This document shows, piece by piece, positions 1 to 64,000 of a stretch of DNA of 64,000 bases (positions are counted from its first letter, which is position 1; each line of letters begins with the position of its first letter). Location of the stretch: assembly GCF_028885415.1 (NCBI RefSeq), contig NZ_CP118527.1, positions 3,782,001-3,846,000 of the forward strand, given 5' to 3'. A program made the translations under genes and the position numbers. The notes under the pieces were generated by a model, which ran no database searches, was not told the origin of the DNA, and was given only the letters and a program-made list of their open reading frames with translations. This DNA is from Streptomyces coeruleorubidus (lineage in GTDB: Bacteria > Actinomycetota > Actinomycetes > Streptomycetales > Streptomycetaceae).

Positions 1-1754
1 TCCGGGTCGGACCAGGAGGACTGGGCCGGGTCGCCGACGACCGTCCAGGTGGCGTGCCGGCCGCGGCGGCCGACCATGCGCCACTGCATGGGCGTGAGGT
101 CCTGGGCCTCGTCGACGATGACGTGCGCGTACTCGGTGCGCTCCTGCGCGAGGCGCTCGGCCCGTTCGCGCTGCGACTCCTCACGCACCGGCATCAGCTC
201 CTCCAGGCCGGTGAGCTGGTCGAGCGGGTCGAGTTCGCGCCTCTTCCGGGGGCGGGCCGGGGCGCCGAGGATGGCCTGGAGCTCGTCGAGCATCGCGATG
301 TCGTGCACCGAGTGGCCGTCGCGCCTGAGGGAGCGGGCGACCTTGCGGATCTCGCCGGGGTTGAGGATCCGCCGGGCCCAGCGGCCGAGGCGCCGCTCGT
401 CGGCCATGGCGACCAGGACGGCCGCCGGGGTCAGCTCGGGCCACCAGGCGTCGAGGAATTCGATGAAGGCGTCCTCGGAGGTGATGTCCTCGTCGAAGGA
501 GGAGCGCAGCTCGGCGGCGAGCTCCGGGTCGGTGTGCCGGCCGGCCGCGCCGGACTGCTCCCACAGGGCGTCCAGCAGGAGCTTGCGGGCGCGGGGGCGC
601 AGCAGGTTCACGGGGGCGGTGCCGCCGAGGGCGGTGCGGCGGATGCCCGCCAGCTGCTCGGCCTCCAGCTCCAGGCGGCGGCCGAAGGCGACCACCCGCA
701 GCCGGGCCGGTGAATCGTTCAGCTCCAGGGCTCCGCGCGCGGCCTTGCGCAGCACCTTGAGCATGCGGGACGAGCCCTTGGCGCGGGCCACGGCCGGCGA
801 GTCGTAGAGCGTGGCCTCGGCGCCGTCGACGAGGGAGCCGATGGCGCGGATGGCGACCTGGCCCTCCTCGCCGAGGGAGGGCAGCACGCCCTCGGTGTAG
901 GCGACGAGCAGCGGGGTCGGCGAGACGATCAGGATGCCGCCCGCGTACCGGCGGCGGTCCTGGTAGAGGAGGTAGGCCGCGCGGTGCAGGGCGACGGCGG
1001 TCTTGCCGGTGCCGGGGCCGCCCTCGACGTACGTGACGGAGGCGGCGGGGGCGCGGATGACCAGGTCCTGCTCGGCCTGGATGGAGGCGACGATGTCGCG
1101 CATGGTGTGGCTGCGGGCCTGGCCGAGCGCGGCCATCAGGGCACCGTCGCCGATGACGGGCAGCTCGTGGCCGTCGAGGTAGGCCGTGAGCTCGGGGCGC
1201 ATCAGGTCGTCCTCGACGCCGAGCACCTTGCGTCCCTTGGAGCGGATGACCCGGCGGCGGACGACCCGGCCGGGGTCCACGGGCGTCGACCGGTAGAAGG
1301 GGGCGGCGGCCGGGGCCCGCCAGTCGATGACCAGCGGGGCGTAGTCCTGGTCGAGGACACCGATGCGGCCGATGTGCAGCGTCTCGGCGATGTCGGCGGT
1401 GCTGTCCTCCCGCACCGCGCCCTCGGCGGGCTCCATGGCGGTGTAGGCGCCGTCGGGGCCCTTCTTGCCGTCCTTGCCGCGCAGCAGGTCGATGCGGCCG
1501 AAGAGGAAGTCCTCGAACTCGTTGTTCAGCCGGCTGAGGTGTATGCCGGCCCGGAAGACCTGGGCGTCCCGCTCGGCGAGCGCGCCGGGCGTGCCGACCT
1601 GGCCGCGCTGGGCGGCGTCGTTCATGAGGAACTCGGCCTCGTGGATCTTCTCCTCGAGACGCCGGTACACCCGGTCCAGGTGTTCCTGTTCGACGCCGAT
1701 CTCTCTGTCTCTCAGGGAGTCGAGCGCGGTTTCCTGTTGAGCCTGAGCGGCCAC
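1..1754 (-). CDS. HelD-like UvrD/Rep-family ATP-dependent helicase, 3' end missing
   Basis: The gene runs off the window edge: 584 codons are visible from a GTG start at 1754, which has AGAAGGGGG just upstream. The frame shows a P-loop GPGTGKTA near residue 246 and a DEAQDLTPMQ Walker B/motif II near residue 546, ending in VVGDPAQ (motif III). An N-terminal coiled-coil-like segment (about residues 1-90) before the split helicase domain fits the HelD family, which removes stalled RNA polymerase from DNA. HelD proteins are usually above 700 residues, so roughly 140-170 residues lie outside the window. The gene starts 60 bp after the anti-sigma gene on the same strand and may be cotranscribed with it. 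The helicase family is clear; the HelD subfamily is inferred from the N-terminal region. Confidence 0.85.
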   Translation of the reverse strand, partial: MAAQAQQETALDSLRDREIGVEQEHLDRVYRRLEEKIHEAEFLMNDAAQRGQVGTPGALAERDAQVFRAGIHLSRLNNEFEDFLFGRIDLLRGKDGKKGPDGAYTAMEPAEGAVREDSTADIAETLHIGRIGVLDQDYAPLVIDWRAPAAAPFYRSTPVDPGRVVRRRVIRSKGRKVLGVEDDLMRPELTAYLDGHELPVIGDGALMAALGQARSHTMRDIVASIQAEQDLVIRAPAASVTYVEGGPGTGKTAVALHRAAYLLYQDRRRYAGGILIVSPTPLLVAYTEGVLPSLGEEGQVAIRAIGSLVDGAEATLYDSPAVARAKGSSRMLKVLRKAARGALELNDSPARLRVVAFGRRLELEAEQLAGIRRTALGGTAPVNLLRPRARKLLLDALWEQSGAAGRHTDPELAAELRSSFDEDITSEDAFIEFLDAWWPELTPAAVLVAMADERRLGRWARRILNPGEIRKVARSLRRDGHSVHDIAMLDELQAILGAPARPRKRRELDPLDQLTGLEELMPVREESQRERAERLAQERTEYAHVIVDEAQDLTPMQWRMVGRRGRHATWTVVGDPAQSSWSDP

Positions 1755-1814
1755 CGGGCCCCCTTCTGACGTGCTGGGCAGCCGTCCACCGTACGCGAAG
1801 GGGACCCGGTAAGG

Positions 1815-2642
1815 CTACGCGTCGACCTCGACCAGCCGCTTGCCGTCGAAGGTGACTACCTCGAAGTGGTCGATCTCGTTCGGCTCGAAGGCGGCGCCGC
1901 CCTGGACGTACAGCGGCTCCTTGGCCTTCTCGGACTTGGCGTCCGGCAGGCCGTAGCCCCATTCCGGGACGGACCAGGAGGACAGGGTCTCCCGCTCGCC
2001 GTTCTTGCCGACCGCGACGAGGGCGCACTTGAGCGGGCCCTTGACGTTCTTCAGCTCCGTGACCACGCCCGTCCCCCAGTCCTTCTTCTGGAGGGCGACC
2101 GTCGCGGTGACCTTGGTGCTCGGGTCGGTGGCCGAGATCTTGTCGGAGATGCCGTCGAAGGCCTCCTTGGCGGGGCTCGCCGCGAGCGGGCGGTTCTCCG
2201 CGCCGCCGCCGTCACCGCCGCCGTTCGTCGCGACCGCGACGAAGGGGCCGCCGATGATCAGCGCGCCGGCCGCGGCCACCATGTAGAAACTGCGGCGGCG
2301 CTTCTGGGCGCGGCGGTCGGCGACCTCGTCGACCAGCTTCTCCACCAGGCGCGGCCGGGGCTTCGCGGACAGCGACTCGCCGATCGCGGGCGTGCCGGAG
2401 CCGGGCAGGTCGGCGAGGGCGGCGAGCATGGGCTCCATGCCGGCCAGCTCGTCGAGCTGCTGGGCGCACCATTCACAGGTCGCCAGGTGGGCTTCGAAAG
2501 CGGTTGCTTCGGCGTCGTCGAGGATGCCGAGAGCGTAGGCGCCGACGGTCTCGTGCTCGTTCGGCACCGGAGATCCCTGCATGGGTCCAGACATACCCAT
2601 GCCTCCCGTACCGAATCCCTGGTTTCCCCCGTAAACACTCAT
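1815..2642 (-). CDS. rsuA: membrane-anchored zinc-binding anti-sigma factor (RsuA-like)
   Basis: This protein of about 275 residues has a cytoplasmic N-terminal ZAS signature, HLATCEWC at about residues 52-59 (HxxxCxxC). A single hydrophobic span follows at about 120-140, then an extracytoplasmic domain of the RskA type. Such proteins hold their ECF sigma factor inactive until an envelope signal releases it. The start chosen is ATG 2642, whose first base is the last base of the sigma gene's TGA (TGATG overlap), which indicates translational coupling; a GTG one codon upstream is possible. The pairing and position fit the sigU-rsuA pair of S. coelicolor, and the symbol rests on that context. 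Confidence 0.85.
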   Translation of the reverse strand: MSVYGGNQGFGTGGMGMSGPMQGSPVPNEHETVGAYALGILDDAEATAFEAHLATCEWCAQQLDELAGMEPMLAALADLPGSGTPAIGESLSAKPRPRLVEKLVDEVADRRAQKRRRSFYMVAAAGALIIGGPFVAVATNGGGDGGGAENRPLAASPAKEAFDGISDKISATDPSTKVTATVALQKKDWGTGVVTELKNVKGPLKCALVAVGKNGERETLSSWSVPEWGYGLPDAKSEKAKEPLYVQGGAAFEPNEIDHFEVVTFDGKRLVEVDA

Positions 2643-3163
2643 CACGCCGTCACCCCCCGCTCCTCCAGTGCGAGCTTCATCGAACGCAGGGCGTAGAAGA
2701 CCCTGGAGCGGACGGTTCCGCTGGGTATGCCCAGGGTTTCGGCCGCCTCATTGACGGTACGCCCCTTGAAGTACGTCTCGACGAGCACCTCCCGGTGGGC
2801 GGGGGTCAGGTCGTCGAGTGCGTCCGACAGAGTCATCAGCCACAGCGCCTTGTCGATCTCGTCCTCCGCGGGGATGACCTCCAGCGGCGACGGGTCGACC
2901 TCCTGCGGCCGGGCCTGCCGGCTGCGGTGGCCGTCGATGACGATGCGCCGGGCGACCGTCACCAGCCAGGGGCGTACCGATCCGGTCGCTCGATTGAGCT
3001 GTCCGGCGTTCTTCCAGGCACGGATGAGCGTCTCCTGCACGACGTCCTCGGCGCGCTGCCGGTCTCCGGCGACCAGGCGCAGGACATACGCAAGCAGGGG
3101 TCCGGCGTGTTCGCGATAGAGCGCACGCATCAGCTCCTCGTCGGGTTCCGAGGGCTGGGACAT
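2642..3163 (-). CDS. sigU: ECF RNA polymerase sigma factor (SigU-like)
   Basis: The 173-residue protein has a region 2 from about 12-85, including DVVQETLIRAW and a PWLVTVARR stretch, and a region 4 helix-turn-helix from about 118-168 (REVLVETYFKGRTVNEAA, GIPSGTVRSRVFYALR). This is the size and order of an ECF sigma factor. ATG 3163 was chosen because region 2 follows directly; GTG 3199 is an alternative with AAGGA seven bases upstream and would add 12 residues. The anti-sigma gene overlaps the 3' end. In S. coelicolor SigU activity affects development and secreted proteins (from memory). Family assignment is firm; the symbol is from synteny. Confidence 0.88.
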   Translation of the reverse strand: MSQPSEPDEELMRALYREHAGPLLAYVLRLVAGDRQRAEDVVQETLIRAWKNAGQLNRATGSVRPWLVTVARRIVIDGHRSRQARPQEVDPSPLEVIPAEDEIDKALWLMTLSDALDDLTPAHREVLVETYFKGRTVNEAAETLGIPSGTVRSRVFYALRSMKLALEERGVTA

Positions 3164-3405
3164 GCGATGTCGGGCCCTCGGTGCACGTTCATTGGCCACG
3201 ACGGAATCCTTGCGCACGCCCACCTCCGGTGTCCGGGGGTTCCCCCAGTCGGTCGCTCCACATGCCGTACGGACGCGAGCGGTTGGGCGTTCAAAGAGGC
3301 GTGACAGATTTCTTCGAAGTGACGTGACGAGCGGGACATGGGAGCACATTCCCACCCCGCGTTCTTTACATTTCCGCCACATCGGCAAGATCAAGCCAGG
3401 CCTTC

Positions 3406-3421
3406 CCTACGGGGGCGTAGG
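3406..3421. promoter_or_regulatory. short palindrome in the sigU upstream region
   Basis: CCTACG-GGGG-CGTAGG is a 6-bp perfect inverted repeat with a 4-base loop. It lies in the stretch of about 370 bp (3164-3536) between the sigma gene and the next gene, both on the minus strand. That stretch is less G+C-rich than the surrounding genes, as expected for a promoter region, and holds no other convincing gene. The palindrome could be an operator or a small hairpin in the sigU leader. No ECF-type -35/-10 pair could be fixed with confidence. Confidence 0.3.
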
Positions 3422-3536
3422 TAAACGGCGTGTAATCGAAATCACTTCGACAGTGCATTCACAGAAGTCGCATTTAGGACAGGGGAATTGAATGCAGCGA
3501 CCACTCAACACCCTTGCCGCGAAGGGCAAAAGGGAC

Positions 3537-4130
3537 TTAAGCGCGAGTGAGTGCCGCGCGGCGGCGATGCCGGGCGACCCGTTCGCGGTTCCCGCAGACC
3601 TCGCTGGAGCACCAGCGCCTTCTGCGTCCCCGGGAGGTGTCGAGGTACACGATCGGGCAGTTGTCGCCCTCGCACTGACGCAGGGCCGCGCGGGCGACGG
3701 GGTCGGTCATCAGGTCCACGGCGTCCCGGGCGACGGCCGCGAGCAGGGCGGGGCAGCCGGGCGGGCCGTCCAACTGCCGTACGAGTTCGCCGTCCGCGCC
3801 GCGGACGGCGCGCGGGGCGGGGGGCGCGGTACGGGCGAGGTCGTTGACGCGCGCGAGCGCGAAGTCGTAACCCCGGGCTCCGGATCCCGGCCAGCCGCGC
3901 ACCAACCGGTCGACCTGGCCGCGCAGTTCGCGGAAGGCGGCCGGCCAGGTGGCGTCGGCGTGGGCCAGGGCGGTGTCCGCCGGGACGAGCCCGGAGCCGG
4001 TGATCCAGGCGCGCAGCACGTCCACGGAGTCCAGCCGTTCCTCCGGATGCGTGGTGGAGAGCAGATCGAGGCAGATCCGCCCGGCATCGAAGCGCAGCTC
4101 GTACGGGGCCGTGGCCGTACCCAGTGCCAT
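3537..4130 (-). CDS. CGNR zinc-finger domain protein
   Basis: The 197-residue protein ends in a treble-clef style finger: QCEGDNC, then about 16 residues later a WCSSEVCGNRERVARHRRR stretch, the diagnostic CGNR motif of a stress-associated putative DNA-binding family. The N-terminal 140 residues form the matching ABATE-type domain (ELRFDAGRICLDLLST at about 11-26, where CGNR proteins carry a similar D-LDF block). The start at 4130 was chosen because that domain begins immediately after it; upstream in-frame codons look non-coding. It is transcribed toward sigU but separated by a long spacer, so probably independent. Its target is unknown; family members are presumed regulators. Confidence 0.8.
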   Translation of the reverse strand: MALGTATAPYELRFDAGRICLDLLSTTHPEERLDSVDVLRAWITGSGLVPADTALAHADATWPAAFRELRGQVDRLVRGWPGSGARGYDFALARVNDLARTAPPAPRAVRGADGELVRQLDGPPGCPALLAAVARDAVDLMTDPVARAALRQCEGDNCPIVYLDTSRGRRRRWCSSEVCGNRERVARHRRRAALTRA

Positions 4131-4370
4131 GTGCCTGTCACCGCCTAGGGGTGCACCCCGGTCGCGAGGGGTTCGGTGGGGTGCCAGTGAGAGGGCCGGG
4201 AAACCGTTCCCTCTTACAGTGCCTGCCCACTGCGACGCCGGAAACCCCCCGCACCGGCCGGTCGCGAGGGGCGGCCTTCGACCGGGCACGGGTTCCGGCC
4301 AAGGCGTGCACGCCTTGCCGAGCGGCGGCGGTGTCAGCGTGGCGGTATCTCGCTCAACTCGCGGATGCGG

Positions 4371-5522
4371 TCACGCGTCCGCGTACTTCGTGTCCGCCGC
4401 CGGGTCCAGGGCGAGGCGGTAACCCCGCTTGACCACCGTCTGGATCAGTTTCGGGGTGCCGAGGGCCGTGCGGAGGCGGGCCATGGCTGTTTCGACGGCG
4501 TGTTCGTCGCGGCCGGAGCCGGGGAGGGCGCGGAGGAGTTCCGCACGGGCGACCACCCAGCCGGGGCGGCGGGAGAGGGCGCGCAGGAGGGACATGCCGG
4601 CGGGCGGCACGGGCTTGAGGTCGCCGTCGACCAGGACGGCGTGGCCGCGGATCTCCACCCGGTGCCCGGCGATCGGCAGCGCGCGTGCCCGGCCGGGCAG
4701 TTCCTTGCAGAGGAGCTGGACGAGTGGGCCGAGCCGGAAGCGTTCGGGCTGGATCGTGTCGATGCCGCGGGACTGCAGCGGCAGGGCGGTGACCGGGCCC
4801 ACGCAGGCCGACAGCACGTCGTGGCTCAGGGCCTCCAGTACCTCGGGGAGCATCCCGCGCTCCTCCGCCCGGGAGAGCAGGGAGGCCGCGGCCGGGGCGC
4901 TGGTGAAGGTCAGCGCGTCCACACCCCGGGAGATCGTCGCGTCCAGGAGGCGGTCCACCGGGGCGATGTCCTCCGGCGGCATCCACCGGTAGACGGGCAC
5001 GCCCACGACCTCGGCCCCGCCCTCCCGCAGCGCCTCCACGAACCCGGGCAGCGGCTCACCGTGCAGCTGGATCGCGATCCGCTGCCCGTCGACGCCCTCC
5101 TCCAACAGCCGGTCGAGCACCTCCGCCATGGACTCCGACGACGGCGACCACTCCTCCGTCAGCCCGGCGGCCCGGACCGCGCCCTTCACCTTGGGGCCGC
5201 GCGCGAGGATCCGTGCACCGGCGAGCCGCGACAGCAGATCGTCGCCGAGCCCCCAGCCGTCGGCGGCCTCGACCCAGCCCCGGAAACCGATCGCGGTCGT
5301 GGCGACCACGATGTCCGGCACCTGGCGGATGAGCTCCTTCGTCGCGCCCAGCAGCTCGCTGTCGTCGGCGAGCTGCACGATCCGCAGGGCGGGGGCGTGC
5401 AGGACGGCGGCACCGCGCCGCTGCAGCAGCGTCCCCAGTTCGTCGGCCCGGCGCGCGGCCGTGACGCCCACGGTGAAACCCGCCAGGGGCCCGTGGTCCG
5501 GTCGCTGTTCTTCCTCGTACAT
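4371..5522 (-). CDS. nnaR: NnaR: uroporphyrinogen-III synthase-like domain fused to an OmpR-type DNA-binding domain
   Basis: The 383-residue protein has a HemD-like two-lobe domain (about 14-265: GFTVGVTAARRADELG at the start, TFTSAPAAASLL in the middle) followed by a winged helix (about 285-375: ARAELLRALPG, HAVETAMARLRTALG, IQTVVKRGYRL). Linked to narK, this is the architecture of NnaR, a GlnR-controlled regulator of nitrate/nitrite assimilation in S. coelicolor; Mycobacterium has the same fusion beside narK3 (both from memory). Despite the HemD fold it is probably a regulator rather than a haem enzyme. The ATG follows a 194-bp spacer holding an 8-bp inverted repeat (5586-5609). Whether the HemD domain binds a tetrapyrrole or is catalytic cannot be told from the sequence. 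Confidence 0.85.
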   Translation of the reverse strand: MYEEEQRPDHGPLAGFTVGVTAARRADELGTLLQRRGAAVLHAPALRIVQLADDSELLGATKELIRQVPDIVVATTAIGFRGWVEAADGWGLGDDLLSRLAGARILARGPKVKGAVRAAGLTEEWSPSSESMAEVLDRLLEEGVDGQRIAIQLHGEPLPGFVEALREGGAEVVGVPVYRWMPPEDIAPVDRLLDATISRGVDALTFTSAPAAASLLSRAEERGMLPEVLEALSHDVLSACVGPVTALPLQSRGIDTIQPERFRLGPLVQLLCKELPGRARALPIAGHRVEIRGHAVLVDGDLKPVPPAGMSLLRALSRRPGWVVARAELLRALPGSGRDEHAVETAMARLRTALGTPKLIQTVVKRGYRLALDPAADTKYADA

Positions 5523-5585
5523 GGCTCTCGTCCCGCACTCGAGTCGTCGTACTTCATGGGTACGGCGTACCTACATGCCGATCGA

Positions 5586-5609
5586 GCCTGTCAACGGCTC
5601 GTGACAGGC
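5586..5609. promoter_or_regulatory. 8-bp inverted repeat upstream of nnaR
   Basis: GCCTGTCA at 5586-5593 and TGACAGGC at 5602-5609 are perfect inverted arms with an 8-base spacer, so the half-sites are 16 bp apart on the same helix face. The site is 64 bp upstream of the nnaR start and 107 bp beyond the narK stop. An operator (NnaR itself is the first candidate) or a narK terminator stem would both fit. There is no T-run, which favours an operator. Confidence 0.5.
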
Positions 5610-5716
5610 CCGGATCGGCTTGATGTCGCTCGTGTTACCGATGCCGTTTTCCGCCGGATCGACGGCTTCGGGCTTCGGCCGGGGATCCGGGGGTGGTCCC
5701 CCGGATCAGCACAGCG

Positions 5717-7102
5717 TCATACCTTGGCGTAGCTGAGCTGCGGCTCCGCCTCCGAGGTCGCCGTCGTGGCGGGTACCCGGGGAGTCGTACGGCGAAGGTA
5801 TACGGCCCAGGTGACCGCGAAGCAGACCGCGTAGAAGGCGAGGAAGGCGACGAAGGCGCCGGTGCCGGAGCCGTAAGAGAGGAAGGACTGGCGGAAGGCG
5901 AGGTTGATGCCGACACCGCCGAGGGCGCCCACCGCGCCGATGAGTCCCATGGAGGCGCCGGAGAGGCGACGCCCGTAGGCAGCGGCCGCTTCACCCTTCA
6001 GCCCCTTGGCGAGGGCCTTGTTCTGGAAGATGCCCGGGATCATCTTGAACGTCGAGCCGTTGCCGAGCCCGCTGAGGACGAACAGCACCACGAACGCCAC
6101 GGTGAACAGCGCCAGCGACTTCTCCATCGAGGCGCCGATCAGGATCGCCGTCGCGACGCCCATGCCGACGTAGTTCCACAGGCTGATCTTCGCGCCGCCG
6201 TACTTGTCGGCCAGCCAGCCGCCCAGGGGCCGGATCAGCGAGCCGAGGAGCGGACCGATGAAGGTGACGTACGCCGCCTCCAGCGGGGTGCGTCCGAACT
6301 GGTTCTGCAGGACCTGGCCGAAGGCGAAGCTGTAGCCGATGAAGGAGCCGAAGGTTCCGATGTAGAGGAAGGACATGATCCACGTGTGGGGGTCCCGCGC
6401 GGAGTCCTTGGCGGCACCGGTGTCGTTCTTCACGTTCTCGATGTTGTCCATGAAGAGCGCGGCCATGACGGCGGCTACGAGGATCAGCGGGATGTAGATC
6501 CCGAGCAGCACCCGCGGCCCGCCGCCGGCGCCGATGATCCCGAGGGCGGCCAGCTGGATCACCGGTACGCCGATGTTGCCGCCGCCCGCGTTCAGGCCGA
6601 GGGCCCAGCCCTTCTTCCGCAGCGGGAAGAAGGCGTTGATGTTGGTCATGGAGGAGGCGAAGTTGCCACCGCCGATGCCCGCCAGCAGCCCGACGAGGAG
6701 GAAGGTGGAGAAGGAGGTGCCCGGCTCCATCACGGTGAACGCGGCGACGGTCGGGACGAGGAGGAGGCCGGCGGAGATGATCGTCCAGTTCCGGCCGCCG
6801 AAGATCGCGACGGCGAAGGTGTAGGGGACGCGGACGACGGCGCCGACGAGCGTGACCACCGAGGTCAGCATGAACTTGTCGGCCGGGGTCAGCCCGTACT
6901 CCGGGCCCATGAACAGGACCAGGACGGACCACAGGGTCCAGATCGAGAAACCGATGTGCTCGGAGAGCACGGAGAAGAAGAGGTTGCGGCGCGCGACCTT
7001 CTCCCCGGTTTCCTTCCAGAAAGTCTCGTTTTCCGGATCCCAGTGCTGGATCCAGCGTCCGCCCCTGCTCGGGGGTGCGGGTGCCGTGCCAGGGCCTGTC
7101 AT
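5717..7102 (-). CDS. narK: NarK/NasA-family nitrate/nitrite transporter (MFS)
   Basis: This is a 461-residue, twelve-helix major facilitator. It carries the two nitrate-porter signatures: GGGNFASSMTNINAFFP at about 144-160 and GWALGLNAGGGNIGVP at about 165-180. It should import nitrate or exchange nitrate and nitrite across the plasma membrane. The ATG at 7102 has GGAGG eight or so bases upstream and opens with a soluble N-terminus (about 40 residues) before helix 1. It precedes nnaR on the same strand, so the pair is a nitrogen-assimilation unit. A GlnR-box-like sequence lies about 90 bp upstream. Confidence 0.92.
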   Translation of the reverse strand: MTGPGTAPAPPSRGGRWIQHWDPENETFWKETGEKVARRNLFFSVLSEHIGFSIWTLWSVLVLFMGPEYGLTPADKFMLTSVVTLVGAVVRVPYTFAVAIFGGRNWTIISAGLLLVPTVAAFTVMEPGTSFSTFLLVGLLAGIGGGNFASSMTNINAFFPLRKKGWALGLNAGGGNIGVPVIQLAALGIIGAGGGPRVLLGIYIPLILVAAVMAALFMDNIENVKNDTGAAKDSARDPHTWIMSFLYIGTFGSFIGYSFAFGQVLQNQFGRTPLEAAYVTFIGPLLGSLIRPLGGWLADKYGGAKISLWNYVGMGVATAILIGASMEKSLALFTVAFVVLFVLSGLGNGSTFKMIPGIFQNKALAKGLKGEAAAAYGRRLSGASMGLIGAVGALGGVGINLAFRQSFLSYGSGTGAFVAFLAFYAVCFAVTWAVYLRRTTPRVPATTATSEAEPQLSYAKV

Positions 7103-7191
7103 GACGCCTCCACTTGCTCCGGGACTCGGTCGTTCTTCGAGTGGCTGAACCCGAAGGTAGGGAGGACGCGTTTCGTGGCTGTGCCAGCGGG

Positions 7192-7218
7192 TGACCGCGA
7201 GGGAACTTTGCTCTCACC
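7192..7218. promoter_or_regulatory. GlnR-box-like half-sites upstream of narK
   Basis: GTGAC, six bases, then GGAAC (7192-7207) matches the published GlnR pattern gTnAC-n6-GaAAC at all strongly conserved positions. After another six bases CTCAC (7214-7218) is a one-mismatch third half-site. It lies 90-116 bp upstream of the narK start. GlnR control of nitrate transport is established in Streptomyces, but this particular site is an inference from pattern and position. Confidence 0.5.
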
Positions 7219-7255
7219 CCGGCCGTGGGCGGGATGAGAGGTTCGGTGGCTTGTG

Positions 7256-8290
7256 TCAGCGTTGCGGGGGCTGCCAGTGGGGATTCTGCTGAGGATACGG
7301 CTGACTGTAGGGGCCGGGGGGCTGAGCACCGTACGGGCCCGGCGCGGGCTGACCAGGGTACGACCCCGGCGCGGGCTGCCCAGGGTACGCGCCCGGCGCG
7401 GGCTGGCCAGGGTACGCGCCCGGCGCGGGCTGGCCTCCGTACGGACCAGGCGCGGGCTGGGCGGGGTAGGGGCCGGGGGCGGGCTGGGCTGCGTAGGGGC
7501 CCGGCGCCGGCTGGGCATACGGCCCCGGCGCCTGCTGTCCGTAACCCGCGGGGGCGCCCCCGGCCGGAGTGGGCATCCCGCCGGGCCGGCCCGGCATCCC
7601 GGGCGGCTGACCCGGCGCACCCGCGTGTCCCGGAGCCCCGGCCCCCGGCCCGCCGCCGTACGGCCCGCCTCCGAAGGGATTGCCGTGCCCCGGCATCTGC
7701 TGCCCCGGCGGCAGATACCGCACCCGCCCGTTCTCATCGGTCATCGGCATGAAGCCGGCCGCCTGCAACCGCGCGGCGAACTTCGTGTTGCGCTTACGCG
7801 TGACCAGCAGCCCGATGCCGAGGATCGCCATGAACAGCAGCCACACCACACCCGACGCGATGAAGTCGAAGGACTCACCGCCGGTGCGGAAGGCGAGGAC
7901 CACGCAGCCGGCGGTGATGCCGAGGGCCACGTAGCCCATGCGCTTCTCGGCGTTCTTGCCGGTGAGGTCGAAGTTGATGCGGGCCTTGAGGAGCTCGAAG
8001 GCGTCCGGCACGAGCGGCGGCAGGGAGACACCGTCGCCGGCGCTGGGGTACTGCGCCCAGTTCTGCGCGGCCCTGGCCCGGGCCTGCGGGCTGGGATCGG
8101 GCAGGATCAGCATGGTGAGCGCGCCGTTGCGGCCGGTGCTCTGCCGGACGTCCGCGTACTCGTAGCCGAACTGCTGGGCGACGAAGGCCAGCCGGGCGAG
8201 TTTCTTCACGGACGCCATCGGGCTGGTGAGCTCGACCGGTTCTCCGCTCGCCATCAGCCGCAGCATCTTCTGTGTCTGCCGCTTACTCAT
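7256..8290 (-). CDS. membrane protein with Q-P-A-P-G-rich repeat tail, function unknown
   Basis: The 344-residue protein has three parts. Residues 1-110 are a soluble domain. Two hydrophobic spans lie at about 118-136 and 144-162. A long cytosolic-type tail from about 195 is almost entirely G, P, A, Q and Y, with about eight degenerate copies of a nine-residue unit QPAPGxYxx. I do not recognise the N-terminal domain. Such low-complexity tails occur in several actinomycete envelope proteins, often as unstructured linkers. It lies upstream of narK on the same strand, but the 150-bp gap carrying the GlnR-like site suggests a separate transcript. Confidence 0.75.
   Translation of the reverse strand: MSKRQTQKMLRLMASGEPVELTSPMASVKKLARLAFVAQQFGYEYADVRQSTGRNGALTMLILPDPSPQARARAAQNWAQYPSAGDGVSLPPLVPDAFELLKARINFDLTGKNAEKRMGYVALGITAGCVVLAFRTGGESFDFIASGVVWLLFMAILGIGLLVTRKRNTKFAARLQAAGFMPMTDENGRVRYLPPGQQMPGHGNPFGGGPYGGGPGAGAPGHAGAPGQPPGMPGRPGGMPTPAGGAPAGYGQQAPGPYAQPAPGPYAAQPAPGPYPAQPAPGPYGGQPAPGAYPGQPAPGAYPGQPAPGSYPGQPAPGPYGAQPPGPYSQPYPQQNPHWQPPQR
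7331..7527. repeat. 27-bp-period degenerate coding repeat
   Basis: About eight imperfect copies of a 27-bp unit (typified by GGTACGCGCCCGGCGCGGGC followed by TGGCCAG) encode the QPAPGxYxx tail of the overlapping gene. The centre copies are nearly identical at DNA level, which suggests recent slippage and copy-number variation between strains. Confidence 0.8.
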
Positions 8291-8424
8291 CCCACCGCTC
8301 CCCGGTCACTCACTGGGCACAGTTGTTCACATGCGCAACTCAGGCAGTTTTCCACACCGGGAAAGCCCGGGGGAACGGGGTCCCGTTATCCTCTAGCGGA
8401 CCCCACACGGGAAGGGGAGAGTCC

Positions 8425-8976
8425 ATGTCCGCTGAGTCGGGGGCCGAGCGGCCCGAGGCGCAGCGCCCGCAGCGCTCCTTTGCCGGAAACGTCGCCTTCG
8501 GAGCCGGCATGCTCCTCGTCCTGGCGACGGCGACGCTCGGCGCGTTCGCGGCCGTGTTCCTGCTGGGCAGGGCGGTCGACGCGGCCCCGCTGTCGGGCAT
8601 CGTGCCCGAGGACGGGAACAACGCCCTGGTGGTGGGAGGCATCGCGGTCGGCGGGCTGACCGGGCTGATGCTGCCGGTGATCCTCTTCGGCATGCTGCGG
8701 GGGACCGAGGAGAACGGCGGCACGCCCCGGGTCGGTCCGGTAGCCGCGGCGCGCAAGGTGCTTGCGGTGCTGGTGTTCGACGTCTGGCTGCTGGTCGTGG
8801 CGTTGCTCGTCGCCCAGCTGGGGTGGTTCCTCCCGGCTCAGGTCACCACCGTCGTCGCCGTCTTCGCCGTCGGGTTCGGCTGGATGCCGCTCGCGATGGT
8901 CCCCTGGGAGCGGTTCGGTCTCGGTGACGTGTTCGGCAAGCGCCGGGGTTCCGCCGCGTCACGCCAGGCGGAGTGA
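8425..8976 (+). CDS. small four-helix integral membrane protein, unknown function
   Basis: The protein is 183 residues from ATG 8425, with GAAGGGGAG eight bases upstream. Four hydrophobic spans are visible (about 23-45, 64-87, 111-132 and 136-157), with short polar ends. No catalytic motif is apparent. It is the only plus-strand gene among minus-strand neighbours. It diverges from the repeat-tail protein with 134 bp between starts, and its last 18 bp overlap the 3' end of the convergent gene at 8959. Conserved hypothetical membrane protein is as far as the sequence goes. Confidence 0.75.
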   Translation: MSAESGAERPEAQRPQRSFAGNVAFGAGMLLVLATATLGAFAAVFLLGRAVDAAPLSGIVPEDGNNALVVGGIAVGGLTGLMLPVILFGMLRGTEENGGTPRVGPVAAARKVLAVLVFDVWLLVVALLVAQLGWFLPAQVTTVVAVFAVGFGWMPLAMVPWERFGLGDVFGKRRGSAASRQAE

Positions 8977-9561
8977 GTCCGCCAGTTCGTCGGCGACCTT
9001 GATCAGTTCCGCGCCGAGTCCCAGGGCCGTCCACAGCAGCCGGCATTCCAGGGCAGTGGGGTGCCGGCGCGGCAGGACGTAGTGGGCCACTCCCTCCACG
9101 ACCGTTCCGCTGTCCGCGTCCGGGTCCGTCGGTTCCTGGCGGTGCACGCGCAGGGCCGGTCCCAGGGGCAGGTCGACCTCGGTGAGGATCTGGCCCCCGC
9201 CGAAGTAGGGGCCGTCCGCGCGCTCCGCCTCGGCCCGGAAGGCGGCCACCGTGAGGGATTCCGGCGCGATGTTCAGCTCCCGCACCGTGTAACTCGCCAC
9301 GACGGGCCCGTCCTGGGGGGCCAGGACCGCCGCGCACAGGGCGCCCTGCCGGACCGCCGCTCCCCAGTACCAGAGCAGGTCCGTCGCGAACGCCTCCCGC
9401 CACTGTTCGGGTACGTCGCCGCCGAGGTGCTGTTCGGCGAGGGCGCGCGCCCAGGCCTCGGGGTCCTCGTCGCGCAGGTCGAGGACCAGCCAGTTGTGGT
9501 GGGCGGGCAGCGCGACCCGGCACTCCCGCCAGTCCGCCGGGTTCGTCATGGCCGGGCTCAC
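8959..9561 (-). CDS. last gene of the T7SS-like operon, unknown function
   Basis: This 200-residue acidic soluble protein has no signal peptide. The start is GTG 9561, overlapping the TGA of the upstream gene; ATG 9549 four codons in is the alternative. Its pattern of an N-terminal strand region, a central helix block and a C-terminal helix (LLWTALGLGAELIKVADELA) resembles that of the 209-residue protein opening the same operon (VPVPD, then IADAMVELFDAVAG). The two may share a fold, with roles such as chaperone, adaptor or immunity for the secreted proteins between them. That role is inference from gene order only. Confidence 0.6.
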   Translation of the reverse strand: MSPAMTNPADWRECRVALPAHHNWLVLDLRDEDPEAWARALAEQHLGGDVPEQWREAFATDLLWYWGAAVRQGALCAAVLAPQDGPVVASYTVRELNIAPESLTVAAFRAEAERADGPYFGGGQILTEVDLPLGPALRVHRQEPTDPDADSGTVVEGVAHYVLPRRHPTALECRLLWTALGLGAELIKVADELADSLRLA

Positions 9562-10949
9562 ACTCCGGCCAGCGAGGCGTCGGAGCCGGTGACGTCGATC
9601 TCCGGCTCGCCACCGAACAGGCCGACGAAGCTGTTGGTGTCGGAGGCCGCGCCCGTCCCGGTGCCGCCCAGGCCCACCGCGTTGTACGCCATGGCCTGCT
9701 TGAACGCGTCGGGCGTGCCGATGAAGCGCAGGTCGGCCGGGTCGATGTTCTTGATGCGCGCGAGTTCGTCGACCATGCCCGGACCCGCGTACATGCTGGC
9801 CAGACCGCGCGGACCGGCGGCGTTGTAGGCGTCGCGGGCCGCCGAGAGGTTGTCGCCGACCTTGAACAGGTCCCGCCAGTTGCCGCGGATGGTGGCCAGG
9901 TCGTCCGCGAAGGAGCTCGGCAGTCCGCGGAAGGCCGCCCTCAGGCCCACGTCGGGCAGGGCCGCCCCGGGGCGCGCTCCGGCCCGTGCACCGACCATGG
10001 ACTCGACGAGTGCGCGGCGCGCGGCCGAGTTCATGCCCGGGTTCCAGCCGCGCACATACTGCGTGGCCGCCGTCCAGACGCGGCTGCGGCCGACGGTGGC
10101 GGCGGCCTTGGCGCCCGCGGAGAAGACGCGTCCGATGCCGAACGTGGCGAGGCCCAGCACGTCGATCGCCACATCGCCCCAGGAGCCGTCACCGTTGATG
10201 GCGAGCAGCACATGGCAGACCAGTGAGATCGCCGTCATGACCAGGGCGATGGTGCCGAGCACACCGGCCAGGGCCTGTCCGATGACGGGGATCCAGCCGA
10301 CGAGCAGGGACAGCACCCCGCAGACGGCGGCGATGGCTCCCGTGATGTCGCTGACCATCTTCAGGGTGTCGCGCAGGTCGTCCAGCCAGCCGTCGTTGAG
10401 GCCGTCGCCCTCGGTGGTGTCGTGGATGCGCTGGGCCGCTTTGTCGCCGGCCTCCTTGTGACGGGTCTTCAGCTTGTCGAGCTGGCCGCGCAGCCCGTCC
10501 AGCCCCTCCTGGAGGTCGGTGACCGCCTTGTCGAGCTTGTCCTGCCCGGCGTCGTCGGTGCCCTTGGGCGGGTTCTCGGCCTTGGACTTCGCGGTGGACA
10601 GGCTGTTGTGCTTCGTCTCCGCCTGAGTGAGGAGTTTGTCCGCCTCCTCCTGGATCGTCTCCAGGTCGGTGGAGTAGTCCTTGAGGGCGACTCCGGCGTC
10701 GGCGTAGCGGTCGTAGGCCTTGCTCACCGTCTTGGCTGTGTCGCTCGCCTTCTCGGCGAAGGCGCGGCCGGCCTCGGAGTCCCAGCTCTCCAGGTTGCCG
10801 ATCCGGCGCAGCGCGTCGGCGGTCTTGGTGATGGTCTCGGCGGTGGCCGTGAAGCGGCGGGCGAGGGCCTTCATGTCGGTGACGTCGCCGGGCACGGGGT
10901 CGCCGCTCTCCCCCAGCACCTCCCACCGGTGGTCGGCGGGGCGGGTCAC
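9558..10949 (-). CDS. putative type VII-secreted LXG/WXG-like effector with hydrophobic middle
   Basis: The 463-residue protein starts with about 190 residues of heptad-rich helix resembling T7SS signal/LXG regions, with an ESWDSEAGRAF turn near residue 54 in the place of the WxG turn. Next is a glycine-rich hydrophobic hairpin (about 205-260, with GWIPVIGQALAGVLG). The C-terminal 190 residues match nothing I recognise. The GTG start overlaps the stop of the 100-residue gene before it. The build is typical of actinobacterial proteins annotated as T7SS-secreted or polymorphic-toxin-like. No nuclease, NADase or deaminase motif is visible, so toxicity is only a possibility. Confidence 0.6.
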   Translation of the reverse strand: MTRPADHRWEVLGESGDPVPGDVTDMKALARRFTATAETITKTADALRRIGNLESWDSEAGRAFAEKASDTAKTVSKAYDRYADAGVALKDYSTDLETIQEEADKLLTQAETKHNSLSTAKSKAENPPKGTDDAGQDKLDKAVTDLQEGLDGLRGQLDKLKTRHKEAGDKAAQRIHDTTEGDGLNDGWLDDLRDTLKMVSDITGAIAAVCGVLSLLVGWIPVIGQALAGVLGTIALVMTAISLVCHVLLAINGDGSWGDVAIDVLGLATFGIGRVFSAGAKAAATVGRSRVWTAATQYVRGWNPGMNSAARRALVESMVGARAGARPGAALPDVGLRAAFRGLPSSFADDLATIRGNWRDLFKVGDNLSAARDAYNAAGPRGLASMYAGPGMVDELARIKNIDPADLRFIGTPDAFKQAMAYNAVGLGGTGTGAASDTNSFVGLFGGEPEIDVTGSDASLAGV

Positions 10950-11248
10950 TTCTTCTTCCCCTTGCCCGTGAGCGCGTCGTACAGCGCGGTGTCGAGCGCG
11001 GTGTAGGCCTTCCCGGCCTCCTGGGCCATCTTCCCGAGCCCCTGGATCTCCTCGATCATCTTCTTGCGGTTGTCGTCCCAGCCGTCGGAGAACTCCTGGA
11101 GCCGGTCGTGCAGCGTCTGGTGGCCGACCGTGCGCCGGTCGTAGGCGTCCATGAGCTTGTCGAGTCCTTCCAGCTCGGTCGCCACCGTCCGCAGGCCGGT
11201 TCCGGCCGTGTCGAGGTCCTGCGTCGAGACCCTGAGCTTCCCGCTCAC
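10946..11248 (-). CDS. WXG100-like small helical protein
   Basis: It is 100 residues, almost wholly helical, with a central FSDGWDDNRKKM turn at about 53-64 in the position of the WxG turn of ESAT-6/WXG100 proteins. WDD replaces WxG, so it is a divergent member. It lacks a signal peptide. It sits between a 209-residue protein and a larger LXG-like protein with 4-base overlaps on both sides, the usual pairing of a small WXG100 partner with a larger T7SS substrate. GTG 11248 is the start. Confidence 0.65.
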   Translation of the reverse strand: MSGKLRVSTQDLDTAGTGLRTVATELEGLDKLMDAYDRRTVGHQTLHDRLQEFSDGWDDNRKKMIEEIQGLGKMAQEAGKAYTALDTALYDALTGKGKKK

Positions 11249-11874
11249 TGCTGTTCCTCCCCCGTCCGTTCCTCGTCGCGGTGCTGCCAGCGCAAGGTTC
11301 CGGCCACCGCGTCGAACAACTCCACCATGGCGTCCGCGATCGGCTCCAGCGGTGTGCTGAACGTCAGCATCAGCACCTCGTCGCGGTCCGGGACCGGTAC
11401 GAAGTACTCGACGACGGTGTCCGCGAACTCCGAGCCCAGCTTCCGCGACTGCTTCGTCCGCTCCTGCCGCCGGAGCCGGGCCACGCGCCCCACGGCGGGC
11501 AGCTTCTCCAGCGTGACCTCGCCGGAGCCGGCCAGGGCGGCGACGGCGTCGAGGCCGTCGAACCTCTCGTACAGGCGGGAGACCAGCAGGGACGCCGACA
11601 GCGGGATGCCGCCCGCCTCCAGGAACGACAGGTACAGCACCACGCCGCCCTGCCCGAGGGCGGCCTCGGCGGTGCCGAGCAGCTGCTCCTCGGCCTTGCG
11701 GCGCAGGACCGGCTGGTCGTCGACGCCCGCGAACTGCCGCTTGACCAGGGCGCTCACGGACGCCTCGCGGCGGTCGGCGGGCAGGAGCGGAATGCGGTAC
11801 CAGTCCTCGGGCGTGATCAGCCCGAACACCGGCGCGCGCGGTCCGGCCGGCTCTGCTGTCGGTGCTTCTGTCAC
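11245..11874 (-). CDS. first gene of the T7SS-like operon, unknown function
   Basis: The protein is 209 residues, soluble, with no signal peptide, starting at 11874 and ending in an ATGA-type overlap with the WXG100-like gene. It has alternating strands and helices and a final strand-helix block (VVEYFVPVPDRDEVLMLTF, then a helix). It belongs to no family I can name. As leader of a tightly overlapping four-gene operon it probably assists or regulates the WXG/LXG pair. Length and C-terminal pattern resemble the 200-residue product at the other end of the operon. Confidence 0.6.
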   Translation of the reverse strand: MTEAPTAEPAGPRAPVFGLITPEDWYRIPLLPADRREASVSALVKRQFAGVDDQPVLRRKAEEQLLGTAEAALGQGGVVLYLSFLEAGGIPLSASLLVSRLYERFDGLDAVAALAGSGEVTLEKLPAVGRVARLRRQERTKQSRKLGSEFADTVVEYFVPVPDRDEVLMLTFSTPLEPIADAMVELFDAVAGTLRWQHRDEERTGEEQQ

Positions 11875-11954
11875 TGTCGTTCTCTCACCTGCGACCGAAA
11901 AGGGGCCCTGGACAAGGGCCGCTCATCGTCCGCCCCCGCCGATGACGGCCCAGC

Positions 11955-13256
11955 TTAGCTGCCGGTTACCGCCCGCCTCCGGGTCCCTCGAACCCTCACC
12001 CGAGGCGCACTATTCGGCCACAACCGGGGTTTCCGCTTCGCCGCGACGTCCTCGACCCAGCCGAACGCGAGGGTCGCCGCGCCGATCAGGGGCCAGACCA
12101 GGACGAACATCCAGATCGTGTACGTGGTGTCCAGGGCGGACACCGCGCTGTCGCTCTGGAAGAAGGGCAGTTCGTAGAGGAGGTCGAGGATCGGGACCGT
12201 GGCCATGATGAGGAGGTTGTGCCAGAGGTAGATCGTGACGGCGCGGTTGTTGGAGAGGGTCACGAGCTTGTCCCACCTGGCGAGGCGGCCCGGGAGTTCG
12301 CGCCAGGACGGGGAGTACTGGAGCAGGATCACCACGAAGCCGAAGGACCAGGCCGCCTGGGCCAGGGGGATGTCGTTCAGGTCCCAGCCGTCGGGGCCCA
12401 GGTGGCCGGAGGCCCACCACAGGCCGAAGGCCATCAGCAGGGACGCGCAGGAGATCGACAGGTAGCGGGGGATCTGCTTGAGCAGGCCCTCGTGGTGGGC
12501 GAAGCCCAGGACCCAGCAGCCGCCGTAGACCGCGAAGTCCGTCACGGCGTTGCCCGTCTCGCCGGGGATCTTCACCAGGCCCGTACCGACGACCGCCGTG
12601 AGGCCCAGGGGTGCCAGCAGCGTCGGCCACGGCGCCCGGCGGAACGCCCACAGCAGCAGCGGGGAGGCGATGACGAACCAGAGGTAGGCCCGCAGGTACC
12701 ACAGCGGACCGGCCGCCTGCACCGCCCAGGTGTCCTCCAGCAGGCCGGACTTGGAGCCGAGATGCCAGGGGAAGGGCGGGGCGCCGACGGGGAAGACGTA
12801 GTTGAACAGGTCGACCAGGCCCCAGGTGCCGCCGTGGTCCGGGTCCTTCAGCGGGTTCCAGCCGGCCACGAACATCATCGCCAGCACCACCACGCTGAAC
12901 GCCCAGAGCGGGGGCAGGAGCCGGCGGATCCGGCCCCGGACCACCCCGAGCGCGGGGCGGTTCAGCGAACGCGCCATCAGGGAGCCCGCCAGCGCGAACA
13001 TCACGCCCATCGACGGGAACAGCACCGTCAGCCACGCCCAGCCGAACAGGTGGTACACGACGACACGGACCAGGGCGATCGAGCGCAGCAGGTCCAGGTA
13101 GCGGTCACGGCCGCCATCCTGGCGCGGCGCCGTGTCGGGGGCGGCTTCGCCCATGGCCGCGGGGTCCGTCGTGCGCTGCTGCGGGATGCCGTACGACGGC
13201 GGCCCCGGTATGCCGGACGCCGCCGACGATGTGGGGATCGGGTTTCCGTGGGTCAT
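11955..13256 (-). CDS. acyltransferase family 3 membrane protein (surface polysaccharide modification)
   Basis: The 433-residue protein has a Pro-rich 50-residue cytosolic start, then ten or so hydrophobic spans. RYLDLLRSIALVRVVVYHL at about 52-70 is the acyltransferase-3 signature, with the histidine of the catalytic R-H pair. A late SNNRAVTIYLWHN motif is also typical. Enzymes of this family O- or N-acylate exported glycans. The ATG overlaps the stop of the bifunctional synthase by four bases, so the two are translated together. In S. coelicolor the equivalent pair (matAB) makes poly-beta-1,6-N-acetylglucosamine needed for hyphal aggregation (from memory). I leave out the individual mat symbol because I am unsure which is A and which is B. 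Confidence 0.88.
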   Translation of the reverse strand: MTHGNPIPTSSAASGIPGPPSYGIPQQRTTDPAAMGEAAPDTAPRQDGGRDRYLDLLRSIALVRVVVYHLFGWAWLTVLFPSMGVMFALAGSLMARSLNRPALGVVRGRIRRLLPPLWAFSVVVLAMMFVAGWNPLKDPDHGGTWGLVDLFNYVFPVGAPPFPWHLGSKSGLLEDTWAVQAAGPLWYLRAYLWFVIASPLLLWAFRRAPWPTLLAPLGLTAVVGTGLVKIPGETGNAVTDFAVYGGCWVLGFAHHEGLLKQIPRYLSISCASLLMAFGLWWASGHLGPDGWDLNDIPLAQAAWSFGFVVILLQYSPSWRELPGRLARWDKLVTLSNNRAVTIYLWHNLLIMATVPILDLLYELPFFQSDSAVSALDTTYTIWMFVLVWPLIGAATLAFGWVEDVAAKRKPRLWPNSAPRVRVRGTRRRAVTGS

Positions 13257-15451
13257 GCCACCGGCCTCCGCTCGCCGCTGCTCTCGGACCGCTGGCGCGG
13301 CACGGGGCCGCCGCCGGGCGCGTCGACCACACCGGTGCGCCGCAGCTTCTGCCAGCGCAGCCGGCCGCCGGTGAGGGCGGTGATCCAGGACTGGAGCAGG
13401 ACCACGTACATGAGCTGTCGGTAGAGGATCTGCTGAAGGGGCAGCGAGATGAGGTGCGTCATGCGCTCACGGTCGAGTCGGAAGGCGTAGGCCGCGCAGA
13501 CCGCCTGGATCGCCAGGACGCCGAGCCACGCGATGATCGTCTTCTGGGTCGGGCCGAACACGAGGCCGTAGACGAGGAACACGTCGATCAGCGGGGCCAG
13601 CAGGGGCGCCACGACCATGAAGAGGGACACCAGGGGCAGGCCCACGCGGCCGAAGCGGCCCGAGGCGCCCTTGTCCACCAGGGCCCGGCGGTGTTTCCAG
13701 ATGGCCTGCATGGTGCCGTACGACCAGCGGTAGCGCTGGGACCACAGCTGCTGGACCGTCTCGGGCGCCTCGGTCCAGGCACGGGCGTTCTCCGCGTAGA
13801 CGACGCGCCAGCCGTCGCGGTGCAGGGCCATGGTGATGTCGGTGTCCTCGGCGAGCGTGTCGTCGCTCATGCCGCCGACCCGTTCCAGGGCGCTGCGGCG
13901 GAAGGCTCCGACCGCGCCGGGGATCGTCGGCATGCAGTTCAGGACGTCGTACATCCGGCGGTCGAGGTTGAAGCCCATCACGTACTCGATGTGCTGCCAG
14001 GCGCCGATGAGGGTGTCCTTGTTGCCGACCTTGGCGTTGCCCGCGACCGCGCCCACCCGCGGGTCGCCGAAGGGCTGCACCAGTTCGCGCACGGTGGACG
14101 GTTCGAAGACCGTGTCGCCGTCCATCATCACGATCAGGTCATGACGGGCGTTGGCCACACCGCGGTTGAGCGCGGCCGGCTTGCCCGCGTTGAGCTGGCG
14201 GACCACCCGGACGTCGGGCAGACCCATGGCCTCGACGATCCGTGCCGTGCCGTCGGAGGAGCCGTCGTCGATGACGAGGACCTCGATGGGGTGGTCACTG
14301 GCGGCGAGGGAACGGACCGTGCTCTCGATGCACTTGGCCTCGTTGTACGCCGGGACCAGGACCGACACCGGTTCGGTGATCGGCGGCCCCCAGCTGAAGC
14401 CGCGGCGCCGCACCCGGCGTGCGTGCAGCCCGGAGAGCACCAGCATCAGGACGAAGCGGCCGATGACGAGGGTGCCGACGATCGCGAGGCCGACGACCAG
14501 CCCGTCGGTGAGGTGCTCCGAGGCCTGCACCAGGAAGATCCACGCCTTGCCCTTCCACTGCTCCAGGCCGGTGACCCGGGAGTGCGCGCTCGGGGCGTCT
14601 AGGGCCTCGGTGAGGTTGGCGAACTCGTATCCCTGCTCGCGCAGGTCGGGCAGCATGCGGTCCAGTGCCTCGACCGTCTGGTGACGGTCGCCGCCGGAGT
14701 CGTGCATCAGGACGATGGCGCCCTTGCCGCCCTTGGGCGAGGCCTTGCGGATGATCTCCTCGACGCCGGGCTTGCGCCAGTCCTCGCTGTCGGTGTTGTT
14801 GACGACGGTGATGTAGCCGCGGCGGCCGATGTACTCGGTCACCGGCCAGGACATGTTGTCCATGGCACCGGCGAAGGAGGAGTACGGCGGCCGGAAGAGG
14901 GAGGTGCGGATGCCCGCCGCGCCCGAGATCGCAAGCTGGTTCTGGGACAGCTCCCAGTCGATGCGCTTCTTGGACTGGTAGGACAGGTCGGGGTGGTTGA
15001 AGGTGTGCAGACCGACCTCGTGGCCTTCCGCGACCATGCGCCGGACCAGGTCCGGGTAGCGCGAGGCCATGGTGCCGGTGACGAAGAAGACCGCGTGCGC
15101 GTCGTGCTTCTTCAGGACGTCGAGGACCTTCGGCGTCCAGACCGGGTCCGGGCCGTCGTCGAAGGTGAGGACCAGGCGGCGGTCGGGCAGGCGCAGGCTC
15201 TCCGTGCGGCCGCTGCGGGTGTCGATGACGGGCCCGCCTCGCATGATCTTCTCCGGCACCTGGTCGGTGGCGGCGGGCGGCCGGACCCGGTGGTCGGCGA
15301 GGATCTCGCTGTGCACGTAGCCGCGCAGCATGAGCATCGCCATCAGCGCGACGAGGACGAGCAGGGGCAGCAGCAGGCGCAGGGGCAGGCGACGCCTGGA
15401 TCCGCCTCGGGCTCGGGGCGCGGGCCCGGAACGGCGGGTACGGGATGCCAT
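13253..15451 (-). CDS. bifunctional NodB polysaccharide deacetylase / GT2 processive synthase
   Basis: The 732-residue protein has an N-terminal membrane span (about 23-42), an extracytoplasmic NodB domain (about 92-285) and a span at about 317-340. A cytosolic GT2 domain (about 360-600) and at least three C-terminal spans follow. NodB motifs are intact: TFDDGPDP at 96-103, HTFNH at 149-153, RPPYSS near 187, LMHD near 248. GT2 motifs are DDGSSDGT near 396, DGDT near 444, EDTD and QRYRW, the last marking a processive enzyme. The protein would polymerise and partly deacetylate an exported N-acetylglucosamine-type glycan. In PNAG systems of other bacteria these activities are separate proteins. 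It matches the Streptomyces mat locus. Confidence 0.92.
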   Translation of the reverse strand: MASRTRRSGPAPRARGGSRRRLPLRLLLPLLVLVALMAMLMLRGYVHSEILADHRVRPPAATDQVPEKIMRGGPVIDTRSGRTESLRLPDRRLVLTFDDGPDPVWTPKVLDVLKKHDAHAVFFVTGTMASRYPDLVRRMVAEGHEVGLHTFNHPDLSYQSKKRIDWELSQNQLAISGAAGIRTSLFRPPYSSFAGAMDNMSWPVTEYIGRRGYITVVNNTDSEDWRKPGVEEIIRKASPKGGKGAIVLMHDSGGDRHQTVEALDRMLPDLREQGYEFANLTEALDAPSAHSRVTGLEQWKGKAWIFLVQASEHLTDGLVVGLAIVGTLVIGRFVLMLVLSGLHARRVRRRGFSWGPPITEPVSVLVPAYNEAKCIESTVRSLAASDHPIEVLVIDDGSSDGTARIVEAMGLPDVRVVRQLNAGKPAALNRGVANARHDLIVMMDGDTVFEPSTVRELVQPFGDPRVGAVAGNAKVGNKDTLIGAWQHIEYVMGFNLDRRMYDVLNCMPTIPGAVGAFRRSALERVGGMSDDTLAEDTDITMALHRDGWRVVYAENARAWTEAPETVQQLWSQRYRWSYGTMQAIWKHRRALVDKGASGRFGRVGLPLVSLFMVVAPLLAPLIDVFLVYGLVFGPTQKTIIAWLGVLAIQAVCAAYAFRLDRERMTHLISLPLQQILYRQLMYVVLLQSWITALTGGRLRWQKLRRTGVVDAPGGGPVPRQRSESSGERRPVA

Positions 15452-15466
15452 GGGTGGTGGTACTCC

Positions 15467-15511
15467 GGGGTGGTGCGGGGGTGAAGTGCTGCGGGGACGG
15501 GGGGTGCGGGG
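15467..15511 (+). other. clustered G-runs (possible G-quadruplex) upstream of the polysaccharide operon
   Basis: Five runs of four to six G (15467, 15477, 15493, 15499, 15508) fall within 45 bp on the plus strand. They begin 16 bp upstream of the synthase start, i.e. on its template strand. The run spacing permits an intramolecular quadruplex. In a 72% G+C genome G-runs are common, so only the density and position are notable. Confidence 0.4.
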
Positions 15512-15624
15512 ACGGCGCCGGCATGCTCCGCGGCGTCATCGGTTCCCGCCGCTCCAGCGGGACCGGGAGCTCGGGACCTGACATCCGGGGCGCTGGAGCG
15601 CCTTCCCCCCGGGGTCTCTCCTGG

Positions 15625-15650
15625 AGGGCGGACGCGGCGGGCGCCGCCCT
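15625..15650 (-). terminator. G+C-rich hairpin after the 333-residue protein gene
   Basis: AGGGCGG (15625-15631) and CCGCCCT (15644-15650) form a 7-bp stem around a 12-base G+C-rich loop, 12 bp past the stop of the gene ending at 15662. There is no T-run, as is usual for Streptomyces terminators. The stem may separate that gene from the polysaccharide operon. Confidence 0.35.
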
Positions 15651-15661
15651 CGTGACCGGGT

Positions 15662-16663
15662 CTAGGCGGCGGGCGGCTCGGTGACGGGCGGCGTCTCGGC
15701 CGGGCCTTCGGCCACCGTTTCGGTGTCGCCGCCGTCGCCGGCGCCCGTGGGCTCGGTCGGTTCCGGCGTGGGCTCGACCGTAGGCGTCGGGTCGGTCGCC
15801 GGCGTGGTCGGCGGGTCCGCCGGCTCGGTCGGGGTCGGGTCGGTTACGCCCTTCCCCGGGGCCGGTTCGTTCGGGGTCGCCGTCGGCGAGGGCCTGGCGG
15901 TCGCGCCGGAACGGCCCGGGCTCGCGGAGGCCGCGGGTTCGACGGCGCTGGGGCCGGGCGCAGGTGCCGTGGCCTCGTCGGTCGTCGGCGCGCTGCCCGG
16001 GGCGGTGGCGCCCGTGTCAACGGCCGGTGCCGACTCCGTGGGCTGCGGCGGGGTGTCGACCTGCCCGGCCGGCCGGCCCTCCTGCTGGCCCGGCACGGGC
16101 AGCCAGGGCGCGTTGGAGTTGCCCGACAGCACCGTGGCGACGATGACGACGGCGTAGACCCCGCAGGCCAGGGCGATGGCTATGCCGATCCGGCGGAGGC
16201 GACGGCTGCGGCGACCGGACTCGTCCACGAAGACGGGCCGGTCGGCGGTGCTCGCGCCGATGTCTTCCTTGACCTGCCGTACGAACCCGTCCCCGAGCTG
16301 GACGGCGTCGAGCTGGACGGTGACCTCGTGCGGGTCGTGAGTGTGCCCGGCGAGGGTCCCGGCCCGGACCTGCCCAACCGCGTCGGCGTCCTCCTGCCAG
16401 GGGTCGCGGACGGCCGGCCGTGTACCGGGACCCGCCGCGAACGAGTCGGCCTCGCCCTCGCTCTGCCGGGGAATGCCGCGCAGCATCTCCGTCAGCTCCG
16501 TCGCGGCGGGCGGGCGGGTGCCCGTCACCTGGACGTCGCCGCCGGCGAAGACCTGCGTGGCTCCCCGGCCCCGGGCTCTGCCGTCAGCGGCGAGTTCACC
16601 GGCCGCCGCTGCGACGTCGGGCCATTCGGGTTGGGCGTCTTCTCGCCACGGTTTCACACGCAC
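15662..16663 (-). CDS. single-span membrane protein with long Pro/Thr-rich exported tail
   Basis: The 333-residue protein has a cytosolic N-terminus of about 157 residues and one hydrophobic span (about 160-182, IAIALACGVYAVVIVATVL). The C-terminal 150 residues are nearly all P, T, A, E and G (for example PTPTVEPTPEPTEPT), as in wall-spanning or glycosylated extracellular stalks. No catalytic domain is visible. It lies 210 bp upstream of the polysaccharide synthase on the same strand and may be functionally linked to surface glycan production. Unknown function. Confidence 0.7.
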   Translation of the reverse strand: MRVKPWREDAQPEWPDVAAAAGELAADGRARGRGATQVFAGGDVQVTGTRPPAATELTEMLRGIPRQSEGEADSFAAGPGTRPAVRDPWQEDADAVGQVRAGTLAGHTHDPHEVTVQLDAVQLGDGFVRQVKEDIGASTADRPVFVDESGRRSRRLRRIGIAIALACGVYAVVIVATVLSGNSNAPWLPVPGQQEGRPAGQVDTPPQPTESAPAVDTGATAPGSAPTTDEATAPAPGPSAVEPAASASPGRSGATARPSPTATPNEPAPGKGVTDPTPTEPADPPTTPATDPTPTVEPTPEPTEPTGAGDGGDTETVAEGPAETPPVTEPPAA

Positions 16664-16825
16664 GCACTTCCCCCCACGGGATGGTTCAGGTGCGCGTACG
16701 ACCTGAGCACCCGTCGTCCGGACCGGGTCCCCAACCCGTCCAGAGCGCCCCCCATTACCACACCGTGCTCAGGCGTTGAATGTAGCGCACGCGGAGGATA
16801 TGTGCGGACCACGTGCGGAATCGTG

Positions 16826-17791
16826 TCAGTGGTGAGACATCATGAGGACATGATCGGTGGCCGGAACCCACCCCTCGGCGGGCCGCCGAAGCCACCCCTC
16901 CTCCGCTGCCAGCAGCGCCGCCGCCCGGCGCAGCGCGTCGAGCGCGGGATGCGTCAGGCCCTTGCGCCACACCAGCGACACGGGAGAAAGCGGAACGGGA
17001 TCGACCAAAGGACGTGACACCGTCGTCGGCAGGGCCGGGAACCCCACGACGGCCAGGACCGGGTTGCGCGTACGGGCCATGACCCGCTGGAACTCCTCCT
17101 CCCCGACGGCCAGTGGCGCCGGTGGCGCGATCTCGATGCCCCGCCCCTCGAACAGCAGCCGCGCGAGGCCGGTCCACTCCGGCGTGCGGGGATTGCCGGC
17201 GCCCGCGTAGACGGTCTCGCCGGCCAGTTCGGCGAGCGGCACCTTTGCCAGCGAGGCCAGCCGGTGGTCCTCGGGCAGTACGACCGCCATCGGCTCGTAC
17301 CGAACGGGCTGGTGGTCGAGCCCGGCACGCAGCGCCGGGTCCAGCACGGCGAACCGTCCGAACGACGCGTCCAGCCGACCCGCGAGCAACTCCCCGGCGG
17401 CTCCGGTCAGACCGCTCTCGTAGCGGGCCATCAGCTCGTGGCCGGGGGCCAGTTCACGCGCCCGGTGCAGCACGCGGCGCGGTGTGACCAGGCCCGGGGA
17501 GTTGAGGTCCACCAGCAGGGGCCGGGCCTGGTCGAAGGCGGCGAGCAGTTCCTCCTGCGCCTGGAGCACACGGCGGGCGTACGGCAACAGCCGCTCTCCG
17601 TCGGGCGTGAGCGTCACCTGCCGGGTGGTCCGCACGAACAACTCGGCTGCCAGCTCCCGCTCCAGCCGCCGCACGTCCCGGCTGAGCGCCTGCTGCGCTG
17701 TGTGCAGACGCACCGCGGCACGGGTGAAGTGCAGCTCCTCGGCGACAGTGACGAAGGCACGCAGGAGTCGGGGGTCGAGGTGGCCCGGCAT
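16826..17791 (-). CDS. LysR-family transcriptional regulator
   Basis: The 321-residue protein has the N-terminal LysR winged helix: RLLRAFVTVAEELHFTRAA at 8-26, a recognition helix around TAQQALSRDVRRLE and the FVRTTRQVTLTPDG wing. An effector-binding domain follows from about 95. LysR regulators are normally tetramers binding a small-molecule coinducer. No divergent partner lies close by; the neighbours on the same strand are membrane proteins, so the target is not evident. A GTxxTxAC-type LysR box was not identified. Confidence 0.9.
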   Translation of the reverse strand: MPGHLDPRLLRAFVTVAEELHFTRAAVRLHTAQQALSRDVRRLERELAAELFVRTTRQVTLTPDGERLLPYARRVLQAQEELLAAFDQARPLLVDLNSPGLVTPRRVLHRARELAPGHELMARYESGLTGAAGELLAGRLDASFGRFAVLDPALRAGLDHQPVRYEPMAVVLPEDHRLASLAKVPLAELAGETVYAGAGNPRTPEWTGLARLLFEGRGIEIAPPAPLAVGEEEFQRVMARTRNPVLAVVGFPALPTTVSRPLVDPVPLSPVSLVWRKGLTHPALDALRRAAALLAAEEGWLRRPAEGWVPATDHVLMMSHH

Positions 17792-17840
17792 GCCGTGAAC
17801 CTACAGCGGCGACCTGCCCGCTCAGACCCCGGCGGCCTGC

Positions 17841-18758
17841 TCAGGTCCCGGCCACCCGCCCGGGCCCCTCACCCTCACCCACACGCTTACCCGAAACCGG
17901 ACCGGAACCGGCACCCGGACCGGCCCTCGGACCGGCCCCCGGACCGGCACCCGCACCCGGACCGGCACCGGTACCCGCACCCGTCACCTCACCCCCCGGA
18001 ACATCCCCACCGGCCGGCTCCCTCGACGCAACCTGCCCCAGTCGATGCCTGGGCACCGGCGTACGCACGGGCGGACGCGTCAGCGTGATCTGGCGGACGA
18101 CCTGCTGGAAGCACGCCAGCGCCGCCACCCCGGGCAGGGCCGCCGCCGCGGTACCGAGGACGGTCCTCGGTGCCTGGGCGACACACAGCAGCACGGCGAC
18201 GCACGAGAAGACCAGCACCACACACCAGGAGTGCACGGCACGGCGCTGGTGCAGCGCGGCCCGCAGGACGGACAGGGAGGACACCAGCCAGGGCCCGTAC
18301 ACCAGCAGGGGCCACCAGGTACGGAGGCTGTGCTCCGCGGGGGACAGGGCAGCCAGGCGCAGCGGGTCGTAGGCGACCATGCCGCTCAGGATGCTCACCG
18401 CGGCAGCGATGACGGCACTCAGGGCGGCGACGAGGAAGCTGGTGGTGCGGAGCAGGCGTGGGGTTCTGCGGGCCCGGACCTTGCGGTGGCGCCGGGGGAC
18501 GTCCCGCACGGGCGGCAGTTCCTCGGTGATGTCCTGGAGCCGCTGCATGCGCTCGCCCAGGGCCGGGTCCGCGGGGGCGGCCGGTGCCACGTCACGCGGG
18601 GCGGGAATCCTCGGCCCCTGCTCCCCGAGTGCCTCCTCGAGGATGAACGCCAGTTCCTCGGCCGGATCCCAGGTCGGATCCGGTGGCGTCAGCGGAGTGA
18701 CGAAATCCCGGGTCGGCGCCCGGTGTCGGCCGGTGCCCTCGATTCCTTTGTCGTACAT
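17841..18758 (-). CDS. integral membrane protein with Gly/Pro-rich tail, unknown function
   Basis: The 305-residue protein has a polar N-terminus (about 100 residues ending in an R/K cluster), four hydrophobic spans (about 105-128, 145-165, 178-197, 203-220) and a tail of G, A, P, T, V and R. It recalls the DUF2637/Spd-like membrane proteins of actinomycetes, but I am not sure of that. It begins 12 bp after an 81-residue gene, so the two form a unit. The tail is encoded by a 12-bp-period repeat. Confidence 0.65.
   Translation of the reverse strand: MYDKGIEGTGRHRAPTRDFVTPLTPPDPTWDPAEELAFILEEALGEQGPRIPAPRDVAPAAPADPALGERMQRLQDITEELPPVRDVPRRHRKVRARRTPRLLRTTSFLVAALSAVIAAAVSILSGMVAYDPLRLAALSPAEHSLRTWWPLLVYGPWLVSSLSVLRAALHQRRAVHSWCVVLVFSCVAVLLCVAQAPRTVLGTAAAALPGVAALACFQQVVRQITLTRPPVRTPVPRHRLGQVASREPAGGDVPGGEVTGAGTGAGPGAGAGPGAGPRAGPGAGSGPVSGKRVGEGEGPGRVAGT
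17893..17990. repeat. degenerate GGACCGGCNCCC-type tandem repeat
   Basis: About eight imperfect copies of a 12-bp unit (GGACCGGCACCC and variants) lie in the 3' coding part of the membrane protein gene and encode its GAGPGAGAGPGAGP tail. Such short G+C-rich repeats are prone to slippage. Confidence 0.65.
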
Positions 18759-18770
18759 AGCGCTACCCGA

Positions 18771-19016
18771 CTATTCCGCAAGCGCGAAAGCGGGCCATTC
18801 CGTCGCACTGATCCACCGCCGGGCGAGGTCCTTTTCCAGCACGCTCATGGCATCGATGAAATCGCGCAGGACCGGCTCGGTCACCTGGAGCGCGACCGGG
18901 CAACCGCCCTTGGTGAGCGTGCCATTGACGGTGGCCGACGAGTGCACTGGAGCTGGAATGTAGGTGTAGGGGCCGAGCGTTACCGCCCAACCGTCTTTCC
19001 TGGTCGCCTCGGTCAT
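18771..19016 (-). CDS. 81-residue protein of unknown function
   Basis: From ATG 19016 the product is a mixed alpha/beta soluble protein of 81 residues with a single cysteine and no recognisable motif. An upstream TTG at 19058 would add 14 residues but lacks a ribosome site. G+C is visibly lower than in neighbouring genes, and codon choice includes several A/T-ending codons, hinting at a foreign or developmentally expressed gene. It precedes the membrane protein gene by 12 bp and diverges from the MFS gene with a 216-bp promoter region between. Confidence 0.55.
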   Translation of the reverse strand: MTEATRKDGWAVTLGPYTYIPAPVHSSATVNGTLTKGGCPVALQVTEPVLRDFIDAMSVLEKDLARRWISATEWPAFALAE

Positions 19017-19232
19017 GTACCGACTAACCGTCGGCCCACTTCGGCGGATGCGCGGCAAACGAGTGAAGGATTTTCCGGCTGAGCATCTTTTCCATGCGCC
19101 ATTAAGGACTCTCCATATCGCTGTATGAAGAACGAGCAGCGCATATTTACCGCCTGTCCTACAACCCAGGTGCGTGATTCCGTACGGAACAGGTGTTGGA
19201 CCGGCCGATCACCTCCGGGCGACGGTGGGCGC

Positions 19233-20441
19233 ATGCCACAACTCACCCCGTACCGCCGTCTCTTCGGGCTGCCGGGCGCCCGTGCGTTCACCGCCGGGAA
19301 CCTGATCGCCCGGCTGCCGATGGGCATGTTCAGCGTCAGCGCGGTCGTCATGATCGCCGGTACGCGGGGCTCGTACGCCCTCGCCGGTGCCGTCACGGCG
19401 ACGGGACTCGCGGCGACCGCGGTGGTCGCGCCGTGGACCGCGCGGCTCGTCGACCGGCACGGGCAGGCCCGGGTGGCCCTGCCCGCCACGGTGATCGCCG
19501 TCCTCAGCTCACTCGCGCTGCTGCTGTGCGTGCGCCACGACGCCCCCGACTGGACCCTGTTCGCCTCCTACGCCGCCACCGCCACGACCCCCAACACCGG
19601 CGGCATGTCCCGGGCCCGCTGGGCGTATCTGCTGGCCGGTGACGCCAAGGCGCTGCACACCGCCAACTCCTTCGAGCAGGCCGCGGACGAGCTGTGCTTC
19701 ATGCTGGGCCCGGTGCTCGCGGCCTTCCTGTGCGGGGCGTTCTTCCCGGAGGCGGGCACGCTCGTCGGCGCGGTGATGCTGCTGACGGGCATGCTCCTGT
19801 ACACCACCCGGCGTGCGACGGAGCCGCCGGTCCACGCGCGCATACCCGCGACGGCGCCGCTGCGCGCCCCCGGCATGCCCCCGCTGCTCGCGGTCTGCCT
19901 GGCGATGGGCGCGGTGTTCGGCTCGACGGAGGTCGTCACGCTGGCGTTCGCGGACGCGCGGGGACACGGGTCGGCGGCCGGTGTCGTGCTCGCGCTCCAG
20001 GCGGCGGGTTCGTGCGCGGCGGGCCTGCTGTACGGCGTCGCGAAGCCCGCCGGGCCGGCCGCGTCCCGCCTGCCGTGGTGCGTGGCCTCGATGACCGCGC
20101 TGCTGACCCTGCCCCTGCTCGCGGCCGCCCTCACCGGTTCCCTCCCGCTCCTGGCGGGCGCGCTGCTGATCGCCGGGATGGCGACGGCCCCGACGATGGT
20201 CACCACCATGACGCTGATCCAGCAGCGCACTCCCGACGGCCGGCTGAACGAGGGCATGACCCTGGCGGTGACCGGCCTGCTCGGCGGCATCGCCTGCGGC
20301 AGCGCGCTCGGCGGCTGGACGGTGGAGCGGGTGTCGGCGACGGCGGGATACGGCATCCCGGTGATGGCGGCGGCCGTGGCCCTGGTGTTGTCCCTGTGCG
20401 GCGCGTCGAATCGCTTCACTGATCTACGCCCGCCCCATTGA
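19233..20441 (+). CDS. major facilitator superfamily permease
   Basis: The 402-residue protein has about twelve hydrophobic spans. The loop after helix 2 reads RLVDRHGQARV, a variant of the MFS GxxxDRxGRR motif. It opens with a short cytosolic stretch after ATG 19233, preceded by GACGGTGGGC; the upstream in-frame ATG at 19125 is not supported by a ribosome site. Substrate cannot be deduced; the loop pattern fits small-molecule exporters. A palindromic LacI-type operator and a glycosidase remnant follow 30-90 bp downstream, but the operator lies after the stop, so control of this gene by that regulator is not implied. Confidence 0.82.
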   Translation: MPQLTPYRRLFGLPGARAFTAGNLIARLPMGMFSVSAVVMIAGTRGSYALAGAVTATGLAATAVVAPWTARLVDRHGQARVALPATVIAVLSSLALLLCVRHDAPDWTLFASYAATATTPNTGGMSRARWAYLLAGDAKALHTANSFEQAADELCFMLGPVLAAFLCGAFFPEAGTLVGAVMLLTGMLLYTTRRATEPPVHARIPATAPLRAPGMPPLLAVCLAMGAVFGSTEVVTLAFADARGHGSAAGVVLALQAAGSCAAGLLYGVAKPAGPAASRLPWCVASMTALLTLPLLAAALTGSLPLLAGALLIAGMATAPTMVTTMTLIQQRTPDGRLNEGMTLAVTGLLGGIACGSALGGWTVERVSATAGYGIPVMAAAVALVLSLCGASNRFTDLRPPH

Positions 20442-20470
20442 CGCCCTCATGCACCACACATACGTTCGTT

Positions 20471-20488
20471 CGTCGAAGCGCTTCGACG
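20471..20488. promoter_or_regulatory. 18-bp perfect palindrome, probable LacI-family operator
   Basis: CGTCGAAGCGCTTCGACG is a perfect 18-bp palindrome with the central CG and AAGCGCTT core typical of LacI/GalR operators in actinomycetes. It sits 44 bp upstream of the truncated alpha-xylosidase start, whose reading frame leads directly into lacI. Autorepression and sugar induction of that unit is the simplest reading. Confidence 0.75.
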
Positions 20489-20531
20489 TCACGTGCCGAC
20501 CCCTGCCGGGCACAGGAAGAAGGACCCCCAC

Positions 20532-20879
20532 ATGAAGTTCACCGACGGCTACTGGCTGCTTCGGGAGGGCGTCACCGCGGCATACCCGGCCGAGGTGCTC
20601 GACGTCACCGAGTCGGACGGCACGCTGGAGATCATCGCGCCGACCCGGCCCGTCCGCTCCCGCGGCGACCTGTTGAGGGGCCCGGTCCTGACGCTCCACG
20701 CGCACGCGCCCCCGACGGTACGGGTCGGGGACGTGACCTTCACGGTCGTACGCGAAGGCGACACCCTGCGGGCGACATGCAGCGCCCCGGCCGCACCCTG
20801 GGCGCTCACCGCCGCCGGTCACGAGGTCCGGGCACCGGACGGAACCGGCTCCCTCATGCTGGGGCTGGAGCCGGCCTGA
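20532..20879 (+). pseudogene. remnant of a GH31 alpha-xylosidase (N-terminal domain only)
   Basis: The 115-residue frame begins MKFTDGYWLLREGVTAAYPA, the characteristic N-terminus of YicI-type alpha-xylosidases, and keeps the DLLRGPVLTL block. The usual next 25-30 residues (around a GVIRVR-IEHF block) are missing. It resumes with a strand-rich TFTVVREGDTLRATCSAP region and stops after about 115 residues, against about 680-770 for the enzyme. The catalytic barrel is absent, so it cannot hydrolyse xyloside. AAGGA precedes the ATG and the stop overlaps the lacI start, so the stub may still be translated as a coupled leader of lacI. Confidence 0.7.
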
Positions 20880-21850
20880 TGGTCAGGATCACGGACGTGG
20901 CGCGGCGGGCCGGGGTCTCCCCCAGCACCGTGTCGTACGCGCTGAGCGGCAAGCGCCCGATCTCGGCGGAGACGCGGCGGAGGGTCGAGGCGGCCGCCCG
21001 GGAGCTGGGATACCGCCCGCAGTCCGGCGCACTGGCGCACGGCAGGTCGAATGTCCTGGCCGTGGCAGCCCCGCTGCGCACCGGAGTCCACGTACCGGCC
21101 ATGATGCGTGTGACGCAGTCGGTGGTGACAGCGGCACGCGAGTACGACCACGACGTCCTGCTCCTCACCCATGAGGAGGGCCTGACCCGCGCCAGGGATC
21201 CGGCGCCGGCGGACGCGTTACTGGTCATGGACATCGGCCTGCACGACCCACGTCTCCCCCTGCTCCGCTCCCTGGACCGCCCCTGCGTCCTGCTCGGCCT
21301 CCCCGCCGACCCGCACGGGCTGACCTGCGTGGACCTGGACTACAGGGCGGCGGGCGAGGCGTGCGTGCACCACCTGGCCGACCTCGGCCACCGAACGGTG
21401 GCCCTGATCGGCCCGCCACCGGAGGTCCACCTGCGCAGGACCGCCTCGGCCCACCGCCTGGTCGAGGGCTTCACGGCCGCAGCCGACCACCACGGGCTGG
21501 CTTCGTCGGTGCGCCCCGCCGTGTCGGCACCGGCCGAGGCCCACCACATCGCGGACCGGCTGCTGCGCGAACACCCCGCCCTGACGGCCGTGGTCGTCCA
21601 CAACGCCCCCCTCCTGGAACCCCTGGTCACGGCCTTCCAGCAGCTCGGTCTGCGCGTCCCCGAGGACCTGTCGATCACGGCCGTCTGCCCCGACGACCCC
21701 GCGACGATCACGTCGGTCGTCCTGCCGGCCACGGAGCTCGGCACCCGAGCGGTGGCACTGCTGATGGAAAAACTGCACGGCACGCCCGTGCCGGAGGTGA
21801 CGCTGCTGCCGCCGCGGCTGACGGAGCGGGCGAGTACGAGTCACGCATGA
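20879..21850 (+). CDS. LacI-family transcriptional repressor
   Basis: The 323-residue protein has the LacI helix-turn-helix VRITDVARRAGVSPSTVSYA at 2-21, a hinge at about 48-58 (SGALAHGRSN) and a periplasmic-binding-protein-like sugar domain. Its ATG shares the A of the preceding TGA (TGATG). The ancestral neighbour was an alpha-xylosidase, so the effector was probably a xyloside or xyloglucan sugar. Codon 114 (21218-21220) is the rare TTA, which in Streptomyces requires the bldA tRNA, so translation may be developmentally gated. The 18-bp palindrome upstream is its likely operator. Confidence 0.9.
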   Translation: MVRITDVARRAGVSPSTVSYALSGKRPISAETRRRVEAAARELGYRPQSGALAHGRSNVLAVAAPLRTGVHVPAMMRVTQSVVTAAREYDHDVLLLTHEEGLTRARDPAPADALLVMDIGLHDPRLPLLRSLDRPCVLLGLPADPHGLTCVDLDYRAAGEACVHHLADLGHRTVALIGPPPEVHLRRTASAHRLVEGFTAAADHHGLASSVRPAVSAPAEAHHIADRLLREHPALTAVVVHNAPLLEPLVTAFQQLGLRVPEDLSITAVCPDDPATITSVVLPATELGTRAVALLMEKLHGTPVPEVTLLPPRLTERASTSHA

Positions 21851-21853
21851 CAA

Positions 21854-21883
21854 AGGCCCCGCCGCTCGTAAGCGACGGGGCCT
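21854..21883. terminator. bidirectional hairpin terminator between lacI and ssrA
   Basis: AGGCCCCG (21854-21861) pairs with CGGGGCCT (21876-21883), and an inner CGCT/AGCG stem closes a CGTA tetraloop, with one unpaired base on each side. It lies 3 bp past the lacI stop and 19 bp past the tmRNA 3' end, so it can serve both convergent transcripts. Confidence 0.8.
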
Positions 21884-21901
21884 GTGCCCACATGGGATGA
21901 G

Positions 21902-22303
21902 TGGAGATGGCGGGAATCGAACCCGCGTCCAACGGTGTGGAATCAGGGCTTCTCCGTGTGCAGTCGGCTGTGCTTTTCTCGGCCCCGGAGATCACGCCGA
22001 CAAGTCTCCGACGGGCCCAGTCACTGTGTGGTTTCCCTCGTCACCCCGTGACCGGGATCGAGGTTTAGTTCCCTAAATGATGCCAGGATCCGGGTCGGGA
22101 ACACCCCCGGGCTGACACTCCCTTTAAGTAGGGGAGCCGCTGCTCGCTACCTGAAGATCAGGCAGCGAGGGCGAGCTCGCCCTGGGAGATGGATCGCTTG
22201 GAATTGGCGATTATTTTTTTCGGCCTGTGGTTTACGAGATCATGGCCGCTTCCTCGACACGCTTCCCCTGCTTCGACAGCCGCTGTCGAAACCGATCATC
22301 CCC
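21902..22303 (-). ncRNA. ssrA: transfer-messenger RNA (tmRNA)
   Basis: The acceptor stem is formed by GGGGATG at the 5' end (22303-22297) and CATCTCC at the 3' end (21909-21903), with one G-U pair. The T-arm reads GGTTCGATTCCCGCC. The gene does not encode CCA (ACT follows), so CCA must be added. An internal frame encodes the degradation tag ANSKRSISQGELALAA followed by TGA, and a TCGACAGCGGCTGTCGA hairpin follows the 5' end. About 402 nt matches actinobacterial tmRNAs. With SmpB it rescues stalled ribosomes; smpB lies 157 bp upstream on the same strand. Confidence 0.96.
22158..22208 (-). other. tmRNA proteolysis-tag reading frame
   Basis: Starting at resume codon GCC (22208-22206) the frame reads ANSKRSISQGELALAA and ends in TGA (22160-22158). 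The ALAA terminus is the ClpXP/SspB-type degron. A run of A residues (AAAAAAATAATC) lies directly before the resume codon. The exact resume codon is inferred from the usual pattern. Confidence 0.88.
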
Positions 22304-22460
22304 ATGTTGATTTTTCAATCTGCCCCGTGAGGGGCCCGCACCCGCTGTGAGGCGCAGGTGCCATCGTACGTGACCAACGCCCGACGATGCCACCGTATTC
22401 CCCGCGGCCGCTCTGCCGTGGTACCCCGTTCAACGCGGGCCACGCCCAGAGTGTTCCCCA

Positions 22461-22940
22461 CTAGGCGCGGGCCTTGCGGCGTACCGCCGAGATCACCCGC
22501 TCGGCCTCGCGCCGGTCCTGCTTCTCGCGGAGGGTCTGGCGCTTGTCGTACTCCTTCTTGCCCTTCGCCAGCGCGATCTCGACCTTGGCGCGGCCGTCCT
22601 TGAAGTACAGGGCGAGGGGCACGATGGTGTGGCCCGTCTCCTGCGACTTCGACTCCAGCTTGTCGATCTCCTCACGGTGCAGCAGCAGCTTCCGCTTGCG
22701 CCGCGCGCTGTGGTTGGTCCACGTGCCCTGGCTGTACTCCGGCACGTGCACGTTGTACAGCCACGCCTCGTGCCCGTCCATCTGCACGAAGCCGTCGACC
22801 AGCGACGCCCGTCCCTGGCGCAGCGACTTCACCTCGGTGCCGGTGAGGACCAGACCGGCCTCGTAGGTGTCGATGATGAGGTAGTCGTGCCGCGCCTTCT
22901 TGTTCTGCGCGATCAGCTTGCGCCCTTTTTCCTTAGCCAT
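22461..22940 (-). CDS. smpB: SmpB, tmRNA-binding protein
   Basis: The 159-residue protein opens [20 protein letters not shown] and has the SmpB beta-barrel blocks ([32 protein letters not shown]). The basic C-terminal tail ([19 protein letters not shown]) inserts in the decoding centre. Length is standard. ATG 22940 was chosen because the family begins here; an in-frame upstream start at 22952 would add four residues. It lies between the S41 protease gene (46 bp) and ssrA and is needed for tmRNA function. Confidence 0.97.
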
Positions 22941-22986
22941 AGTGCCGCCCATTTTCGCACTACGGAGGGGGCCCGGGGGAAGTCGA

Positions 22987-24156
22987 TTACGAGGGACCTG
23001 CCAGACCGCGCAGTACGGTCTCGGCTCGCTGGAGGGCCCCTTCGTCGGCCTCCAGGTCGGGCGTGAGGCCCCGGCCGTCGACCGCGCGGCCGGAGGGGGT
23101 GCGGTAGTGCCCGACGGTCAGCTCCGCGACGGAGCCGTCGGGCAGCCGGCTCGGCATCTGGACCGAGCCCTTGCCGAAGGTCCTGGAACCCACGACGAGC
23201 GCCCGTCCGCGGTCCTGAACGGCGCCGGTGAGGAGTTCGGCCGCGCTCATCGTCCCGCCGTCGACGAGCGCGACCAGGGGTCTCGTCGTGTCGCCGCCGG
23301 GCTCGGCGTGCAGGGCGTGCTGCTCGCCGTCGACGTCGTAGGTGGCGACCAGGCCGCCGTCGAGGAAGGCGGAGGCGGCGGTGACGGCCTCGGTGACCAG
23401 GCCGCCGGAGTTGCCGCGCAGGTCGAGGACGATCCCGCCGCCGGGCGGGGCCTGCCGGACGGCCTTGCGGACCTGGTCGCCGGAGCCCTTGGTGAAGGTG
23501 TCGACCCGGATGACGGTGACCGAGCCGGCGACCTTTCGAACGGCGACCGAGTCCGCGGACAGCCTGGCCCGGCGCAGGGTCTCGGTCCACGCGCGCGTGC
23601 CGCGCTCCAGGCCGAGGCGGACGGTGGTGCCGGCGGGGGCGTCGGTGGCGTCCCCGCGCAGTAAGGAGACGACCTCGGTGACGGGCCGCCCGTCGGTCTT
23701 CTCTCCGTCGACGCTGCGCAGCAGGTCTCCGGGCCGGATCCCGGCGGTGGCCGCGGGCGAGCCGGCGCGCACCTTCGTCACCTCGATACGGCCGTCGCGT
23801 TCGCTGCGCGCCCACAGGCCGACGCCCGTGTACTGGCCGTCGAGGGATTCCTCGAACTCCTCGTACTCGCCCTGGGAGTAGACGGCGCCCCAGCGGTCCC
23901 CGCTGCGGCTGACGGCGCGCTTCGCGGCCTCCATCGGGGACTTGCCGTCGGCCATGGCCTCCTCGGCCGCCCTGGTGACGTCCGCGTGGTGCCCGGCCGG
24001 GACGGCCGAACGGGCCTCGTCCGGCGTGGGCTTCCGCTCGGCCTGCGGGAGGGAACCCGTGGCCGCGCCGGCGACGAGCACGCTCGCGAACATCAATGTC
24101 AGGGCGGCCCCGCGGCGGATGCGACGGGGCTGACAGAACGGGTCACGACCTGACAT
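22987..24156 (-). CDS. S41-family C-terminal processing protease with PDZ domain
   Basis: The 389-residue protein has a signal/anchor span (about 17-36), a helical region and a PDZ domain at about 110-190 ([32 protein letters not shown]). The S41 catalytic core follows, with DLRGNSGG near 268, TMSAAELL (nucleophile Ser) near 320 and RTFGKGSVQ (general-base Lys) near 347. Both catalytic residues are present, so it should be an active extracytoplasmic protease. It is separated from ftsX by a hairpin and followed closely by smpB. In many actinobacteria a CtpA-like gene sits between ftsX and smpB. The substrate is unknown. Confidence 0.93.
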
Positions 24157-24181
24157 GCCGGTGAGTCTAGGACAAGGGAAA

Positions 24182-24211
24182 GGGCCGTACGGCTTGTTGA
24201 CCGCACGGCCC
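24182..24211 (-). terminator. hairpin terminator after ftsX
   Basis: GGGCCGTACGG and CCGCACGGCCC form an 11-bp stem with one mismatch and an 8-base loop. It starts 14 bp past the ftsX stop and lies before the protease start at 24156. It likely ends the ftsEX transcript. Confidence 0.7.
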
Positions 24212-24224
24212 CTCTTGGTATGCG

Positions 24225-25142
24225 TCACACCTTCAAGTACTTGCGCAGCGCGAAGAACGCGGCCAACGCGGGCATCAGCAGGCTCGTGGCGAGGATGAGC
24301 GGCAGCTTCGTGAGGACGGCGTCCCAGCCGATGAAGTTGATCAGCGTCAGCTGGTCGGCCAGGGCCAGTCCGTGGTCGATGAGGAAGTACCGGGCGATCA
24401 GCAGGAAGGCGCACGCGAGCGTGCCGCCGATGAGCCCGGCGACCGCGGCCTCCATGATGAACGGCGCCTGGATGTAGAAGCCCGAGGCGCCGACCAGGCG
24501 CATGATGCCGGTCTCGCGCCGTCGACTGAACGCCGAGACGCGCACCGTGTTGACGATCAGCATCAGCGCGACGACCAGCATCAGCGCCATCACCGCGCGC
24601 GCGGCCCAGTTCATGCCGTTCAGCAGCTTGAAGAGGTTGTCCAGGATGCCCTTCTGGTCCTGGACGGACTGCACCCCGTCCCGGCCGTTGAAGGCGGTGG
24701 CGATGACCTGGTACTTCTGCGGGTCCTTCAGCTTGATGCGGTACGACTCCTGCATCTGGTCCGGCGTGAGGGAGCTGGCCAGCGGGGAGTCGCCGAACTG
24801 CTCCTTGTAGTGCTTGTACGCCTGGTCCTGCGACTCGTACGTGACCGTCTGGACGACGCCCATCTTGTCGAGGTCGGCCTTGATCTGCTTCTTCTGGTCG
24901 TCCGTCACCGCGCCCTTGGCGCAGTTGGGGTCGGACTCGGCGTCGCTCTTGTTGCAGAGGAAGATCGAGACGTTGACCTTGTCGTACCAGTAGCCCTTCA
25001 TGGTGTTGACCTGGTCGCTCATCAGGAGCGACCCGCCGAACAGGGCGAGCGACAGGGCGACGGAGACGACGACGGCGAAGGTCATCGTCAGATTGCGGCG
25101 GAGACCGACGCCGATCTCCGACAGGACGAACTGGGCGCGCAT
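24225..25142 (-). CDS. ftsX: FtsX, membrane component of the FtsEX cell-division complex
   Basis: The 305-residue protein has an N-terminal span (about 20-42) and an extracytoplasmic domain of about 130 residues with two cysteines (FLCNKSDAESDPNCA), typical of actinobacterial FtsX. Three C-terminal spans follow (about 182-205, 228-252, 275-297), and RRRETGIMRLVGAS precedes span 3. With FtsE it transmits ATP hydrolysis to wall hydrolases such as RipC-type enzymes. The gene follows ftsE by 40 bp. ATG 25142 is supported by the conserved MRAQFVLSEIGVGLRRN start. Confidence 0.96.
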   Translation of the reverse strand: MRAQFVLSEIGVGLRRNLTMTFAVVVSVALSLALFGGSLLMSDQVNTMKGYWYDKVNVSIFLCNKSDAESDPNCAKGAVTDDQKKQIKADLDKMGVVQTVTYESQDQAYKHYKEQFGDSPLASSLTPDQMQESYRIKLKDPQKYQVIATAFNGRDGVQSVQDQKGILDNLFKLLNGMNWAARAVMALMLVVALMLIVNTVRVSAFSRRRETGIMRLVGASGFYIQAPFIMEAAVAGLIGGTLACAFLLIARYFLIDHGLALADQLTLINFIGWDAVLTKLPLILATSLLMPALAAFFALRKYLKV

Positions 25143-25182
25143 GGCGAGGGGTTATGCCTTTCCGTGACTCTCGGGTGCGGTC

Positions 25183-25872
25183 TCAGTGCTGGTAGCCGTA
25201 GACACCGCGGGCCTGGTCGCGGACGAGGCGGCCCTTCTCGAGTTCGATGACGCGCTTGCGCATCTGGTCCACGATGTTCTGGTCGTGCGTTGCCATCACC
25301 ACGGTCGTGCCCGTCCGGTTGATGCGGTCGAGCAGCTTCATGATGCCGACGGAGGTCTGCGGGTCGAGGTTGCCGGTGGGCTCGTCGGCGATGAGCAGCT
25401 TGGGCCGGTTGACGAAGGCCCGCGCGATGGCGACGCGCTGCTGCTCACCACCGGACAGCTCGCCGGGCATCCGGTCCTCCTTGCCGCCGAGCCCGACGAG
25501 GTCGAGCACCTGCGGCACGGACTTGCGGATCTCGCCGCGCGACTTGCCGATGACCTCCTGCGCGAAGGCGACGTTCTCGCCGACCGTCTTGTTCGGCAGC
25601 AGGCGGAAGTCCTGGAAGACCGTCCCCAGCTGGCGCCGCATCTGCGGCACCTTCCAGTTGGACAGGCGCGCGAGGTCCTTGCCCAGAACGTGCACCTGCC
25701 CGTGGCTGCACCGCTCCTCGCGGAGGATCAGCCGCAGGAAGGTGGACTTTCCGGAGCCGGAGGACCCCACGAGGAAGACGAACTCACCCTTCTCGACCTC
25801 CAGGGAGACATCCCTGAGGGCGGGGCGGGTCTGTTTGGGGTAGACCTTGGAGACGTTGTCGAATCGGATCAC
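25183..25872 (-). CDS. ftsE: FtsE, ATPase of the FtsEX complex
   Basis: The 229-residue ABC ATPase opens [12 protein letters not shown]. It has Walker [10 protein letters not shown] at about 36-44, the Q-loop ([14 protein letters not shown]), the signature [14 protein letters not shown], Walker [13 protein letters not shown] and the switch His in MATHDQNIV. All catalytic residues are intact and length is standard. It heads the ftsE-ftsX operon, with 315 bp to the divergent zinc-ribbon gene; that gap includes an interspersed repeat. Confidence 0.97.
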
Positions 25873-25986
25873 GGATGCACCACGGGTAGCCGGGGGTAGA
25901 TGAGCGTGACCATACGCGAACCGGGCAGCGCACCGCAGTCACCGGTCGCGGTTGCGCATTGGATATGCCGTTTTGTACGCCTCCGA

Positions 25987-26059
25987 GGGGCGCGGGGATG
26001 TATCAATATGCGGCTCCGCCGCCTGGGCGCGACCAGCCCCCACCCGCCCGCAGCCGCGC
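25987..26059. repeat. Streptomyces-type interspersed intergenic repeat, long form
   Basis: The element starts GGGGCGCGGGG, continues TATCAATATGCGGCTCCGCC and GGGCGCGACCAGCCCCCAC and ends near GCCCGCAGCCGCGC. From memory this composite recurs between genes across many Streptomyces chromosomes. It contains a CGGCTCCGCCG dyad and lies in the 315-bp gap between ftsE and the divergent gene at 26188. Nothing else convincing was seen in that gap. A shorter relative occurs at 51608. Confidence 0.6.
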
Positions 26060-26187
26060 AACAATGCACACCCACCTCTCCGGGAGCGACCCGCGCGACC
26101 TCTGGAGGAACCTGGCACAGTGGAGAGGGAACGTTCGCACCGCCGCGAGCGTTACACACAAGGAATCGGCGCAAGGAGGGCGAGCGC

Positions 26188-26379
26188 ATGACGTACGACC
26201 GGCTGGTGTGCGCGAACTGCGCGGCGCCCGTGAGCGAGGGCCGGTGCCCTGTGTGCCGTGCGAACCGCGAGCGGCTGCAGCAGGAGAACTTCCTCGCGGG
26301 TCTGAACCCGATGGCGCTGATCGCACTGCTGGCAGTGCTGATCGCCGCGGTGGCGCTGCTGGCGCACCAGACCGCCTGA
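26188..26379 (+). CDS. 63-residue zinc-ribbon membrane protein
   Basis: From ATG 26188 with a strong AAGGAGG seven bases upstream the product reads VCANCAAPVSEGRCPVC, i.e. CxxC and CxxC pairs 10 residues apart. A short helix and one hydrophobic span (about 40-59) follow. This is a zinc-ribbon anchored by a C-terminal tail. It is divergent from ftsE. No function is known; the fold suggests metal-stabilised protein binding at the inner membrane face. Confidence 0.8.
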   Translation: MTYDRLVCANCAAPVSEGRCPVCRANRERLQQENFLAGLNPMALIALLAVLIAAVALLAHQTA

Positions 26380-26420
26380 CCTGACGCCTGGCGGCGTACT
26401 CAGCGGTCCGAAAGACACGG

Positions 26421-26454
26421 CCGAGGGCCCGGAGCGTTCGCTCCGGGCCCTCGG
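26421..26454. terminator. strong bidirectional hairpin terminator
   Basis: A perfect 15-bp stem (CCGAGGGCCCGGAGC and its complement) closes a GTTC loop, 42 bp past the zinc-ribbon stop and 41 bp past the stop of the convergent LAETG-protein gene. It is the longest perfect stem I found in the window. Confidence 0.85.
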
Positions 26455-26494
26455 CGTTGCGCTGTGCCTACCGTCCGTACGGACGCGGCTACCG

Positions 26495-27112
26495 TCAGGC
26501 GGCAGTCCCGCCGCGGCCGCCCATGAGGCGCGGCAGGACGCGGAAGCCGACACCGCCGGCGATCATCGTGGCGGCGCCGATCACCAGGAAGGTGGTCTGC
26601 GCGGCACCCGTCTCGGCGAGCTCCTGGCCGTTGCCCTGGGCCTGGGCCTGCGGCGCCGCCGGGGTGGCGTCCGAGCCGGTGTCGGTGAGGGACGAGGAGC
26701 CCTCCTCCTGCGGGGAGGTGCCGCCGTCGGGGTCGGCGGCGTTGCCGCCGCCGTTGCCACCTCCGTTGCCGTTGCCGCCGCCGTTGCCGTTCCCGTTGCC
26801 CGGGTCGGTCGGCTGGGCCGTCGGGTCCTCGGTCGGCTCGGTGGGCTCGTCCGTGGGCTCGGTCGGCTCGTCGGTGGGCTCCTCGGTCGACGGCGGGTCG
26901 GTCGGGAGGCCCGTCGGCGGGTCGGTGGGGAGCTCAGTGGGAACCGGCGGCGTCGGAGTCGGGGTGGGCGACTCGTCGGCGCACAGGATGCCGAGCAGGC
27001 AGTCCTCGGCCTCCGCGGCGGATGCGGCACCGGCGGCGGTCAGCGAGGCACCGGCCGCGATCACGGCGCCGGCCGCGATCCGCGCGACACGGATCCGCGT
27101 CTTCTTCGTCAT
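26495..27112 (-). CDS. secreted wall-anchored protein with LAETG sortase signal
   Basis: The 205-residue protein has a signal peptide (basic start, hydrophobic 9-30, cleavage near ASA-AEAED at about 32). A short cysteine-bearing segment (EDCLLGILCADE) follows, then a P/T/E/D-rich stalk and a G/N-rich region. It ends in ELAETG near residue 168, a hydrophobic span and a basic tail. LAETG is the class E sortase recognition form used by Streptomyces (as in long chaplins). The stalk is low-complexity, so the functional part may be only the small Cys-containing N-terminus. Ligand or role unknown. Confidence 0.85.
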   Translation of the reverse strand: MTKKTRIRVARIAAGAVIAAGASLTAAGAASAAEAEDCLLGILCADESPTPTPTPPVPTELPTDPPTGLPTDPPSTEEPTDEPTEPTDEPTEPTEDPTAQPTDPGNGNGNGGGNGNGGGNGGGNAADPDGGTSPQEEGSSSLTDTGSDATPAAPQAQAQGNGQELAETGAAQTTFLVIGAATMIAGGVGFRVLPRLMGGRGGTAA

Positions 27113-27236
27113 GTGGTTGCTACCCCCAGTAGCTCATCGTCATTAGGCAGCGTTTGGAGCTGTGCTCGACGGGGGTAGCTGCGGTGAAGAGCCCCCCGGT
27201 TCACATGCGCCCCAGTAGACACGCATGCCGCGCTTT

Positions 27237-27265
27237 ACCCTTCCCATTTTTCAAAGACACGTCAA
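27237..27265 (-). promoter_or_regulatory. possible promoter of the LAETG-protein gene
   Basis: On the minus strand TTGACG (27265-27260) is followed 17 bases later by AAGGGT (27242-27237). The -35 is a good match to the housekeeping consensus and the -10 a weak one. It lies in the A+T-richest part of the 291-bp gap between prfB and this gene, about 125 bp upstream of the start. Nothing else but the prfB terminator was seen in the gap. Confidence 0.3.
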
Positions 27266-27358
27266 GGGCGTTTGCGGGCGCCATGTCCAAGTACGGGGCC
27301 AATGCCGGGAGTCTGACTCTGTGAGTGTGACGTAAAACCCAGACATGCAGGCACAGAA

Positions 27359-27393
27359 AAGGCAACTGCCGCCCTGACGTCGGCAGTTGCCTT
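27359..27393 (-). terminator. intrinsic terminator of prfB
   Basis: AAGGCAACTGCCG and CGGCAGTTGCCTT form a perfect 13-bp stem with a 9-base loop. On the minus strand the stem is followed by TTTTCTG. It begins 11 bp past the prfB stop. Confidence 0.88.
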
Positions 27394-27403
27394 ATCGACA
27401 AAC

Positions 27404-28510
27404 TTACTTCTCCTGCTGCTTGCGCCAGCGAATTCCGGCTTCGAGGAACCCGTCGATCTCGCCGTTGAAAACGGCCTCGGGGTTACCGACCTCGAACTCG
27501 GTGCGCAGGTCCTTGACCATCTGGTACGGGTGCAGCACGTACGAACGCATCTGGTTGCCCCAGGAGTTGCCGCCGTCGCCCTTGAGGGCGTCCATCTTGG
27601 CCTGCTCCTCCTGGCGGCGCCGCTCCAGCAGCTTGGCCTGGAGCACGTTCATGGCCGTTGCCTTGTTCTGGATCTGCGATCGCTCGTTCTGACAGGAGAC
27701 GACGATGCCGGTGGGGATGTGGGTGAGGCGCACCGCGGAGTCGGTCGTGTTGACGCCCTGGCCGCCGGGGCCGGACGAGCGGTACACGTCCACCCGCAGT
27801 TCGGACTCGTCGATCTCGATGTGGTCGGTCTGCTCGACCACGGGAAGGATCTCGACGCCCGCGAAGGACGTCTGGCGGCGCCCCTGGTTGTCGAAGGGCG
27901 AGATGCGCACCAGCCGGTGCGTGCCCTGCTCGACGGAGAGCGTGCCGTACGCGTAGGGCGCCTGGACGGCGAAGGTGGTCGACTTGATGCCGGCCTCCTC
28001 CGCGTACGACGTCTCGTAGATCTCGGTCTTGAAGCCGCGCTGCTCGGCCCACCGCAGGTACATGCGCTGGAGCTTCTCGGCGAAGTCGGCGGCGTCGACG
28101 CCGCCCGCCTCGGCGCGGATGTTCACCAGGGCCTCACGGGCGTCGTACTCGCCGGAGAGGAGCGTGCGGACCTCCATCTCGTCCAGCGCCTTCTTCACGG
28201 CGGTGAGCTCGGACTCCGCCTCGGCGCGGGTGTCCGGGTCGTCCTCCTCCTCCGCCATCTCGAAGAGGACGGCGAGGTCGTCGATACGACCGCGCAGGGC
28301 CTCGGCCTTGCGCACCTCGGCCTGGAGGTGGGACAGCTTGCTGGTGATCTTCTGCGCCTCGTCGGGGTTGTCCCACAGGGACGGCGCGGCCGCCTGCTCC
28401 TCGAGCACGGCGATGTCTGCCCTCAGCCTGTCGAGGTCCAGAACGGCCTCGATCGACTCCATGGTCGAGGAGAGGGACTTGAGCTCTTCGGATACATCGA
28501 CGACTGCCAC
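27404..28510 (-). CDS. prfB: peptide chain release factor 2
   Basis: The 368-residue protein has the RF2 tripeptide SPF in [14 protein letters not shown], which reads UGA/UAA, and GGQ in [20 protein letters not shown] for peptidyl-tRNA hydrolysis. The frame is continuous from the start: there is no in-frame UGA near codon 26, so the programmed frameshift known from E. coli prfB is absent, as in other actinobacteria. The GTG start at 28510 has GGAGG only one base away, an unusually tight spacing. A 358-bp spacer with local duplications separates it from the kinase gene upstream. Confidence 0.96.
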
Positions 28511-28644
28511 GCCTCCAGCGTAACGGCTCCGCCCGTCGGCCAGCGCCGGGCCGTCGGAGCCGACGGGTCAGGGGGCGGGGGCACCGACTCCCTGGCGCCC
28601 TACGGCACCGGGCGCCGGTCAAGCCGTCGACGGCCGGGCACCAC

Positions 28645-28886
28645 CTCCGACCCCTGCCGCCGTCGGCTTCACCCGTCCTGGCCTCGGGAGAGGACAGGGG
28701 GACTACGGGGCAAAGCTCCTCATGCCCCCGCGCCACCCCACGCCGGTCGCCCCTCGGCGACAAGCCAGAACCCGTCTCCGAGGCGACAGCCAGACCCCGG
28801 CTCCGACCCCCGCCGCCGTCGGCTTCACCCGTCCTACGCCGTCGGCCACATCCGTTCTCCGGGGCAGGTCAGGGGGACTGCGGGGC
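28645..28886. repeat. split duplication in the pkaB-prfB spacer
   Basis: A 35-bp block beginning CTCCGACCCC and ending CACCCGTCCT occurs at 28645-28679 and 28801-28835 with one mismatch. A second shared block, GG(A/T)CAGGGGGACT(A/G)CGGGGC, occurs at 28692-28711 and 28867-28886. The downstream copy includes the pkaB stop codon. Between them are two 25-26-bp tandem units (28756-28781 and 28782-28806) starting GGCGACA. The 358-bp spacer (28511-28868) therefore arose largely by local duplication of the pkaB 3' end; no gene is supported in it. Confidence 0.75.
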
Positions 28887-30116
28887 CGAGTTCTTCGTGT
28901 CCTGGGGAGGGGTGCTCGCGTCGTCGCCCGATGTGGAGAGCCATGCTCCGACGCCGACCGCCGCCGCCAGGGCGACCGCTCCCGCGCCCAGGGCCACGCG
29001 GCGGCGTCGGGCGATGGCGCGGTTGCGGGCCGAGCCCGGCCGGGGCGTGCCCGATGCGCGCGGGGCCCGGGCCGTGCCGTGTGCGCCCCCGGCCAGCTCG
29101 TCGGGTGCAGGTACGCGCATCGAGGTGTGCGTGTCCCGGTTGGAGTCGGCCGGTTTCGCGCCCGGCACCAGGGGGACCGCGCCCCGCCGCCGGATCCGCT
29201 CCCCCGCCGGTGCCGGTCCGGCGGGCTGCTCCTCGCGGTCCGACTCCTCGGCGGACTCCGTGTCCGGCTCGTCCACCTCCAGCGGCGGCATGCCCGCCAG
29301 CATCGGCAGCAGCTCCCGCAGCCGCGCCCCGAGCTCCGAGGCCCGCAGGCGCGACGCCGGCGCCTTGGCCAGGCACTGCACGAGCAGCTGCCACAGCTCG
29401 TCCGGGATGCCGGGCAGCGGGACGACCGTCTCCGTGACGTGCCGGCGCAGGACCGCGCCCGGGTGGCCGCCGCCGAACGGGGTGAAGCCCGCGAGCAGCT
29501 CGTAGAGGACCGTGGCGAGCGCGTAGATGTCGACGGAGGCGCGGGGCGGCAGGCCTTCGACGATCTCCGGGGCGAGGTAGTCCGGCGTGCCGATGATCTT
29601 CGTGGCCTTGGTGCGGCGCGGGGTGTCGATGAGTTTGGCCACACCGAAGTCGGTCAGCAGCGCGCGGTGGGAGCGGCCCGGGCCCAGGGGGCCCTGCATG
29701 TCCAGGAGCACGTTCTCCGGCTTCACGTCCCGGTGCACGACGCCCGCGGCATGCGCGGCCGCCAGGCCGTCGGCGATGTCGGCCGAGATCGCGACGGCCG
29801 CCTCGGGCGCGAGGCGCCGGTCCCGCTCCAGCCGGGTCCGCAGGTCGGTGCCCCGCACGAGGTCCATGACCAGCGCCAGGTCGTTGCCGTCCACGACCAG
29901 GTCGCGCACCGACACCACGTGCGGGTGCTCCAGGCCGAGCAGCGCCGTCCGCTCCTGCACGAAGCGCCCGACGAGCTCCTGGTCGGAGGCGAGGTCCTCG
30001 CGCAGCAGCTTGATGGCGACCGGGCCTTCGGGACCCTCACCCAGCCACACCGTGCCGGCGCTGCCCCGCCCCAGGATCTGGTGGGCGGTGTACCGGCTGC
30101 CGATCTTCCGTGCCAA
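28869..30116 (-). CDS. pkaB: PkaB, membrane Ser/Thr protein kinase
   Basis: The 415-residue protein has a complete Hanks kinase domain at about 9-270: GRGSAGTV glycine loop, VAIKLL lysine, VHRDVKPEN catalytic loop, DFGVAKL, and a GTPDYLAPE activation segment end. A juxtamembrane linker rich in acidic and R/P residues, one span at about 375-395 and a short 18-residue external tail follow. There is no PASTA domain. Length and pairing with a longer kinase match S. coelicolor pkaB/pkaA. It follows pkaA by 122 bp on the same strand. Targets unknown; an FHA protein is encoded divergently. Confidence 0.92.
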   Translation of the reverse strand: MARKIGSRYTAHQILGRGSAGTVWLGEGPEGPVAIKLLREDLASDQELVGRFVQERTALLGLEHPHVVSVRDLVVDGNDLALVMDLVRGTDLRTRLERDRRLAPEAAVAISADIADGLAAAHAAGVVHRDVKPENVLLDMQGPLGPGRSHRALLTDFGVAKLIDTPRRTKATKIIGTPDYLAPEIVEGLPPRASVDIYALATVLYELLAGFTPFGGGHPGAVLRRHVTETVVPLPGIPDELWQLLVQCLAKAPASRLRASELGARLRELLPMLAGMPPLEVDEPDTESAEESDREEQPAGPAPAGERIRRRGAVPLVPGAKPADSNRDTHTSMRVPAPDELAGGAHGTARAPRASGTPRPGSARNRAIARRRRVALGAGAVALAAAVGVGAWLSTSGDDASTPPQDTKNSAPQSP

Positions 30117-30238
30117 GGCTGCTCCTACCGACGCGTGTTGTCGTTAAAACTACGCGCCCGGAGAGCCAACCTTCACTGCCGAGGCAGAAATCACCCGCCA
30201 GGTGTCGACAAATCACCAACCCCGCAGGGCGGTTCCGG

Positions 30239-31936
30239 TCAGTTCGTGCCGGAACTGCTTCCCAGCTTCTCGAACCAGCCGGTCACGGTGTTGAACCAGT
30301 CGGTCAGCTGGTCCCAGTAGCCCTTGCCGGTGCCGATCCACTCCTGGAGCGGGCTCAGTTCCCAGATCAGCCAACCGGCGACGAACAGGATGACGATCGA
30401 GAAGAGACAGCCCTTCAGGCAGCCAAGCCCGGGGATCCGCATCCGGTTGGCGCTGCGCTGCCGGGGCTCGCGCGGGGGCCGCTGCGGCTGCTGGGGCTGG
30501 GGCGGCGGTGCGGGCGGGGCGTAGCGCTGCGGCGGCTGGGGCCGCTGGGGCTGCGGGGCGTACTGCTGGGGCTGCTGCTGCGGATGGCCGTAGCCGGGCC
30601 CGGGCGGGGGTGCCTGGCGCCGCGGGGGCTGCTGCTGCGGCCGGGCGACCTGCCGCTGGGGGCGGCGGCGCAGCGGGTCCTCGTTGGGGTCGAGGTACTG
30701 GACCTGCGTCTGTTCGTTGCGGTCGCGGGCGGCCCGCAGCTGGTTCTGCCAGGGGTGCGGATCCTCGGGTCCGCCCTGCTGGCCGTGCTGGCCCTGCTGA
30801 CCGGGGTGGCCGGGCGAGCCCGGCGGGACCGGCGGCATCACGGCCGTCGGGTCGGCCGCGCCCCGGCCCGGCAGGACTGCGGTGGGATCGGCGGCGCCGG
30901 CCGGGCCGCCGGTGTGCGGCATGACGCTGGTCGCGGCGTTCGGGTCGTACGAGCCCGCGCCCTGCGGGAGGACCTGGGTGGGGTCGGCTTCGCCCGCGCC
31001 GGGCGTGTCCGGCACGGGCGCGGGCGCCGGGTCGGGCACCAGGAGGGCGCCGACGCCCTCGGCGGCGGCGATCTGCGCGGAGTTCGCGTGCACCCCGATG
31101 CCCTCGGCGACCACGCGCAGACCGCGGGCGAGGTTCTCGGCGCTGGGCCGCTCGTCCGGGTTCTTGCGCAGGCAGCGCTCGATGATCGTCCACAGCGGGT
31201 CGGGGACCGTGGAGGGACGGCGCGGCTCGGCGCTCAGGTGCTGGTGCAGCACCTCCAGGGCGGAGCCGCCGGAGAACGGCGGGCGGCCGGTGACCAGCTC
31301 GTACAGCAGGATGCCGGCGCCGTAGATGTCGACGGCGGAGGTCTGCGGGCGGCCCTCGGCGGACTCGGGCGCGACGTAGGCGGGCGTCCCGACGAACTCC
31401 TGGGTGCGGGTCAGGCCCGGCGAGTCGGCCAGGCGGGCGATGCCGAAGTCGGTCAGCAGCGGGTGCATCTGCCCGTCGTACTGCTGGAGCAGCACGTTCG
31501 CCGGCTTGAGGTCGCGGTGGACCACGCCGTCGGCGTGGCTGGCGGCGAGCGCGTCGGCGATCTGGGCGGTGAGCAGGGCGGCTGCGACAGGGCTGAAGGG
31601 CCCGTTCTCGCGCAGGTAGCGGTGCAGGTCGGGGCCCTCGACGAGGTCCATGACCAGCGCCAGCAGCTCGCCCTCGACGACCAGGTCGCGGACCCGGACG
31701 ATGTTCGGGTGGGTCAGCCGGAGCAGGACGGAGCGCTCCCGGAGGAACCGCATGACGATGTCCGGGTCGCTGGCCAGCTCCTCCTTGAGGACCTTGATCG
31801 CGACGGTCTCGCCGGGCTGTCCCGGCACGGCCGCCTCGGCGCCCGCGGTCTCGCGCTGGCGGGCTCGCCAGACGGTGCCCGTGGCGCCGCGCCCGAGCGG
31901 CTCCTCGAGCAGGTACTTGCTGCCTACCGGCCGCAC
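30239..31936 (-). CDS. pkaA: PkaA, membrane Ser/Thr protein kinase with Pro/Gln-rich linker
   Basis: The 565-residue protein has a kinase domain at about 8-280: GRGATGTV, VAIKVLKEEL, VVHRDLKPANV, DFGIARL, GTPAYVAPE. A linker of about 230 residues (P, Q, G-rich, with repeated ADPTAV(M/L)P motifs whose Thr residues are candidate autophosphorylation/FHA sites) leads to one span (about 517-538) and a 27-residue external tail. It is divergent from the FHA/FtsK-like gene across a 380-bp promoter region. All catalytic residues are intact. Confidence 0.92.
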   Translation of the reverse strand: MRPVGSKYLLEEPLGRGATGTVWRARQRETAGAEAAVPGQPGETVAIKVLKEELASDPDIVMRFLRERSVLLRLTHPNIVRVRDLVVEGELLALVMDLVEGPDLHRYLRENGPFSPVAAALLTAQIADALAASHADGVVHRDLKPANVLLQQYDGQMHPLLTDFGIARLADSPGLTRTQEFVGTPAYVAPESAEGRPQTSAVDIYGAGILLYELVTGRPPFSGGSALEVLHQHLSAEPRRPSTVPDPLWTIIERCLRKNPDERPSAENLARGLRVVAEGIGVHANSAQIAAAEGVGALLVPDPAPAPVPDTPGAGEADPTQVLPQGAGSYDPNAATSVMPHTGGPAGAADPTAVLPGRGAADPTAVMPPVPPGSPGHPGQQGQHGQQGGPEDPHPWQNQLRAARDRNEQTQVQYLDPNEDPLRRRPQRQVARPQQQPPRRQAPPPGPGYGHPQQQPQQYAPQPQRPQPPQRYAPPAPPPQPQQPQRPPREPRQRSANRMRIPGLGCLKGCLFSIVILFVAGWLIWELSPLQEWIGTGKGYWDQLTDWFNTVTGWFEKLGSSSGTN

Positions 31937-32046
31937 GTCATGCGCTCCCTGGTGCTTGCCTTGCCTGCTGGCCTGTCCGACCCACTGTAGTGCCGTGCCG
32001 CCGGGGACCGGGGTGTCGTCATTCTGTGGGTCTTACGTATGCGTTC

Positions 32047-32078
32047 TCGCACGCGTTCGAATTTCGCACGTGTTCGAA
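32047..32078. promoter_or_regulatory. 15-bp direct repeat in the pkaA / FHA-gene divergent region
   Basis: TCGCACGCGTTCGAA (32047-32061) and TCGCACGTGTTCGAA (32064-32078) differ at one base and are 17 bp apart; each ends in TTCGAA. They lie in the 380-bp gap (31937-32316) about 110 bp upstream of pkaA. The same gap holds a 9-bp inverted pair, CAAGTGATC (32132-32140) and GATCACTTG (32191-32199), 50 bp apart, and is less G+C-rich than its neighbours. No gene is supported in it. The repeats look like a regulator binding site. Confidence 0.5.
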
Positions 32079-32316
32079 GGAAAGACGCTCACCTCGGTCT
32101 CGTGGTTGCCGAGAGTGAGCGTGACCGATCTCAAGTGATCGCGAGTGGGTCTTCTCTCAGGCACTTTTGCGGGCAGAGCCGACCAATCAAGATCACTTGT
32201 TCCGGAGCGAGGGGCGCGCTGTCAGTGGCAGGTGCGAGGATGCGTGCAGTACTGGCCGACGTGCTGGGGCGGGGTGGGGGGACTCCGCGCCCGGGCAGAA
32301 GGGACCGCTGACGGCG

Positions 32317-35300
32317 ATGCAGATCCGGCTGACCGTCGTAGACCCGCTGGGCCTGGCGGCTCCGGCTCGGGACCGCGCCGCGCGCTGCGACGTGCTGGTC
32401 ACTGCGCCCGCCGGGACGGCGCTCGCGGCGGTGGCCTCGGCGCTCTCCCAGGTTGTCCTCGGCGGTGACGGCTCGGGCTCCCCGGTGCTGTACGCCGGGG
32501 AGCAGCGGCTCGATGCCCAGCGCTGCACGCTCGGCGAGCCCCCGCTGACCGACGGTGCCGTGCTGTCCGTGGGCGCGCCGGGCGAGCCGGAGCCGCATCC
32601 CGAGCTGGACGACGCCCCGGCCCAGCTCCAGGTGGTCGCCGGGCCCGACGCCGGCGGCGTCCACCTGCTGCACGGCGGCGAGATCCGCATCGGCCGCTCC
32701 GCCGACGCCGACGTGCCGCTCGACGACCCGGACGTCTCCCGGCTGCACTGCGCGGTGACGGTGAGCGCCGACGGCCGCGTCTCGGTCGCCGACCTCGACT
32801 CCACGAACGGCACGACGCTGGACGGCGCGCGTGTGGCCGGCCGGGCGGTCCGTTTCGCCCCCGGGGCGCTGCTGCGGATCGGCGAATCGGCTCTGCGGCT
32901 GGCTCCCGCCGGGGGGCCGGGGGGCCGGGTGGACACGACGCCGGACGGGGAGGGGCACGTACGAGTGCCGGGGCCTGCCGGCACCGGCGGAGTGGGGGCG
33001 GATACGCGCGCGTCGGGCCCGATCCCTGCCGGGCCTTCCGGGTCTGCCGGGCCTTCCGGTGCTTACGGGGCTGCCCGCCCTGCCGGTCCTGCCGACCCTG
33101 CCGGTCCTGCCGACCCTGCCGGGCCGACTCATCACGCTTACGGCTCGGCGGCCCGGGGCACTCCGGGCACCGCTGGGCGCGGCTCCGGGGACTCGGCGGT
33201 GGTGCCGGGGCAGGGCGGGGCGCCTCGGGTCGAGAGCAAGGGTGCGGGAGCGGCCGCGCAGGCTTCACGGCCGGCCGCCGGGGGCGGGCCGGGGGCCGCG
33301 CAGGGCGGATTCCGGGCCGCTGCCGGTGAGCACGGGCCGGGCATCGCCCGGGGTCAGGGGGACTCGGAGCCCGTCGTCCGGGCTCCCCGGCAGCGCGATG
33401 CCGCCGCGGGCTCGTCGGCAACGACCTCCCCCGACGGCGTCACCAGCACTCCCCGGCAGCGCGATGCGACGCAGGCCGGGCTCGGTGCCGGGGACACGCA
33501 CGCGGGGCGCTCCGGGACCGGGGCGCCGGACGGGGCGTTCGGTGACGGGGGCACGGCAGGTTCCGGCCAGGACGCCGGAACAGTGGACGGCGTAGTCCCT
33601 CATGCCCGGGCCGGGGGCCAGGCGGCTCCCCGTCCGACGGCTCCCACCCACACCGGTGCGCTCTCCCCGGCAGACGCCACGGACGAGCGGTCCGGTCGCG
33701 GGCGCAAGGGCACTCCCCTCCGGGGCACCGACGTTCCGCCGGGGACGCGCAGGCTGGGCGGGCTCGGGGCGTGGGCGCGGCGGTTGGCCGGAGGGCGTGG
33801 CGAGCAGGGGGCGCCCGCGCGCGGGACATACGAAGACGAGCCGGCCGAAGTGGCGGCCGATCGCTCGGCCGTCGGGCCGGCGGTGCCGGAGACCTGGCCG
33901 GATCCGGCCGCGCTGCTGCTGACGGCGCTGGGACCGGGACCCCGGCTGTGGGAGCGCGGCCCGGGCCACCCGGAAGCGCTCGCCGTGCGGCTCGGTACGG
34001 CCGACCGGGCGGCACCGGACGGCTCGGGCCTGCTGCCCGCGGTGCCGGTGACCTCCGGGCTGCGCGAGGTCGGCGCGCTGGGACTGGCCGGGCCGCAGGC
34101 GCGGCTCGCCGGGCTGGCCCGTGCCGTGCTGGCGCAGCTCACCGCGCTGCACTCCCCCGACACCTTGGAGATCGTCCTGATCGCCGCGGACCGCTCCCGC
34201 CCCCTGGAGGAGCGCACCGCCGAGTGGGGCTGGCTGGGCTGGCTGCCGCATGTCCGTCCCGGGCACGGGCAGGACTGCCGCCTGCTGCTCGCCTACGACC
34301 GGGAACAGGCCGCCGCCCGCACGGACGAGCTCCTCCGCCGCCTGGAGGACCAGCTGGCGGACGCGGGAGGCGGCGCCGCGGGGGCCGACGGACTGCTGGG
34401 CAACGTGCGGTTCTCCAGGGCCCGGGAAACCGACGGCCCGAGCGGCAACGCGCCGGGCCCCGATGCCGACAACCCCGTGCCCGGCACCGCCGGTCCCGTG
34501 CCCCGTCGCCCCTCCTGGGCCCGGGACGACACCCCCGCCCCCGACCCGGCCGCCGACTTCCCCGGCCCCTACACCGTCGTCGTCGTGGACGGCGACCCCG
34601 GCGGAGCCGACCTGCGTGAGGCCGTGGCACGGCTGGCGCTGGAAGGCCCCCGGGCCGGGATCCATGTCGTCTGCCTGGCCGAGACCGCAGCCGCCTCCCC
34701 CGCCTCGCCCGTGACGGAGACGTACGAGGCGGCCTGCTCGGTGGCGCCGACGTTCCGGCAGTGCGGTGCGGTCGCGCTGCTCAGCGGGGACGTGGCGACG
34801 GCGCTGCGGCTGATGCGCGTGGCCCGGGTCGGCGGCGCCTCGGGACCGGTCGGGCCCGTGGGCCACGGCACCATCGCCACCGTCGACGCCGTCTCGCCCG
34901 CGTGGGCCGAGCGGTTCGCGCGGGCGCTGGCGCCGCTGCGTACGGACGGCGCGACGAGTGGGCCTCAGCCGCGCGTCTCCGCGCCCCTGCCCCAGGCGGC
35001 GCGGCTGCTGGACGAGCTGGGCCTGGCCCGGGCCACCCCGGCGTCGCTGATGGCGCGCTGGGCGGACGCGGCCGACGACACCGAGGCACTGGGCGGGCGG
35101 GTGCGCGCGGTGCTGGGCGCCGGTCCGCGCGGCCCGGTCTGCGCGGACCTCGCCGCCCAGGGCCCGCATCTGCTGATCGAGGGCCCGCCGGGCAGCGGCC
35201 GCACGGAGCTGCTGCGGGCGGTCGTCGCGTCCCTGGCCGCCGCCGAGCGGCCGGACCGGCTGGGCATCGTGCTGGTCGACGGCCGGGGCGGCCCGGGCGC

Positions 35301-36159
35301 GGGTGGCGGGCACGGCGAGGGACTGCGCGTGTGTACGGACGTCCCGCATGTCACCACGTATCTCACAGCCCACGACCCGGTCCGGATGCGCGAGTTCGCG
35401 CAGTCCCTGAGCGCCGAACTGAAGCGGCGCGCCGAGCTGCTCGGGCGCTCCGACTTCACCGAGTGGCACACCGGGCGCGAACTGTCGGGCCGTATGGTCG
35501 CCCAGCGCACGGCGACGGCCCGGGGCGGCGCCCAGGCCGAGGCAGGTGCCGGGACAGCCGCCGGGGCCGGGGATCTCGACTCCCCGCCGAGTTCGACGAT
35601 GCGGCTGCGGCCCGGAGCGGCCCGGCGGCGGACGGAGGCGGCGCCGCCGCTGCCCCGGCTCGTCGTGGTCGTGGACGACCTGGACGCGTTGGTCTCCCCC
35701 GCCCTCGGCTCGACCGGACGGCCCGCGGCCGGATCGGTGATGCGCGCGCTGGAGGCCGTGGCCCGGGAGGGCGAGCGGCTCGGCGTCCACCTGGTGGCGG
35801 CCACCGGCCCGTGCACCCGTACGGCGGAGACGGAACCGGCGCGCCGGGCCACCCTCCGCGTGACCCTGGACGCCCCGGCACCGGGCCCCGACGAACCTGC
35901 TCCGGGCCGTGGCCGCCTGGCCTGCGCGGACGGGCGGGTCACGCCGTTCCAGGGCGGGCGGGTCACCGGCCGGATCCCCCGGACGGCGACGCTGCGCCCC
36001 ACGGTCGTCCCCCTGGAATGGCACCGCATGGGTGACCCTCCGGCCCGGCGTCCGGTGCGGGAACTCGGAAATGGCCCGACCGACCTGGCACTGTTGGCCA
36101 GCGCGCTGGAAAGGGCGGCGCGGGAGGTCGCGGCGGCGCAGGTGCCGTCACTTCTGTAG
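32317..36159 (+). CDS. FHA-domain protein with degenerate FtsK/SpoIIIE (EssC/EccC-like) domains
   Basis: The 1280-residue protein has a ubiquitin-like N-terminus (1-90) and an FHA domain (about 105-195: IRIGRSADADV, SRLHC, DLDSTNGTTLDG) that binds phosphothreonine. A 300-residue P/G/A-rich linker leads to two FtsK/SpoIIIE-type modules. The first resembles the nucleotide-poor D1 of EccC/EssC (LWERGPGHPEAL). The second carries GPPGSGRTE instead of GxxGSGKS/T and VVVVDDLDAL where active enzymes have DE, so lysine and catalytic Glu are altered. It is probably a pseudo-ATPase or scaffold. The divergent kinases may phosphorylate or recruit it. ATG 32317 was chosen at the onset of the conserved fold. 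Confidence 0.8.
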   Translation: MQIRLTVVDPLGLAAPARDRAARCDVLVTAPAGTALAAVASALSQVVLGGDGSGSPVLYAGEQRLDAQRCTLGEPPLTDGAVLSVGAPGEPEPHPELDDAPAQLQVVAGPDAGGVHLLHGGEIRIGRSADADVPLDDPDVSRLHCAVTVSADGRVSVADLDSTNGTTLDGARVAGRAVRFAPGALLRIGESALRLAPAGGPGGRVDTTPDGEGHVRVPGPAGTGGVGADTRASGPIPAGPSGSAGPSGAYGAARPAGPADPAGPADPAGPTHHAYGSAARGTPGTAGRGSGDSAVVPGQGGAPRVESKGAGAAAQASRPAAGGGPGAAQGGFRAAAGEHGPGIARGQGDSEPVVRAPRQRDAAAGSSATTSPDGVTSTPRQRDATQAGLGAGDTHAGRSGTGAPDGAFGDGGTAGSGQDAGTVDGVVPHARAGGQAAPRPTAPTHTGALSPADATDERSGRGRKGTPLRGTDVPPGTRRLGGLGAWARRLAGGRGEQGAPARGTYEDEPAEVAADRSAVGPAVPETWPDPAALLLTALGPGPRLWERGPGHPEALAVRLGTADRAAPDGSGLLPAVPVTSGLREVGALGLAGPQARLAGLARAVLAQLTALHSPDTLEIVLIAADRSRPLEERTAEWGWLGWLPHVRPGHGQDCRLLLAYDREQAAARTDELLRRLEDQLADAGGGAAGADGLLGNVRFSRARETDGPSGNAPGPDADNPVPGTAGPVPRRPSWARDDTPAPDPAADFPGPYTVVVVDGDPGGADLREAVARLALEGPRAGIHVVCLAETAAASPASPVTETYEAACSVAPTFRQCGAVALLSGDVATALRLMRVARVGGASGPVGPVGHGTIATVDAVSPAWAERFARALAPLRTDGATSGPQPRVSAPLPQAARLLDELGLARATPASLMARWADAADDTEALGGRVRAVLGAGPRGPVCADLAAQGPHLLIEGPPGSGRTELLRAVVASLAAAERPDRLGIVLVDGRGGPGAGGGHGEGLRVCTDVPHVTTYLTAHDPVRMREFAQSLSAELKRRAELLGRSDFTEWHTGRELSGRMVAQRTATARGGAQAEAGAGTAAGAGDLDSPPSSTMRLRPGAARRRTEAAPPLPRLVVVVDDLDALVSPALGSTGRPAAGSVMRALEAVAREGERLGVHLVAATGPCTRTAETEPARRATLRVTLDAPAPGPDEPAPGRGRLACADGRVTPFQGGRVTGRIPRTATLRPTVVPLEWHRMGDPPARRPVRELGNGPTDLALLASALERAAREVAAAQVPSLL

Positions 36160-36218
36160 CACTCGTCCGTGGCACTGGCTGGATGCCGACCCCGTCCGTT
36201 GATCAGGGCCGAGTCCCT

Positions 36219-36240
36219 GGTCACGAGGGGGTCACGATCC
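36219..36240. promoter_or_regulatory. 11-bp-spaced direct repeat GGTCACGA upstream of the ABC operon
   Basis: GGTCACGA at 36219-36226 and again at 36230-36237 are one helical turn apart. The first 11-base unit GGTCACGAGGG matches 9 of 11 positions of the published Streptomyces PHO-box repeat unit, the second fewer. The site is 111-129 bp upstream of the binding-protein start, and a TTGACA lies just after it (36246-36251). PhoP or another direct-repeat regulator is possible; the match is partial. Confidence 0.35.
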
Positions 36241-36347
36241 CCCGCTTGACAGCCGACGCCATCTTGCCGCCCCCGCCGCCCGGGCGTAGACCAGATCGCA
36301 CGGGAGCGCGCTCGACGTTCGACGAGGGAACGAAGAACGGGGCAGTC

Positions 36348-37760
36348 ATGCGCATGACGAGCAGCACCATCCGGACACGCTGGTCGCCGAAACGGGACAA
36401 GGCGACCCCCCACAGCCGCAGAGCCGCCAAGGCCGCGGCCGCCGTCGCCGCGGGAGCGCTCGCGCTCTCGCTCACCGCCTGCGGAGGCGACGACGGCGGA
36501 AACAGTGGAACCCAGGGCAACACCGAGGAGACCGCCAACAACGTCACCCTTCCGAAGCTTGACGGGACGAGCCTGGAGATCGCCGCCGTGTGGACCGGCG
36601 CCGAGCAGGCCAACTTCAAGAAGGTCCTGGCGGAGTTCGAGAAGCGCACGGGCGCCAAGGTCACGTTCGTGCCCGCCCAGGACCCGATCATCAACTTCAT
36701 CGGCTCGAAGGTGGCCGGCGGGCAGCCGCCGGACATCGTGATGCTGCCGCAGCCGGGCGCCATCAAGCAGGCCGTCGACCGGGGCTGGGCCAAGCCTCTC
36801 GGCGCCGAGGCCCTGAAGGAGCTCGGCGAGAACTACTCGCAGGGCTGGCAGGACATCGGCAAGGTGGGCGGCAAGCAGTACGGCGTCTACTACAAGGCCG
36901 CCAACAAGTCCCTCATCTGGTACAACAACCAGGTCTTCGAGAACGCCGGGGCGAGTGAGCCCGAGACCTGGCCGGATCTGCTGAAGACGGCACAGACGGT
37001 CTACGACTCCGGCGTCACCCCGTTCTCCGTCGGCGGCGCCGAGGGCTGGACGCTGACCGACTGGTTCGAGAACGTGTACCTCTCCCAGGCCGGGCCGGAG
37101 AAGTACGACCAGCTGGCCAAGCACGAGATCAAGTGGACGGACCCGTCCGTGAAGGACGCGCTGACCACGCTCGCGCAGGTCTGGGGCAAGGCGAACTACG
37201 TCGCGGGCGGGGCGAACGGGGCGTTGCAGACCGACTTCCCGGCCTCCGTCACGCAGGTCTTCACCGGCGGGGACCAGCCCAAGGCGGCCATGGTCGCCGC
37301 GGGCGACTTCGCGCAGGTCAACATCCCGACGACCATGAAGGTCGGCACGGACGCGAAGGTGTTCCCGTTCCCGGCGGTCGGTGACAACGGGCCGGTGGTC
37401 TCGGGCGGCGACGCGGCCGTGATCCTTGAGGACTCGAAGGGGGCGCAGGCCCTGGCCACCTGGCTCGCCTCGCCGGACGCGGCGCAGATCCAGGCCAAGC
37501 TGGGCGGCTACCTCTCACCGAACAAGAACGTGCCGAACTCCGCGTACCCGAACGCGGTGCAGCAGAGGATCGCCAAGGCGCTCATCGACGCCGGTGACGA
37601 CTTCCGCTTCGACATGTCCGACCAGGCCCCGCAGGCCTTCGGCGGTACGCCCGGCAAGGGCGAGTGGAAGATCCTCCAGGACTTCCTGAAGAACCCGAAG
37701 GACGTCGCGGGTACGCAAGCGAAGCTGGAGACCGAAGCGGCCGCGGCCTACGGAGGCTGA
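36348..37760 (+). CDS. ABC transporter solute-binding lipoprotein (carbohydrate family)
   Basis: The 470-residue protein has a twin-basic long signal region and lipobox LTAC-GGDDG with Cys at about 45. The rest is a type-1 extracellular sugar-binding protein fold (EFEKRTGAKVTFVP; PDIVMLPQPG; AVWTGAEQANF). It would deliver an oligosaccharide or sugar derivative to the two permeases that follow. ATG 36348 starts the signal; ATG 36354 is possible. No ATPase gene is present in the operon, so a shared MsiK-type ATPase is probable. Substrate not determinable. Confidence 0.9.
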   Translation: MRMTSSTIRTRWSPKRDKATPHSRRAAKAAAAVAAGALALSLTACGGDDGGNSGTQGNTEETANNVTLPKLDGTSLEIAAVWTGAEQANFKKVLAEFEKRTGAKVTFVPAQDPIINFIGSKVAGGQPPDIVMLPQPGAIKQAVDRGWAKPLGAEALKELGENYSQGWQDIGKVGGKQYGVYYKAANKSLIWYNNQVFENAGASEPETWPDLLKTAQTVYDSGVTPFSVGGAEGWTLTDWFENVYLSQAGPEKYDQLAKHEIKWTDPSVKDALTTLAQVWGKANYVAGGANGALQTDFPASVTQVFTGGDQPKAAMVAAGDFAQVNIPTTMKVGTDAKVFPFPAVGDNGPVVSGGDAAVILEDSKGAQALATWLASPDAAQIQAKLGGYLSPNKNVPNSAYPNAVQQRIAKALIDAGDDFRFDMSDQAPQAFGGTPGKGEWKILQDFLKNPKDVAGTQAKLETEAAAAYGG

Positions 37761-37764
37761 CGGC

Positions 37765-39111
37765 ATGACGTCGGCCACGGCGGCAGGGGGCGTCAAGCCC
37801 CCTGCCGCTCCCAAGTCGCGCAAGAGTGTGACCGGCACCCGCAGGACCGTCGCGGCGCTGTTCCTGCTGCCCGCGCTCGTCCTGCTCGGCGCGCTCGTGG
37901 TGTACCCGATCGGGTACTCGGTGGTCCGCAGCTTCTACGACCAGTCCGGCGACGGCTTCGCCGGGATCGACAACTACAAGGCCCTCTTCACCGACGAGGG
38001 CATACGCACCGCGCTGAAGAACAACATCATCTGGGTGGTGTTCGCGCCGACGGTCGCGACGGTGCTCGGCCTGATCTTCGCGGTGCTGACCGAACGGGTG
38101 CGCTGGGGCACGGCCTTCAAGCTGGTCGTCTTCATGCCGATGGCGATCTCGATGCTGGCGGCGGGCATCATCTTCCGCCTGGTGTACGACCAGGATCCGG
38201 ACAAAGGCGTCGCGAACGCGGTGTGGGTGGGCGTGCACGACACGTTCGCCCAGGCGTCGGCCTTCCCGAAGGCCCACCCGGGCCGTCAGTCGCCGCTGGA
38301 GCCGGGGGGCGGGGGCGCGTTCATCACCAAGTCGCCCGTCCGCACGGGTGAGACCGTCTCGCTGCCCCTGGTGGGTGTCGCGCCGGACCTGATGCCGGAC
38401 GACGCGAAGCCCGCCGTGGCGGCCAAGCCCGAGCCGGACAAGATCACCGGTACGACCTGGCAGGACTTCACGCGGGGCAAGGGCGTGGGGACGCTCAACC
38501 GGGTCGACTCCTCCGAACTGGGCTATGCCGGCATGAGGATCGAGGCCGTGAAGGACGGCAGGGTCGTGGCGTCGGCGACGGCCGGCGACGACGGCACCTT
38601 CACGCTGCCGGCCTCGGCCGACGGGGCCCAACTCCGGCTCCCGGACAGCAACTTCAAGGAGCCGTACAACGGCCTGGACTGGCTCGGCCCGTCCCTGGTC
38701 ACCCCGTCCATCATCGGCGCGTACATCTGGATGTGGGCGGGCTTCGCGATGGTGCTGATCGCGGCCGGGCTCGCGGGCGTGCCGCGTGAACTGCTGGAGG
38801 CGGCCCGGGTCGACGGCGCGACCGAGTGGCAGGTGTTCAGACGGGTCACGGTGCCGCTGCTGGCGCCGGTCCTCGCGGTCGTCACCGTCACCCTGATGAT
38901 CAACGTGCTGAAGATCTTCGACCTGGTCTTCATCATCGCCCCCGGCTCCGCCCAGGACGACGCGAACGTCCTCGCCCTGGAGCTGTACCGCAAGGGCTTC
39001 TCCGAGGACCAGCCGGGCATCGCCAGCGCCATCTCGGTGTTCCTGCTGCTGCTCGTGATCCCGGTGATGTGGTTCAACGTGCGTCGGCTGAGGCGGGAGG
39101 TCAGGCGATGA
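37765..39111 (+). CDS. ABC sugar permease (MalF type) with a large extracytoplasmic insertion
   Basis: This 448-residue permease begins 4 bp after the binding protein. Hydrophobic spans are at about 30-55, 90-112, 118-138, 312-335, 355-385 and 415-438. The EAA loop is ELLEAARVDGATEWQVFRRV. Between spans 3 and 4 lies a segment of about 150 residues (about 150-305), rich in strands and containing a carboxypeptidase-regulatory-like stretch (VKDGRVVASATAGDDGTFTLPA). Most actinomycete permeases of this class are near 300-330 residues without it. The insertion resembles the periplasmic P2 domain of E. coli MalF in position and could contact the binding protein. Confidence 0.88.
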   Translation: MTSATAAGGVKPPAAPKSRKSVTGTRRTVAALFLLPALVLLGALVVYPIGYSVVRSFYDQSGDGFAGIDNYKALFTDEGIRTALKNNIIWVVFAPTVATVLGLIFAVLTERVRWGTAFKLVVFMPMAISMLAAGIIFRLVYDQDPDKGVANAVWVGVHDTFAQASAFPKAHPGRQSPLEPGGGGAFITKSPVRTGETVSLPLVGVAPDLMPDDAKPAVAAKPEPDKITGTTWQDFTRGKGVGTLNRVDSSELGYAGMRIEAVKDGRVVASATAGDDGTFTLPASADGAQLRLPDSNFKEPYNGLDWLGPSLVTPSIIGAYIWMWAGFAMVLIAAGLAGVPRELLEAARVDGATEWQVFRRVTVPLLAPVLAVVTVTLMINVLKIFDLVFIIAPGSAQDDANVLALELYRKGFSEDQPGIASAISVFLLLLVIPVMWFNVRRLRREVRR

Positions 39112-39968
39112 AGGCGAAGCAGTCGCTGGGGTCCCGGCTGGCCGAGGGGGTCAGCGGTGGGCTGGTGCGGGTGTTCCTCATCGTCGTCGGCTTGTTCTGG
39201 CTGGTGCCGACGATCGGTCTGCTGCTGGCCAGTCTCCGCTCGCCGGAGGACATCGCGGCGAGCGGCTGGTGGAAGGTGTTCACCGAGCCGTCGCAGATGA
39301 CGTTCGACAGCTACTCCAAGCTGCTGGAGAACGAGGACATCACCAGCAGCCTGCTCAACACGGTGTGGATCACCGTGCCGGCGACCCTGCTGGTCGTGGT
39401 GATCGGCTCGCTGGCGGGCTACGCCTTCGCCTGGATGGAGTTCCCGGGCCGCGACTGGTGGTTCCTGGGCGTGGTCGGGCTGTTGGTCGTGCCCGTGCAG
39501 GTCGCGCTGATCCCGATCGCCGAACTCTTCGGCAACATCGGCATCTTCGGCTCGGTGATCGGCGTGGTGCTCTTCCACGTCGGCTTCGGTCTGCCCTTCG
39601 CGGTGTTCCTGCTGCGGAACTTCTTCGCGGAGATCCCGAGGGAGCTGCTGGAGGCGGCACGCCTGGACGGGGCGGGTGAACTGCGCCTGTTCTTCCGTGT
39701 CGTGATGCCGCTCGGCGCCCCGGCGATCGCCTCGCTCGGCATCTTCCAGTTCCTGTGGGTGTGGAACGACATGCTGGTCGCGCTGATCTTCTCGGACTCC
39801 GGGAGCCAGCCGATCACGGTCGCACTCCAGACTCAGGTACGGCAGTTCGGCAACAACATCGACGTGCTGGCACCCGGCGCGTTCATCTCGATGGTGGTCC
39901 CGCTGGCCGTCTTCTTCGCGTTCCAGCGGCAGTTCGTGTCCGGCGTGATGGCGGGAGCCGTCAAGTAG
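39108..39968 (+). CDS. ABC sugar permease (MalG type)
   Basis: The 286-residue protein has six spans and the EAA loop ELLEAARLDGAGELRLFFRV at about 183-202. Its ATG overlaps the TGA of the upstream permease (ATGA). It forms the second half of the importer channel. The operon ends here with a hairpin 22 bp downstream. Confidence 0.92.
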   Translation: MKAKQSLGSRLAEGVSGGLVRVFLIVVGLFWLVPTIGLLLASLRSPEDIAASGWWKVFTEPSQMTFDSYSKLLENEDITSSLLNTVWITVPATLLVVVIGSLAGYAFAWMEFPGRDWWFLGVVGLLVVPVQVALIPIAELFGNIGIFGSVIGVVLFHVGFGLPFAVFLLRNFFAEIPRELLEAARLDGAGELRLFFRVVMPLGAPAIASLGIFQFLWVWNDMLVALIFSDSGSQPITVALQTQVRQFGNNIDVLAPGAFISMVVPLAVFFAFQRQFVSGVMAGAVK

Positions 39969-39989
39969 CCTCCAGGACAAGGTAGTTGG

Positions 39990-40018
39990 AGGGGCGGAAC
40001 CGGTCGCGGTCCGCCCCT
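39990..40018 (+). terminator. hairpin terminator after the ABC operon
   Basis: AGGGGCGGA(A)CCG pairs with CGGTCCGCCCCT, a 12-bp stem with one bulged A and a GTCG loop. It starts 22 bp past the permease stop, and TTCGG follows. Confidence 0.75.
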
Positions 40019-40099
40019 TCGGCGTTCCCCCGGATGCCGTAGCCGCCGTAACCAACTCACCCCACCGGCCGTTCCCGGGCCGAACGCCCGCACCGACCG

Positions 40100-42373
40100 A
40101 TGGATGGCATCTTGCCCAGGTTCAGTGTCATTGTCCCCGCGTACCAGGTTCAGGCGTACCTGCACGAGTGCCTCGAATCGGTGCTCTCCCAGTCCTGTCC
40201 CGATCTGGAACTGATCGTCGTCGACGACTGCTCGCCGGACGCGTGCGGCGCGATCATCGACGAGTTCGCCGCCCGCGACGCGCGCGTCCACCCCGTCCAT
40301 CTACCGGAGAACATCGGCCTGGGCCGCGCGAGAAACGCCGGCGTGGCGCGCGCGAGCGGCGACTACCTGCTGTTCCTCGACAGTGACGACACCCTCACAC
40401 CCGACGCGCTGCGGTCGATCGCGGACCGGCTGAAGGAGACGGGCGATCCGGACGTCCTGGTCTTCGACTACGCGCGCACGTACTGGACGGGTGAGGCGGT
40501 CCGCAACCAGGCGGCCCTCCAGCTCACCGAGCAGGGCCCGGCCCCGTTCCGCCTGGAGGACCGGCCGGGCCTGCTGCGGCTGCTGATGGTCGCCTGGAAC
40601 AAGGCCTACCGGCGGGAGTTCGTCGAGGAGCAGGGGTTCGTCTTCCCGCCCGGGTACTACGAGGACACGCCGTGGACGTACCCGGTCCTCATGACCGCGG
40701 AGTCGATCGCGACCCTGGACCGCGTCTGCGTGCACTACCGGCAGCGGCGGCAGGGCAGCATCCTGCGCACCACCAGTGAGCGGCACTTCGACGTCCTCGA
40801 CCAGTACGACCGGGTGTTCGCGTACCTGGAGGAGCGCGCCGAACTGGCCCGGTGGCGGCCGGTGTTGTTCCGCCGCATGGTCCATCACCTGGTGATCGTG
40901 TACTCCCGGCGGGACCGGCTGCCCCCCGGCTCGCGCGCGGACTTCATGCGCCGGGCCCGCGCCCACTACCGCCGCTACCGCACCCGGGGCGCCCCCGTCC
41001 CCCTGCGCGCCCGGGTGCAGCACACCCTGATCCGCTTCGGCCTGCACCGCACCTACCGCACGCTCCAGCTGGTGTCGGCCCTGCACCGCGGCGTCGCGCG
41101 GAGCACCGGGCATCTGCTGCGCGGTGTGCGGTCCGCCGCGCTCCGGCTCCACTACCGCGTCCAGCGCTGTCTCCCGCTGCGCGCCGACCGGGCCGTCTTC
41201 ACCGCCTACGACGGCCGCGGCCACAGCTGCAACCCGGGCGCGCTGGAGTCCGCGTTCCGCGATCTCGCGCCGCACATCCGCACGGCGTGGGTCGCCCGTC
41301 CCGAGTACCACCACACCATCCCGCCGGGCCCGCGCCGTCTCGTCCCCGGCACGGCCGCCTACTGGACGGCACTCGCCCGCTCCGCCTGGCTGGTCAGCAA
41401 CACCGACTTCGACCACCGCCTGGTCAAGCGCCGGGGCCAGACCCTGATCCAGACCGGGCAGGGCACCCCGCTGGGGCACATCGGCCTCGACCTCCAGGAG
41501 CGCCCGGCGGCGGCCCGGGGCAGGGACTTCGCCCGGCTGCTCAAGGGCGTCGACCAGTGGGACTACGTGCTGTCCGCCAACCGCCACACCACCCTCACCC
41601 ACGAGCGCGTCCACCCCGGCCGCTACACCACGCTGGAGTACGGCTACCCCCGCAACGACGTGTTCCGCACGGCGACTCCGGCGGACGTGGCCCGGCTGCG
41701 CGCCTCGCTCGGCATCCCGGAGGGCACGGTGGCGATCCTCTACGCGCCGACCCACCGCGACTACCGCCGCTCCCAGCGCCACGCCCTCGACCTCCAGCGG
41801 ATCGTGCGCCGCCTGGGCCCGCGCTTCCTCGTGCTGGCCCGCGCCCACCACGCCTACGACACCCCGCTGACCAGCACCTGCGGCCGGGTCGTCGACGTCA
41901 GCGACCACCCGAGCGTCCAGTCCCTGTGCCTGGCCTCGGACGCCCTGGTCACGGACTACTCGTCGCTGATGTTCGACTACGCCAACCTGGACCGGCCGAT
42001 CGTGATCCACGCCGACGACTGGGAGGCGTACGAGGCGGCCCGCGGCACCTACTTCGACCTGCGCTCCTTCCCGCCGGGCGCGGTCGCGCGCGGCGAGGAC
42101 GAGCTGATCGACATCTTCGCCACCGGCCACTGGCGCGGCTCCCGGTCGGCCCAGCTGCGCTCGGCGTTCCGGGAGCGGTTCTGCACGTACGACGACGGCC
42201 GGGCCGCCGAGCGGGTCGTGCGCCGGGTCGTCCTCGGGGAGTCGGACCTGCCGCCGGTCGTGCCGCTCCACGAGCGCCGGCCGGTGCCGTCGGCGGCGGC
42301 CTCGCCGGCGCGCGAGCCGCTCGCCACGGTGCCGCAGCCGGCCGGTCCGGCCGTCGTCACCGACAGCCTCTGA
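40100..42373 (+). CDS. GT2 glycosyltransferase fused to TagF-like CDP-glycerol glycerophosphotransferase (Gln at HGT position)
   Basis: The 757-residue protein has a GT-A domain at about 6-230 (FSVIVPAYQV, VVDDCSPDA, FLDSDD) and a TagF/CDP-glycerol polymerase domain at about 370-725. The latter has GYPRND near 518, YAPTHRDY near 549, RAHHAYD near 580 and TDYSSLMFDYANLDRP near 618. The catalytic motif is QTGQGTPL with Gln454 where TagF enzymes have His (HGTP). It should act on the wall teichoic-type polymer at the inner membrane face. Start: ATG 40100 has no clear ribosome site; TTG 40112, giving LPRFS as in the paralogues, is a good alternative. First gene of the cluster. Confidence 0.85.
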   Translation: MDGILPRFSVIVPAYQVQAYLHECLESVLSQSCPDLELIVVDDCSPDACGAIIDEFAARDARVHPVHLPENIGLGRARNAGVARASGDYLLFLDSDDTLTPDALRSIADRLKETGDPDVLVFDYARTYWTGEAVRNQAALQLTEQGPAPFRLEDRPGLLRLLMVAWNKAYRREFVEEQGFVFPPGYYEDTPWTYPVLMTAESIATLDRVCVHYRQRRQGSILRTTSERHFDVLDQYDRVFAYLEERAELARWRPVLFRRMVHHLVIVYSRRDRLPPGSRADFMRRARAHYRRYRTRGAPVPLRARVQHTLIRFGLHRTYRTLQLVSALHRGVARSTGHLLRGVRSAALRLHYRVQRCLPLRADRAVFTAYDGRGHSCNPGALESAFRDLAPHIRTAWVARPEYHHTIPPGPRRLVPGTAAYWTALARSAWLVSNTDFDHRLVKRRGQTLIQTGQGTPLGHIGLDLQERPAAARGRDFARLLKGVDQWDYVLSANRHTTLTHERVHPGRYTTLEYGYPRNDVFRTATPADVARLRASLGIPEGTVAILYAPTHRDYRRSQRHALDLQRIVRRLGPRFLVLARAHHAYDTPLTSTCGRVVDVSDHPSVQSLCLASDALVTDYSSLMFDYANLDRPIVIHADDWEAYEAARGTYFDLRSFPPGAVARGEDELIDIFATGHWRGSRSAQLRSAFRERFCTYDDGRAAERVVRRVVLGESDLPPVVPLHERRPVPSAAASPAREPLATVPQPAGPAVVTDSL

Positions 42374-42549
42374 ACCCGGTTCTCACATGGGAGTTCACAT
42401 GCCCTCCAGCCCGTCGCGGCCGACCCCGAGCCGACCGCCCTCCTGGCGCCCGTCCGGGAGGCCGGGGCGCCGTCGCGGCACCTGAGGCGGCCCGGGCTTC
42501 CGTAGACCCTCGCCCCCTCGCCCCTCGACCCCTCGACAGAAAGAGCAGA

Positions 42550-44751
42550 ATGCCCCGCTTCAGCATCGTCGTCCCGTCCCATGGGGTCGCGGGCCGGCTG
42601 TCCCAGGCGCTGGACTCGATCCTCGCCCAGTCGTTCGGCGACTTCGAGCTGATCCCGGTGTGCGACGCGCCCGACTCACCCGCGGCGGACGTCGTCGCCG
42701 GGTACGCCGAGCGGGACTCCCGGGTGACGCCGGTGCACTCGCCGCCGTCGGCCGGTCTGGCCGGGGCGCGCAACACCGGGCTGCGGTCGGCGGTCGGCGG
42801 CCATGTGCTGTTCCTCGACGGGGACGACGTCCTGGTCCCGGGGGCGCTGGCGGCGCTGGACGCCCGGCTGGGCGCGGTGGGCGACGTCGACGTCCTGTAC
42901 TTCGAGCACGAGCGCACCCCCTGGTGGGAGGGCGAGCCGGCCAACCCGGCCGCGCCCCTGCTGGCCGGGACACCGGACGGGGCCTTCTCCCCCGACCGGG
43001 CCCCGCGGCTGACGGGCGTGGCGCTGCCGGCGTGGAGCGCGGCCTACCGCCGGGGCTTCCTCACCGAGCAGGGCCTGGCCTTCCCCGGGGACCACTTCAC
43101 CGACACGGGGTTCGGCGGCCTTGTCGCCCTGCGGGCGGAGCGGGTGGCGGCCCTGCGCGCGGTCGTCGTCCGGCATCTGCTGCGCCGGCAGGGCAACCGC
43201 CTCAACCTGCCCGGAGAGCACCACACCGAGCTGCTCGACCAGACCGAGCTGGTGCTGACGCGGGCCGTGGAGCAGGGGCTGCCGGCGGACCGGCTGCGGC
43301 CGCTGTTCGAGCAGCTCTTCGCCGCCGTACTGAAGACGGCCGCCCATCCCCGGCGGCTGCCGGCCGGGCGGCGTGCCTTCTTCCAGCGGGCGAGCGCGCT
43401 CTACCGGCAGCACCGCCCCGCCGGCTACCAGCCGCCCGGCGGCAGCCTCGGCGTCCAGCACCGGCTGCTGGCGGCCGGGTCGTACGCGGCCTTTCGCACC
43501 TTGCGCGCCGCCAACCGGAGGGCCGCGCGGGCCGCCGCGCTGCTCCCGCGCCCCCGGGGGCTGCGCACCCGCCTGCGGTACGCGGCCGGTCTGCGCCTCC
43601 CCCTCGACAAGAACCTCGTCGTGTACTGCGCGTACTGGGGCCGCGGCTACGCCTGCAACCCGGCCGCGATCCACGCCAAGGCCCGCGAACTCGCCCCGCA
43701 CCTGCGTTCGGTGTTCCTGGTGGAGCCCGACGCGGTGGACAGCGTGCCGAAGGACGTGGAGTACGCGGTGATCGGCAGCCGCAAGTACTGGCAGGTGCTG
43801 GCCCGCGCCGAGTACCTCGTCAACAACGCCAACTTCGCGGACGCCGTCGTCAAACGGCCCGGCAGCGTGCACCTCCAGACCCAGCACGGCACACCGCTGA
43901 AGAAGATGGGCGCCGACCAGGCGACGTACCCCGTGGTGGCCGCGGCGACCGGGAGCTTCGCCAAGCTGCTGGCCCGGGTCGACCGCTGGGACTACAACCT
44001 CACCTCCAACCGCCACTCCACCGAGATGTGGGAGAAGGCGTTCCCGGGCGCCCACGAGACCCTCGAGTACGGCTATCCGCGCAACGACGTCTACTGCACG
44101 GCGTCCGCCGAGGACGTCGCCCGCGTCCGCAAGGAACTGGGCGTCCCGGACGGCAAGAAGGCCCTGCTCTACGCGCCCACGCACCGCGACTACGCCACCG
44201 GCTTCGAGTCGGGGCTGGACCTCGCGGAGTTCTGCGAGGCGATCGGCGACGACTACGTGGTGCTGCTGCGCGCCCACTACTTCTACGACCAGGGGGCGAG
44301 CCGGGGCGGCGGCCGGATCATCGACGTCACCGGGCACCGCTCCTCGGAGGACGTGTGCCTGGCCGCCGACGCGCTGATCACCGACTACTCGTCGATCATG
44401 TTCGACTACGCCAACCTGGACCGGCCGATCGTCGTGTACGCCGACGACTGGGAGGTCTACCGGGAGGTCCGGGGCGTCTACTTCGACCTGATGGGGGTCC
44501 CGCCCGGCCGGGTATGCCGCACGCCCGAGGAACTGGCGGCCGTGTTCCGCGACGGCGGCTGGGCCGACGAGTCAGCCACGGCCCTGCGCGCCGCGTTCCG
44601 GGAGCGCTTCTGCCAGTTCGACGACGGGCGGGCCGCCGAGCGCGTCGTACGCCGGGTGCTGCTGGGGGAGCCGCCCGAGTCGATCCCGCCCGTGATCCCG
44701 CTCGCGGAGCGCGTCCCGGCCCCCGCCGCCGCCACCCTCGTAAGGAGCTGA
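42550..44751 (+). CDS. GT2-TagF fusion, canonical HGT motif
   Basis: The 733-residue paralogue opens MPRFSIVVPSHGV. The GT-A domain keeps FLDGDD but the first acidic motif is weakened (PVCDAPDSP instead of VDD-S-D). The TagF domain has LQTQHGTPLKKMG with His446, GYPRNDVY, YAPTHRDY, LRAHYFYD and TDYSSIMFDYANLDRP. It is predicted to be an active glycerophosphotransferase. It lies 176 bp after the first fusion and 8 bp before the third. Confidence 0.87.
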   Translation: MPRFSIVVPSHGVAGRLSQALDSILAQSFGDFELIPVCDAPDSPAADVVAGYAERDSRVTPVHSPPSAGLAGARNTGLRSAVGGHVLFLDGDDVLVPGALAALDARLGAVGDVDVLYFEHERTPWWEGEPANPAAPLLAGTPDGAFSPDRAPRLTGVALPAWSAAYRRGFLTEQGLAFPGDHFTDTGFGGLVALRAERVAALRAVVVRHLLRRQGNRLNLPGEHHTELLDQTELVLTRAVEQGLPADRLRPLFEQLFAAVLKTAAHPRRLPAGRRAFFQRASALYRQHRPAGYQPPGGSLGVQHRLLAAGSYAAFRTLRAANRRAARAAALLPRPRGLRTRLRYAAGLRLPLDKNLVVYCAYWGRGYACNPAAIHAKARELAPHLRSVFLVEPDAVDSVPKDVEYAVIGSRKYWQVLARAEYLVNNANFADAVVKRPGSVHLQTQHGTPLKKMGADQATYPVVAAATGSFAKLLARVDRWDYNLTSNRHSTEMWEKAFPGAHETLEYGYPRNDVYCTASAEDVARVRKELGVPDGKKALLYAPTHRDYATGFESGLDLAEFCEAIGDDYVVLLRAHYFYDQGASRGGGRIIDVTGHRSSEDVCLAADALITDYSSIMFDYANLDRPIVVYADDWEVYREVRGVYFDLMGVPPGRVCRTPEELAAVFRDGGWADESATALRAAFRERFCQFDDGRAAERVVRRVLLGEPPESIPPVIPLAERVPAPAAATLVRS

Positions 44752-44759
44752 CCGAAGAA

Positions 44760-47000
44760 GTGCCCCGCTTCAGCATCATCGTCCCCGTCTACAAGGTGCA
44801 GGGCTTCCTGCGCGAGTGTCTCGACTCGGTGCTCGGCCAGTCGTACGGCGACTTCGAGGTGATCGCCGTGGACGACCGCTCGCCGGACGGCAGCGGCGCG
44901 ATCCTCGACCATTACGCGGCCCGCGACGACCGGGTGCGGGTGCTGCACCTGTCCGAGAACGTCGGCCTGGGCCGGGCCCGCAACGCCGGCCTGGAGCAGG
45001 CGGCCGGCGACTACGTCCTGTTCCTCGACAGCGACGACCACTACACGCCGGGCCTGCTGGCTGCCGTCGCCGCGCGCCTCGAAGCGACCGGCGAGCCGGA
45101 CATCCTGGTCTTCGACCACGTGCGCACCCACTGGTGGGGCCGGGGCGGGCGCAGTGAAGCGGCGGACCTGCTGGCCGCGGCGGGCACGGACACCTTCGGC
45201 ATCCGGGAGAGCCCGCAGTACCTGAACCTCTTCCTGGTCGCCTGGAACAAGGCGTACCGCCGGTCCTTCTTCCAGGAGCACGGCCTTCGGTACGCGCCGG
45301 GGCTGTACGAGGACGCGCCGGTCACCTACCGGTCGATGGTGCTGGCGGAGCGGATCGCCTGCCTGGACCGGATCGGGGTGGAGTACCGGCAGCGCCGGCA
45401 GGGCGCGATCACCAAGACGCCGGGGCGGCGGCACTTCGACATCTTCACCCAGTACGAGGGCCTGTTCGCGTTCCTGGAGCAGCGCCCCGACCTCGACTGG
45501 GCGCGGCCGCTGCTGCTGGAGCGGGCCCTGGACCACATGCTGTTCGTGCTGTCCCGGGAGGACCGGGTGCGGCCGGCGGACCGGGGCGACTTCTACCGCG
45601 AGATCCGCTCCTTCCACCGCCGTCACCTCCCCGGGGGCGGCTGCCCGGAGCCGGACGGCTGGCGCGGGGTCGAGATGCGGCTGGTGGCGTCGGCGCCCTA
45701 CGCGTCGTACGCGGCGGTGCGGGGTCTGCGGGACCTGCGCGCGGCGGCCCTGGGCGGGCAGCGGCGGGTGACGCGGAAGGCGTCGGATGTCGCCGTGCGC
45801 ACCTGGTACCGGGCCCAGTCGAAGCGCCCCCTCGATCCGCATCTCGCCGTCTACTCGGCGACCCACCACCGGGGCGTGTCCGGCGACCCGGCCGCGATCC
45901 ACGCCAAGGCGCGGGAGCTCGCCCCGCACATCCGGGGCGTGTGGGTGGTCCGGGAGGACGCGGTGGACGCGCTGCCGCCCGGCGTCGACCATGTGACGCC
46001 GGGCTCGCGGCGCTATCACGAGGTCATGGCGCGGGCCACGTACTGGGTGAACAACGTCAACTGGCCCGGCACCCTGGCCAAGCGGCCCGGCAGCGTCCAC
46101 ATCCACACCCACCAGGGCACCCCGCTCAAGTACATGGGCGCGGACCTGCTGACCAAGCCGGGCGCCCGGCACGGCTTCGACGTGCCGCAGATGTTGCGCC
46201 GCGCCGACCGCTGGGACTACAGCCTGGTCGGGGGCCGGCACGCGGAGCGGGCCTGGGAGCGGGCGTACCCGTGCCACTTCACCTCGCTGCGGACCGGCAG
46301 CCCGCGCAACGACGTGCTGGTCGGCGCCGGCCCGGAGCGGGGCCCGGCCGTGCGCGAGCGGCTCGGCATCCCCGCCGACCACACGGTCGTGCTGTACGCG
46401 CCGACCCGCCGCGACTACCGGCGGGGCGGGCACGTCGACCGGTTCGACCTGGCCCGGTTCGCCGCGGACCTCGGCCCCGGCCACACGCTCGTCGTCCGTC
46501 TGCACCCGTCGCTTGCCGGGGGCGTGGCGCGCGGCCTGGGCCTTGCCGACCTGCACCGGCGGGGGGTGGTGGTGGACGCGACGGACGAGCCGCACGTCGA
46601 GGACGTGATGCTCGCCTCCGACGCGCTGGTCACCGACTACTCCGCCCTGATGTTCGACTACGTCCTCCTCGACCGGCCGGTCGTGGTGCACGCCGACGAC
46701 TGGGGCGCGTTCACGGCGAGCCGGGGCGCCTACTTCGACATCACGGCCGACGCGCCGGGGCACGTGTCGCGCTCGTACCGGGAGCTGGCCTGGCTGTTCG
46801 CTTCCGGCACCTGGCGGGACGCGGAGTCGGCGCGGCTGCGGGCGGGCTTCAGGGAGCGGTACTGCGAGTTCGAGGACGGGCAGGCCGCCGAGCGGGTCGT
46901 CCGTCTGCTGATGCTGGGCGAGCGGGTCGGTGCGCTGCTGCCGGCGGCACGCCGGACCCCGGGGCTGCCCGCCCGGTCCGAGGCGCTGGTCGAGCGATGA
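44760..47000 (+). CDS. GT2-TagF fusion (Gln at HGT position)
   Basis: The 746-residue paralogue starts at GTG 44760, 8 bp after the previous stop, with AAGGAG upstream. The GT-A domain is intact (VPRFSIIVPVYKV, AVDDRSPDGSG, FLDSDD). The TagF domain has IHTHQGTPLKYMG: His precedes Gln452, so the HGT histidine is displaced by one position. Other blocks are SPRNDV, YAPTRRDY (THRD changed to TRRD), VRLHPSLAGG (the only copy with the classical RxHP) and TDYSALMFDY. It diverges most from the other three and may transfer a different polyol phosphate or be structural. The stop overlaps the next gene. Confidence 0.85.
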   Translation: MPRFSIIVPVYKVQGFLRECLDSVLGQSYGDFEVIAVDDRSPDGSGAILDHYAARDDRVRVLHLSENVGLGRARNAGLEQAAGDYVLFLDSDDHYTPGLLAAVAARLEATGEPDILVFDHVRTHWWGRGGRSEAADLLAAAGTDTFGIRESPQYLNLFLVAWNKAYRRSFFQEHGLRYAPGLYEDAPVTYRSMVLAERIACLDRIGVEYRQRRQGAITKTPGRRHFDIFTQYEGLFAFLEQRPDLDWARPLLLERALDHMLFVLSREDRVRPADRGDFYREIRSFHRRHLPGGGCPEPDGWRGVEMRLVASAPYASYAAVRGLRDLRAAALGGQRRVTRKASDVAVRTWYRAQSKRPLDPHLAVYSATHHRGVSGDPAAIHAKARELAPHIRGVWVVREDAVDALPPGVDHVTPGSRRYHEVMARATYWVNNVNWPGTLAKRPGSVHIHTHQGTPLKYMGADLLTKPGARHGFDVPQMLRRADRWDYSLVGGRHAERAWERAYPCHFTSLRTGSPRNDVLVGAGPERGPAVRERLGIPADHTVVLYAPTRRDYRRGGHVDRFDLARFAADLGPGHTLVVRLHPSLAGGVARGLGLADLHRRGVVVDATDEPHVEDVMLASDALVTDYSALMFDYVLLDRPVVVHADDWGAFTASRGAYFDITADAPGHVSRSYRELAWLFASGTWRDAESARLRAGFRERYCEFEDGQAAERVVRLLMLGERVGALLPAARRTPGLPARSEALVER

Positions 47001-48799
47001 GAACTCCCGCCGGCCCCGAGGCCGTTCCCTCCCTGCCCGGCCAGCGGGCCTCCTCGGCGCGGCCGCCGGCCGCCGTGGAGCGGCTGCGGCCGGTGCACTG
47101 GTGGCACGCGGCACTGGTCGTCGTACCGACCGCGGCCCTGTTCGTGCTGGGTTACCGACGGCGTTGGATCTGCGACGACGGGCTGATCTATCTGCGTCCG
47201 GTCCGGCAGATCCTGGCGGGCAACGGGCCCGTGTTCAACGTGGGGGAACGGGCGGAGAGTTCGACCGGCACCCTGTGGCAGTGGCTGCTGGCGCTCGGCA
47301 CCTGGGTCACCGGCGAGGACCCGGCGTTCCTCGCGGTCGGGCTCGGGCTGCTGCTGAGCACGGCCGGTTTCGGGCTCGCCCTGTACGCCACGTGCCGGCT
47401 GCACCGGGGCGCGGGGCCGCTGCTTCCCGCGGGTGTGTTCGTGCTGCTGGCCGTGCCGCCCTTCTGGTCGTACATGACCTCGGGCCTGGAGAGCGGCCTC
47501 GGCGCCTTCTGGACCGGCCTGTCGTGGTGGTTGCTGACGGGCACCCGGCGCGGCCAGGAGGCCCGCCTGACGTACGCCGCCGCCTTCGTGTTCGGGCTGG
47601 GTCCGCTGGTCCGGCCCGATCTCGCGGTGGTCACGGTGTGCTTCCTGGCGGCGCAGTGGTGGGTGCTGCGCCCGGCCCGGCGGGGCACCGCGGCGATGCT
47701 GGCCTCGGCGGTGGCGCTGCCGCTGGCGTACGAGGTGTTCCGCGCGGGGTACTACGGGATCCTGGTGCCGCTGCCCGCCATCGCCAAGGAGGCGAGCGCC
47801 AGCGACTGGGGCCGGGGCGCCGGCTATGTGCAGGAGACGCTCGGGCCCTACTGGCTGTGGCCGGTCGTGCCCGTGCTCGCCGCGCCGGCCGTCCTCCTGG
47901 TGCGGCGCACCCGCCATCAACGGCGGGACCGCGCCCCGGGGCGGGCCTCGCTCGCGGTGCTGCTGGCGCCGCTCGTGGCGGGTGCGCTGCTGGCGGGGTA
48001 CGTCGTCCGCGTCGGCGGCGACTACATGCACGCCCGCATGATCCTGCCCGCCCTCCTCCTGCTGCTCCTGCCGGTCCTGGTCGTTCCCGCCAGGTTCACG
48101 GGCGTGGTGAGCGCGCTGCTGGTGGTGTGGCTGTGCGCGGCGGTCAGCCCGCTGCGGGCACCGTTCGACGTGCGCAGCACGCCCGGCTCCTTCAACGTGC
48201 GCAGCTCCGACGTGGAGGGCCTCGGCGACCACAACCCGGTGCGCACCGCCACCTGGGTGGACAACTGGCCGTCCCTGCCGGAGGGGCGCGGCATGCTGGC
48301 TCGGGCCGCACGGGCGCCCCGGCCGACGCTGCTGTACTTCGACGCCGGGCGCCGGCTGCACGCCACGCCGATGCGGGAGGACGCCCCGTACCACGTGGTG
48401 ATCGTGGGACGTCATCTCGGTGTCACGGGAGCCGCGGCGCCGCTCGACGCCTATGTCAACGACGCCTGGGGGCTGGCCAGTCCCATCGGCGCGCACCTCG
48501 CGCTGGAGCGGTGGAGCTGGCCCGGGCACGAGAAGTTCCTGCGCAACTACTGGGTCTTCGCGGAGTGGGCGGTGGAGCACCCGCCGCAGCGCGATCTGCT
48601 GCGGGCCGGGGCCTCGCGGGAGGCGGTCGAGGCGGCTCGGGCCGCGCTGGCCTGCGGCGAGCTGGCCGAGCTGAAGGAGTCGGTCCGCGCGCCGCTGACC
48701 GCCGAGCGGTTCTGGCGGAACCTCACGGGGGCCTTCGAGCGGACGCAGTTCCGTTTCGCACGCTGGCCGGTCGCGGCGGAGCGGGCGCTGTGCGACTGA
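46997..48799 (+). CDS. GT-C membrane glycosyltransferase (AftB-like)
   Basis: The 600-residue protein has about ten hydrophobic spans in its first 400 residues and an extracytoplasmic C-terminal domain. The first external loop reads CDDGLIYLRPVRQILAGNG, then FNVGERAESSTGTLWQ. This acidic-pair motif and context match the mycobacterial beta-arabinofuranosyltransferase AftB and related lipid-sugar-dependent GT-C enzymes. It likely adds a sugar from polyprenyl phosphate to the exported polymer. Its ATG overlaps the stop of the third fusion gene (ATGA). Confidence 0.8.
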   Translation: MRTPAGPEAVPSLPGQRASSARPPAAVERLRPVHWWHAALVVVPTAALFVLGYRRRWICDDGLIYLRPVRQILAGNGPVFNVGERAESSTGTLWQWLLALGTWVTGEDPAFLAVGLGLLLSTAGFGLALYATCRLHRGAGPLLPAGVFVLLAVPPFWSYMTSGLESGLGAFWTGLSWWLLTGTRRGQEARLTYAAAFVFGLGPLVRPDLAVVTVCFLAAQWWVLRPARRGTAAMLASAVALPLAYEVFRAGYYGILVPLPAIAKEASASDWGRGAGYVQETLGPYWLWPVVPVLAAPAVLLVRRTRHQRRDRAPGRASLAVLLAPLVAGALLAGYVVRVGGDYMHARMILPALLLLLLPVLVVPARFTGVVSALLVVWLCAAVSPLRAPFDVRSTPGSFNVRSSDVEGLGDHNPVRTATWVDNWPSLPEGRGMLARAARAPRPTLLYFDAGRRLHATPMREDAPYHVVIVGRHLGVTGAAAPLDAYVNDAWGLASPIGAHLALERWSWPGHEKFLRNYWVFAEWAVEHPPQRDLLRAGASREAVEAARAALACGELAELKESVRAPLTAERFWRNLTGAFERTQFRFARWPVAAERALCD

Positions 48800-48912
48800 C
48801 GTCGGCAGGTGGGTGTAGCCGCCTCACCCGATGAAGTGACCCGGGGTCAGGCCTCGGGTACGGGCGGGAACATTCGGCGCATGCCTCAGTCCTTCCCCTT
48901 TCCCACAGTCCT

Positions 48913-50472
48913 GTGAGCGCCGGAGTCCTCGTCCGCCGGACCGTGCGCGGCGCGACGGCGCTGCGCGGCGGCCGCGTGGGGCGGCTGACCCCGTACCAGT
49001 TCTTCGGCGCCCTGTTCTGGCTGGTGATGACGCTGGCGTTCTGGCGGATCCCGCTGTGCTGCGACGCCGGACAGCACGCGGCGGTCGTCGAGCGTCTCAA
49101 GGCCGATCTGCTGCACCCGGCCCACACCATGGCCGATCTGCCGGGCGAGGGCAGCCCGTACTACGGGCCGTACGCCGTCGCCCAGGGCATCCTGGCGCGG
49201 CTGACGGGGCTGTCCGGCTGGGAGGTCGTGAAGCTCGCCGGGCCGGTGCACCTGGTGGTGCTGGTGACGGGGATCGGCCGTTTCGTCCGAGCCCTCACCC
49301 CGCGCCCGTGGGCGCCGGTCCTGGCCCTGCTGTTCATGACGCTGCTGTGGGGCACCGCGCGGATCCTGTGGAGCGGCTACCTCGGGCTGATGTCGATGAC
49401 GACGAACCTGGGGTATCCGTCCGCGGTCGCGATCGGCCTGACGTTCTGGGCGTGGGCCTGGACCTGCGTGCGCGCGCGTGAGGAGGCCCCGTCCGTGCGG
49501 TTCGTCGGCCCGAGCGGGCTCGGCGGCTGGTGGGGGTACGCCGGGATCGGCGCCCTGTACGGGCTGATCCTGCTCACGCACCCGGTCACGGCGGCCTCGG
49601 CCCTCATCGGGGCCGTGGCGATCGTGGCGTCACGGCAGCGGGGCTGGCGCCGGCCGGTCGTCGCGCGCTGGGCCCTGGCCGGGGCGGCCTGCGCGACTGT
49701 GGCCCTGACGTGGCCGTACTACGACGTCCTGACGCTGGTGGGCGACACCGGCATGGACGCGATGCACCGGCGGCTGTACGAGGGGATGCTCGCCAACTCC
49801 TGGCTGGCGCTGCTCGGCCTGCCCGCGCTGTGGGTCCGGGCCCGCAGGTCTCCGCGTGATCCACTGGTGCTGATGTTCCTGCTGGAGTGCCTGCTGGTGG
49901 CGTACGGCTGGGTGAGCGGGCACTACACGTACGCCAGGGCCCTGTGGGCGGTGCTGGTGCCGCTCCAGTTCGCGCTGGCGGTGGAGCTGGCGGCGCCCCG
50001 GCCGTGGCGGCGGGCCAGGAGGGTGCTGGGCGGGGCGGCGGTGGCCGGGGTGTGCGTGGGGTTCGTCACCGTGCACGCCGGGGCGGTCGTGCCGCGCTCG
50101 GTCGACCCGGTGGGGTTCACGCAGCCGACGCGCTGGCCGTCGTACGACTGGGCGGCACGGCACATCGGGCCGGGCGAGGTGGTGATCACCGACGGGTATC
50201 TGGCCGGCCACTCCATCGCCGGGTACGGGCCGAACCTGGCCGCGCCGATCTGGCCCGACCCCGCCCTGGACGAACGGGAACGCAAACGCCGGGCGGCCGA
50301 CGTGCGCGCCTATCTGGCCCCGGATGCGACCCGCGCCGAGCGTGCCGCCGTCGTCCGCCGCTATCACGTGCGCTGGCTGCTGCTGACGCGCTGGCACCCG
50401 GTGCCCGAGGAGGCCGTGGTGGTGGCGTGGAGCAGACGGACGGGGGAGGTGCTGGCGCGGGTCGGCGGGTGA
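48913..50472 (+). CDS. polytopic GT-C-like membrane protein
   Basis: The 519-residue protein has at least nine hydrophobic spans and a soluble C-terminal domain of about 120 residues. The first external loop contains CCDAGQHAAVVERL, an acidic motif in the place of the catalytic Asp of GT-C enzymes. No family is certain. GTG 48913 is 113 bp after the previous gene, so the gene may have its own promoter. Position in the wall-glycopolymer cluster suggests lipid-linked sugar transfer. The C-terminal ADVRAYLAPDATRAERAAVVRR region is of the type found in DUF-annotated actinomycete GTs. Confidence 0.7.
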   Translation: MSAGVLVRRTVRGATALRGGRVGRLTPYQFFGALFWLVMTLAFWRIPLCCDAGQHAAVVERLKADLLHPAHTMADLPGEGSPYYGPYAVAQGILARLTGLSGWEVVKLAGPVHLVVLVTGIGRFVRALTPRPWAPVLALLFMTLLWGTARILWSGYLGLMSMTTNLGYPSAVAIGLTFWAWAWTCVRAREEAPSVRFVGPSGLGGWWGYAGIGALYGLILLTHPVTAASALIGAVAIVASRQRGWRRPVVARWALAGAACATVALTWPYYDVLTLVGDTGMDAMHRRLYEGMLANSWLALLGLPALWVRARRSPRDPLVLMFLLECLLVAYGWVSGHYTYARALWAVLVPLQFALAVELAAPRPWRRARRVLGGAAVAGVCVGFVTVHAGAVVPRSVDPVGFTQPTRWPSYDWAARHIGPGEVVITDGYLAGHSIAGYGPNLAAPIWPDPALDERERKRRAADVRAYLAPDATRAERAAVVRRYHVRWLLLTRWHPVPEEAVVVAWSRRTGEVLARVGG

Positions 50473-50483
50473 CGTGCCGGTGC

Positions 50484-50897
<414 letters not shown>

Positions 50898-50970
50898 GAA
50901 AATCCTTCCCTCTCACACGTCAACGTTCGGCGGCCCGCTTCCGGGCCGCCCGACAGCCAGAATTAGAGCA

Positions 50971-50985
50971 CACAACTAAGTTGTG
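50971..50985. promoter_or_regulatory. OhrR operator palindrome
   Basis: CACAACT-A-AGTTGTG is a perfect 15-bp palindrome in the 124-bp ohr/ohrR divergent region, followed by TTGTGCGCAA as a second partial dyad. It lies 74 bp upstream of ohr and 37 bp upstream of ohrR, consistent with repression of both. Confidence 0.8.
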
Positions 50986-51021
50986 CGCAATTGAATGGCG
51001 GGCACGAGCTACCCTGGAGGC

Positions 51022-51510
51022 ATGAACACGCCGGACGACGACTGGCTCCGCCTGGACCAGCAGATCTGCTTCTCCCTGCACGCGGCCTCCCGCGCCTTCA
51101 ACGGCGTCTACCGCGGGATCCTCAAGGACCTCGGGCTCACGTACCCGCAGTACCTGGTGATGCTGGTGCTGTGGGAGCACGACGAACTGCCCGTGAAGAA
51201 GCTCGGGGAGCATCTGCGCCTGGACTCCGGCACGCTGTCGCCGCTGCTCAAGCGGCTGGAGGCGGCAGGGCTCGTACGCCGGGAGCGCAGCGCGCGCGAC
51301 GAGCGGTCGGTGGAGGTGCGGCTGACCGAGGAGGGCATCGCGCTGCGGCGGCGGGCGCTTCAGGTGCCGCGCCGGATCGCCGCCTCGACGGGCTTCGGCC
51401 CCGACGAGATCCGCACCCTGCGCGCCCGCCTCGACGAGCTCACCACCGCCCTGGACGCGGCGGCGCTCGCGGAGCCGGCGGGCGGTTCGCCGGCGGACGG
51501 GCGGTCGTAG
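51022..51510 (+). CDS. ohrR: OhrR, MarR-family peroxide-sensing repressor
   Basis: The 162-residue MarR protein has an N-terminal [21 protein letters not shown], which places the single reactive cysteine (Cys16) as in OhrR. The winged helix is at about 55-110 ([42 protein letters not shown]). Cys oxidation by organic peroxide releases it from DNA. ATG 51022 has GGAGG only one base upstream; ATG 50995 is upstream but overlaps the operator region. Divergent from ohr. Confidence 0.94.
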
Positions 51511-51607
51511 CGGAGGCGGGGGGCTCGCCGGTGGGCGCGCCGGGTGGCTGATCGGTGGTAGCTGCGTCGGCGAGTGGCTCGTCGGCGGACGGCCCGTCGG
51601 GCATCAA

Positions 51608-51637
51608 GGGGCGCGGGGAACTGCGCGATCAACCACC
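51608..51637. repeat. Streptomyces-type interspersed intergenic repeat, short form
   Basis: GGGGCGCGGGGAACTGCGCG followed by ATCAACCACC matches a motif that, from memory, recurs hundreds of times between genes in Streptomyces genomes. It begins with the same GGGGCGCGGGG as the element at 25987. It lies in the 267-bp gap between ohrR and the convergent GT39 gene. Confidence 0.6.
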
Positions 51638-51720
51638 GACGGCCGGCACTCGACACGAAACCCCAAGCTGCCACGGCGCCTGGCGGACGGCTCGTCAGCG
51701 GTGGCTGCCCCGGCGGACGT

Positions 51721-51840
51721 ACCTTGGCGGACGGCTCACCGACGTCGTCACGTCGGCGGACAGTTCACCGGCAGTCGCTACGCCGGCGGACAGCTCATCG
51801 GCGGTCGCGACGCCGGTGGACGGCTCGCCCGTGGCCCCGA
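51721..51840. repeat. 30-bp tandem repeat array at the 3' end of the GT39 gene
   Basis: Four consecutive 30-bp units (51721, 51751, 51781, 51811) share a CGGCGGACAGCTCACCGGCG-like core. The second and third are most alike. The array spans the stop codon of the minus-strand GT39 gene (51778), so about half is coding (RASRPPASRPP tail) and half intergenic. Related CGGCGGACGGCTCG fragments occur upstream to about 51570. Confidence 0.75.
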
Positions 51841-53418
51841 TACCTCGGCGGTCGCGGCACCGGCGGTCGCCACCCCGGTGGACGGCTCATCGACGGCCGG
51901 TGCGTCGGCCGGGGTCCTCCGGACGTGGAGGCGGACGATCACCCCGTCCCGGGTGTGTTCCTCCCGGACGGTGAACTCCTCCGCCAGGACGGCCAGTTTC
52001 GTGCGCTCGACCGGATCGGACGGAGACCAGCGCGGGTCCAGCGCGTACGCCTCGGCGACGACCCAGACGCGGTGCACCGAGGCGAGCCTGTGCCGCAGTT
52101 CCCCGGGGGTCGCCTCGCGGCCCCACAGCGTCCCGGACCGGGGCGCCGGCTCCCGCAGCGCGATGTCCTGGACCTGCCGGAACCCCTTGGGGTAGGCCAA
52201 TGCGGCGAGCCTCCCGACCGACGGGACGAACAGCACCGGGTCGCCGGGGCGCATCAGGCGGAGGGCGAGCGCGGAGACGACGGCGAGGTTGTCGGGGCGG
52301 TGGGCGGCGGAGCGGTCCTGGCGGTGGACGGGGAGATGGTGGACGAAGGTGACGGTGAGGGCGAGGACGCCGGTGACGCCCAGCAGGGCGTGCACCTGCC
52401 GGCCGCCGACCCGCACCCGCCGCCCGGCGAACCGCACCCGCCCCAGCGCTCCGGCCACCCGCCCGGCCCCGGCGGCCACCAGCAGGGACGCACCGGCCAG
52501 GGAGTAGAGCACGTACCGGTCGTGGAACAGCGGCCGTACCTGCGACACGGCCATCAGGATCCCCGGCGGCACGAGCAGCAGCGGGAGCGCGACCGCCGCC
52601 AGGCGCCGCGTCCGGAGCCCGACGGCCATCAGCAGCAGCGAGCCCCAGAAGACCACCCCGGCCGGGCCGGGAGAGAAGTGCCGCACCAGCCTCTCGGCCC
52701 TGTCCCACCCGGGCGTCACCAGCCACGCCACCTGCCCGGACTGCCCCTGCGACACCCACACCAGCGGCAGCAGGAGCAGCACGACCGCTCCCGCCGCACA
52801 TCCCCAGCCGGACCACACCCTCCTCGGCACCCGCAGCAGGGCCAGCGTCAGCGCGTGCGCGCACAGCACCAGCACCGCCAGCTCGTGCAGCAGACAGGTC
52901 AGGGCGACGACGGCCCCGTACGGCCACCAGGCCCGTGCGGTGGCTGCCTCAACCGCCCTGAGAAGCAGCAGCGTCGCCCCCGCCACACCCGCCGCGACGA
53001 GCGCGTACGACCGTCCCTCCTGGGCGTAGTGGCCGGTCATCGGCGTGATCGCGTAGAGGAGACCGGCCCACAGGCCCACCCACGGCCCGGCCAGCCGGAC
53101 GCCGAGGGCCGCGACCAGGCCGGCGGTCGCCGTGGCCGCGCACACCGACGGCAGGCGCAGAACGACCTCGCCCGGGTGGACGGCGAGGACGGCGTGCATG
53201 AACAGGTAGTACAGGCCGTGCACCGCGTCCACGTCGTGCAGCAGCCGCCAGATCTGCGGCACCGTGCGCTGCGCCACCTGGAAGGTGACGCTCTCGTCGC
53301 CCCACATGCCGCCGCGGTCCAGCCCCCACAGCCCGATCACCGGCATCACCGCCATGGGAACCGCCACGGGCACCACGCCCGCGCCCGACCGGCCGTTCCC
53401 CCTCGACTGTCCGCTCAT
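51778..53418 (-). CDS. GT39/PMT-type membrane glycosyltransferase
   Basis: The 546-residue protein has about eleven hydrophobic spans. The first external loop has LDRGGMWGDESVTFQVAQRT, where GDES is the acidic motif of dolichyl/polyprenyl-phosphate mannosyltransferase-like enzymes. VDAVHGLYYLFMH and TGHYAQEGRSYAL follow. It probably transfers a sugar from a polyprenyl phosphate outside the membrane. ATG 53418 was chosen; a GTG lies one codon upstream. The last 35 residues are low-complexity and come from the 30-bp repeat array, so the original stop may have been displaced. Divergent from the GT2 gene at 53513. Confidence 0.82.
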   Translation of the reverse strand: MSGQSRGNGRSGAGVVPVAVPMAVMPVIGLWGLDRGGMWGDESVTFQVAQRTVPQIWRLLHDVDAVHGLYYLFMHAVLAVHPGEVVLRLPSVCAATATAGLVAALGVRLAGPWVGLWAGLLYAITPMTGHYAQEGRSYALVAAGVAGATLLLLRAVEAATARAWWPYGAVVALTCLLHELAVLVLCAHALTLALLRVPRRVWSGWGCAAGAVVLLLLPLVWVSQGQSGQVAWLVTPGWDRAERLVRHFSPGPAGVVFWGSLLLMAVGLRTRRLAAVALPLLLVPPGILMAVSQVRPLFHDRYVLYSLAGASLLVAAGAGRVAGALGRVRFAGRRVRVGGRQVHALLGVTGVLALTVTFVHHLPVHRQDRSAAHRPDNLAVVSALALRLMRPGDPVLFVPSVGRLAALAYPKGFRQVQDIALREPAPRSGTLWGREATPGELRHRLASVHRVWVVAEAYALDPRWSPSDPVERTKLAVLAEEFTVREEHTRDGVIVRLHVRRTPADAPAVDEPSTGVATAGAATAEVSGPRASRPPASRPPMSCPPA

Positions 53419-53512
53419 CACGGCCCGATTCTGTGCCGTTGCGCAGGCTTTGATGACACTTGATGGTGTGTTACCACTTTCATGTCATTCGCCCGGCTTA
53501 CGATCCGCCGTG

Positions 53513-55129
53513 ATGAATGCCGTACAGAACCCCGGGAGGCCTCTCCCCCAGGTCGCCGTCGTGGTCATCGGCTACGACGACGCCGCCCATGTGACGGACG
53601 CCGTGCGCTCGGCGCTCGCCCAGGGCCCGGCCGTGCGCGAGGTCGTGGCCGTCGACGACTGCTCGGCGGACGGCAGCGCCGGCCTGCTCCACCGGCTCGC
53701 CGCGTCGGAGCCCCGCCTGAAGGTCATCCGCCGCCGGGCCAACAGCGGCGGCTGCGGCACCCCGCGCAACACCGGGCTCGACGCGGTGACGTCGCCGTAC
53801 GTGATGTTCCTGGACAGCGACGACGTCCTGCCGCCCGGCGCGGTCGACGCGCTGCTCGACGCGGCGAGGGGCGCGCACGCGGAGGTCGCGAGCGGCCTGT
53901 GCGTACGCCGGGAACTGCCGTCGGGGCGCGAAGTACCCTGGCAGTCGCGCCTGTACGCCCTCCACGCCGTGGTGCCGCACCCCGCGCAGCGCCCGCGCCT
54001 GGTCCACGACACGCTCTGCGTCAACAAGCTCTACCGCACCGGCTTCCTGCGCGAGCACGGCATCCGCTTCCCCGAGGGCCGTTTCCCGTACGAGGATGTC
54101 GTCTTCACCGCGCGCGTGCTGGCCGCGGCCCCGCGCATCGCCCTGGTCCCGGACCGTGTGTACGTCTGGCACGTGCGCCGGTCCGCCGAGCGGCTGTCGA
54201 TCTCGCTGGACCGGGCCGGCGTCGAGAACTGGCGGGCCCGTACGGAGGCGTGCCGGCAGGCGTACGAGGTCCTGCTGGGCGCCGGGCAGAAGGAACTCGC
54301 CCGGGTCGCGCGCGCCAAGTTCCTCGACCACGACCTGCGGATGTACATGCGTGAACTGGGGTTGCGCGACGCTGCCTACCGGCGCTCGTGGTGGGAGATC
54401 ACGCGGGCGCATCTCGCGGAGTACGACGCGGACGACTGGGCCCGCAACCCGGCCGCTCCCGGCCGGCTGGTCGGGCGGGTCGTCCTGGCCTCCCCGGAGC
54501 CGCGCGACCTGCCCCGGCTGCGGGAGCTGGCGGCCCGCCCGGCCCGGCTGTACCCGCCGTACGCCCGGGCCGCGGACGGCACGCCCGTCTGGTCTCAGGA
54601 CCTCCCGCAGGTCTCCCTGGAGCCCCTGCTCACCCGGCCCGTGCCCGTACTGCCCCTCGCCGTCGACGCGGAACTTCGGCCACGCGCGCGTGGCGCCCGG
54701 CTGCGGCTGCGCCTGCACGAGCTGTACGGCCGGGTGGCGCAGGCGGGCCCGGAGGCGGTGGAGGTGGAGTGGCGGCACCGGGACGACGGGGACGAGGCGG
54801 TCCGTCGTACGGCCGCGCTGGTGCCGTCGGCCGGCACCTGGTCGGCGGAGACGACCGTGGACCTCCCCGCGCTGGCCGCGACCGGCGTGGGCACCTGGGA
54901 TCTGCGCCTGCGGATCCGCTTCCGCGACGGCGTGAGCCGCGACGTCACGGCGCACGCCCTCACGGGTGCCGGTCTGCTGCGCCGCAGCGCCGTCCCGAGC
55001 GCCCGGCACGGCGTGGTACTCGTACAGCCGTACGCCACGCACTCGGGCGCGCTGGCGCTGCGCGTGGCGCCCGGCGTACGCGGTGTGCTGTCCGTCGCAC
55101 GCGGAAGGCTGCGCCGCCTGCTTCACTGA
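53513..55129 (+). CDS. GT2 glycosyltransferase with C-terminal beta-rich domain
   Basis: The 538-residue protein has a GT-A domain at about 12-235 (VAVVVIGYDDAAH, VVAVDDCSADGSAG, NSGGCGTPRNTGLD, MFLDSDD, FPYEDVVFTARVL). A helical middle and a C-terminal beta-rich domain from about 360 follow. The layout is shared with the protein at 62140, and both have SGGCxxPRN. It probably adds sugars to the teichoic-type backbone or linkage unit in the cytosol. ATG 53513 (or GTG 53510). It has a 94-bp divergent promoter region with the GT39 gene. Confidence 0.83.
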   Translation: MNAVQNPGRPLPQVAVVVIGYDDAAHVTDAVRSALAQGPAVREVVAVDDCSADGSAGLLHRLAASEPRLKVIRRRANSGGCGTPRNTGLDAVTSPYVMFLDSDDVLPPGAVDALLDAARGAHAEVASGLCVRRELPSGREVPWQSRLYALHAVVPHPAQRPRLVHDTLCVNKLYRTGFLREHGIRFPEGRFPYEDVVFTARVLAAAPRIALVPDRVYVWHVRRSAERLSISLDRAGVENWRARTEACRQAYEVLLGAGQKELARVARAKFLDHDLRMYMRELGLRDAAYRRSWWEITRAHLAEYDADDWARNPAAPGRLVGRVVLASPEPRDLPRLRELAARPARLYPPYARAADGTPVWSQDLPQVSLEPLLTRPVPVLPLAVDAELRPRARGARLRLRLHELYGRVAQAGPEAVEVEWRHRDDGDEAVRRTAALVPSAGTWSAETTVDLPALAATGVGTWDLRLRIRFRDGVSRDVTAHALTGAGLLRRSAVPSARHGVVLVQPYATHSGALALRVAPGVRGVLSVARGRLRRLLH

Positions 55130-55193
55130 GAGCACGACGCGTATCGGCACAGAGCACCACCACCACGGGCCAACTGACGAGGGGACGGCCGCA

Positions 55194-56196
55194 ATGACCT
55201 GGTTGATCACCGGCGGCGCCGGCTACATCGGAGCGCACGTCGTACGGGCGATGACCGCGGCAGGCGGTGGTGTACGACGACCTGTCCACCGGTATCGCCG
55301 TGTACGACGACCTGTCCACCGGTATCGCCGGGCGGGTGCCCGACGGGGTGCCGCTGGTGGCGGGCTCGACGCTGGACGGCGAGCGGCTCGCGCGCACCCT
55401 CGCGGACCACGCCGTCACCGGCGTCGTCCACCTCGCGGCGAAGAAGCAGGTGGGCGAGTCGGTCGAGCAGCCGCTGCGCTACTACCGGGAGAACGTCGAG
55501 GGCCTGCGCGTCCTGCTGGCCGCGGTGACGGCGGCGAAGGTGCCGTCCTTCGTCTTCTCCTCCTCGGCGGCGGTGTACGGCATGCCGGACGTGGACCTGG
55601 TCACGGAGGAGACGCCCTGCGTGCCCATGTCGCCCTACGGCGAGACGAAGCTGGCCGGTGAGTGGCTGGTGCGCGCGACGGGCCGGGCGACCGGGCTGTC
55701 GACCGCGTCCCTGCGGTACTTCAACGTGGCCGGGGCGGCGAGCCCGGAGCTCGCGGACGTCGGTGTCTTCAACCTCGTCCCCATGGTCTTCGAGAAGCTC
55801 ACGGAGAACGCGCCCCCGCGCATCTTCGGCGACGACTACCCGACGCCGGACGGCACCTGCGTACGCGACTACATCCACGTCGTCGACCTGGCCGAGGCCC
55901 ATGTCGCGGCGGCCCGGGTCCTGAGCTCCTCCCCCGGCCGCGACCTCACGGTCAACATCGGCCGGGGCGAGGGCGTCTCCGTCCGCGAGATGATCGACCG
56001 CATCAACACGGTCACCGGCTACGACCGGCCGCCCACGGTCACGCCGCGCCGCCCGGGCGACCCGGCCCGAGTCGTCGCCTCCGCCGAGCGCGCGGCCGCG
56101 GAGCTGGGCTGGAAGGCCCGGCACGACGTCCAGGACATGATCACCTCGGCGTGGGAGGGCTGGGTGCGCCTGCATCCGGAGGCGGCGCGGGGCTGA
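55194..56196 (+). pseudogene. galE: galE-type UDP-glucose 4-epimerase with N-terminal frameshift
   Basis: A start ATG with GAGGGGA upstream opens MTWLITGGAGYIGAHVVRAM, the Rossmann NAD-binding motif, in one frame. From codon 25 the epimerase continues only in the +1 frame from 55267 (VYDDLSTGIAGRVPDGV, SSSAAVYG, SPYGETKLAGEW with the catalytic YxxxK, YFNVAGA). A perfect 30-bp duplication (55270-55329) immediately follows the break. An 8-bp loss at GCAGGCG microhomology would explain the shift. As written, the enzyme lacks its NAD motif unless ribosomes or polymerase slip. It would have supplied UDP-galactose to the neighbouring transferases. Sequencing error is possible. Confidence 0.75.
55270..55329 (+). 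repeat. perfect 30-bp tandem duplication inside galE
   Basis: Two adjacent identical units starting GTGTACGACGACCTGTCCAC (55270-55299 and 55300-55329) repeat the residues VYDDLSTGIA. Identity is complete, so the duplication is recent. The frameshift in galE lies within about 10 bp upstream. Confidence 0.95.
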
Positions 56197-56464
56197 TCGG
56201 CGCCGGGCCGACGACAGGGGTCCACTCGCGGACCGAGCGCACCTCGACGCCGGGCGTGCGGTGGTAGTAGGGGTCTTCGTGCAGGATCTCGTCCAGACGT
56301 GCCCGGTCGACCGTGAAGAGCAGGAGGGCGCCGGTGTCGTCGGCCCACGGGCCGGCGGCTGCCAGGTGTCCGTCGGCGTGCAGACGGGCGAGGGTCTCGC
56401 GGTGTGCGGGACGGGCGGCCAGGCGCTCCGGGGCAGGGGTGAAGGCGAGTTCCACGGCGAACAC
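56141..56464 (-). CDS. YCII-related domain protein
   Basis: The 107-residue protein reads FAVELAFTPAPERLAARPAH at the start, with HADGHLAAAGPWADDTGALLLF and the conserved DPYYHRTPGVEVRSVREW. These are the YCII/DGPF-type dimeric alpha-beta barrel blocks with His and Asp candidates. Members include dechlorinating and unknown enzymes. GTG 56464 has AAAGGA six bases upstream. Its 3' end overlaps galE by 56 bp on the opposite strand. It is divergent from a Crp/Fnr regulator whose palindrome lies between them. Confidence 0.8.
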   Translation of the reverse strand: MFAVELAFTPAPERLAARPAHRETLARLHADGHLAAAGPWADDTGALLLFTVDRARLDEILHEDPYYHRTPGVEVRSVREWTPVVGPAPISPAPPPDAGAPSPPTPR

Positions 56465-56530
56465 GGCGGGTCCTTTCCGGGCCGGTGTACGGGGTCGGTG
56501 GTGAGGTTACGCTCGGGCCGCCGGATGGTG

Positions 56531-56548
56531 CTGTATCACGCGATACAG
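56531..56548. promoter_or_regulatory. Crp/Fnr-type palindrome between divergent genes
   Basis: CTGTATCACGCGATACAG has 7-bp perfect arms (CTGTATC/GATACAG) around ACGC. It lies 13 bp upstream of the regulator start at 56561 and 67 bp upstream of the YCII gene. Size and spacing fit a Crp/Fnr dimer site, so autoregulation is likely. Confidence 0.7.
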
Positions 56549-56560
56549 ACGGGAGTCGGT

Positions 56561-57241
56561 GTGGACGGGCACGGATGGCGGCGGCTGCGGGACGTACCGC
56601 TGTTCGCGCGGTTGCCGGACGCCGACCTGGTCGCCCTGTGGGACGTGTCCGTACCGCGCCGCTACGCCGCCGGGGAGGTACTGCGGATGCAGGGCGAGCC
56701 GGCCGATCATCTGCTCGTGCTGCTGAGCGGGAGCACGGCGGCGTCCGCGGCGACGGCGGGTGGGCGGGTGGTGCGGTTCGGCACGTGGAGGGGGCCGTGC
56801 GCGCTGGACAAGGTGGCGCTGCTCGACGGGGCGGGCCACACCGCGACGTTCACGGCGGTCGGGGCGTGCAGCGTGCGCGCCGTGCCGCGAGCGCGGTTCA
56901 TGACGCTGCTCGACGACTCCGCGGCGGTCCGCTCACATGTGCTGCGGCTGCTGGCCGCCCAGGCGCGCGCCCAGCAGGACCGGCTGACGGTCACGATGAC
57001 CCTGCCGTGCGAGGCACGCCTCGCGGCCTGGCTGCTGGAAACGGCGGCCGACAGCGGGCCTCTGGTCTCCCTGCCCGGTTCCCAGCAGGGCCTCGCCGAC
57101 CTGCTCGGTGTCACCCGGGTGACGGTGAACCGCGCGCTGTCCCGCCTCCGGTGTGACGGCCTGGTCCGTCCGGCACCGGACGGCCGGATCGAACTGCTCG
57201 CCCCGGAGCTGCTTGCGCAGCGCGCCGCCCGGCACGGCTGA
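56561..57241 (+). CDS. Crp/Fnr-family transcriptional regulator
   Basis: The 226-residue protein has a cyclic-nucleotide-binding-like beta-roll (about 10-125: FARLPDADLVALWDVSVPRR, GEVLRMQGEPADHLLVLLSG) and a C-terminal Crp helix-turn-helix (PGSQQGLADLLGVTRVTVNR near 178-197). No Cys cluster for an iron-sulphur centre is present. GTG 56561 with GGGAG six bases upstream was chosen over the in-frame ATG 56525, because the palindrome would otherwise lie inside the gene. The effector is unknown. Confidence 0.88.
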   Translation: MDGHGWRRLRDVPLFARLPDADLVALWDVSVPRRYAAGEVLRMQGEPADHLLVLLSGSTAASAATAGGRVVRFGTWRGPCALDKVALLDGAGHTATFTAVGACSVRAVPRARFMTLLDDSAAVRSHVLRLLAAQARAQQDRLTVTMTLPCEARLAAWLLETAADSGPLVSLPGSQQGLADLLGVTRVTVNRALSRLRCDGLVRPAPDGRIELLAPELLAQRAARHG

Positions 57242-57255
57242 CGGGCGACCCGGCC

Positions 57256-57882
57256 CTACAGCGCCTTCAACGCCTCCGCGCTGGCCCGGGCCAGCGACCC
57301 CAGATACCCCTTGGGCAGCTTGGGGCTGCGGATCACCACCGAGCGCCAGTAGAGCGGTCCGGAGATCAGGTCGAGGGCCAGGTCTCGGTCGAGGCCCCGG
57401 CGGAGTTCGCCGCGGGCTTCCGCCGCCGTGACGATGCCGGTCGCGACACCGTCCTGGCCCTCGCGCAGGGCCTTCTGGAGGGCCTCGGCGATCTCCGGGT
57501 TGCGGGCCGCCTCGGCCTGGAGGTCGGGGATGACCTGCGAGGCGACGGGGTGGCGCAGGGCGCGGGACGTCACCTCGTACAGCAGCCGCAGGTCGCCCTC
57601 CAGTGAGCCGGTGTCCGGCACGGGCAGGCCCTGCACGGCGAGCGCCGAGACGATGTCGAGGACCAGGTGCAGCTTGGAGCGCCAGCGGCGGTACACCGCC
57701 GTCTTCCCGACCCCCGCCCGGCGCGCGATCCCCTCGATGGACATCCGCGCGTAGCCGACGGCCGCGAGCTCCTCGAAGACGGCCGCCCGGATGGCTTCCG
57801 TCACGTCCTCCCGCAGTACGGCCGCCCCCGCGGGGGCCCGGCGGCGCCGGGGCTGCTGGGGCTCGTCGGGCTTCGTCGTCAT
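57256..57882 (-). CDS. TetR-family transcriptional regulator
   Basis: The 208-residue protein has the TetR HTH at about 30-75 (EAIRAAVFEELAAVGYARMS, IEGIARRAGVGKTAVYRRWR). The C-terminal domain (ASQVIPDLQAEAARNPEIAE, YWRSVV) is of the TetR_C_11-like type. It is divergent from the teichoic-acid exporter gene tagG with 211 bp between starts, so tagGH is its most likely target. It is convergent with the Crp/Fnr gene (14-bp gap). Confidence 0.9.
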   Translation of the reverse strand: MTTKPDEPQQPRRRRAPAGAAVLREDVTEAIRAAVFEELAAVGYARMSIEGIARRAGVGKTAVYRRWRSKLHLVLDIVSALAVQGLPVPDTGSLEGDLRLLYEVTSRALRHPVASQVIPDLQAEAARNPEIAEALQKALREGQDGVATGIVTAAEARGELRRGLDRDLALDLISGPLYWRSVVIRSPKLPKGYLGSLARASAEALKAL

Positions 57883-57991
57883 GCCGACAGCATAGGGCGT
57901 CACGACGAAACGGTTGCGTTCCGACGTTCGATCGACGTACGCTCCCGTTGCGACGATACGGTCCCGTCCCGACGTAAGAAATCGTGAAGAG

Positions 57992-58039
57992 TCCGGTAAG
58001 AACCGACCCGCCGCATCCGGCAAGAACCGCCCCAGCGCA
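57992..58039. repeat. 24-bp direct repeat upstream of tagG
   Basis: Two adjacent 24-bp units starting TCCGG(T/C)AAGAACCG (57992-58015 and 58016-58039) differ at four or five positions. They lie in the tetR-tagG divergent region, 55-100 bp upstream of the tagG start. The plus frame is open through them (SGKNRP twice), so they could be coding if tagG starts further upstream; an operator role is equally possible. Confidence 0.55.
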
Positions 58040-58093
58040 TCGCTCTTCGCGACCCCACAGGTCCCACACCCCCCTCGAACGAAAGCAGCGGAT

Positions 58094-59008
58094 GTGAGCC
58101 AGGTCCTCCACACACCGCCCCAAGCACCGGCCCCGGCCGACGACGACCTCGCGGCCCTCGCCGCCCGCCACGGCCTCTCCGTCAGCGGCGCCCGCCCCTC
58201 CCTGCCCGAGTACGTCCGCCAGCTGTGGGCCCGCCGCCACTTCATCACCGCGTTCGCCACCGCCAAGCTCACCGCCCAGTACAGCCAGGCGAAGCTCGGC
58301 CAGGTCTGGCAGGTCATGACCCCGCTGCTGAACGCGGCGGTCTACTACTTCATCTTCGGCGTGCTGCTCGGCACCAAGCACGGAGTACCGGACTACATCC
58401 CGTTCCTGGTCACCGGCGTGTTCATCTGGACGTTCACACAGAGCTCGATCATGGCGGGCACCCGCGCCATCTCCGGCAACCTCGGCCTGGTGCGCGCCCT
58501 GCACTTCCCGCGCGCCGCGCTGCCCCTGTCGTTCTGCCTCCAGCAGCTGCAGCAGCTGCTGTTCTCGATGGGCGCCCTGGTCGTCATCCTGCTCTGCTTC
58601 GGAGTGCCGGTCGGGGTGTCCTGGCTGCTGGCGCTGCCGGCGCTGTTCCTGCAGTTCACGTTCAACGCGGGCGTCTCCATGGTCATGGCCCGGATGGGCG
58701 CCAAGACCCCGGACATCGCCCAGCTGATGCCGTTCGTGCTGCGCACCTGGATGTACGTCTCGGGCGTCATGTGGAGCATCGACAAGCTGGCGCAGAAGGA
58801 CAGCCTCCCGCACGCGGTGACGGTGGCGCTCACGGTCAACCCGGCCGCCGTCTACATCGACCTGATGCGCTTCGCCCTGATCGACAGCTTCCACGCGAGC
58901 CAGCTCCCGGCCCATGTGTGGGCGCTCGCCGCCGGCTGGGCGCTGGTCGCCGGCGTCGGCGGCTTCATCTACTTCTGGAAGGCTGAGGAGACGTACGGCC
59001 GTGGCTGA
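58094..59008 (+). CDS. tagG: TagG-like ABC-2 permease, teichoic acid exporter
   Basis: The 304-residue protein starts at GTG 58094 and has an N-terminal amphipathic region (PSLPEYVRQLWARRHFITAF). Six ABC-2 spans follow (YYFIFGVLLGTKHGV; FLVTGVFIWTFTQSSIMAG; VIGNLGLVRAL-type block NLGLVRALHFPRA). It forms the membrane half of the exporter that flips undecaprenyl-linked teichoic polymer. It overlaps tagH by 8 bp. Divergent from a TetR regulator. Homology is to TagG/Wzm exporters of Gram-positive walls. Confidence 0.9.
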   Translation: MSQVLHTPPQAPAPADDDLAALAARHGLSVSGARPSLPEYVRQLWARRHFITAFATAKLTAQYSQAKLGQVWQVMTPLLNAAVYYFIFGVLLGTKHGVPDYIPFLVTGVFIWTFTQSSIMAGTRAISGNLGLVRALHFPRAALPLSFCLQQLQQLLFSMGALVVILLCFGVPVGVSWLLALPALFLQFTFNAGVSMVMARMGAKTPDIAQLMPFVLRTWMYVSGVMWSIDKLAQKDSLPHAVTVALTVNPAAVYIDLMRFALIDSFHASQLPAHVWALAAGWALVAGVGGFIYFWKAEETYGRG

Positions 59009-59831
59009 GCACCTGAGCGAGAAGATCCCCACCGTCGTCGCCGACGGCGTCGACATCGTCTACCGCGTCAACGGCACCGGCGCCGGACGCGGCTCCGCGA
59101 CCGCCGCCCTCAACCGCATGCTGCGCCGGGGGCAGACCGAGAAGGCGTCGGGCGTGCGCCGGGTGCACGCCGTGAAGAACGTGTCCTTCGTGGCGTACCG
59201 GGGCGAGGCGATCGGCCTGATCGGCACCAACGGCTCCGGCAAGTCGACCCTGCTGAAGGCCGTCGCCGGGCTCCTCCCCGTGGAGAACGGCCGTATCCAC
59301 ACCGACGGCCAGCCCTCCCTGCTCGGTGTCAACGCGGCCCTGATGAACGACCTGACCGGCGAGCGCAACGTGTACCTCGGCGGCCTGGCCATGGGCATGT
59401 CCCGCGAGCAGATCAGGGAGCGCTACCAGGACATCGTCGACTTCTCCGGCATCAACGAGAAGGGCGACTTCATCACGCTGCCGATGCGCACGTACTCCTC
59501 GGGCATGGCCGCGCGCCTGCGGTTCTCCATCGCCGCCGCCAAGGACCACGACGTACTGCTGATCGACGAGGCGCTGGCCACCGGCGACCGCTCCTTCCAG
59601 AAGCGCTCCGAGGACCGCATCCGCGAGCTGCGCAAGCACGCCGGGACGGTGTTCCTGGTCAGCCACAACAACAAGTCGATCCGCGACACCTGCGACCGCG
59701 TGCTCTGGCTGGAGCGCGGGGAACTGCGCATGGACGGGCCGACGGAGGACGTCCTCAAGGAGTACGAGGCGTTCACCGGCGACAAGTCCCCCAAGGCCAA
59801 GCCGCAGCCCAAGGTGCCTGTTCCCTCGTAA
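59001..59831 (+). CDS. tagH: TagH-like ABC ATPase, teichoic acid exporter
   Basis: The 276-residue protein has Walker A GTNGSGKST at about 75-83, the SLLGVNAALMNDLTGERNV block typical of polysaccharide-export ATPases, the signature YSSGMAARLRFSIA and Walker B VLLIDEALATGD with SHNNKSI after it. There is no long C-terminal SH3/wall-binding domain as in B. subtilis TagH. The GTG start lies within tagG. Its stop codon is inside a 19-bp tandem duplication. Confidence 0.92.
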   Translation: MAEHLSEKIPTVVADGVDIVYRVNGTGAGRGSATAALNRMLRRGQTEKASGVRRVHAVKNVSFVAYRGEAIGLIGTNGSGKSTLLKAVAGLLPVENGRIHTDGQPSLLGVNAALMNDLTGERNVYLGGLAMGMSREQIRERYQDIVDFSGINEKGDFITLPMRTYSSGMAARLRFSIAAAKDHDVLLIDEALATGDRSFQKRSEDRIRELRKHAGTVFLVSHNNKSIRDTCDRVLWLERGELRMDGPTEDVLKEYEAFTGDKSPKAKPQPKVPVPS

Positions 59832-59848
59832 GGTGCCCGTTCCCTCGT
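59811..59848 (+). repeat. 19-bp tandem duplication over the tagH stop codon
   Basis: AAGGTGCC(T/C)GTTCCCTCGT occurs at 59811-59829 and 59830-59848 with one difference. The first copy is coding (KVPVPS) and ends at TAA; the second lies directly after and would read the same residues to a TGA. It is a recent slippage event with no effect on the product. Confidence 0.9.
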
Positions 59849-59938
59849 GAGGCGCACCCTGGTCGGCCCTTTTGTCGCATTGGTGACACCATGACCGAAC
59901 AAGGTCCGCCTGGTGCGACGAGATGGAGGAGCCCTGTG

Positions 59939-62143
59939 ATGCCCGAGCTCAGCGTCATCGTCCACGGGCCGAACGTGCAGGACCATCTGACGGAGCTCCT
60001 CGACTCCCTCGCCGCCCACCCCCTGCCGGACGCCGAGCTGATCGTGGCCGCGGTCGGCGACTGGGCCCGGGAGACGGCCGAGCGGCACACCCCGGACGGC
60101 GGTCCGGTCGACGTAGTCCCCCTGCCGGCCGGCACCGGCGACGCCGCGGCCCGGGCGGCGGGGGCGGCACGGGCCTCCGGCCGCTGGCTGCACTTCGTCC
60201 ACGCCAAGGACGGCCTGCCCGCCGGCGCCCCGCGCACGGTCGCCGAGCGGGTGGCCGAGCTGCCCGGCGAGGTGGACGTCCTGCTCCTCGACCACGTCCG
60301 CAGCACCTGGCACACCTCCGGCATGCCCTCCCGGGACGGCTCCCTGCTCGCCCGGGCGGGCCGCGCCGACGTCGCCCTCGACGACTGCGCGCCGCTGCTG
60401 CGCCTGACCCCGCTGCTCGGCACCCGCGTGCTGCGCGCGGACTTCTGGCGGGCGCACGAGCAGCGGCTCACCACCGACGACGAGCCGTACGCCGCCCTGG
60501 CCGCCCTGCTGCTGGCCGACCGCGTCGCCTGCCTGCCGCACGTCGCCTACGAGGACCGCAGGCTGCGCCGCGCGAGCCTGCCCTCCATCACGCCCGAGCA
60601 GCGCTACGGCCTCGTCGAGCGCTACGAGTCGCTCCTCGACCTCACCCGGGACCGCCGCGCCGCCCACGGCGTGCTCTACGACGTCATGGTCCGCGACTGC
60701 CTGCGCACCTTCACGCGCGGCGGCATGGCGGAGGAGGTCGCGCGGGAGTTCTTCAGGCGGGCGTCCCTGGCCGCCCTGCGCCGCCGCCCCGAGGGCTACC
60801 GGCGCCCCGCCGGTCTCGAAGGCGTCCGCCGCTCCCTGCTCGAAGAGGGCGCCTACGCCAGGTACCGGGCCTTCCAGGCCGTCAACCGCACCCGCCGCAC
60901 CGCCAAGTCGGCCGTGCGGACCCGGAAGCGGCAAGTCGGCGCCAAGCTCCGCGACCACCAGTACCGCAGGGCGCTCGGCCGCCCGGTCAATCCGCACCTG
61001 GCGGTGTTCTCGGCGTACTGGAACCGCGGTGTCGCCTGCAACCCGGCCGCGATCGCCGCGAAGCTCGCCGAACTGGCCCCGCAGATCCACCCGGTGTGGG
61101 TGGTGACCGAGGAGAACGCGGCCCTGCTGCCGCCCGGCACCGACCACGTCGTGCCCGGCAGCCGCCGTTACTGGGAGGTGCTGGCGAGTGCCAAGTACCT
61201 CGTCAACAACGTCAACTTCCCCAACGCCGTGGTCAAACGCCCCGACGCGATCCACCTCCAGACCCACCACGGCACGCCGCTCAAGCGCATGGGCCTGGAC
61301 CAGATGGCGTACCCGGCGGCCGCGCAGGGCCTGGACTTCCAGGCGCTGCTGGAGCGCATCGACAAGTGGGACTACAGCGTCTCCGCCAACAGCCACACCA
61401 CGCGCATGTGGGAGCGCGCGTACCCGTCGCACTACGTCTCCCTCGACCACGGCTATCCGCGCAACGACGTCTACTACACGGCCGGCGCTCAGGACATCCG
61501 CAGCGTCCGCGACAGGCTCGGCATCGCGCCGGGCCGCCGGGCCGTCCTCTACGCGCCCACCCACCGCGACTACGAGGCCGGCTGGACCCCGCGCCTGGAC
61601 CTCGCCGCCCTCGCCGACCGCCTCGGCGAGGACACGGTCCTGCTCGTGCGCGGCCACTACTTCTACGGCGGCGCGGCCTCCCCGCTCACCAGCCTGCGCC
61701 GCACGGGCCGGATCATCGACGTCTCCTCCTACGACCCGGTGGAGGAGCTGTGCCTGGCGGCGGACGCCCTGGTCACGGACTACTCCTCGATCATGTTCGA
61801 CTACGCCAACCTGGACCGCCCGATCGTGATCCACGCCGACGACTGGGAGACGTACCGCACCACCCGCGGCGTCTACTTCGACCTGATGGCCGAGGCCCCG
61901 GGCCCCGTCGCCCGCACCCAGCAGGAGCTGACGGAGATCCTCGCCACCGAGGCCTGGCACGACGAGGGCGCGGCGAAGGCCCGGGCCGTCTTCCGGCGCC
62001 GGTTCTGCGAGTACGACGACGGACGCGCCGCCGAACGCGTGGTCCGCCGGGTCTTCCTCGGCCAGGACGAACAGTCCCTGCCGCCGGTGCTGCCGATCGA
62101 GGAACGCACCCCGGCCCCGACCCCGCAGGAGGCGACCGCATGA
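59939..62143 (+). CDS. TagF-like glycerophosphotransferase with degenerate GT2 domain
   Basis: The 734-residue paralogue opens MPELSVIVHGPNV. The GT-A region (5-225) has lost its motifs: AAVGDWARETA replaces VDD-S-D, and HFVHAKDG replaces FLDSDD. The TagF domain is canonical: LQTHHGTPLKRMG with His444, GYPRNDVY, YAPTHRDY, VRGHYFYGG and TDYSSIMFDYANLDRP. It probably acts only as the polyol-phosphate transferase, with the GT2 part structural. ATG 59939 has GGAGGA nine bases upstream; an in-frame ATG at 59891 lacks one. It lies 107 bp after tagH and overlaps the next gene by four bases. Confidence 0.87.
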   Translation: MPELSVIVHGPNVQDHLTELLDSLAAHPLPDAELIVAAVGDWARETAERHTPDGGPVDVVPLPAGTGDAAARAAGAARASGRWLHFVHAKDGLPAGAPRTVAERVAELPGEVDVLLLDHVRSTWHTSGMPSRDGSLLARAGRADVALDDCAPLLRLTPLLGTRVLRADFWRAHEQRLTTDDEPYAALAALLLADRVACLPHVAYEDRRLRRASLPSITPEQRYGLVERYESLLDLTRDRRAAHGVLYDVMVRDCLRTFTRGGMAEEVAREFFRRASLAALRRRPEGYRRPAGLEGVRRSLLEEGAYARYRAFQAVNRTRRTAKSAVRTRKRQVGAKLRDHQYRRALGRPVNPHLAVFSAYWNRGVACNPAAIAAKLAELAPQIHPVWVVTEENAALLPPGTDHVVPGSRRYWEVLASAKYLVNNVNFPNAVVKRPDAIHLQTHHGTPLKRMGLDQMAYPAAAQGLDFQALLERIDKWDYSVSANSHTTRMWERAYPSHYVSLDHGYPRNDVYYTAGAQDIRSVRDRLGIAPGRRAVLYAPTHRDYEAGWTPRLDLAALADRLGEDTVLLVRGHYFYGGAASPLTSLRRTGRIIDVSSYDPVEELCLAADALVTDYSSIMFDYANLDRPIVIHADDWETYRTTRGVYFDLMAEAPGPVARTQQELTEILATEAWHDEGAAKARAVFRRRFCEYDDGRAAERVVRRVFLGQDEQSLPPVLPIEERTPAPTPQEATA

Positions 62144-63786
62144 GCACTCCCGACGTCACCGTGACGGTCATCGTCTACAACGACGCCGAACGCCTCACCC
62201 GCGCGGTCGACTCGGTCCGCCGGCAGACCCACGCGAACATCGAGATCGTCATCAGCGACGACCACTCGACGGACGAGACACCCGAGGTGGCCCGCCGACT
62301 GGCCGCGCAGGACCCCCGCGTCCGCCACCTGCGCCTGCCGGAGAACAGCGGCGGATGCAGCGCCCCGCGCAACCGCGCCCTGGAGACCGCCCGGGCGCCC
62401 TACCTGATGTTCCTCGACAGCGACGACGAACTCCCCGACGACGCCGTCGAACTGCTGCTCGCCGCGCACCGCGAACGCGAGATCGACTTCGCGATGGGCG
62501 CGGTGCAGCGCGTCCGGGTCGACAACGGCCGCCGCTCGACGTGGATGCCGCACCTGGTCGCCGAGCGCCGCACCCTCGACGGCATCGAGGCCGACCCGCG
62601 TCTGCTCTTCGAGCACCTCGCCACCAGCAAGATGTACGCCCGCGCCTTCCTCGACCGGCACGGCCTGCGCTTCCCGGAGGGCATCCACTACGAGGACCAG
62701 CTGTTCTCGGCGCAGGCGTACTGCCTGGCCAAGGCCTTCACGATCATCCCGGAGCCGGTCTACCGCTGGTACGTCGCCCCGTTCGCCGCCTCCGACGCGG
62801 CCTCGATTTCCAACCAGCGGCACAAGCTCGCCAACGTCCGCGACCGCGTCCACGTCCAGCACCTCATCGACGCGTTCCTGGCCGAGAGCGGGCACGAGTC
62901 GCTGCGGGAGGACAAGGACCACAAGTTCCTCAAGCACGACTTCCGGATGTACGCCGGTGACCTGCCCTACCGGGACGAGGAGTGGCTGTCCTCCTTCGCG
63001 GACATCGTCACGCCGTACCTGGACACACTCGCGCCGGGCGCCTTCGCCCGCCTCCCCCGCGCCGAACGAGTCGTCCTCCAGCTGATCCGCGACCGCCGCC
63101 TGCCGGAGGCCAGGCTGGCGGCGCGGGGCCTCGGCCACGGTGTGGCACCGAGGCAGATCACGACGGACGCACAGGGCCGCACTTACTGGGGTGACAAGAT
63201 CCCACCCTCCGAATGGTCCCGCCGCGAACTGGACGTCTCGGACCTGGAACTGGAGACACGCCCCTTCCCGAGCGCCCAGTTCCGCCACGAGATCACGGAG
63301 ATCACGCGGGGCCCGGGCGCCTCGGTCGACCTCACCATCCGCACGTACGACCCGGCCCTGCGCCTCCCGGTCGGCCCCCAACGCGCGACTCTCCTCATCG
63401 CCCCGGGCCGGCGCCGCCTCCGCGTCCCCTTCCGCCTCTCCCCCGTCCGCCCCGGCATCTTCGAGGGCCACGCCCACCTGGACCTGGCAGCCGCCCACCT
63501 CCCCTTCCATGGCTTCGCCGGAGTCCGCCACCCCTTGCTCCGCCTGGAACACCAGGGCCTGTCCCACACGGGCCTCCTCCTGGCTCCCCTGACCTTCCCG
63601 GCGTTGACGACTCAGGTCCCCCACCACCGCCTGACCCTGGAGCCCGAGGGCCACGGCCCCGGCCGCTTGCAGGTCCGGTGGGAACCGATGGGCCTGACGG
63701 CAACCCTGATCGGCCCGCTGACACGCCGAGTGGCCCGACCGAGGGTGAAGAGGGCAGCACGACTGGTGTCAAGCGCACTGCGCTGA
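62140..63786 (+). CDS. GT2 glycosyltransferase with C-terminal beta-rich domain
   Basis: The 548-residue protein has a GT-A domain (TVTVIVYNDAERL, VISDDHSTDETPE, NSGGCSAPRNRAL, MFLDSDDELP, HYEDQLFSAQA), a helical middle and a beta-rich C-terminus (about 380-520). Its ATG is four bases inside the previous stop, with AGGAGG upstream. It pairs with the protein at 53513 in layout and motifs. It should add a sugar to the same polymer made by the upstream TagF-like enzyme. Last gene of the cluster in the window. Confidence 0.86.
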   Translation: MSTPDVTVTVIVYNDAERLTRAVDSVRRQTHANIEIVISDDHSTDETPEVARRLAAQDPRVRHLRLPENSGGCSAPRNRALETARAPYLMFLDSDDELPDDAVELLLAAHREREIDFAMGAVQRVRVDNGRRSTWMPHLVAERRTLDGIEADPRLLFEHLATSKMYARAFLDRHGLRFPEGIHYEDQLFSAQAYCLAKAFTIIPEPVYRWYVAPFAASDAASISNQRHKLANVRDRVHVQHLIDAFLAESGHESLREDKDHKFLKHDFRMYAGDLPYRDEEWLSSFADIVTPYLDTLAPGAFARLPRAERVVLQLIRDRRLPEARLAARGLGHGVAPRQITTDAQGRTYWGDKIPPSEWSRRELDVSDLELETRPFPSAQFRHEITEITRGPGASVDLTIRTYDPALRLPVGPQRATLLIAPGRRRLRVPFRLSPVRPGIFEGHAHLDLAAAHLPFHGFAGVRHPLLRLEHQGLSHTGLLLAPLTFPALTTQVPHHRLTLEPEGHGPGRLQVRWEPMGLTATLIGPLTRRVARPRVKRAARLVSSALR

Positions 63787-63799
63787 GCTGCGGGCAGTC

Positions 63800-63818
63800 G
63801 TGCCGCTCGGGGCGGCAC
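63800..63818 (+). terminator. hairpin in the tail after the last gene
   Basis: GTGCCGC and GCGGCAC form a 7-bp stem with a TCGGG loop, 14 bp past the last stop. The flanking sequence (CTGCGGGCAGTC before, GGGTGGGCGCAGCGGC after) resembles another sequence I recall as recurrent in Streptomyces spacers. The remaining bases to 64000 show no supported gene. Confidence 0.55.
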
Positions 63819-64000
63819 GGGTGGGCGCAGCGGCACCCCGCCACGCCGGGCTGCGGACCCACCAGACCTCAGCACCAACGCCACCGGCTCGTCCTCACGG
63901 ATGAGAACACCGCCCGCACCTCCCTCGCCCGGGCGGCCTGCCCTGCCCCGCAGATCGATGGCACCCGACATCCTGTCCGGCAGTCTCACGGTATGACCTC

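Follow-up and report, generated by a model that had tools for sequence, protein, structure and literature searches.

The four GT2–TagF fusion genes in a 64,000-nucleotide window of the Streptomyces coeruleorubidus genome (the whole stretch of DNA that we analysed; contig NZ_CP118527.1, positions 3,782,001 to 3,846,000) complement one another half by half. Genes A and C retain the aspartates of the N-terminal GT2 domain, genes B and D have a degenerate GT2 domain together with both histidines of the C-terminal TagF domain, and none of the four has complete catalytic motifs in both domains. We consider it probable that A–D are duplicated GT2 plus TagF polymerases with divided labour and that B and C form one two-component polymerase; we infer the activities, the complex and the polymer from sequence. 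The complementary states of the GT2 halves, which the first-pass annotation of this DNA overlooked, and the constant pairing of B with C are new points. A search of the open-licence PMC literature found no account of half-inactive Streptomyces GT2–TagF pairs, which is weak evidence of novelty.

All four genes lie on the forward strand and each encodes the two domains in a single chain, as judged by Pfam for all four and by structural models for A and C, so that the four fusions first described from the letters alone were recovered, each with a PF04464 and a GT2 domain. Genes A, B and C stand in tandem. Gene A (40100..42373, 757 aa) joins a GT2 half with intact Asp motifs to a TagF half in which Gln454 replaces the proximal His; gene B (42550..44751, 733 aa) joins a degenerate GT2 half, with Cys for the first Asp, to a canonical TagF half (His446, distal His576); and gene C (44760..47000, 746 aa, GTG start), which begins 8 bp after the B stop, joins an intact GT2 half to a variant TagF half (Gln452, His451 at −1, distal His582, TDYSA). 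Gene D (59939..62143, 734 aa) has a dead-looking GT2 half, its Asp motifs gone, and a canonical TagF half (THHGTPL, His444). Relative to A, sequence identity is 45% for B, 47% for C and 40% for D. The PF04464 scores of A, B, C and D are 390.6, 444.6, 388.2 and 449.2 bits (curated cut-off 22.1), and their GT2 domains score 130, 62, 128 and 23 bits in Pfam. A family search of the whole 9.41-Mb genome, a single contig, found no further PF04464 match beyond these four. Among the matches listed, the named records with the closest C are S. swartbergensis, S. africanus, S. afghaniensis and S. coeruleorubidus (96–97%).

The site at which the four genes differ aligns to H444 of S. epidermidis TagF, where the H444N construct has Asn. 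By computed codon positions, all on the forward strand, it corresponds to Gln454 of A (41459..41461, TGQGTPL), His446 of B (43885..43887, TQHGTPL), Gln452 of C, preceded by His451 (46110..46115 for both codons, THQGTPL), and His444 of D (61268..61270). The alignment thus bears out the initial reading of His in B and D and Gln in A and C. The distal His (H584) and PRND are likewise present in all four genes, as had been claimed, but a TDYSS motif is not, since C has TDYSA. We count the distal His as 584, which is Ala in one TagF construct; the title of PDB 3l7m has H548A.

Searches of the genus, the window genome included, covered 81 genomes for PF04464, 200 for D and 200 for A, and loci were picked among the matches listed, with genomes carrying A, B and C favoured. 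Counting the window genes, this gave 262 fusion open reading frames: 91 A (93 with two very degenerate ones), 58 B, 56 C, 16 D and 41 others. Each gene was placed in a class according to its best match and its identity, with a limit for C of at least 56% in the main set and 60% in a named set; motif counts were taken from alignment columns, and named-set loci with an unreadable motif were excluded. The 93 A frames examined compare with an A match at the cut-off in 128 of 200 genomes, and one of the 93 rows (G051) groups with outgroup rows on the A tree. For gene D, the full sequence was read in 16 genomes; a gap in identity and score was the basis for calling it present in 47 of 200, a count that may miss cases hidden in draft genomes. 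A PF04464 match was absent from three of the 81 genomes (G019, G020 and G031), so the genus may be able to do without TagF-type polymers.

On a tree of the TagF half with motif columns masked (99 rows chosen from the set), A, B, C and D each form one clade with SH-aLRT support of 99–100%, the other fusions are interspersed among these clades, and A and C are not sisters. This rules out QGT as a single class or clade. The first-pass annotation had sorted the genes into HGT and QGT classes and proposed testing whether QGT forms share a clade and a conserved synteny; among Streptomyces relatives this holds for C, a clade with B synteny, but not for QGT as a whole, because A and C are separate clades and the residue at the site is variable in each, being Q, R, L, E or V in C and any of ten in A. 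A second, quick tree, built without a mixture model and with long-branch warnings, places all 56 C in one clade (SH-aLRT 100) and leaves outside it the THH rows near the C limit (L180, L184 and G069, as well as G221 from another genus). The first three of these are 55–57% identical to C, carry THH and have no B alongside.

Across this sample the GT2 aspartates are complete in 87 of 91 A and in all 56 C (Asn at the first place in five), and in none of the 58 B or 16 D. Cys replaces the first Asp in 49 of the 58 B; in the 16 D, HxK mostly stands in place of DxD and the first Asp block falls in an alignment gap. As DxD is retained in 56 B and D185 in all 58, the GT2 half of B may not be dead. The TagF proximal His shows the opposite distribution, being present in every B and D, in 50 of 93 A and in 1 of 56 C; its absence from 55/56 C and 43/93 A against 0/58 B and 0/16 D indicates that the His/Gln difference between the window genes is not chance. 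Fusions with both halves complete occur elsewhere: in 16 of the 41 other fusions and in all five copies read at two loci from other genera. At one of them three copies stand in tandem, and on a quick tree they lie near A-like, B and C lineages, the B-like placement carrying a long-branch warning. The simplest history is that bifunctional enzymes were duplicated and opposite halves lost.

In C the loss of the histidine is old and nearly fixed, and both halves are equally constrained. The canonical place holds Q in 47, R in 7, L in 1 and H in 1 of the 56 C, the single His belonging to G124, and E or V also occurs across the C genes read. The residue at −1 is His in 56/56, as are the distal His and Arg574 at their places. 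Accompanying changes are fixed as well, comprising F429W, Y509S and an alignment gap after the distal His (56/56), and Ala replaces the Ser that follows TDYS in 43/56. Constraint values for the GT2 and TagF halves are 0.260 and 0.254, with TagF higher in 16 of 28. Gene B lies directly upstream of C in 56/56 loci, at a distance of 1–88 bp (median 5.5), and in the named set B is found in the same locus for 60/60 full-length C; full-length A is absent from two C loci (G042 and G059). The closest bifunctional relatives of C mostly have THH, from which it follows that C kept the first His and lost the second. In other genera, too, the loci read that best match C have THH and not HQ, among the best 20 places of a family-wide search of 121 genomes. 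A change that is old, clade-wide, syntenic and under purifying selection fits a specialised or partner role. The idea, voiced at the outset, that specialisation and not random decay removed the histidine from both genes thus fits C and finds no support in A, where the loss recurs and the TagF half is eroding.

The loss in A is recurrent and lineage-specific, and erosion and relaxed, still purifying, selection are confined to the TagF half. The site lacks His in 43 of 93 A and then holds any of ten residues (Q15, R8, A6, D5, P3, E2, T1, N1, Y1, G1). On a tree of the A GT2 half, the His/non-His state requires 10 changes (five or more of them on starred branches) and the identity of the residue 23, compared with 0–1 changes for each of the four GT2 aspartates tested. 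In the small clade that contains the A of the window, other species retain TGHGTPL. At 70 otherwise conserved TagF positions, A genes without the His carry a mean of 9.4 changes versus 2.3 in those with it (9.8 in 39 rows versus 2.1 in 24 rows when only the main A clade is counted), and mean GT2 changes are 2.0 versus 1.8. With only 5 such TagF changes, the A of the window is at an early stage of decay. TagF dN/dS exceeds GT2 dN/dS in 17 of 21 disjoint closest pairs of A without the His versus 9 of 25 such pairs with it (Fisher p 0.003), and the distal His is also gone in 11 of the 43 A that lack the proximal one. G086 has a remnant of the TagF half of A only, and G173 is without an A match. 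Nevertheless, the TagF half keeps PRD and two Asp unchanged in 93/93 A, the His-less ones included, and dN/dS is well under 1, which argues that this half of A is not simply junk. In G085 (C1:3644742-3645827) and G151 (C1:3858369-3859451) the sole PF04464 gene is an A without the proximal His; these genomes thus hold no canonical TagF to complement A, and the split is not universal. In such genomes either the GT2 half of A acts alone or its TagF half is active without the His.

The history that we favour would begin with the duplication of an ancestral bifunctional polymerase composed of GT2 (sugar transferase) and TagF (polyol-phosphate transferase). B and D would now perform the TagF step and A and C the GT2 step, the other half of each protein being degenerate, variant or decaying. 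B and C, closely spaced and never seen apart, would most likely constitute one two-component polymerase: they resemble natural half-mutants that are encoded together in every case seen, which suggests that the sugar of a single polymer comes from C and its polyol-phosphate from B. In the TagF half of C the fold and most donor-side residues persist, along with a His displaced by one position; this half could help to bind the acceptor or donor, or could itself be a transferase of low or changed activity. A would be retained for its GT2 half as its TagF half decays, and D would act alongside a TagGH-like exporter and a separate GT2 gene. The first-pass annotation had raised a two-component wall polymerase as a division between QGT and HGT forms; in that form the idea is not supported, and for B and C, side by side in 56/56 loci, it makes a good working hypothesis. 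We put forward more tentatively a narrower version, in which B and C would be an obligate two-protein polymerase arising through reciprocal half-inactivation, and the TagF half of C, left with one of two adjacent His, would have turned into a module dedicated to priming or to handling the acceptor in the synthesis of a Streptomyces wall polymer. The pattern assigns every one of these similar genes a job that can be tested, cautions that automatic annotation as ‘bifunctional’ may be wrong in all four cases, and offers a natural case of duplicates of a two-domain enzyme losing opposite halves.

Engineered enzymes provide a close parallel. Both histidines are required in the TagF-like polymerases Cps1B and Cps7D, and combining a GT-A mutant of Cps1B with Cps1B TagF mutants restored polymer synthesis in vitro (PMC5974469); both are also stated to be required in TagF (PMC11666461). 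Like the window genes, Cps1B carries its GT-A (GT2) domain N-terminal to a TagF domain in a single polypeptide, whereas in the window the complementary halves reside in separate natural genes and Pfam detects no TPR domain in any of the four. The B–C pair, if correctly understood, would be the natural counterpart of engineered trans-complementation in TagF-like capsule polymerases. In contrast to TagF of S. epidermidis (PDB 3l7i–3l7m), A and C lack the proximal His and have an N-terminal half with a TarS-like fold and complete GT2 aspartates. AlphaFold models of A and C indicate, at the level of the fold, that their folds are kept, and their GT2 halves have a GT-A fold with DxD and a catalytic Asp, as in GT2 enzymes that decorate wall teichoic acid. 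Their structural match to the wall teichoic acid glycosyltransferases TarS, TarP and RmlT extends past the GT-A core into the region that follows it, so decoration with sugar side chains is as likely a role as addition of a backbone sugar. The solved chains of TarS, TarP and RmlT are not known to carry a TagF domain, to which the GT2 domain is fused in the window genes.

By gene order, SCO2981–SCO2983 and SCO2997 of S. coelicolor are presumably the orthologues of A–B–C and of D, and SCO2997, a TagF homologue, was reportedly linked to sporulation by Kleinschnitz in 2011. The four S. coelicolor genes appear as wall teichoic acid glycosyltransferases in PMC3937824. The wall polymers reported for this species are a teichulosonic acid and a minor polydiglycosylphosphate (PMC7831098), and in S. 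griseus antibacterial umbrella toxins have as their receptor a polymer of teichuronic type borne by wall teichoic acid (PMC13274773). The Streptomyces enzymes that build such wall chains are little described in the literature searched. The residue preceding the proximal His may report the donor type: TQHG occurs in B and most A, and THHG in D and most bifunctional relatives, and PMC11666461 associates QHG with hexose-phosphate transferases and WHG with glycerol-phosphate polymerases.

The absence of the proximal His does not by itself prove inactivity. Cps7A, a PF04464 protein, is an active glycerol-phosphate transferase with Tyr at the H444 place (PMC11666461), and it shares with A and C the lack of His there. 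C, and perhaps A, could accordingly still be an active polyol- or sugar-phosphate transferase that uses another base, which in C would be the His at −1, maybe with a different donor or acceptor. The invariance of that His, the distal His and Arg574 in 56/56 C and a TagF half constrained as strongly as the GT2 half speak for such activity. The residue at the canonical place nevertheless varies (Q47, R7, L1, H1), the gap after the distal His is present in 56/56 and the Ser following TDYS has become Ala in 43/56; moreover, the His at −1 also occurs in nearly all bifunctional relatives (THH) and is thus inherited and not a new device. For A, a fixed substitute for the His is absent. We regard continued activity of this kind as rather unlikely.

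Both losses might instead be nothing more than relaxed decay in redundant copies that have no function as partners. A fits this description: its tree shows 10 changes of state and 23 of residue at the site, the distal His is also lost in 11/43, G086 has a remnant and G173 no A match. C does not, because its change is clade-wide and comes with fixed accompanying changes, its TagF dN/dS is not relaxed and B is always adjacent, and as an account of both genes we find decay distinctly improbable. A further alternative is that the arrival of D made the TagF half of A redundant, so that A decays where D is present. In genomes with A, B and C, A lacks the His in 28 of 33 with D versus 5 of 22 without D (Fisher p 5e-6). 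Tree-aware independent pairs, of which few are informative, show no association in either direction, however, and the His has also been lost in five A–B–C genomes without D. This explanation seems highly improbable to us, and division of labour between duplicated polymerases continues to be our preferred reading.

Gene D sits after a TagG/TagH-like exporter pair (58094–59831) and is followed by a stand-alone GT2 gene, all on the forward strand. The pair consists of a TagG/Wzm-like ABC-2 permease (58094..59008; PF01061, with 79 bits to the NCBIfam galactan Wzm model, under its cut-off of 380) and a TagH-like ABC ATPase (59001..59831; 188 bits to the NCBIfam TagH model, under its cut-off of 320). 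The stand-alone GT2 gene (62140..63786; SDD, LDSDD and YED motifs) overlaps the end of D by 4 bp. Among 15 fetched loci of D-bearing relatives, some too short for both genes, a relative of the stand-alone GT2 is present in 14 and of TagH in 13.

With regard to CDP-polyol supply, the window genome has four PF01128 and three PF01467 matches, all outside the window. A second strong IspD/TarI-family match, likewise off the window (G000:C1:3290884-3291576; 162 bits, in a 515-aa open frame), is a candidate gene for CDP-polyol synthesis. A Pfam scan of open reading frames from L203 and L005 gave no matches, and the frames were perhaps wrong. Within the window, C is followed by a gene for a polytopic protein (47075-48799, forward strand) that scores 274 bits against the NCBIfam model for terminal beta-(1->2)-arabinofuranosyltransferase (cut-off 1050) and has no match in Pfam; its product may be an AftB-like sugar transferase within a teichoic acid locus. 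A relative is present in 5 of the 55 C loci fetched from related genomes; the majority of these loci stop too early to tell. Finally, an exact 30-bp tandem duplication (55270-55330, forward strand), which repeats VYDDLSTGIA, lies at the start of a GDP-mannose-dehydratase/epimerase-like gene and adjoins the start predicted for that gene.
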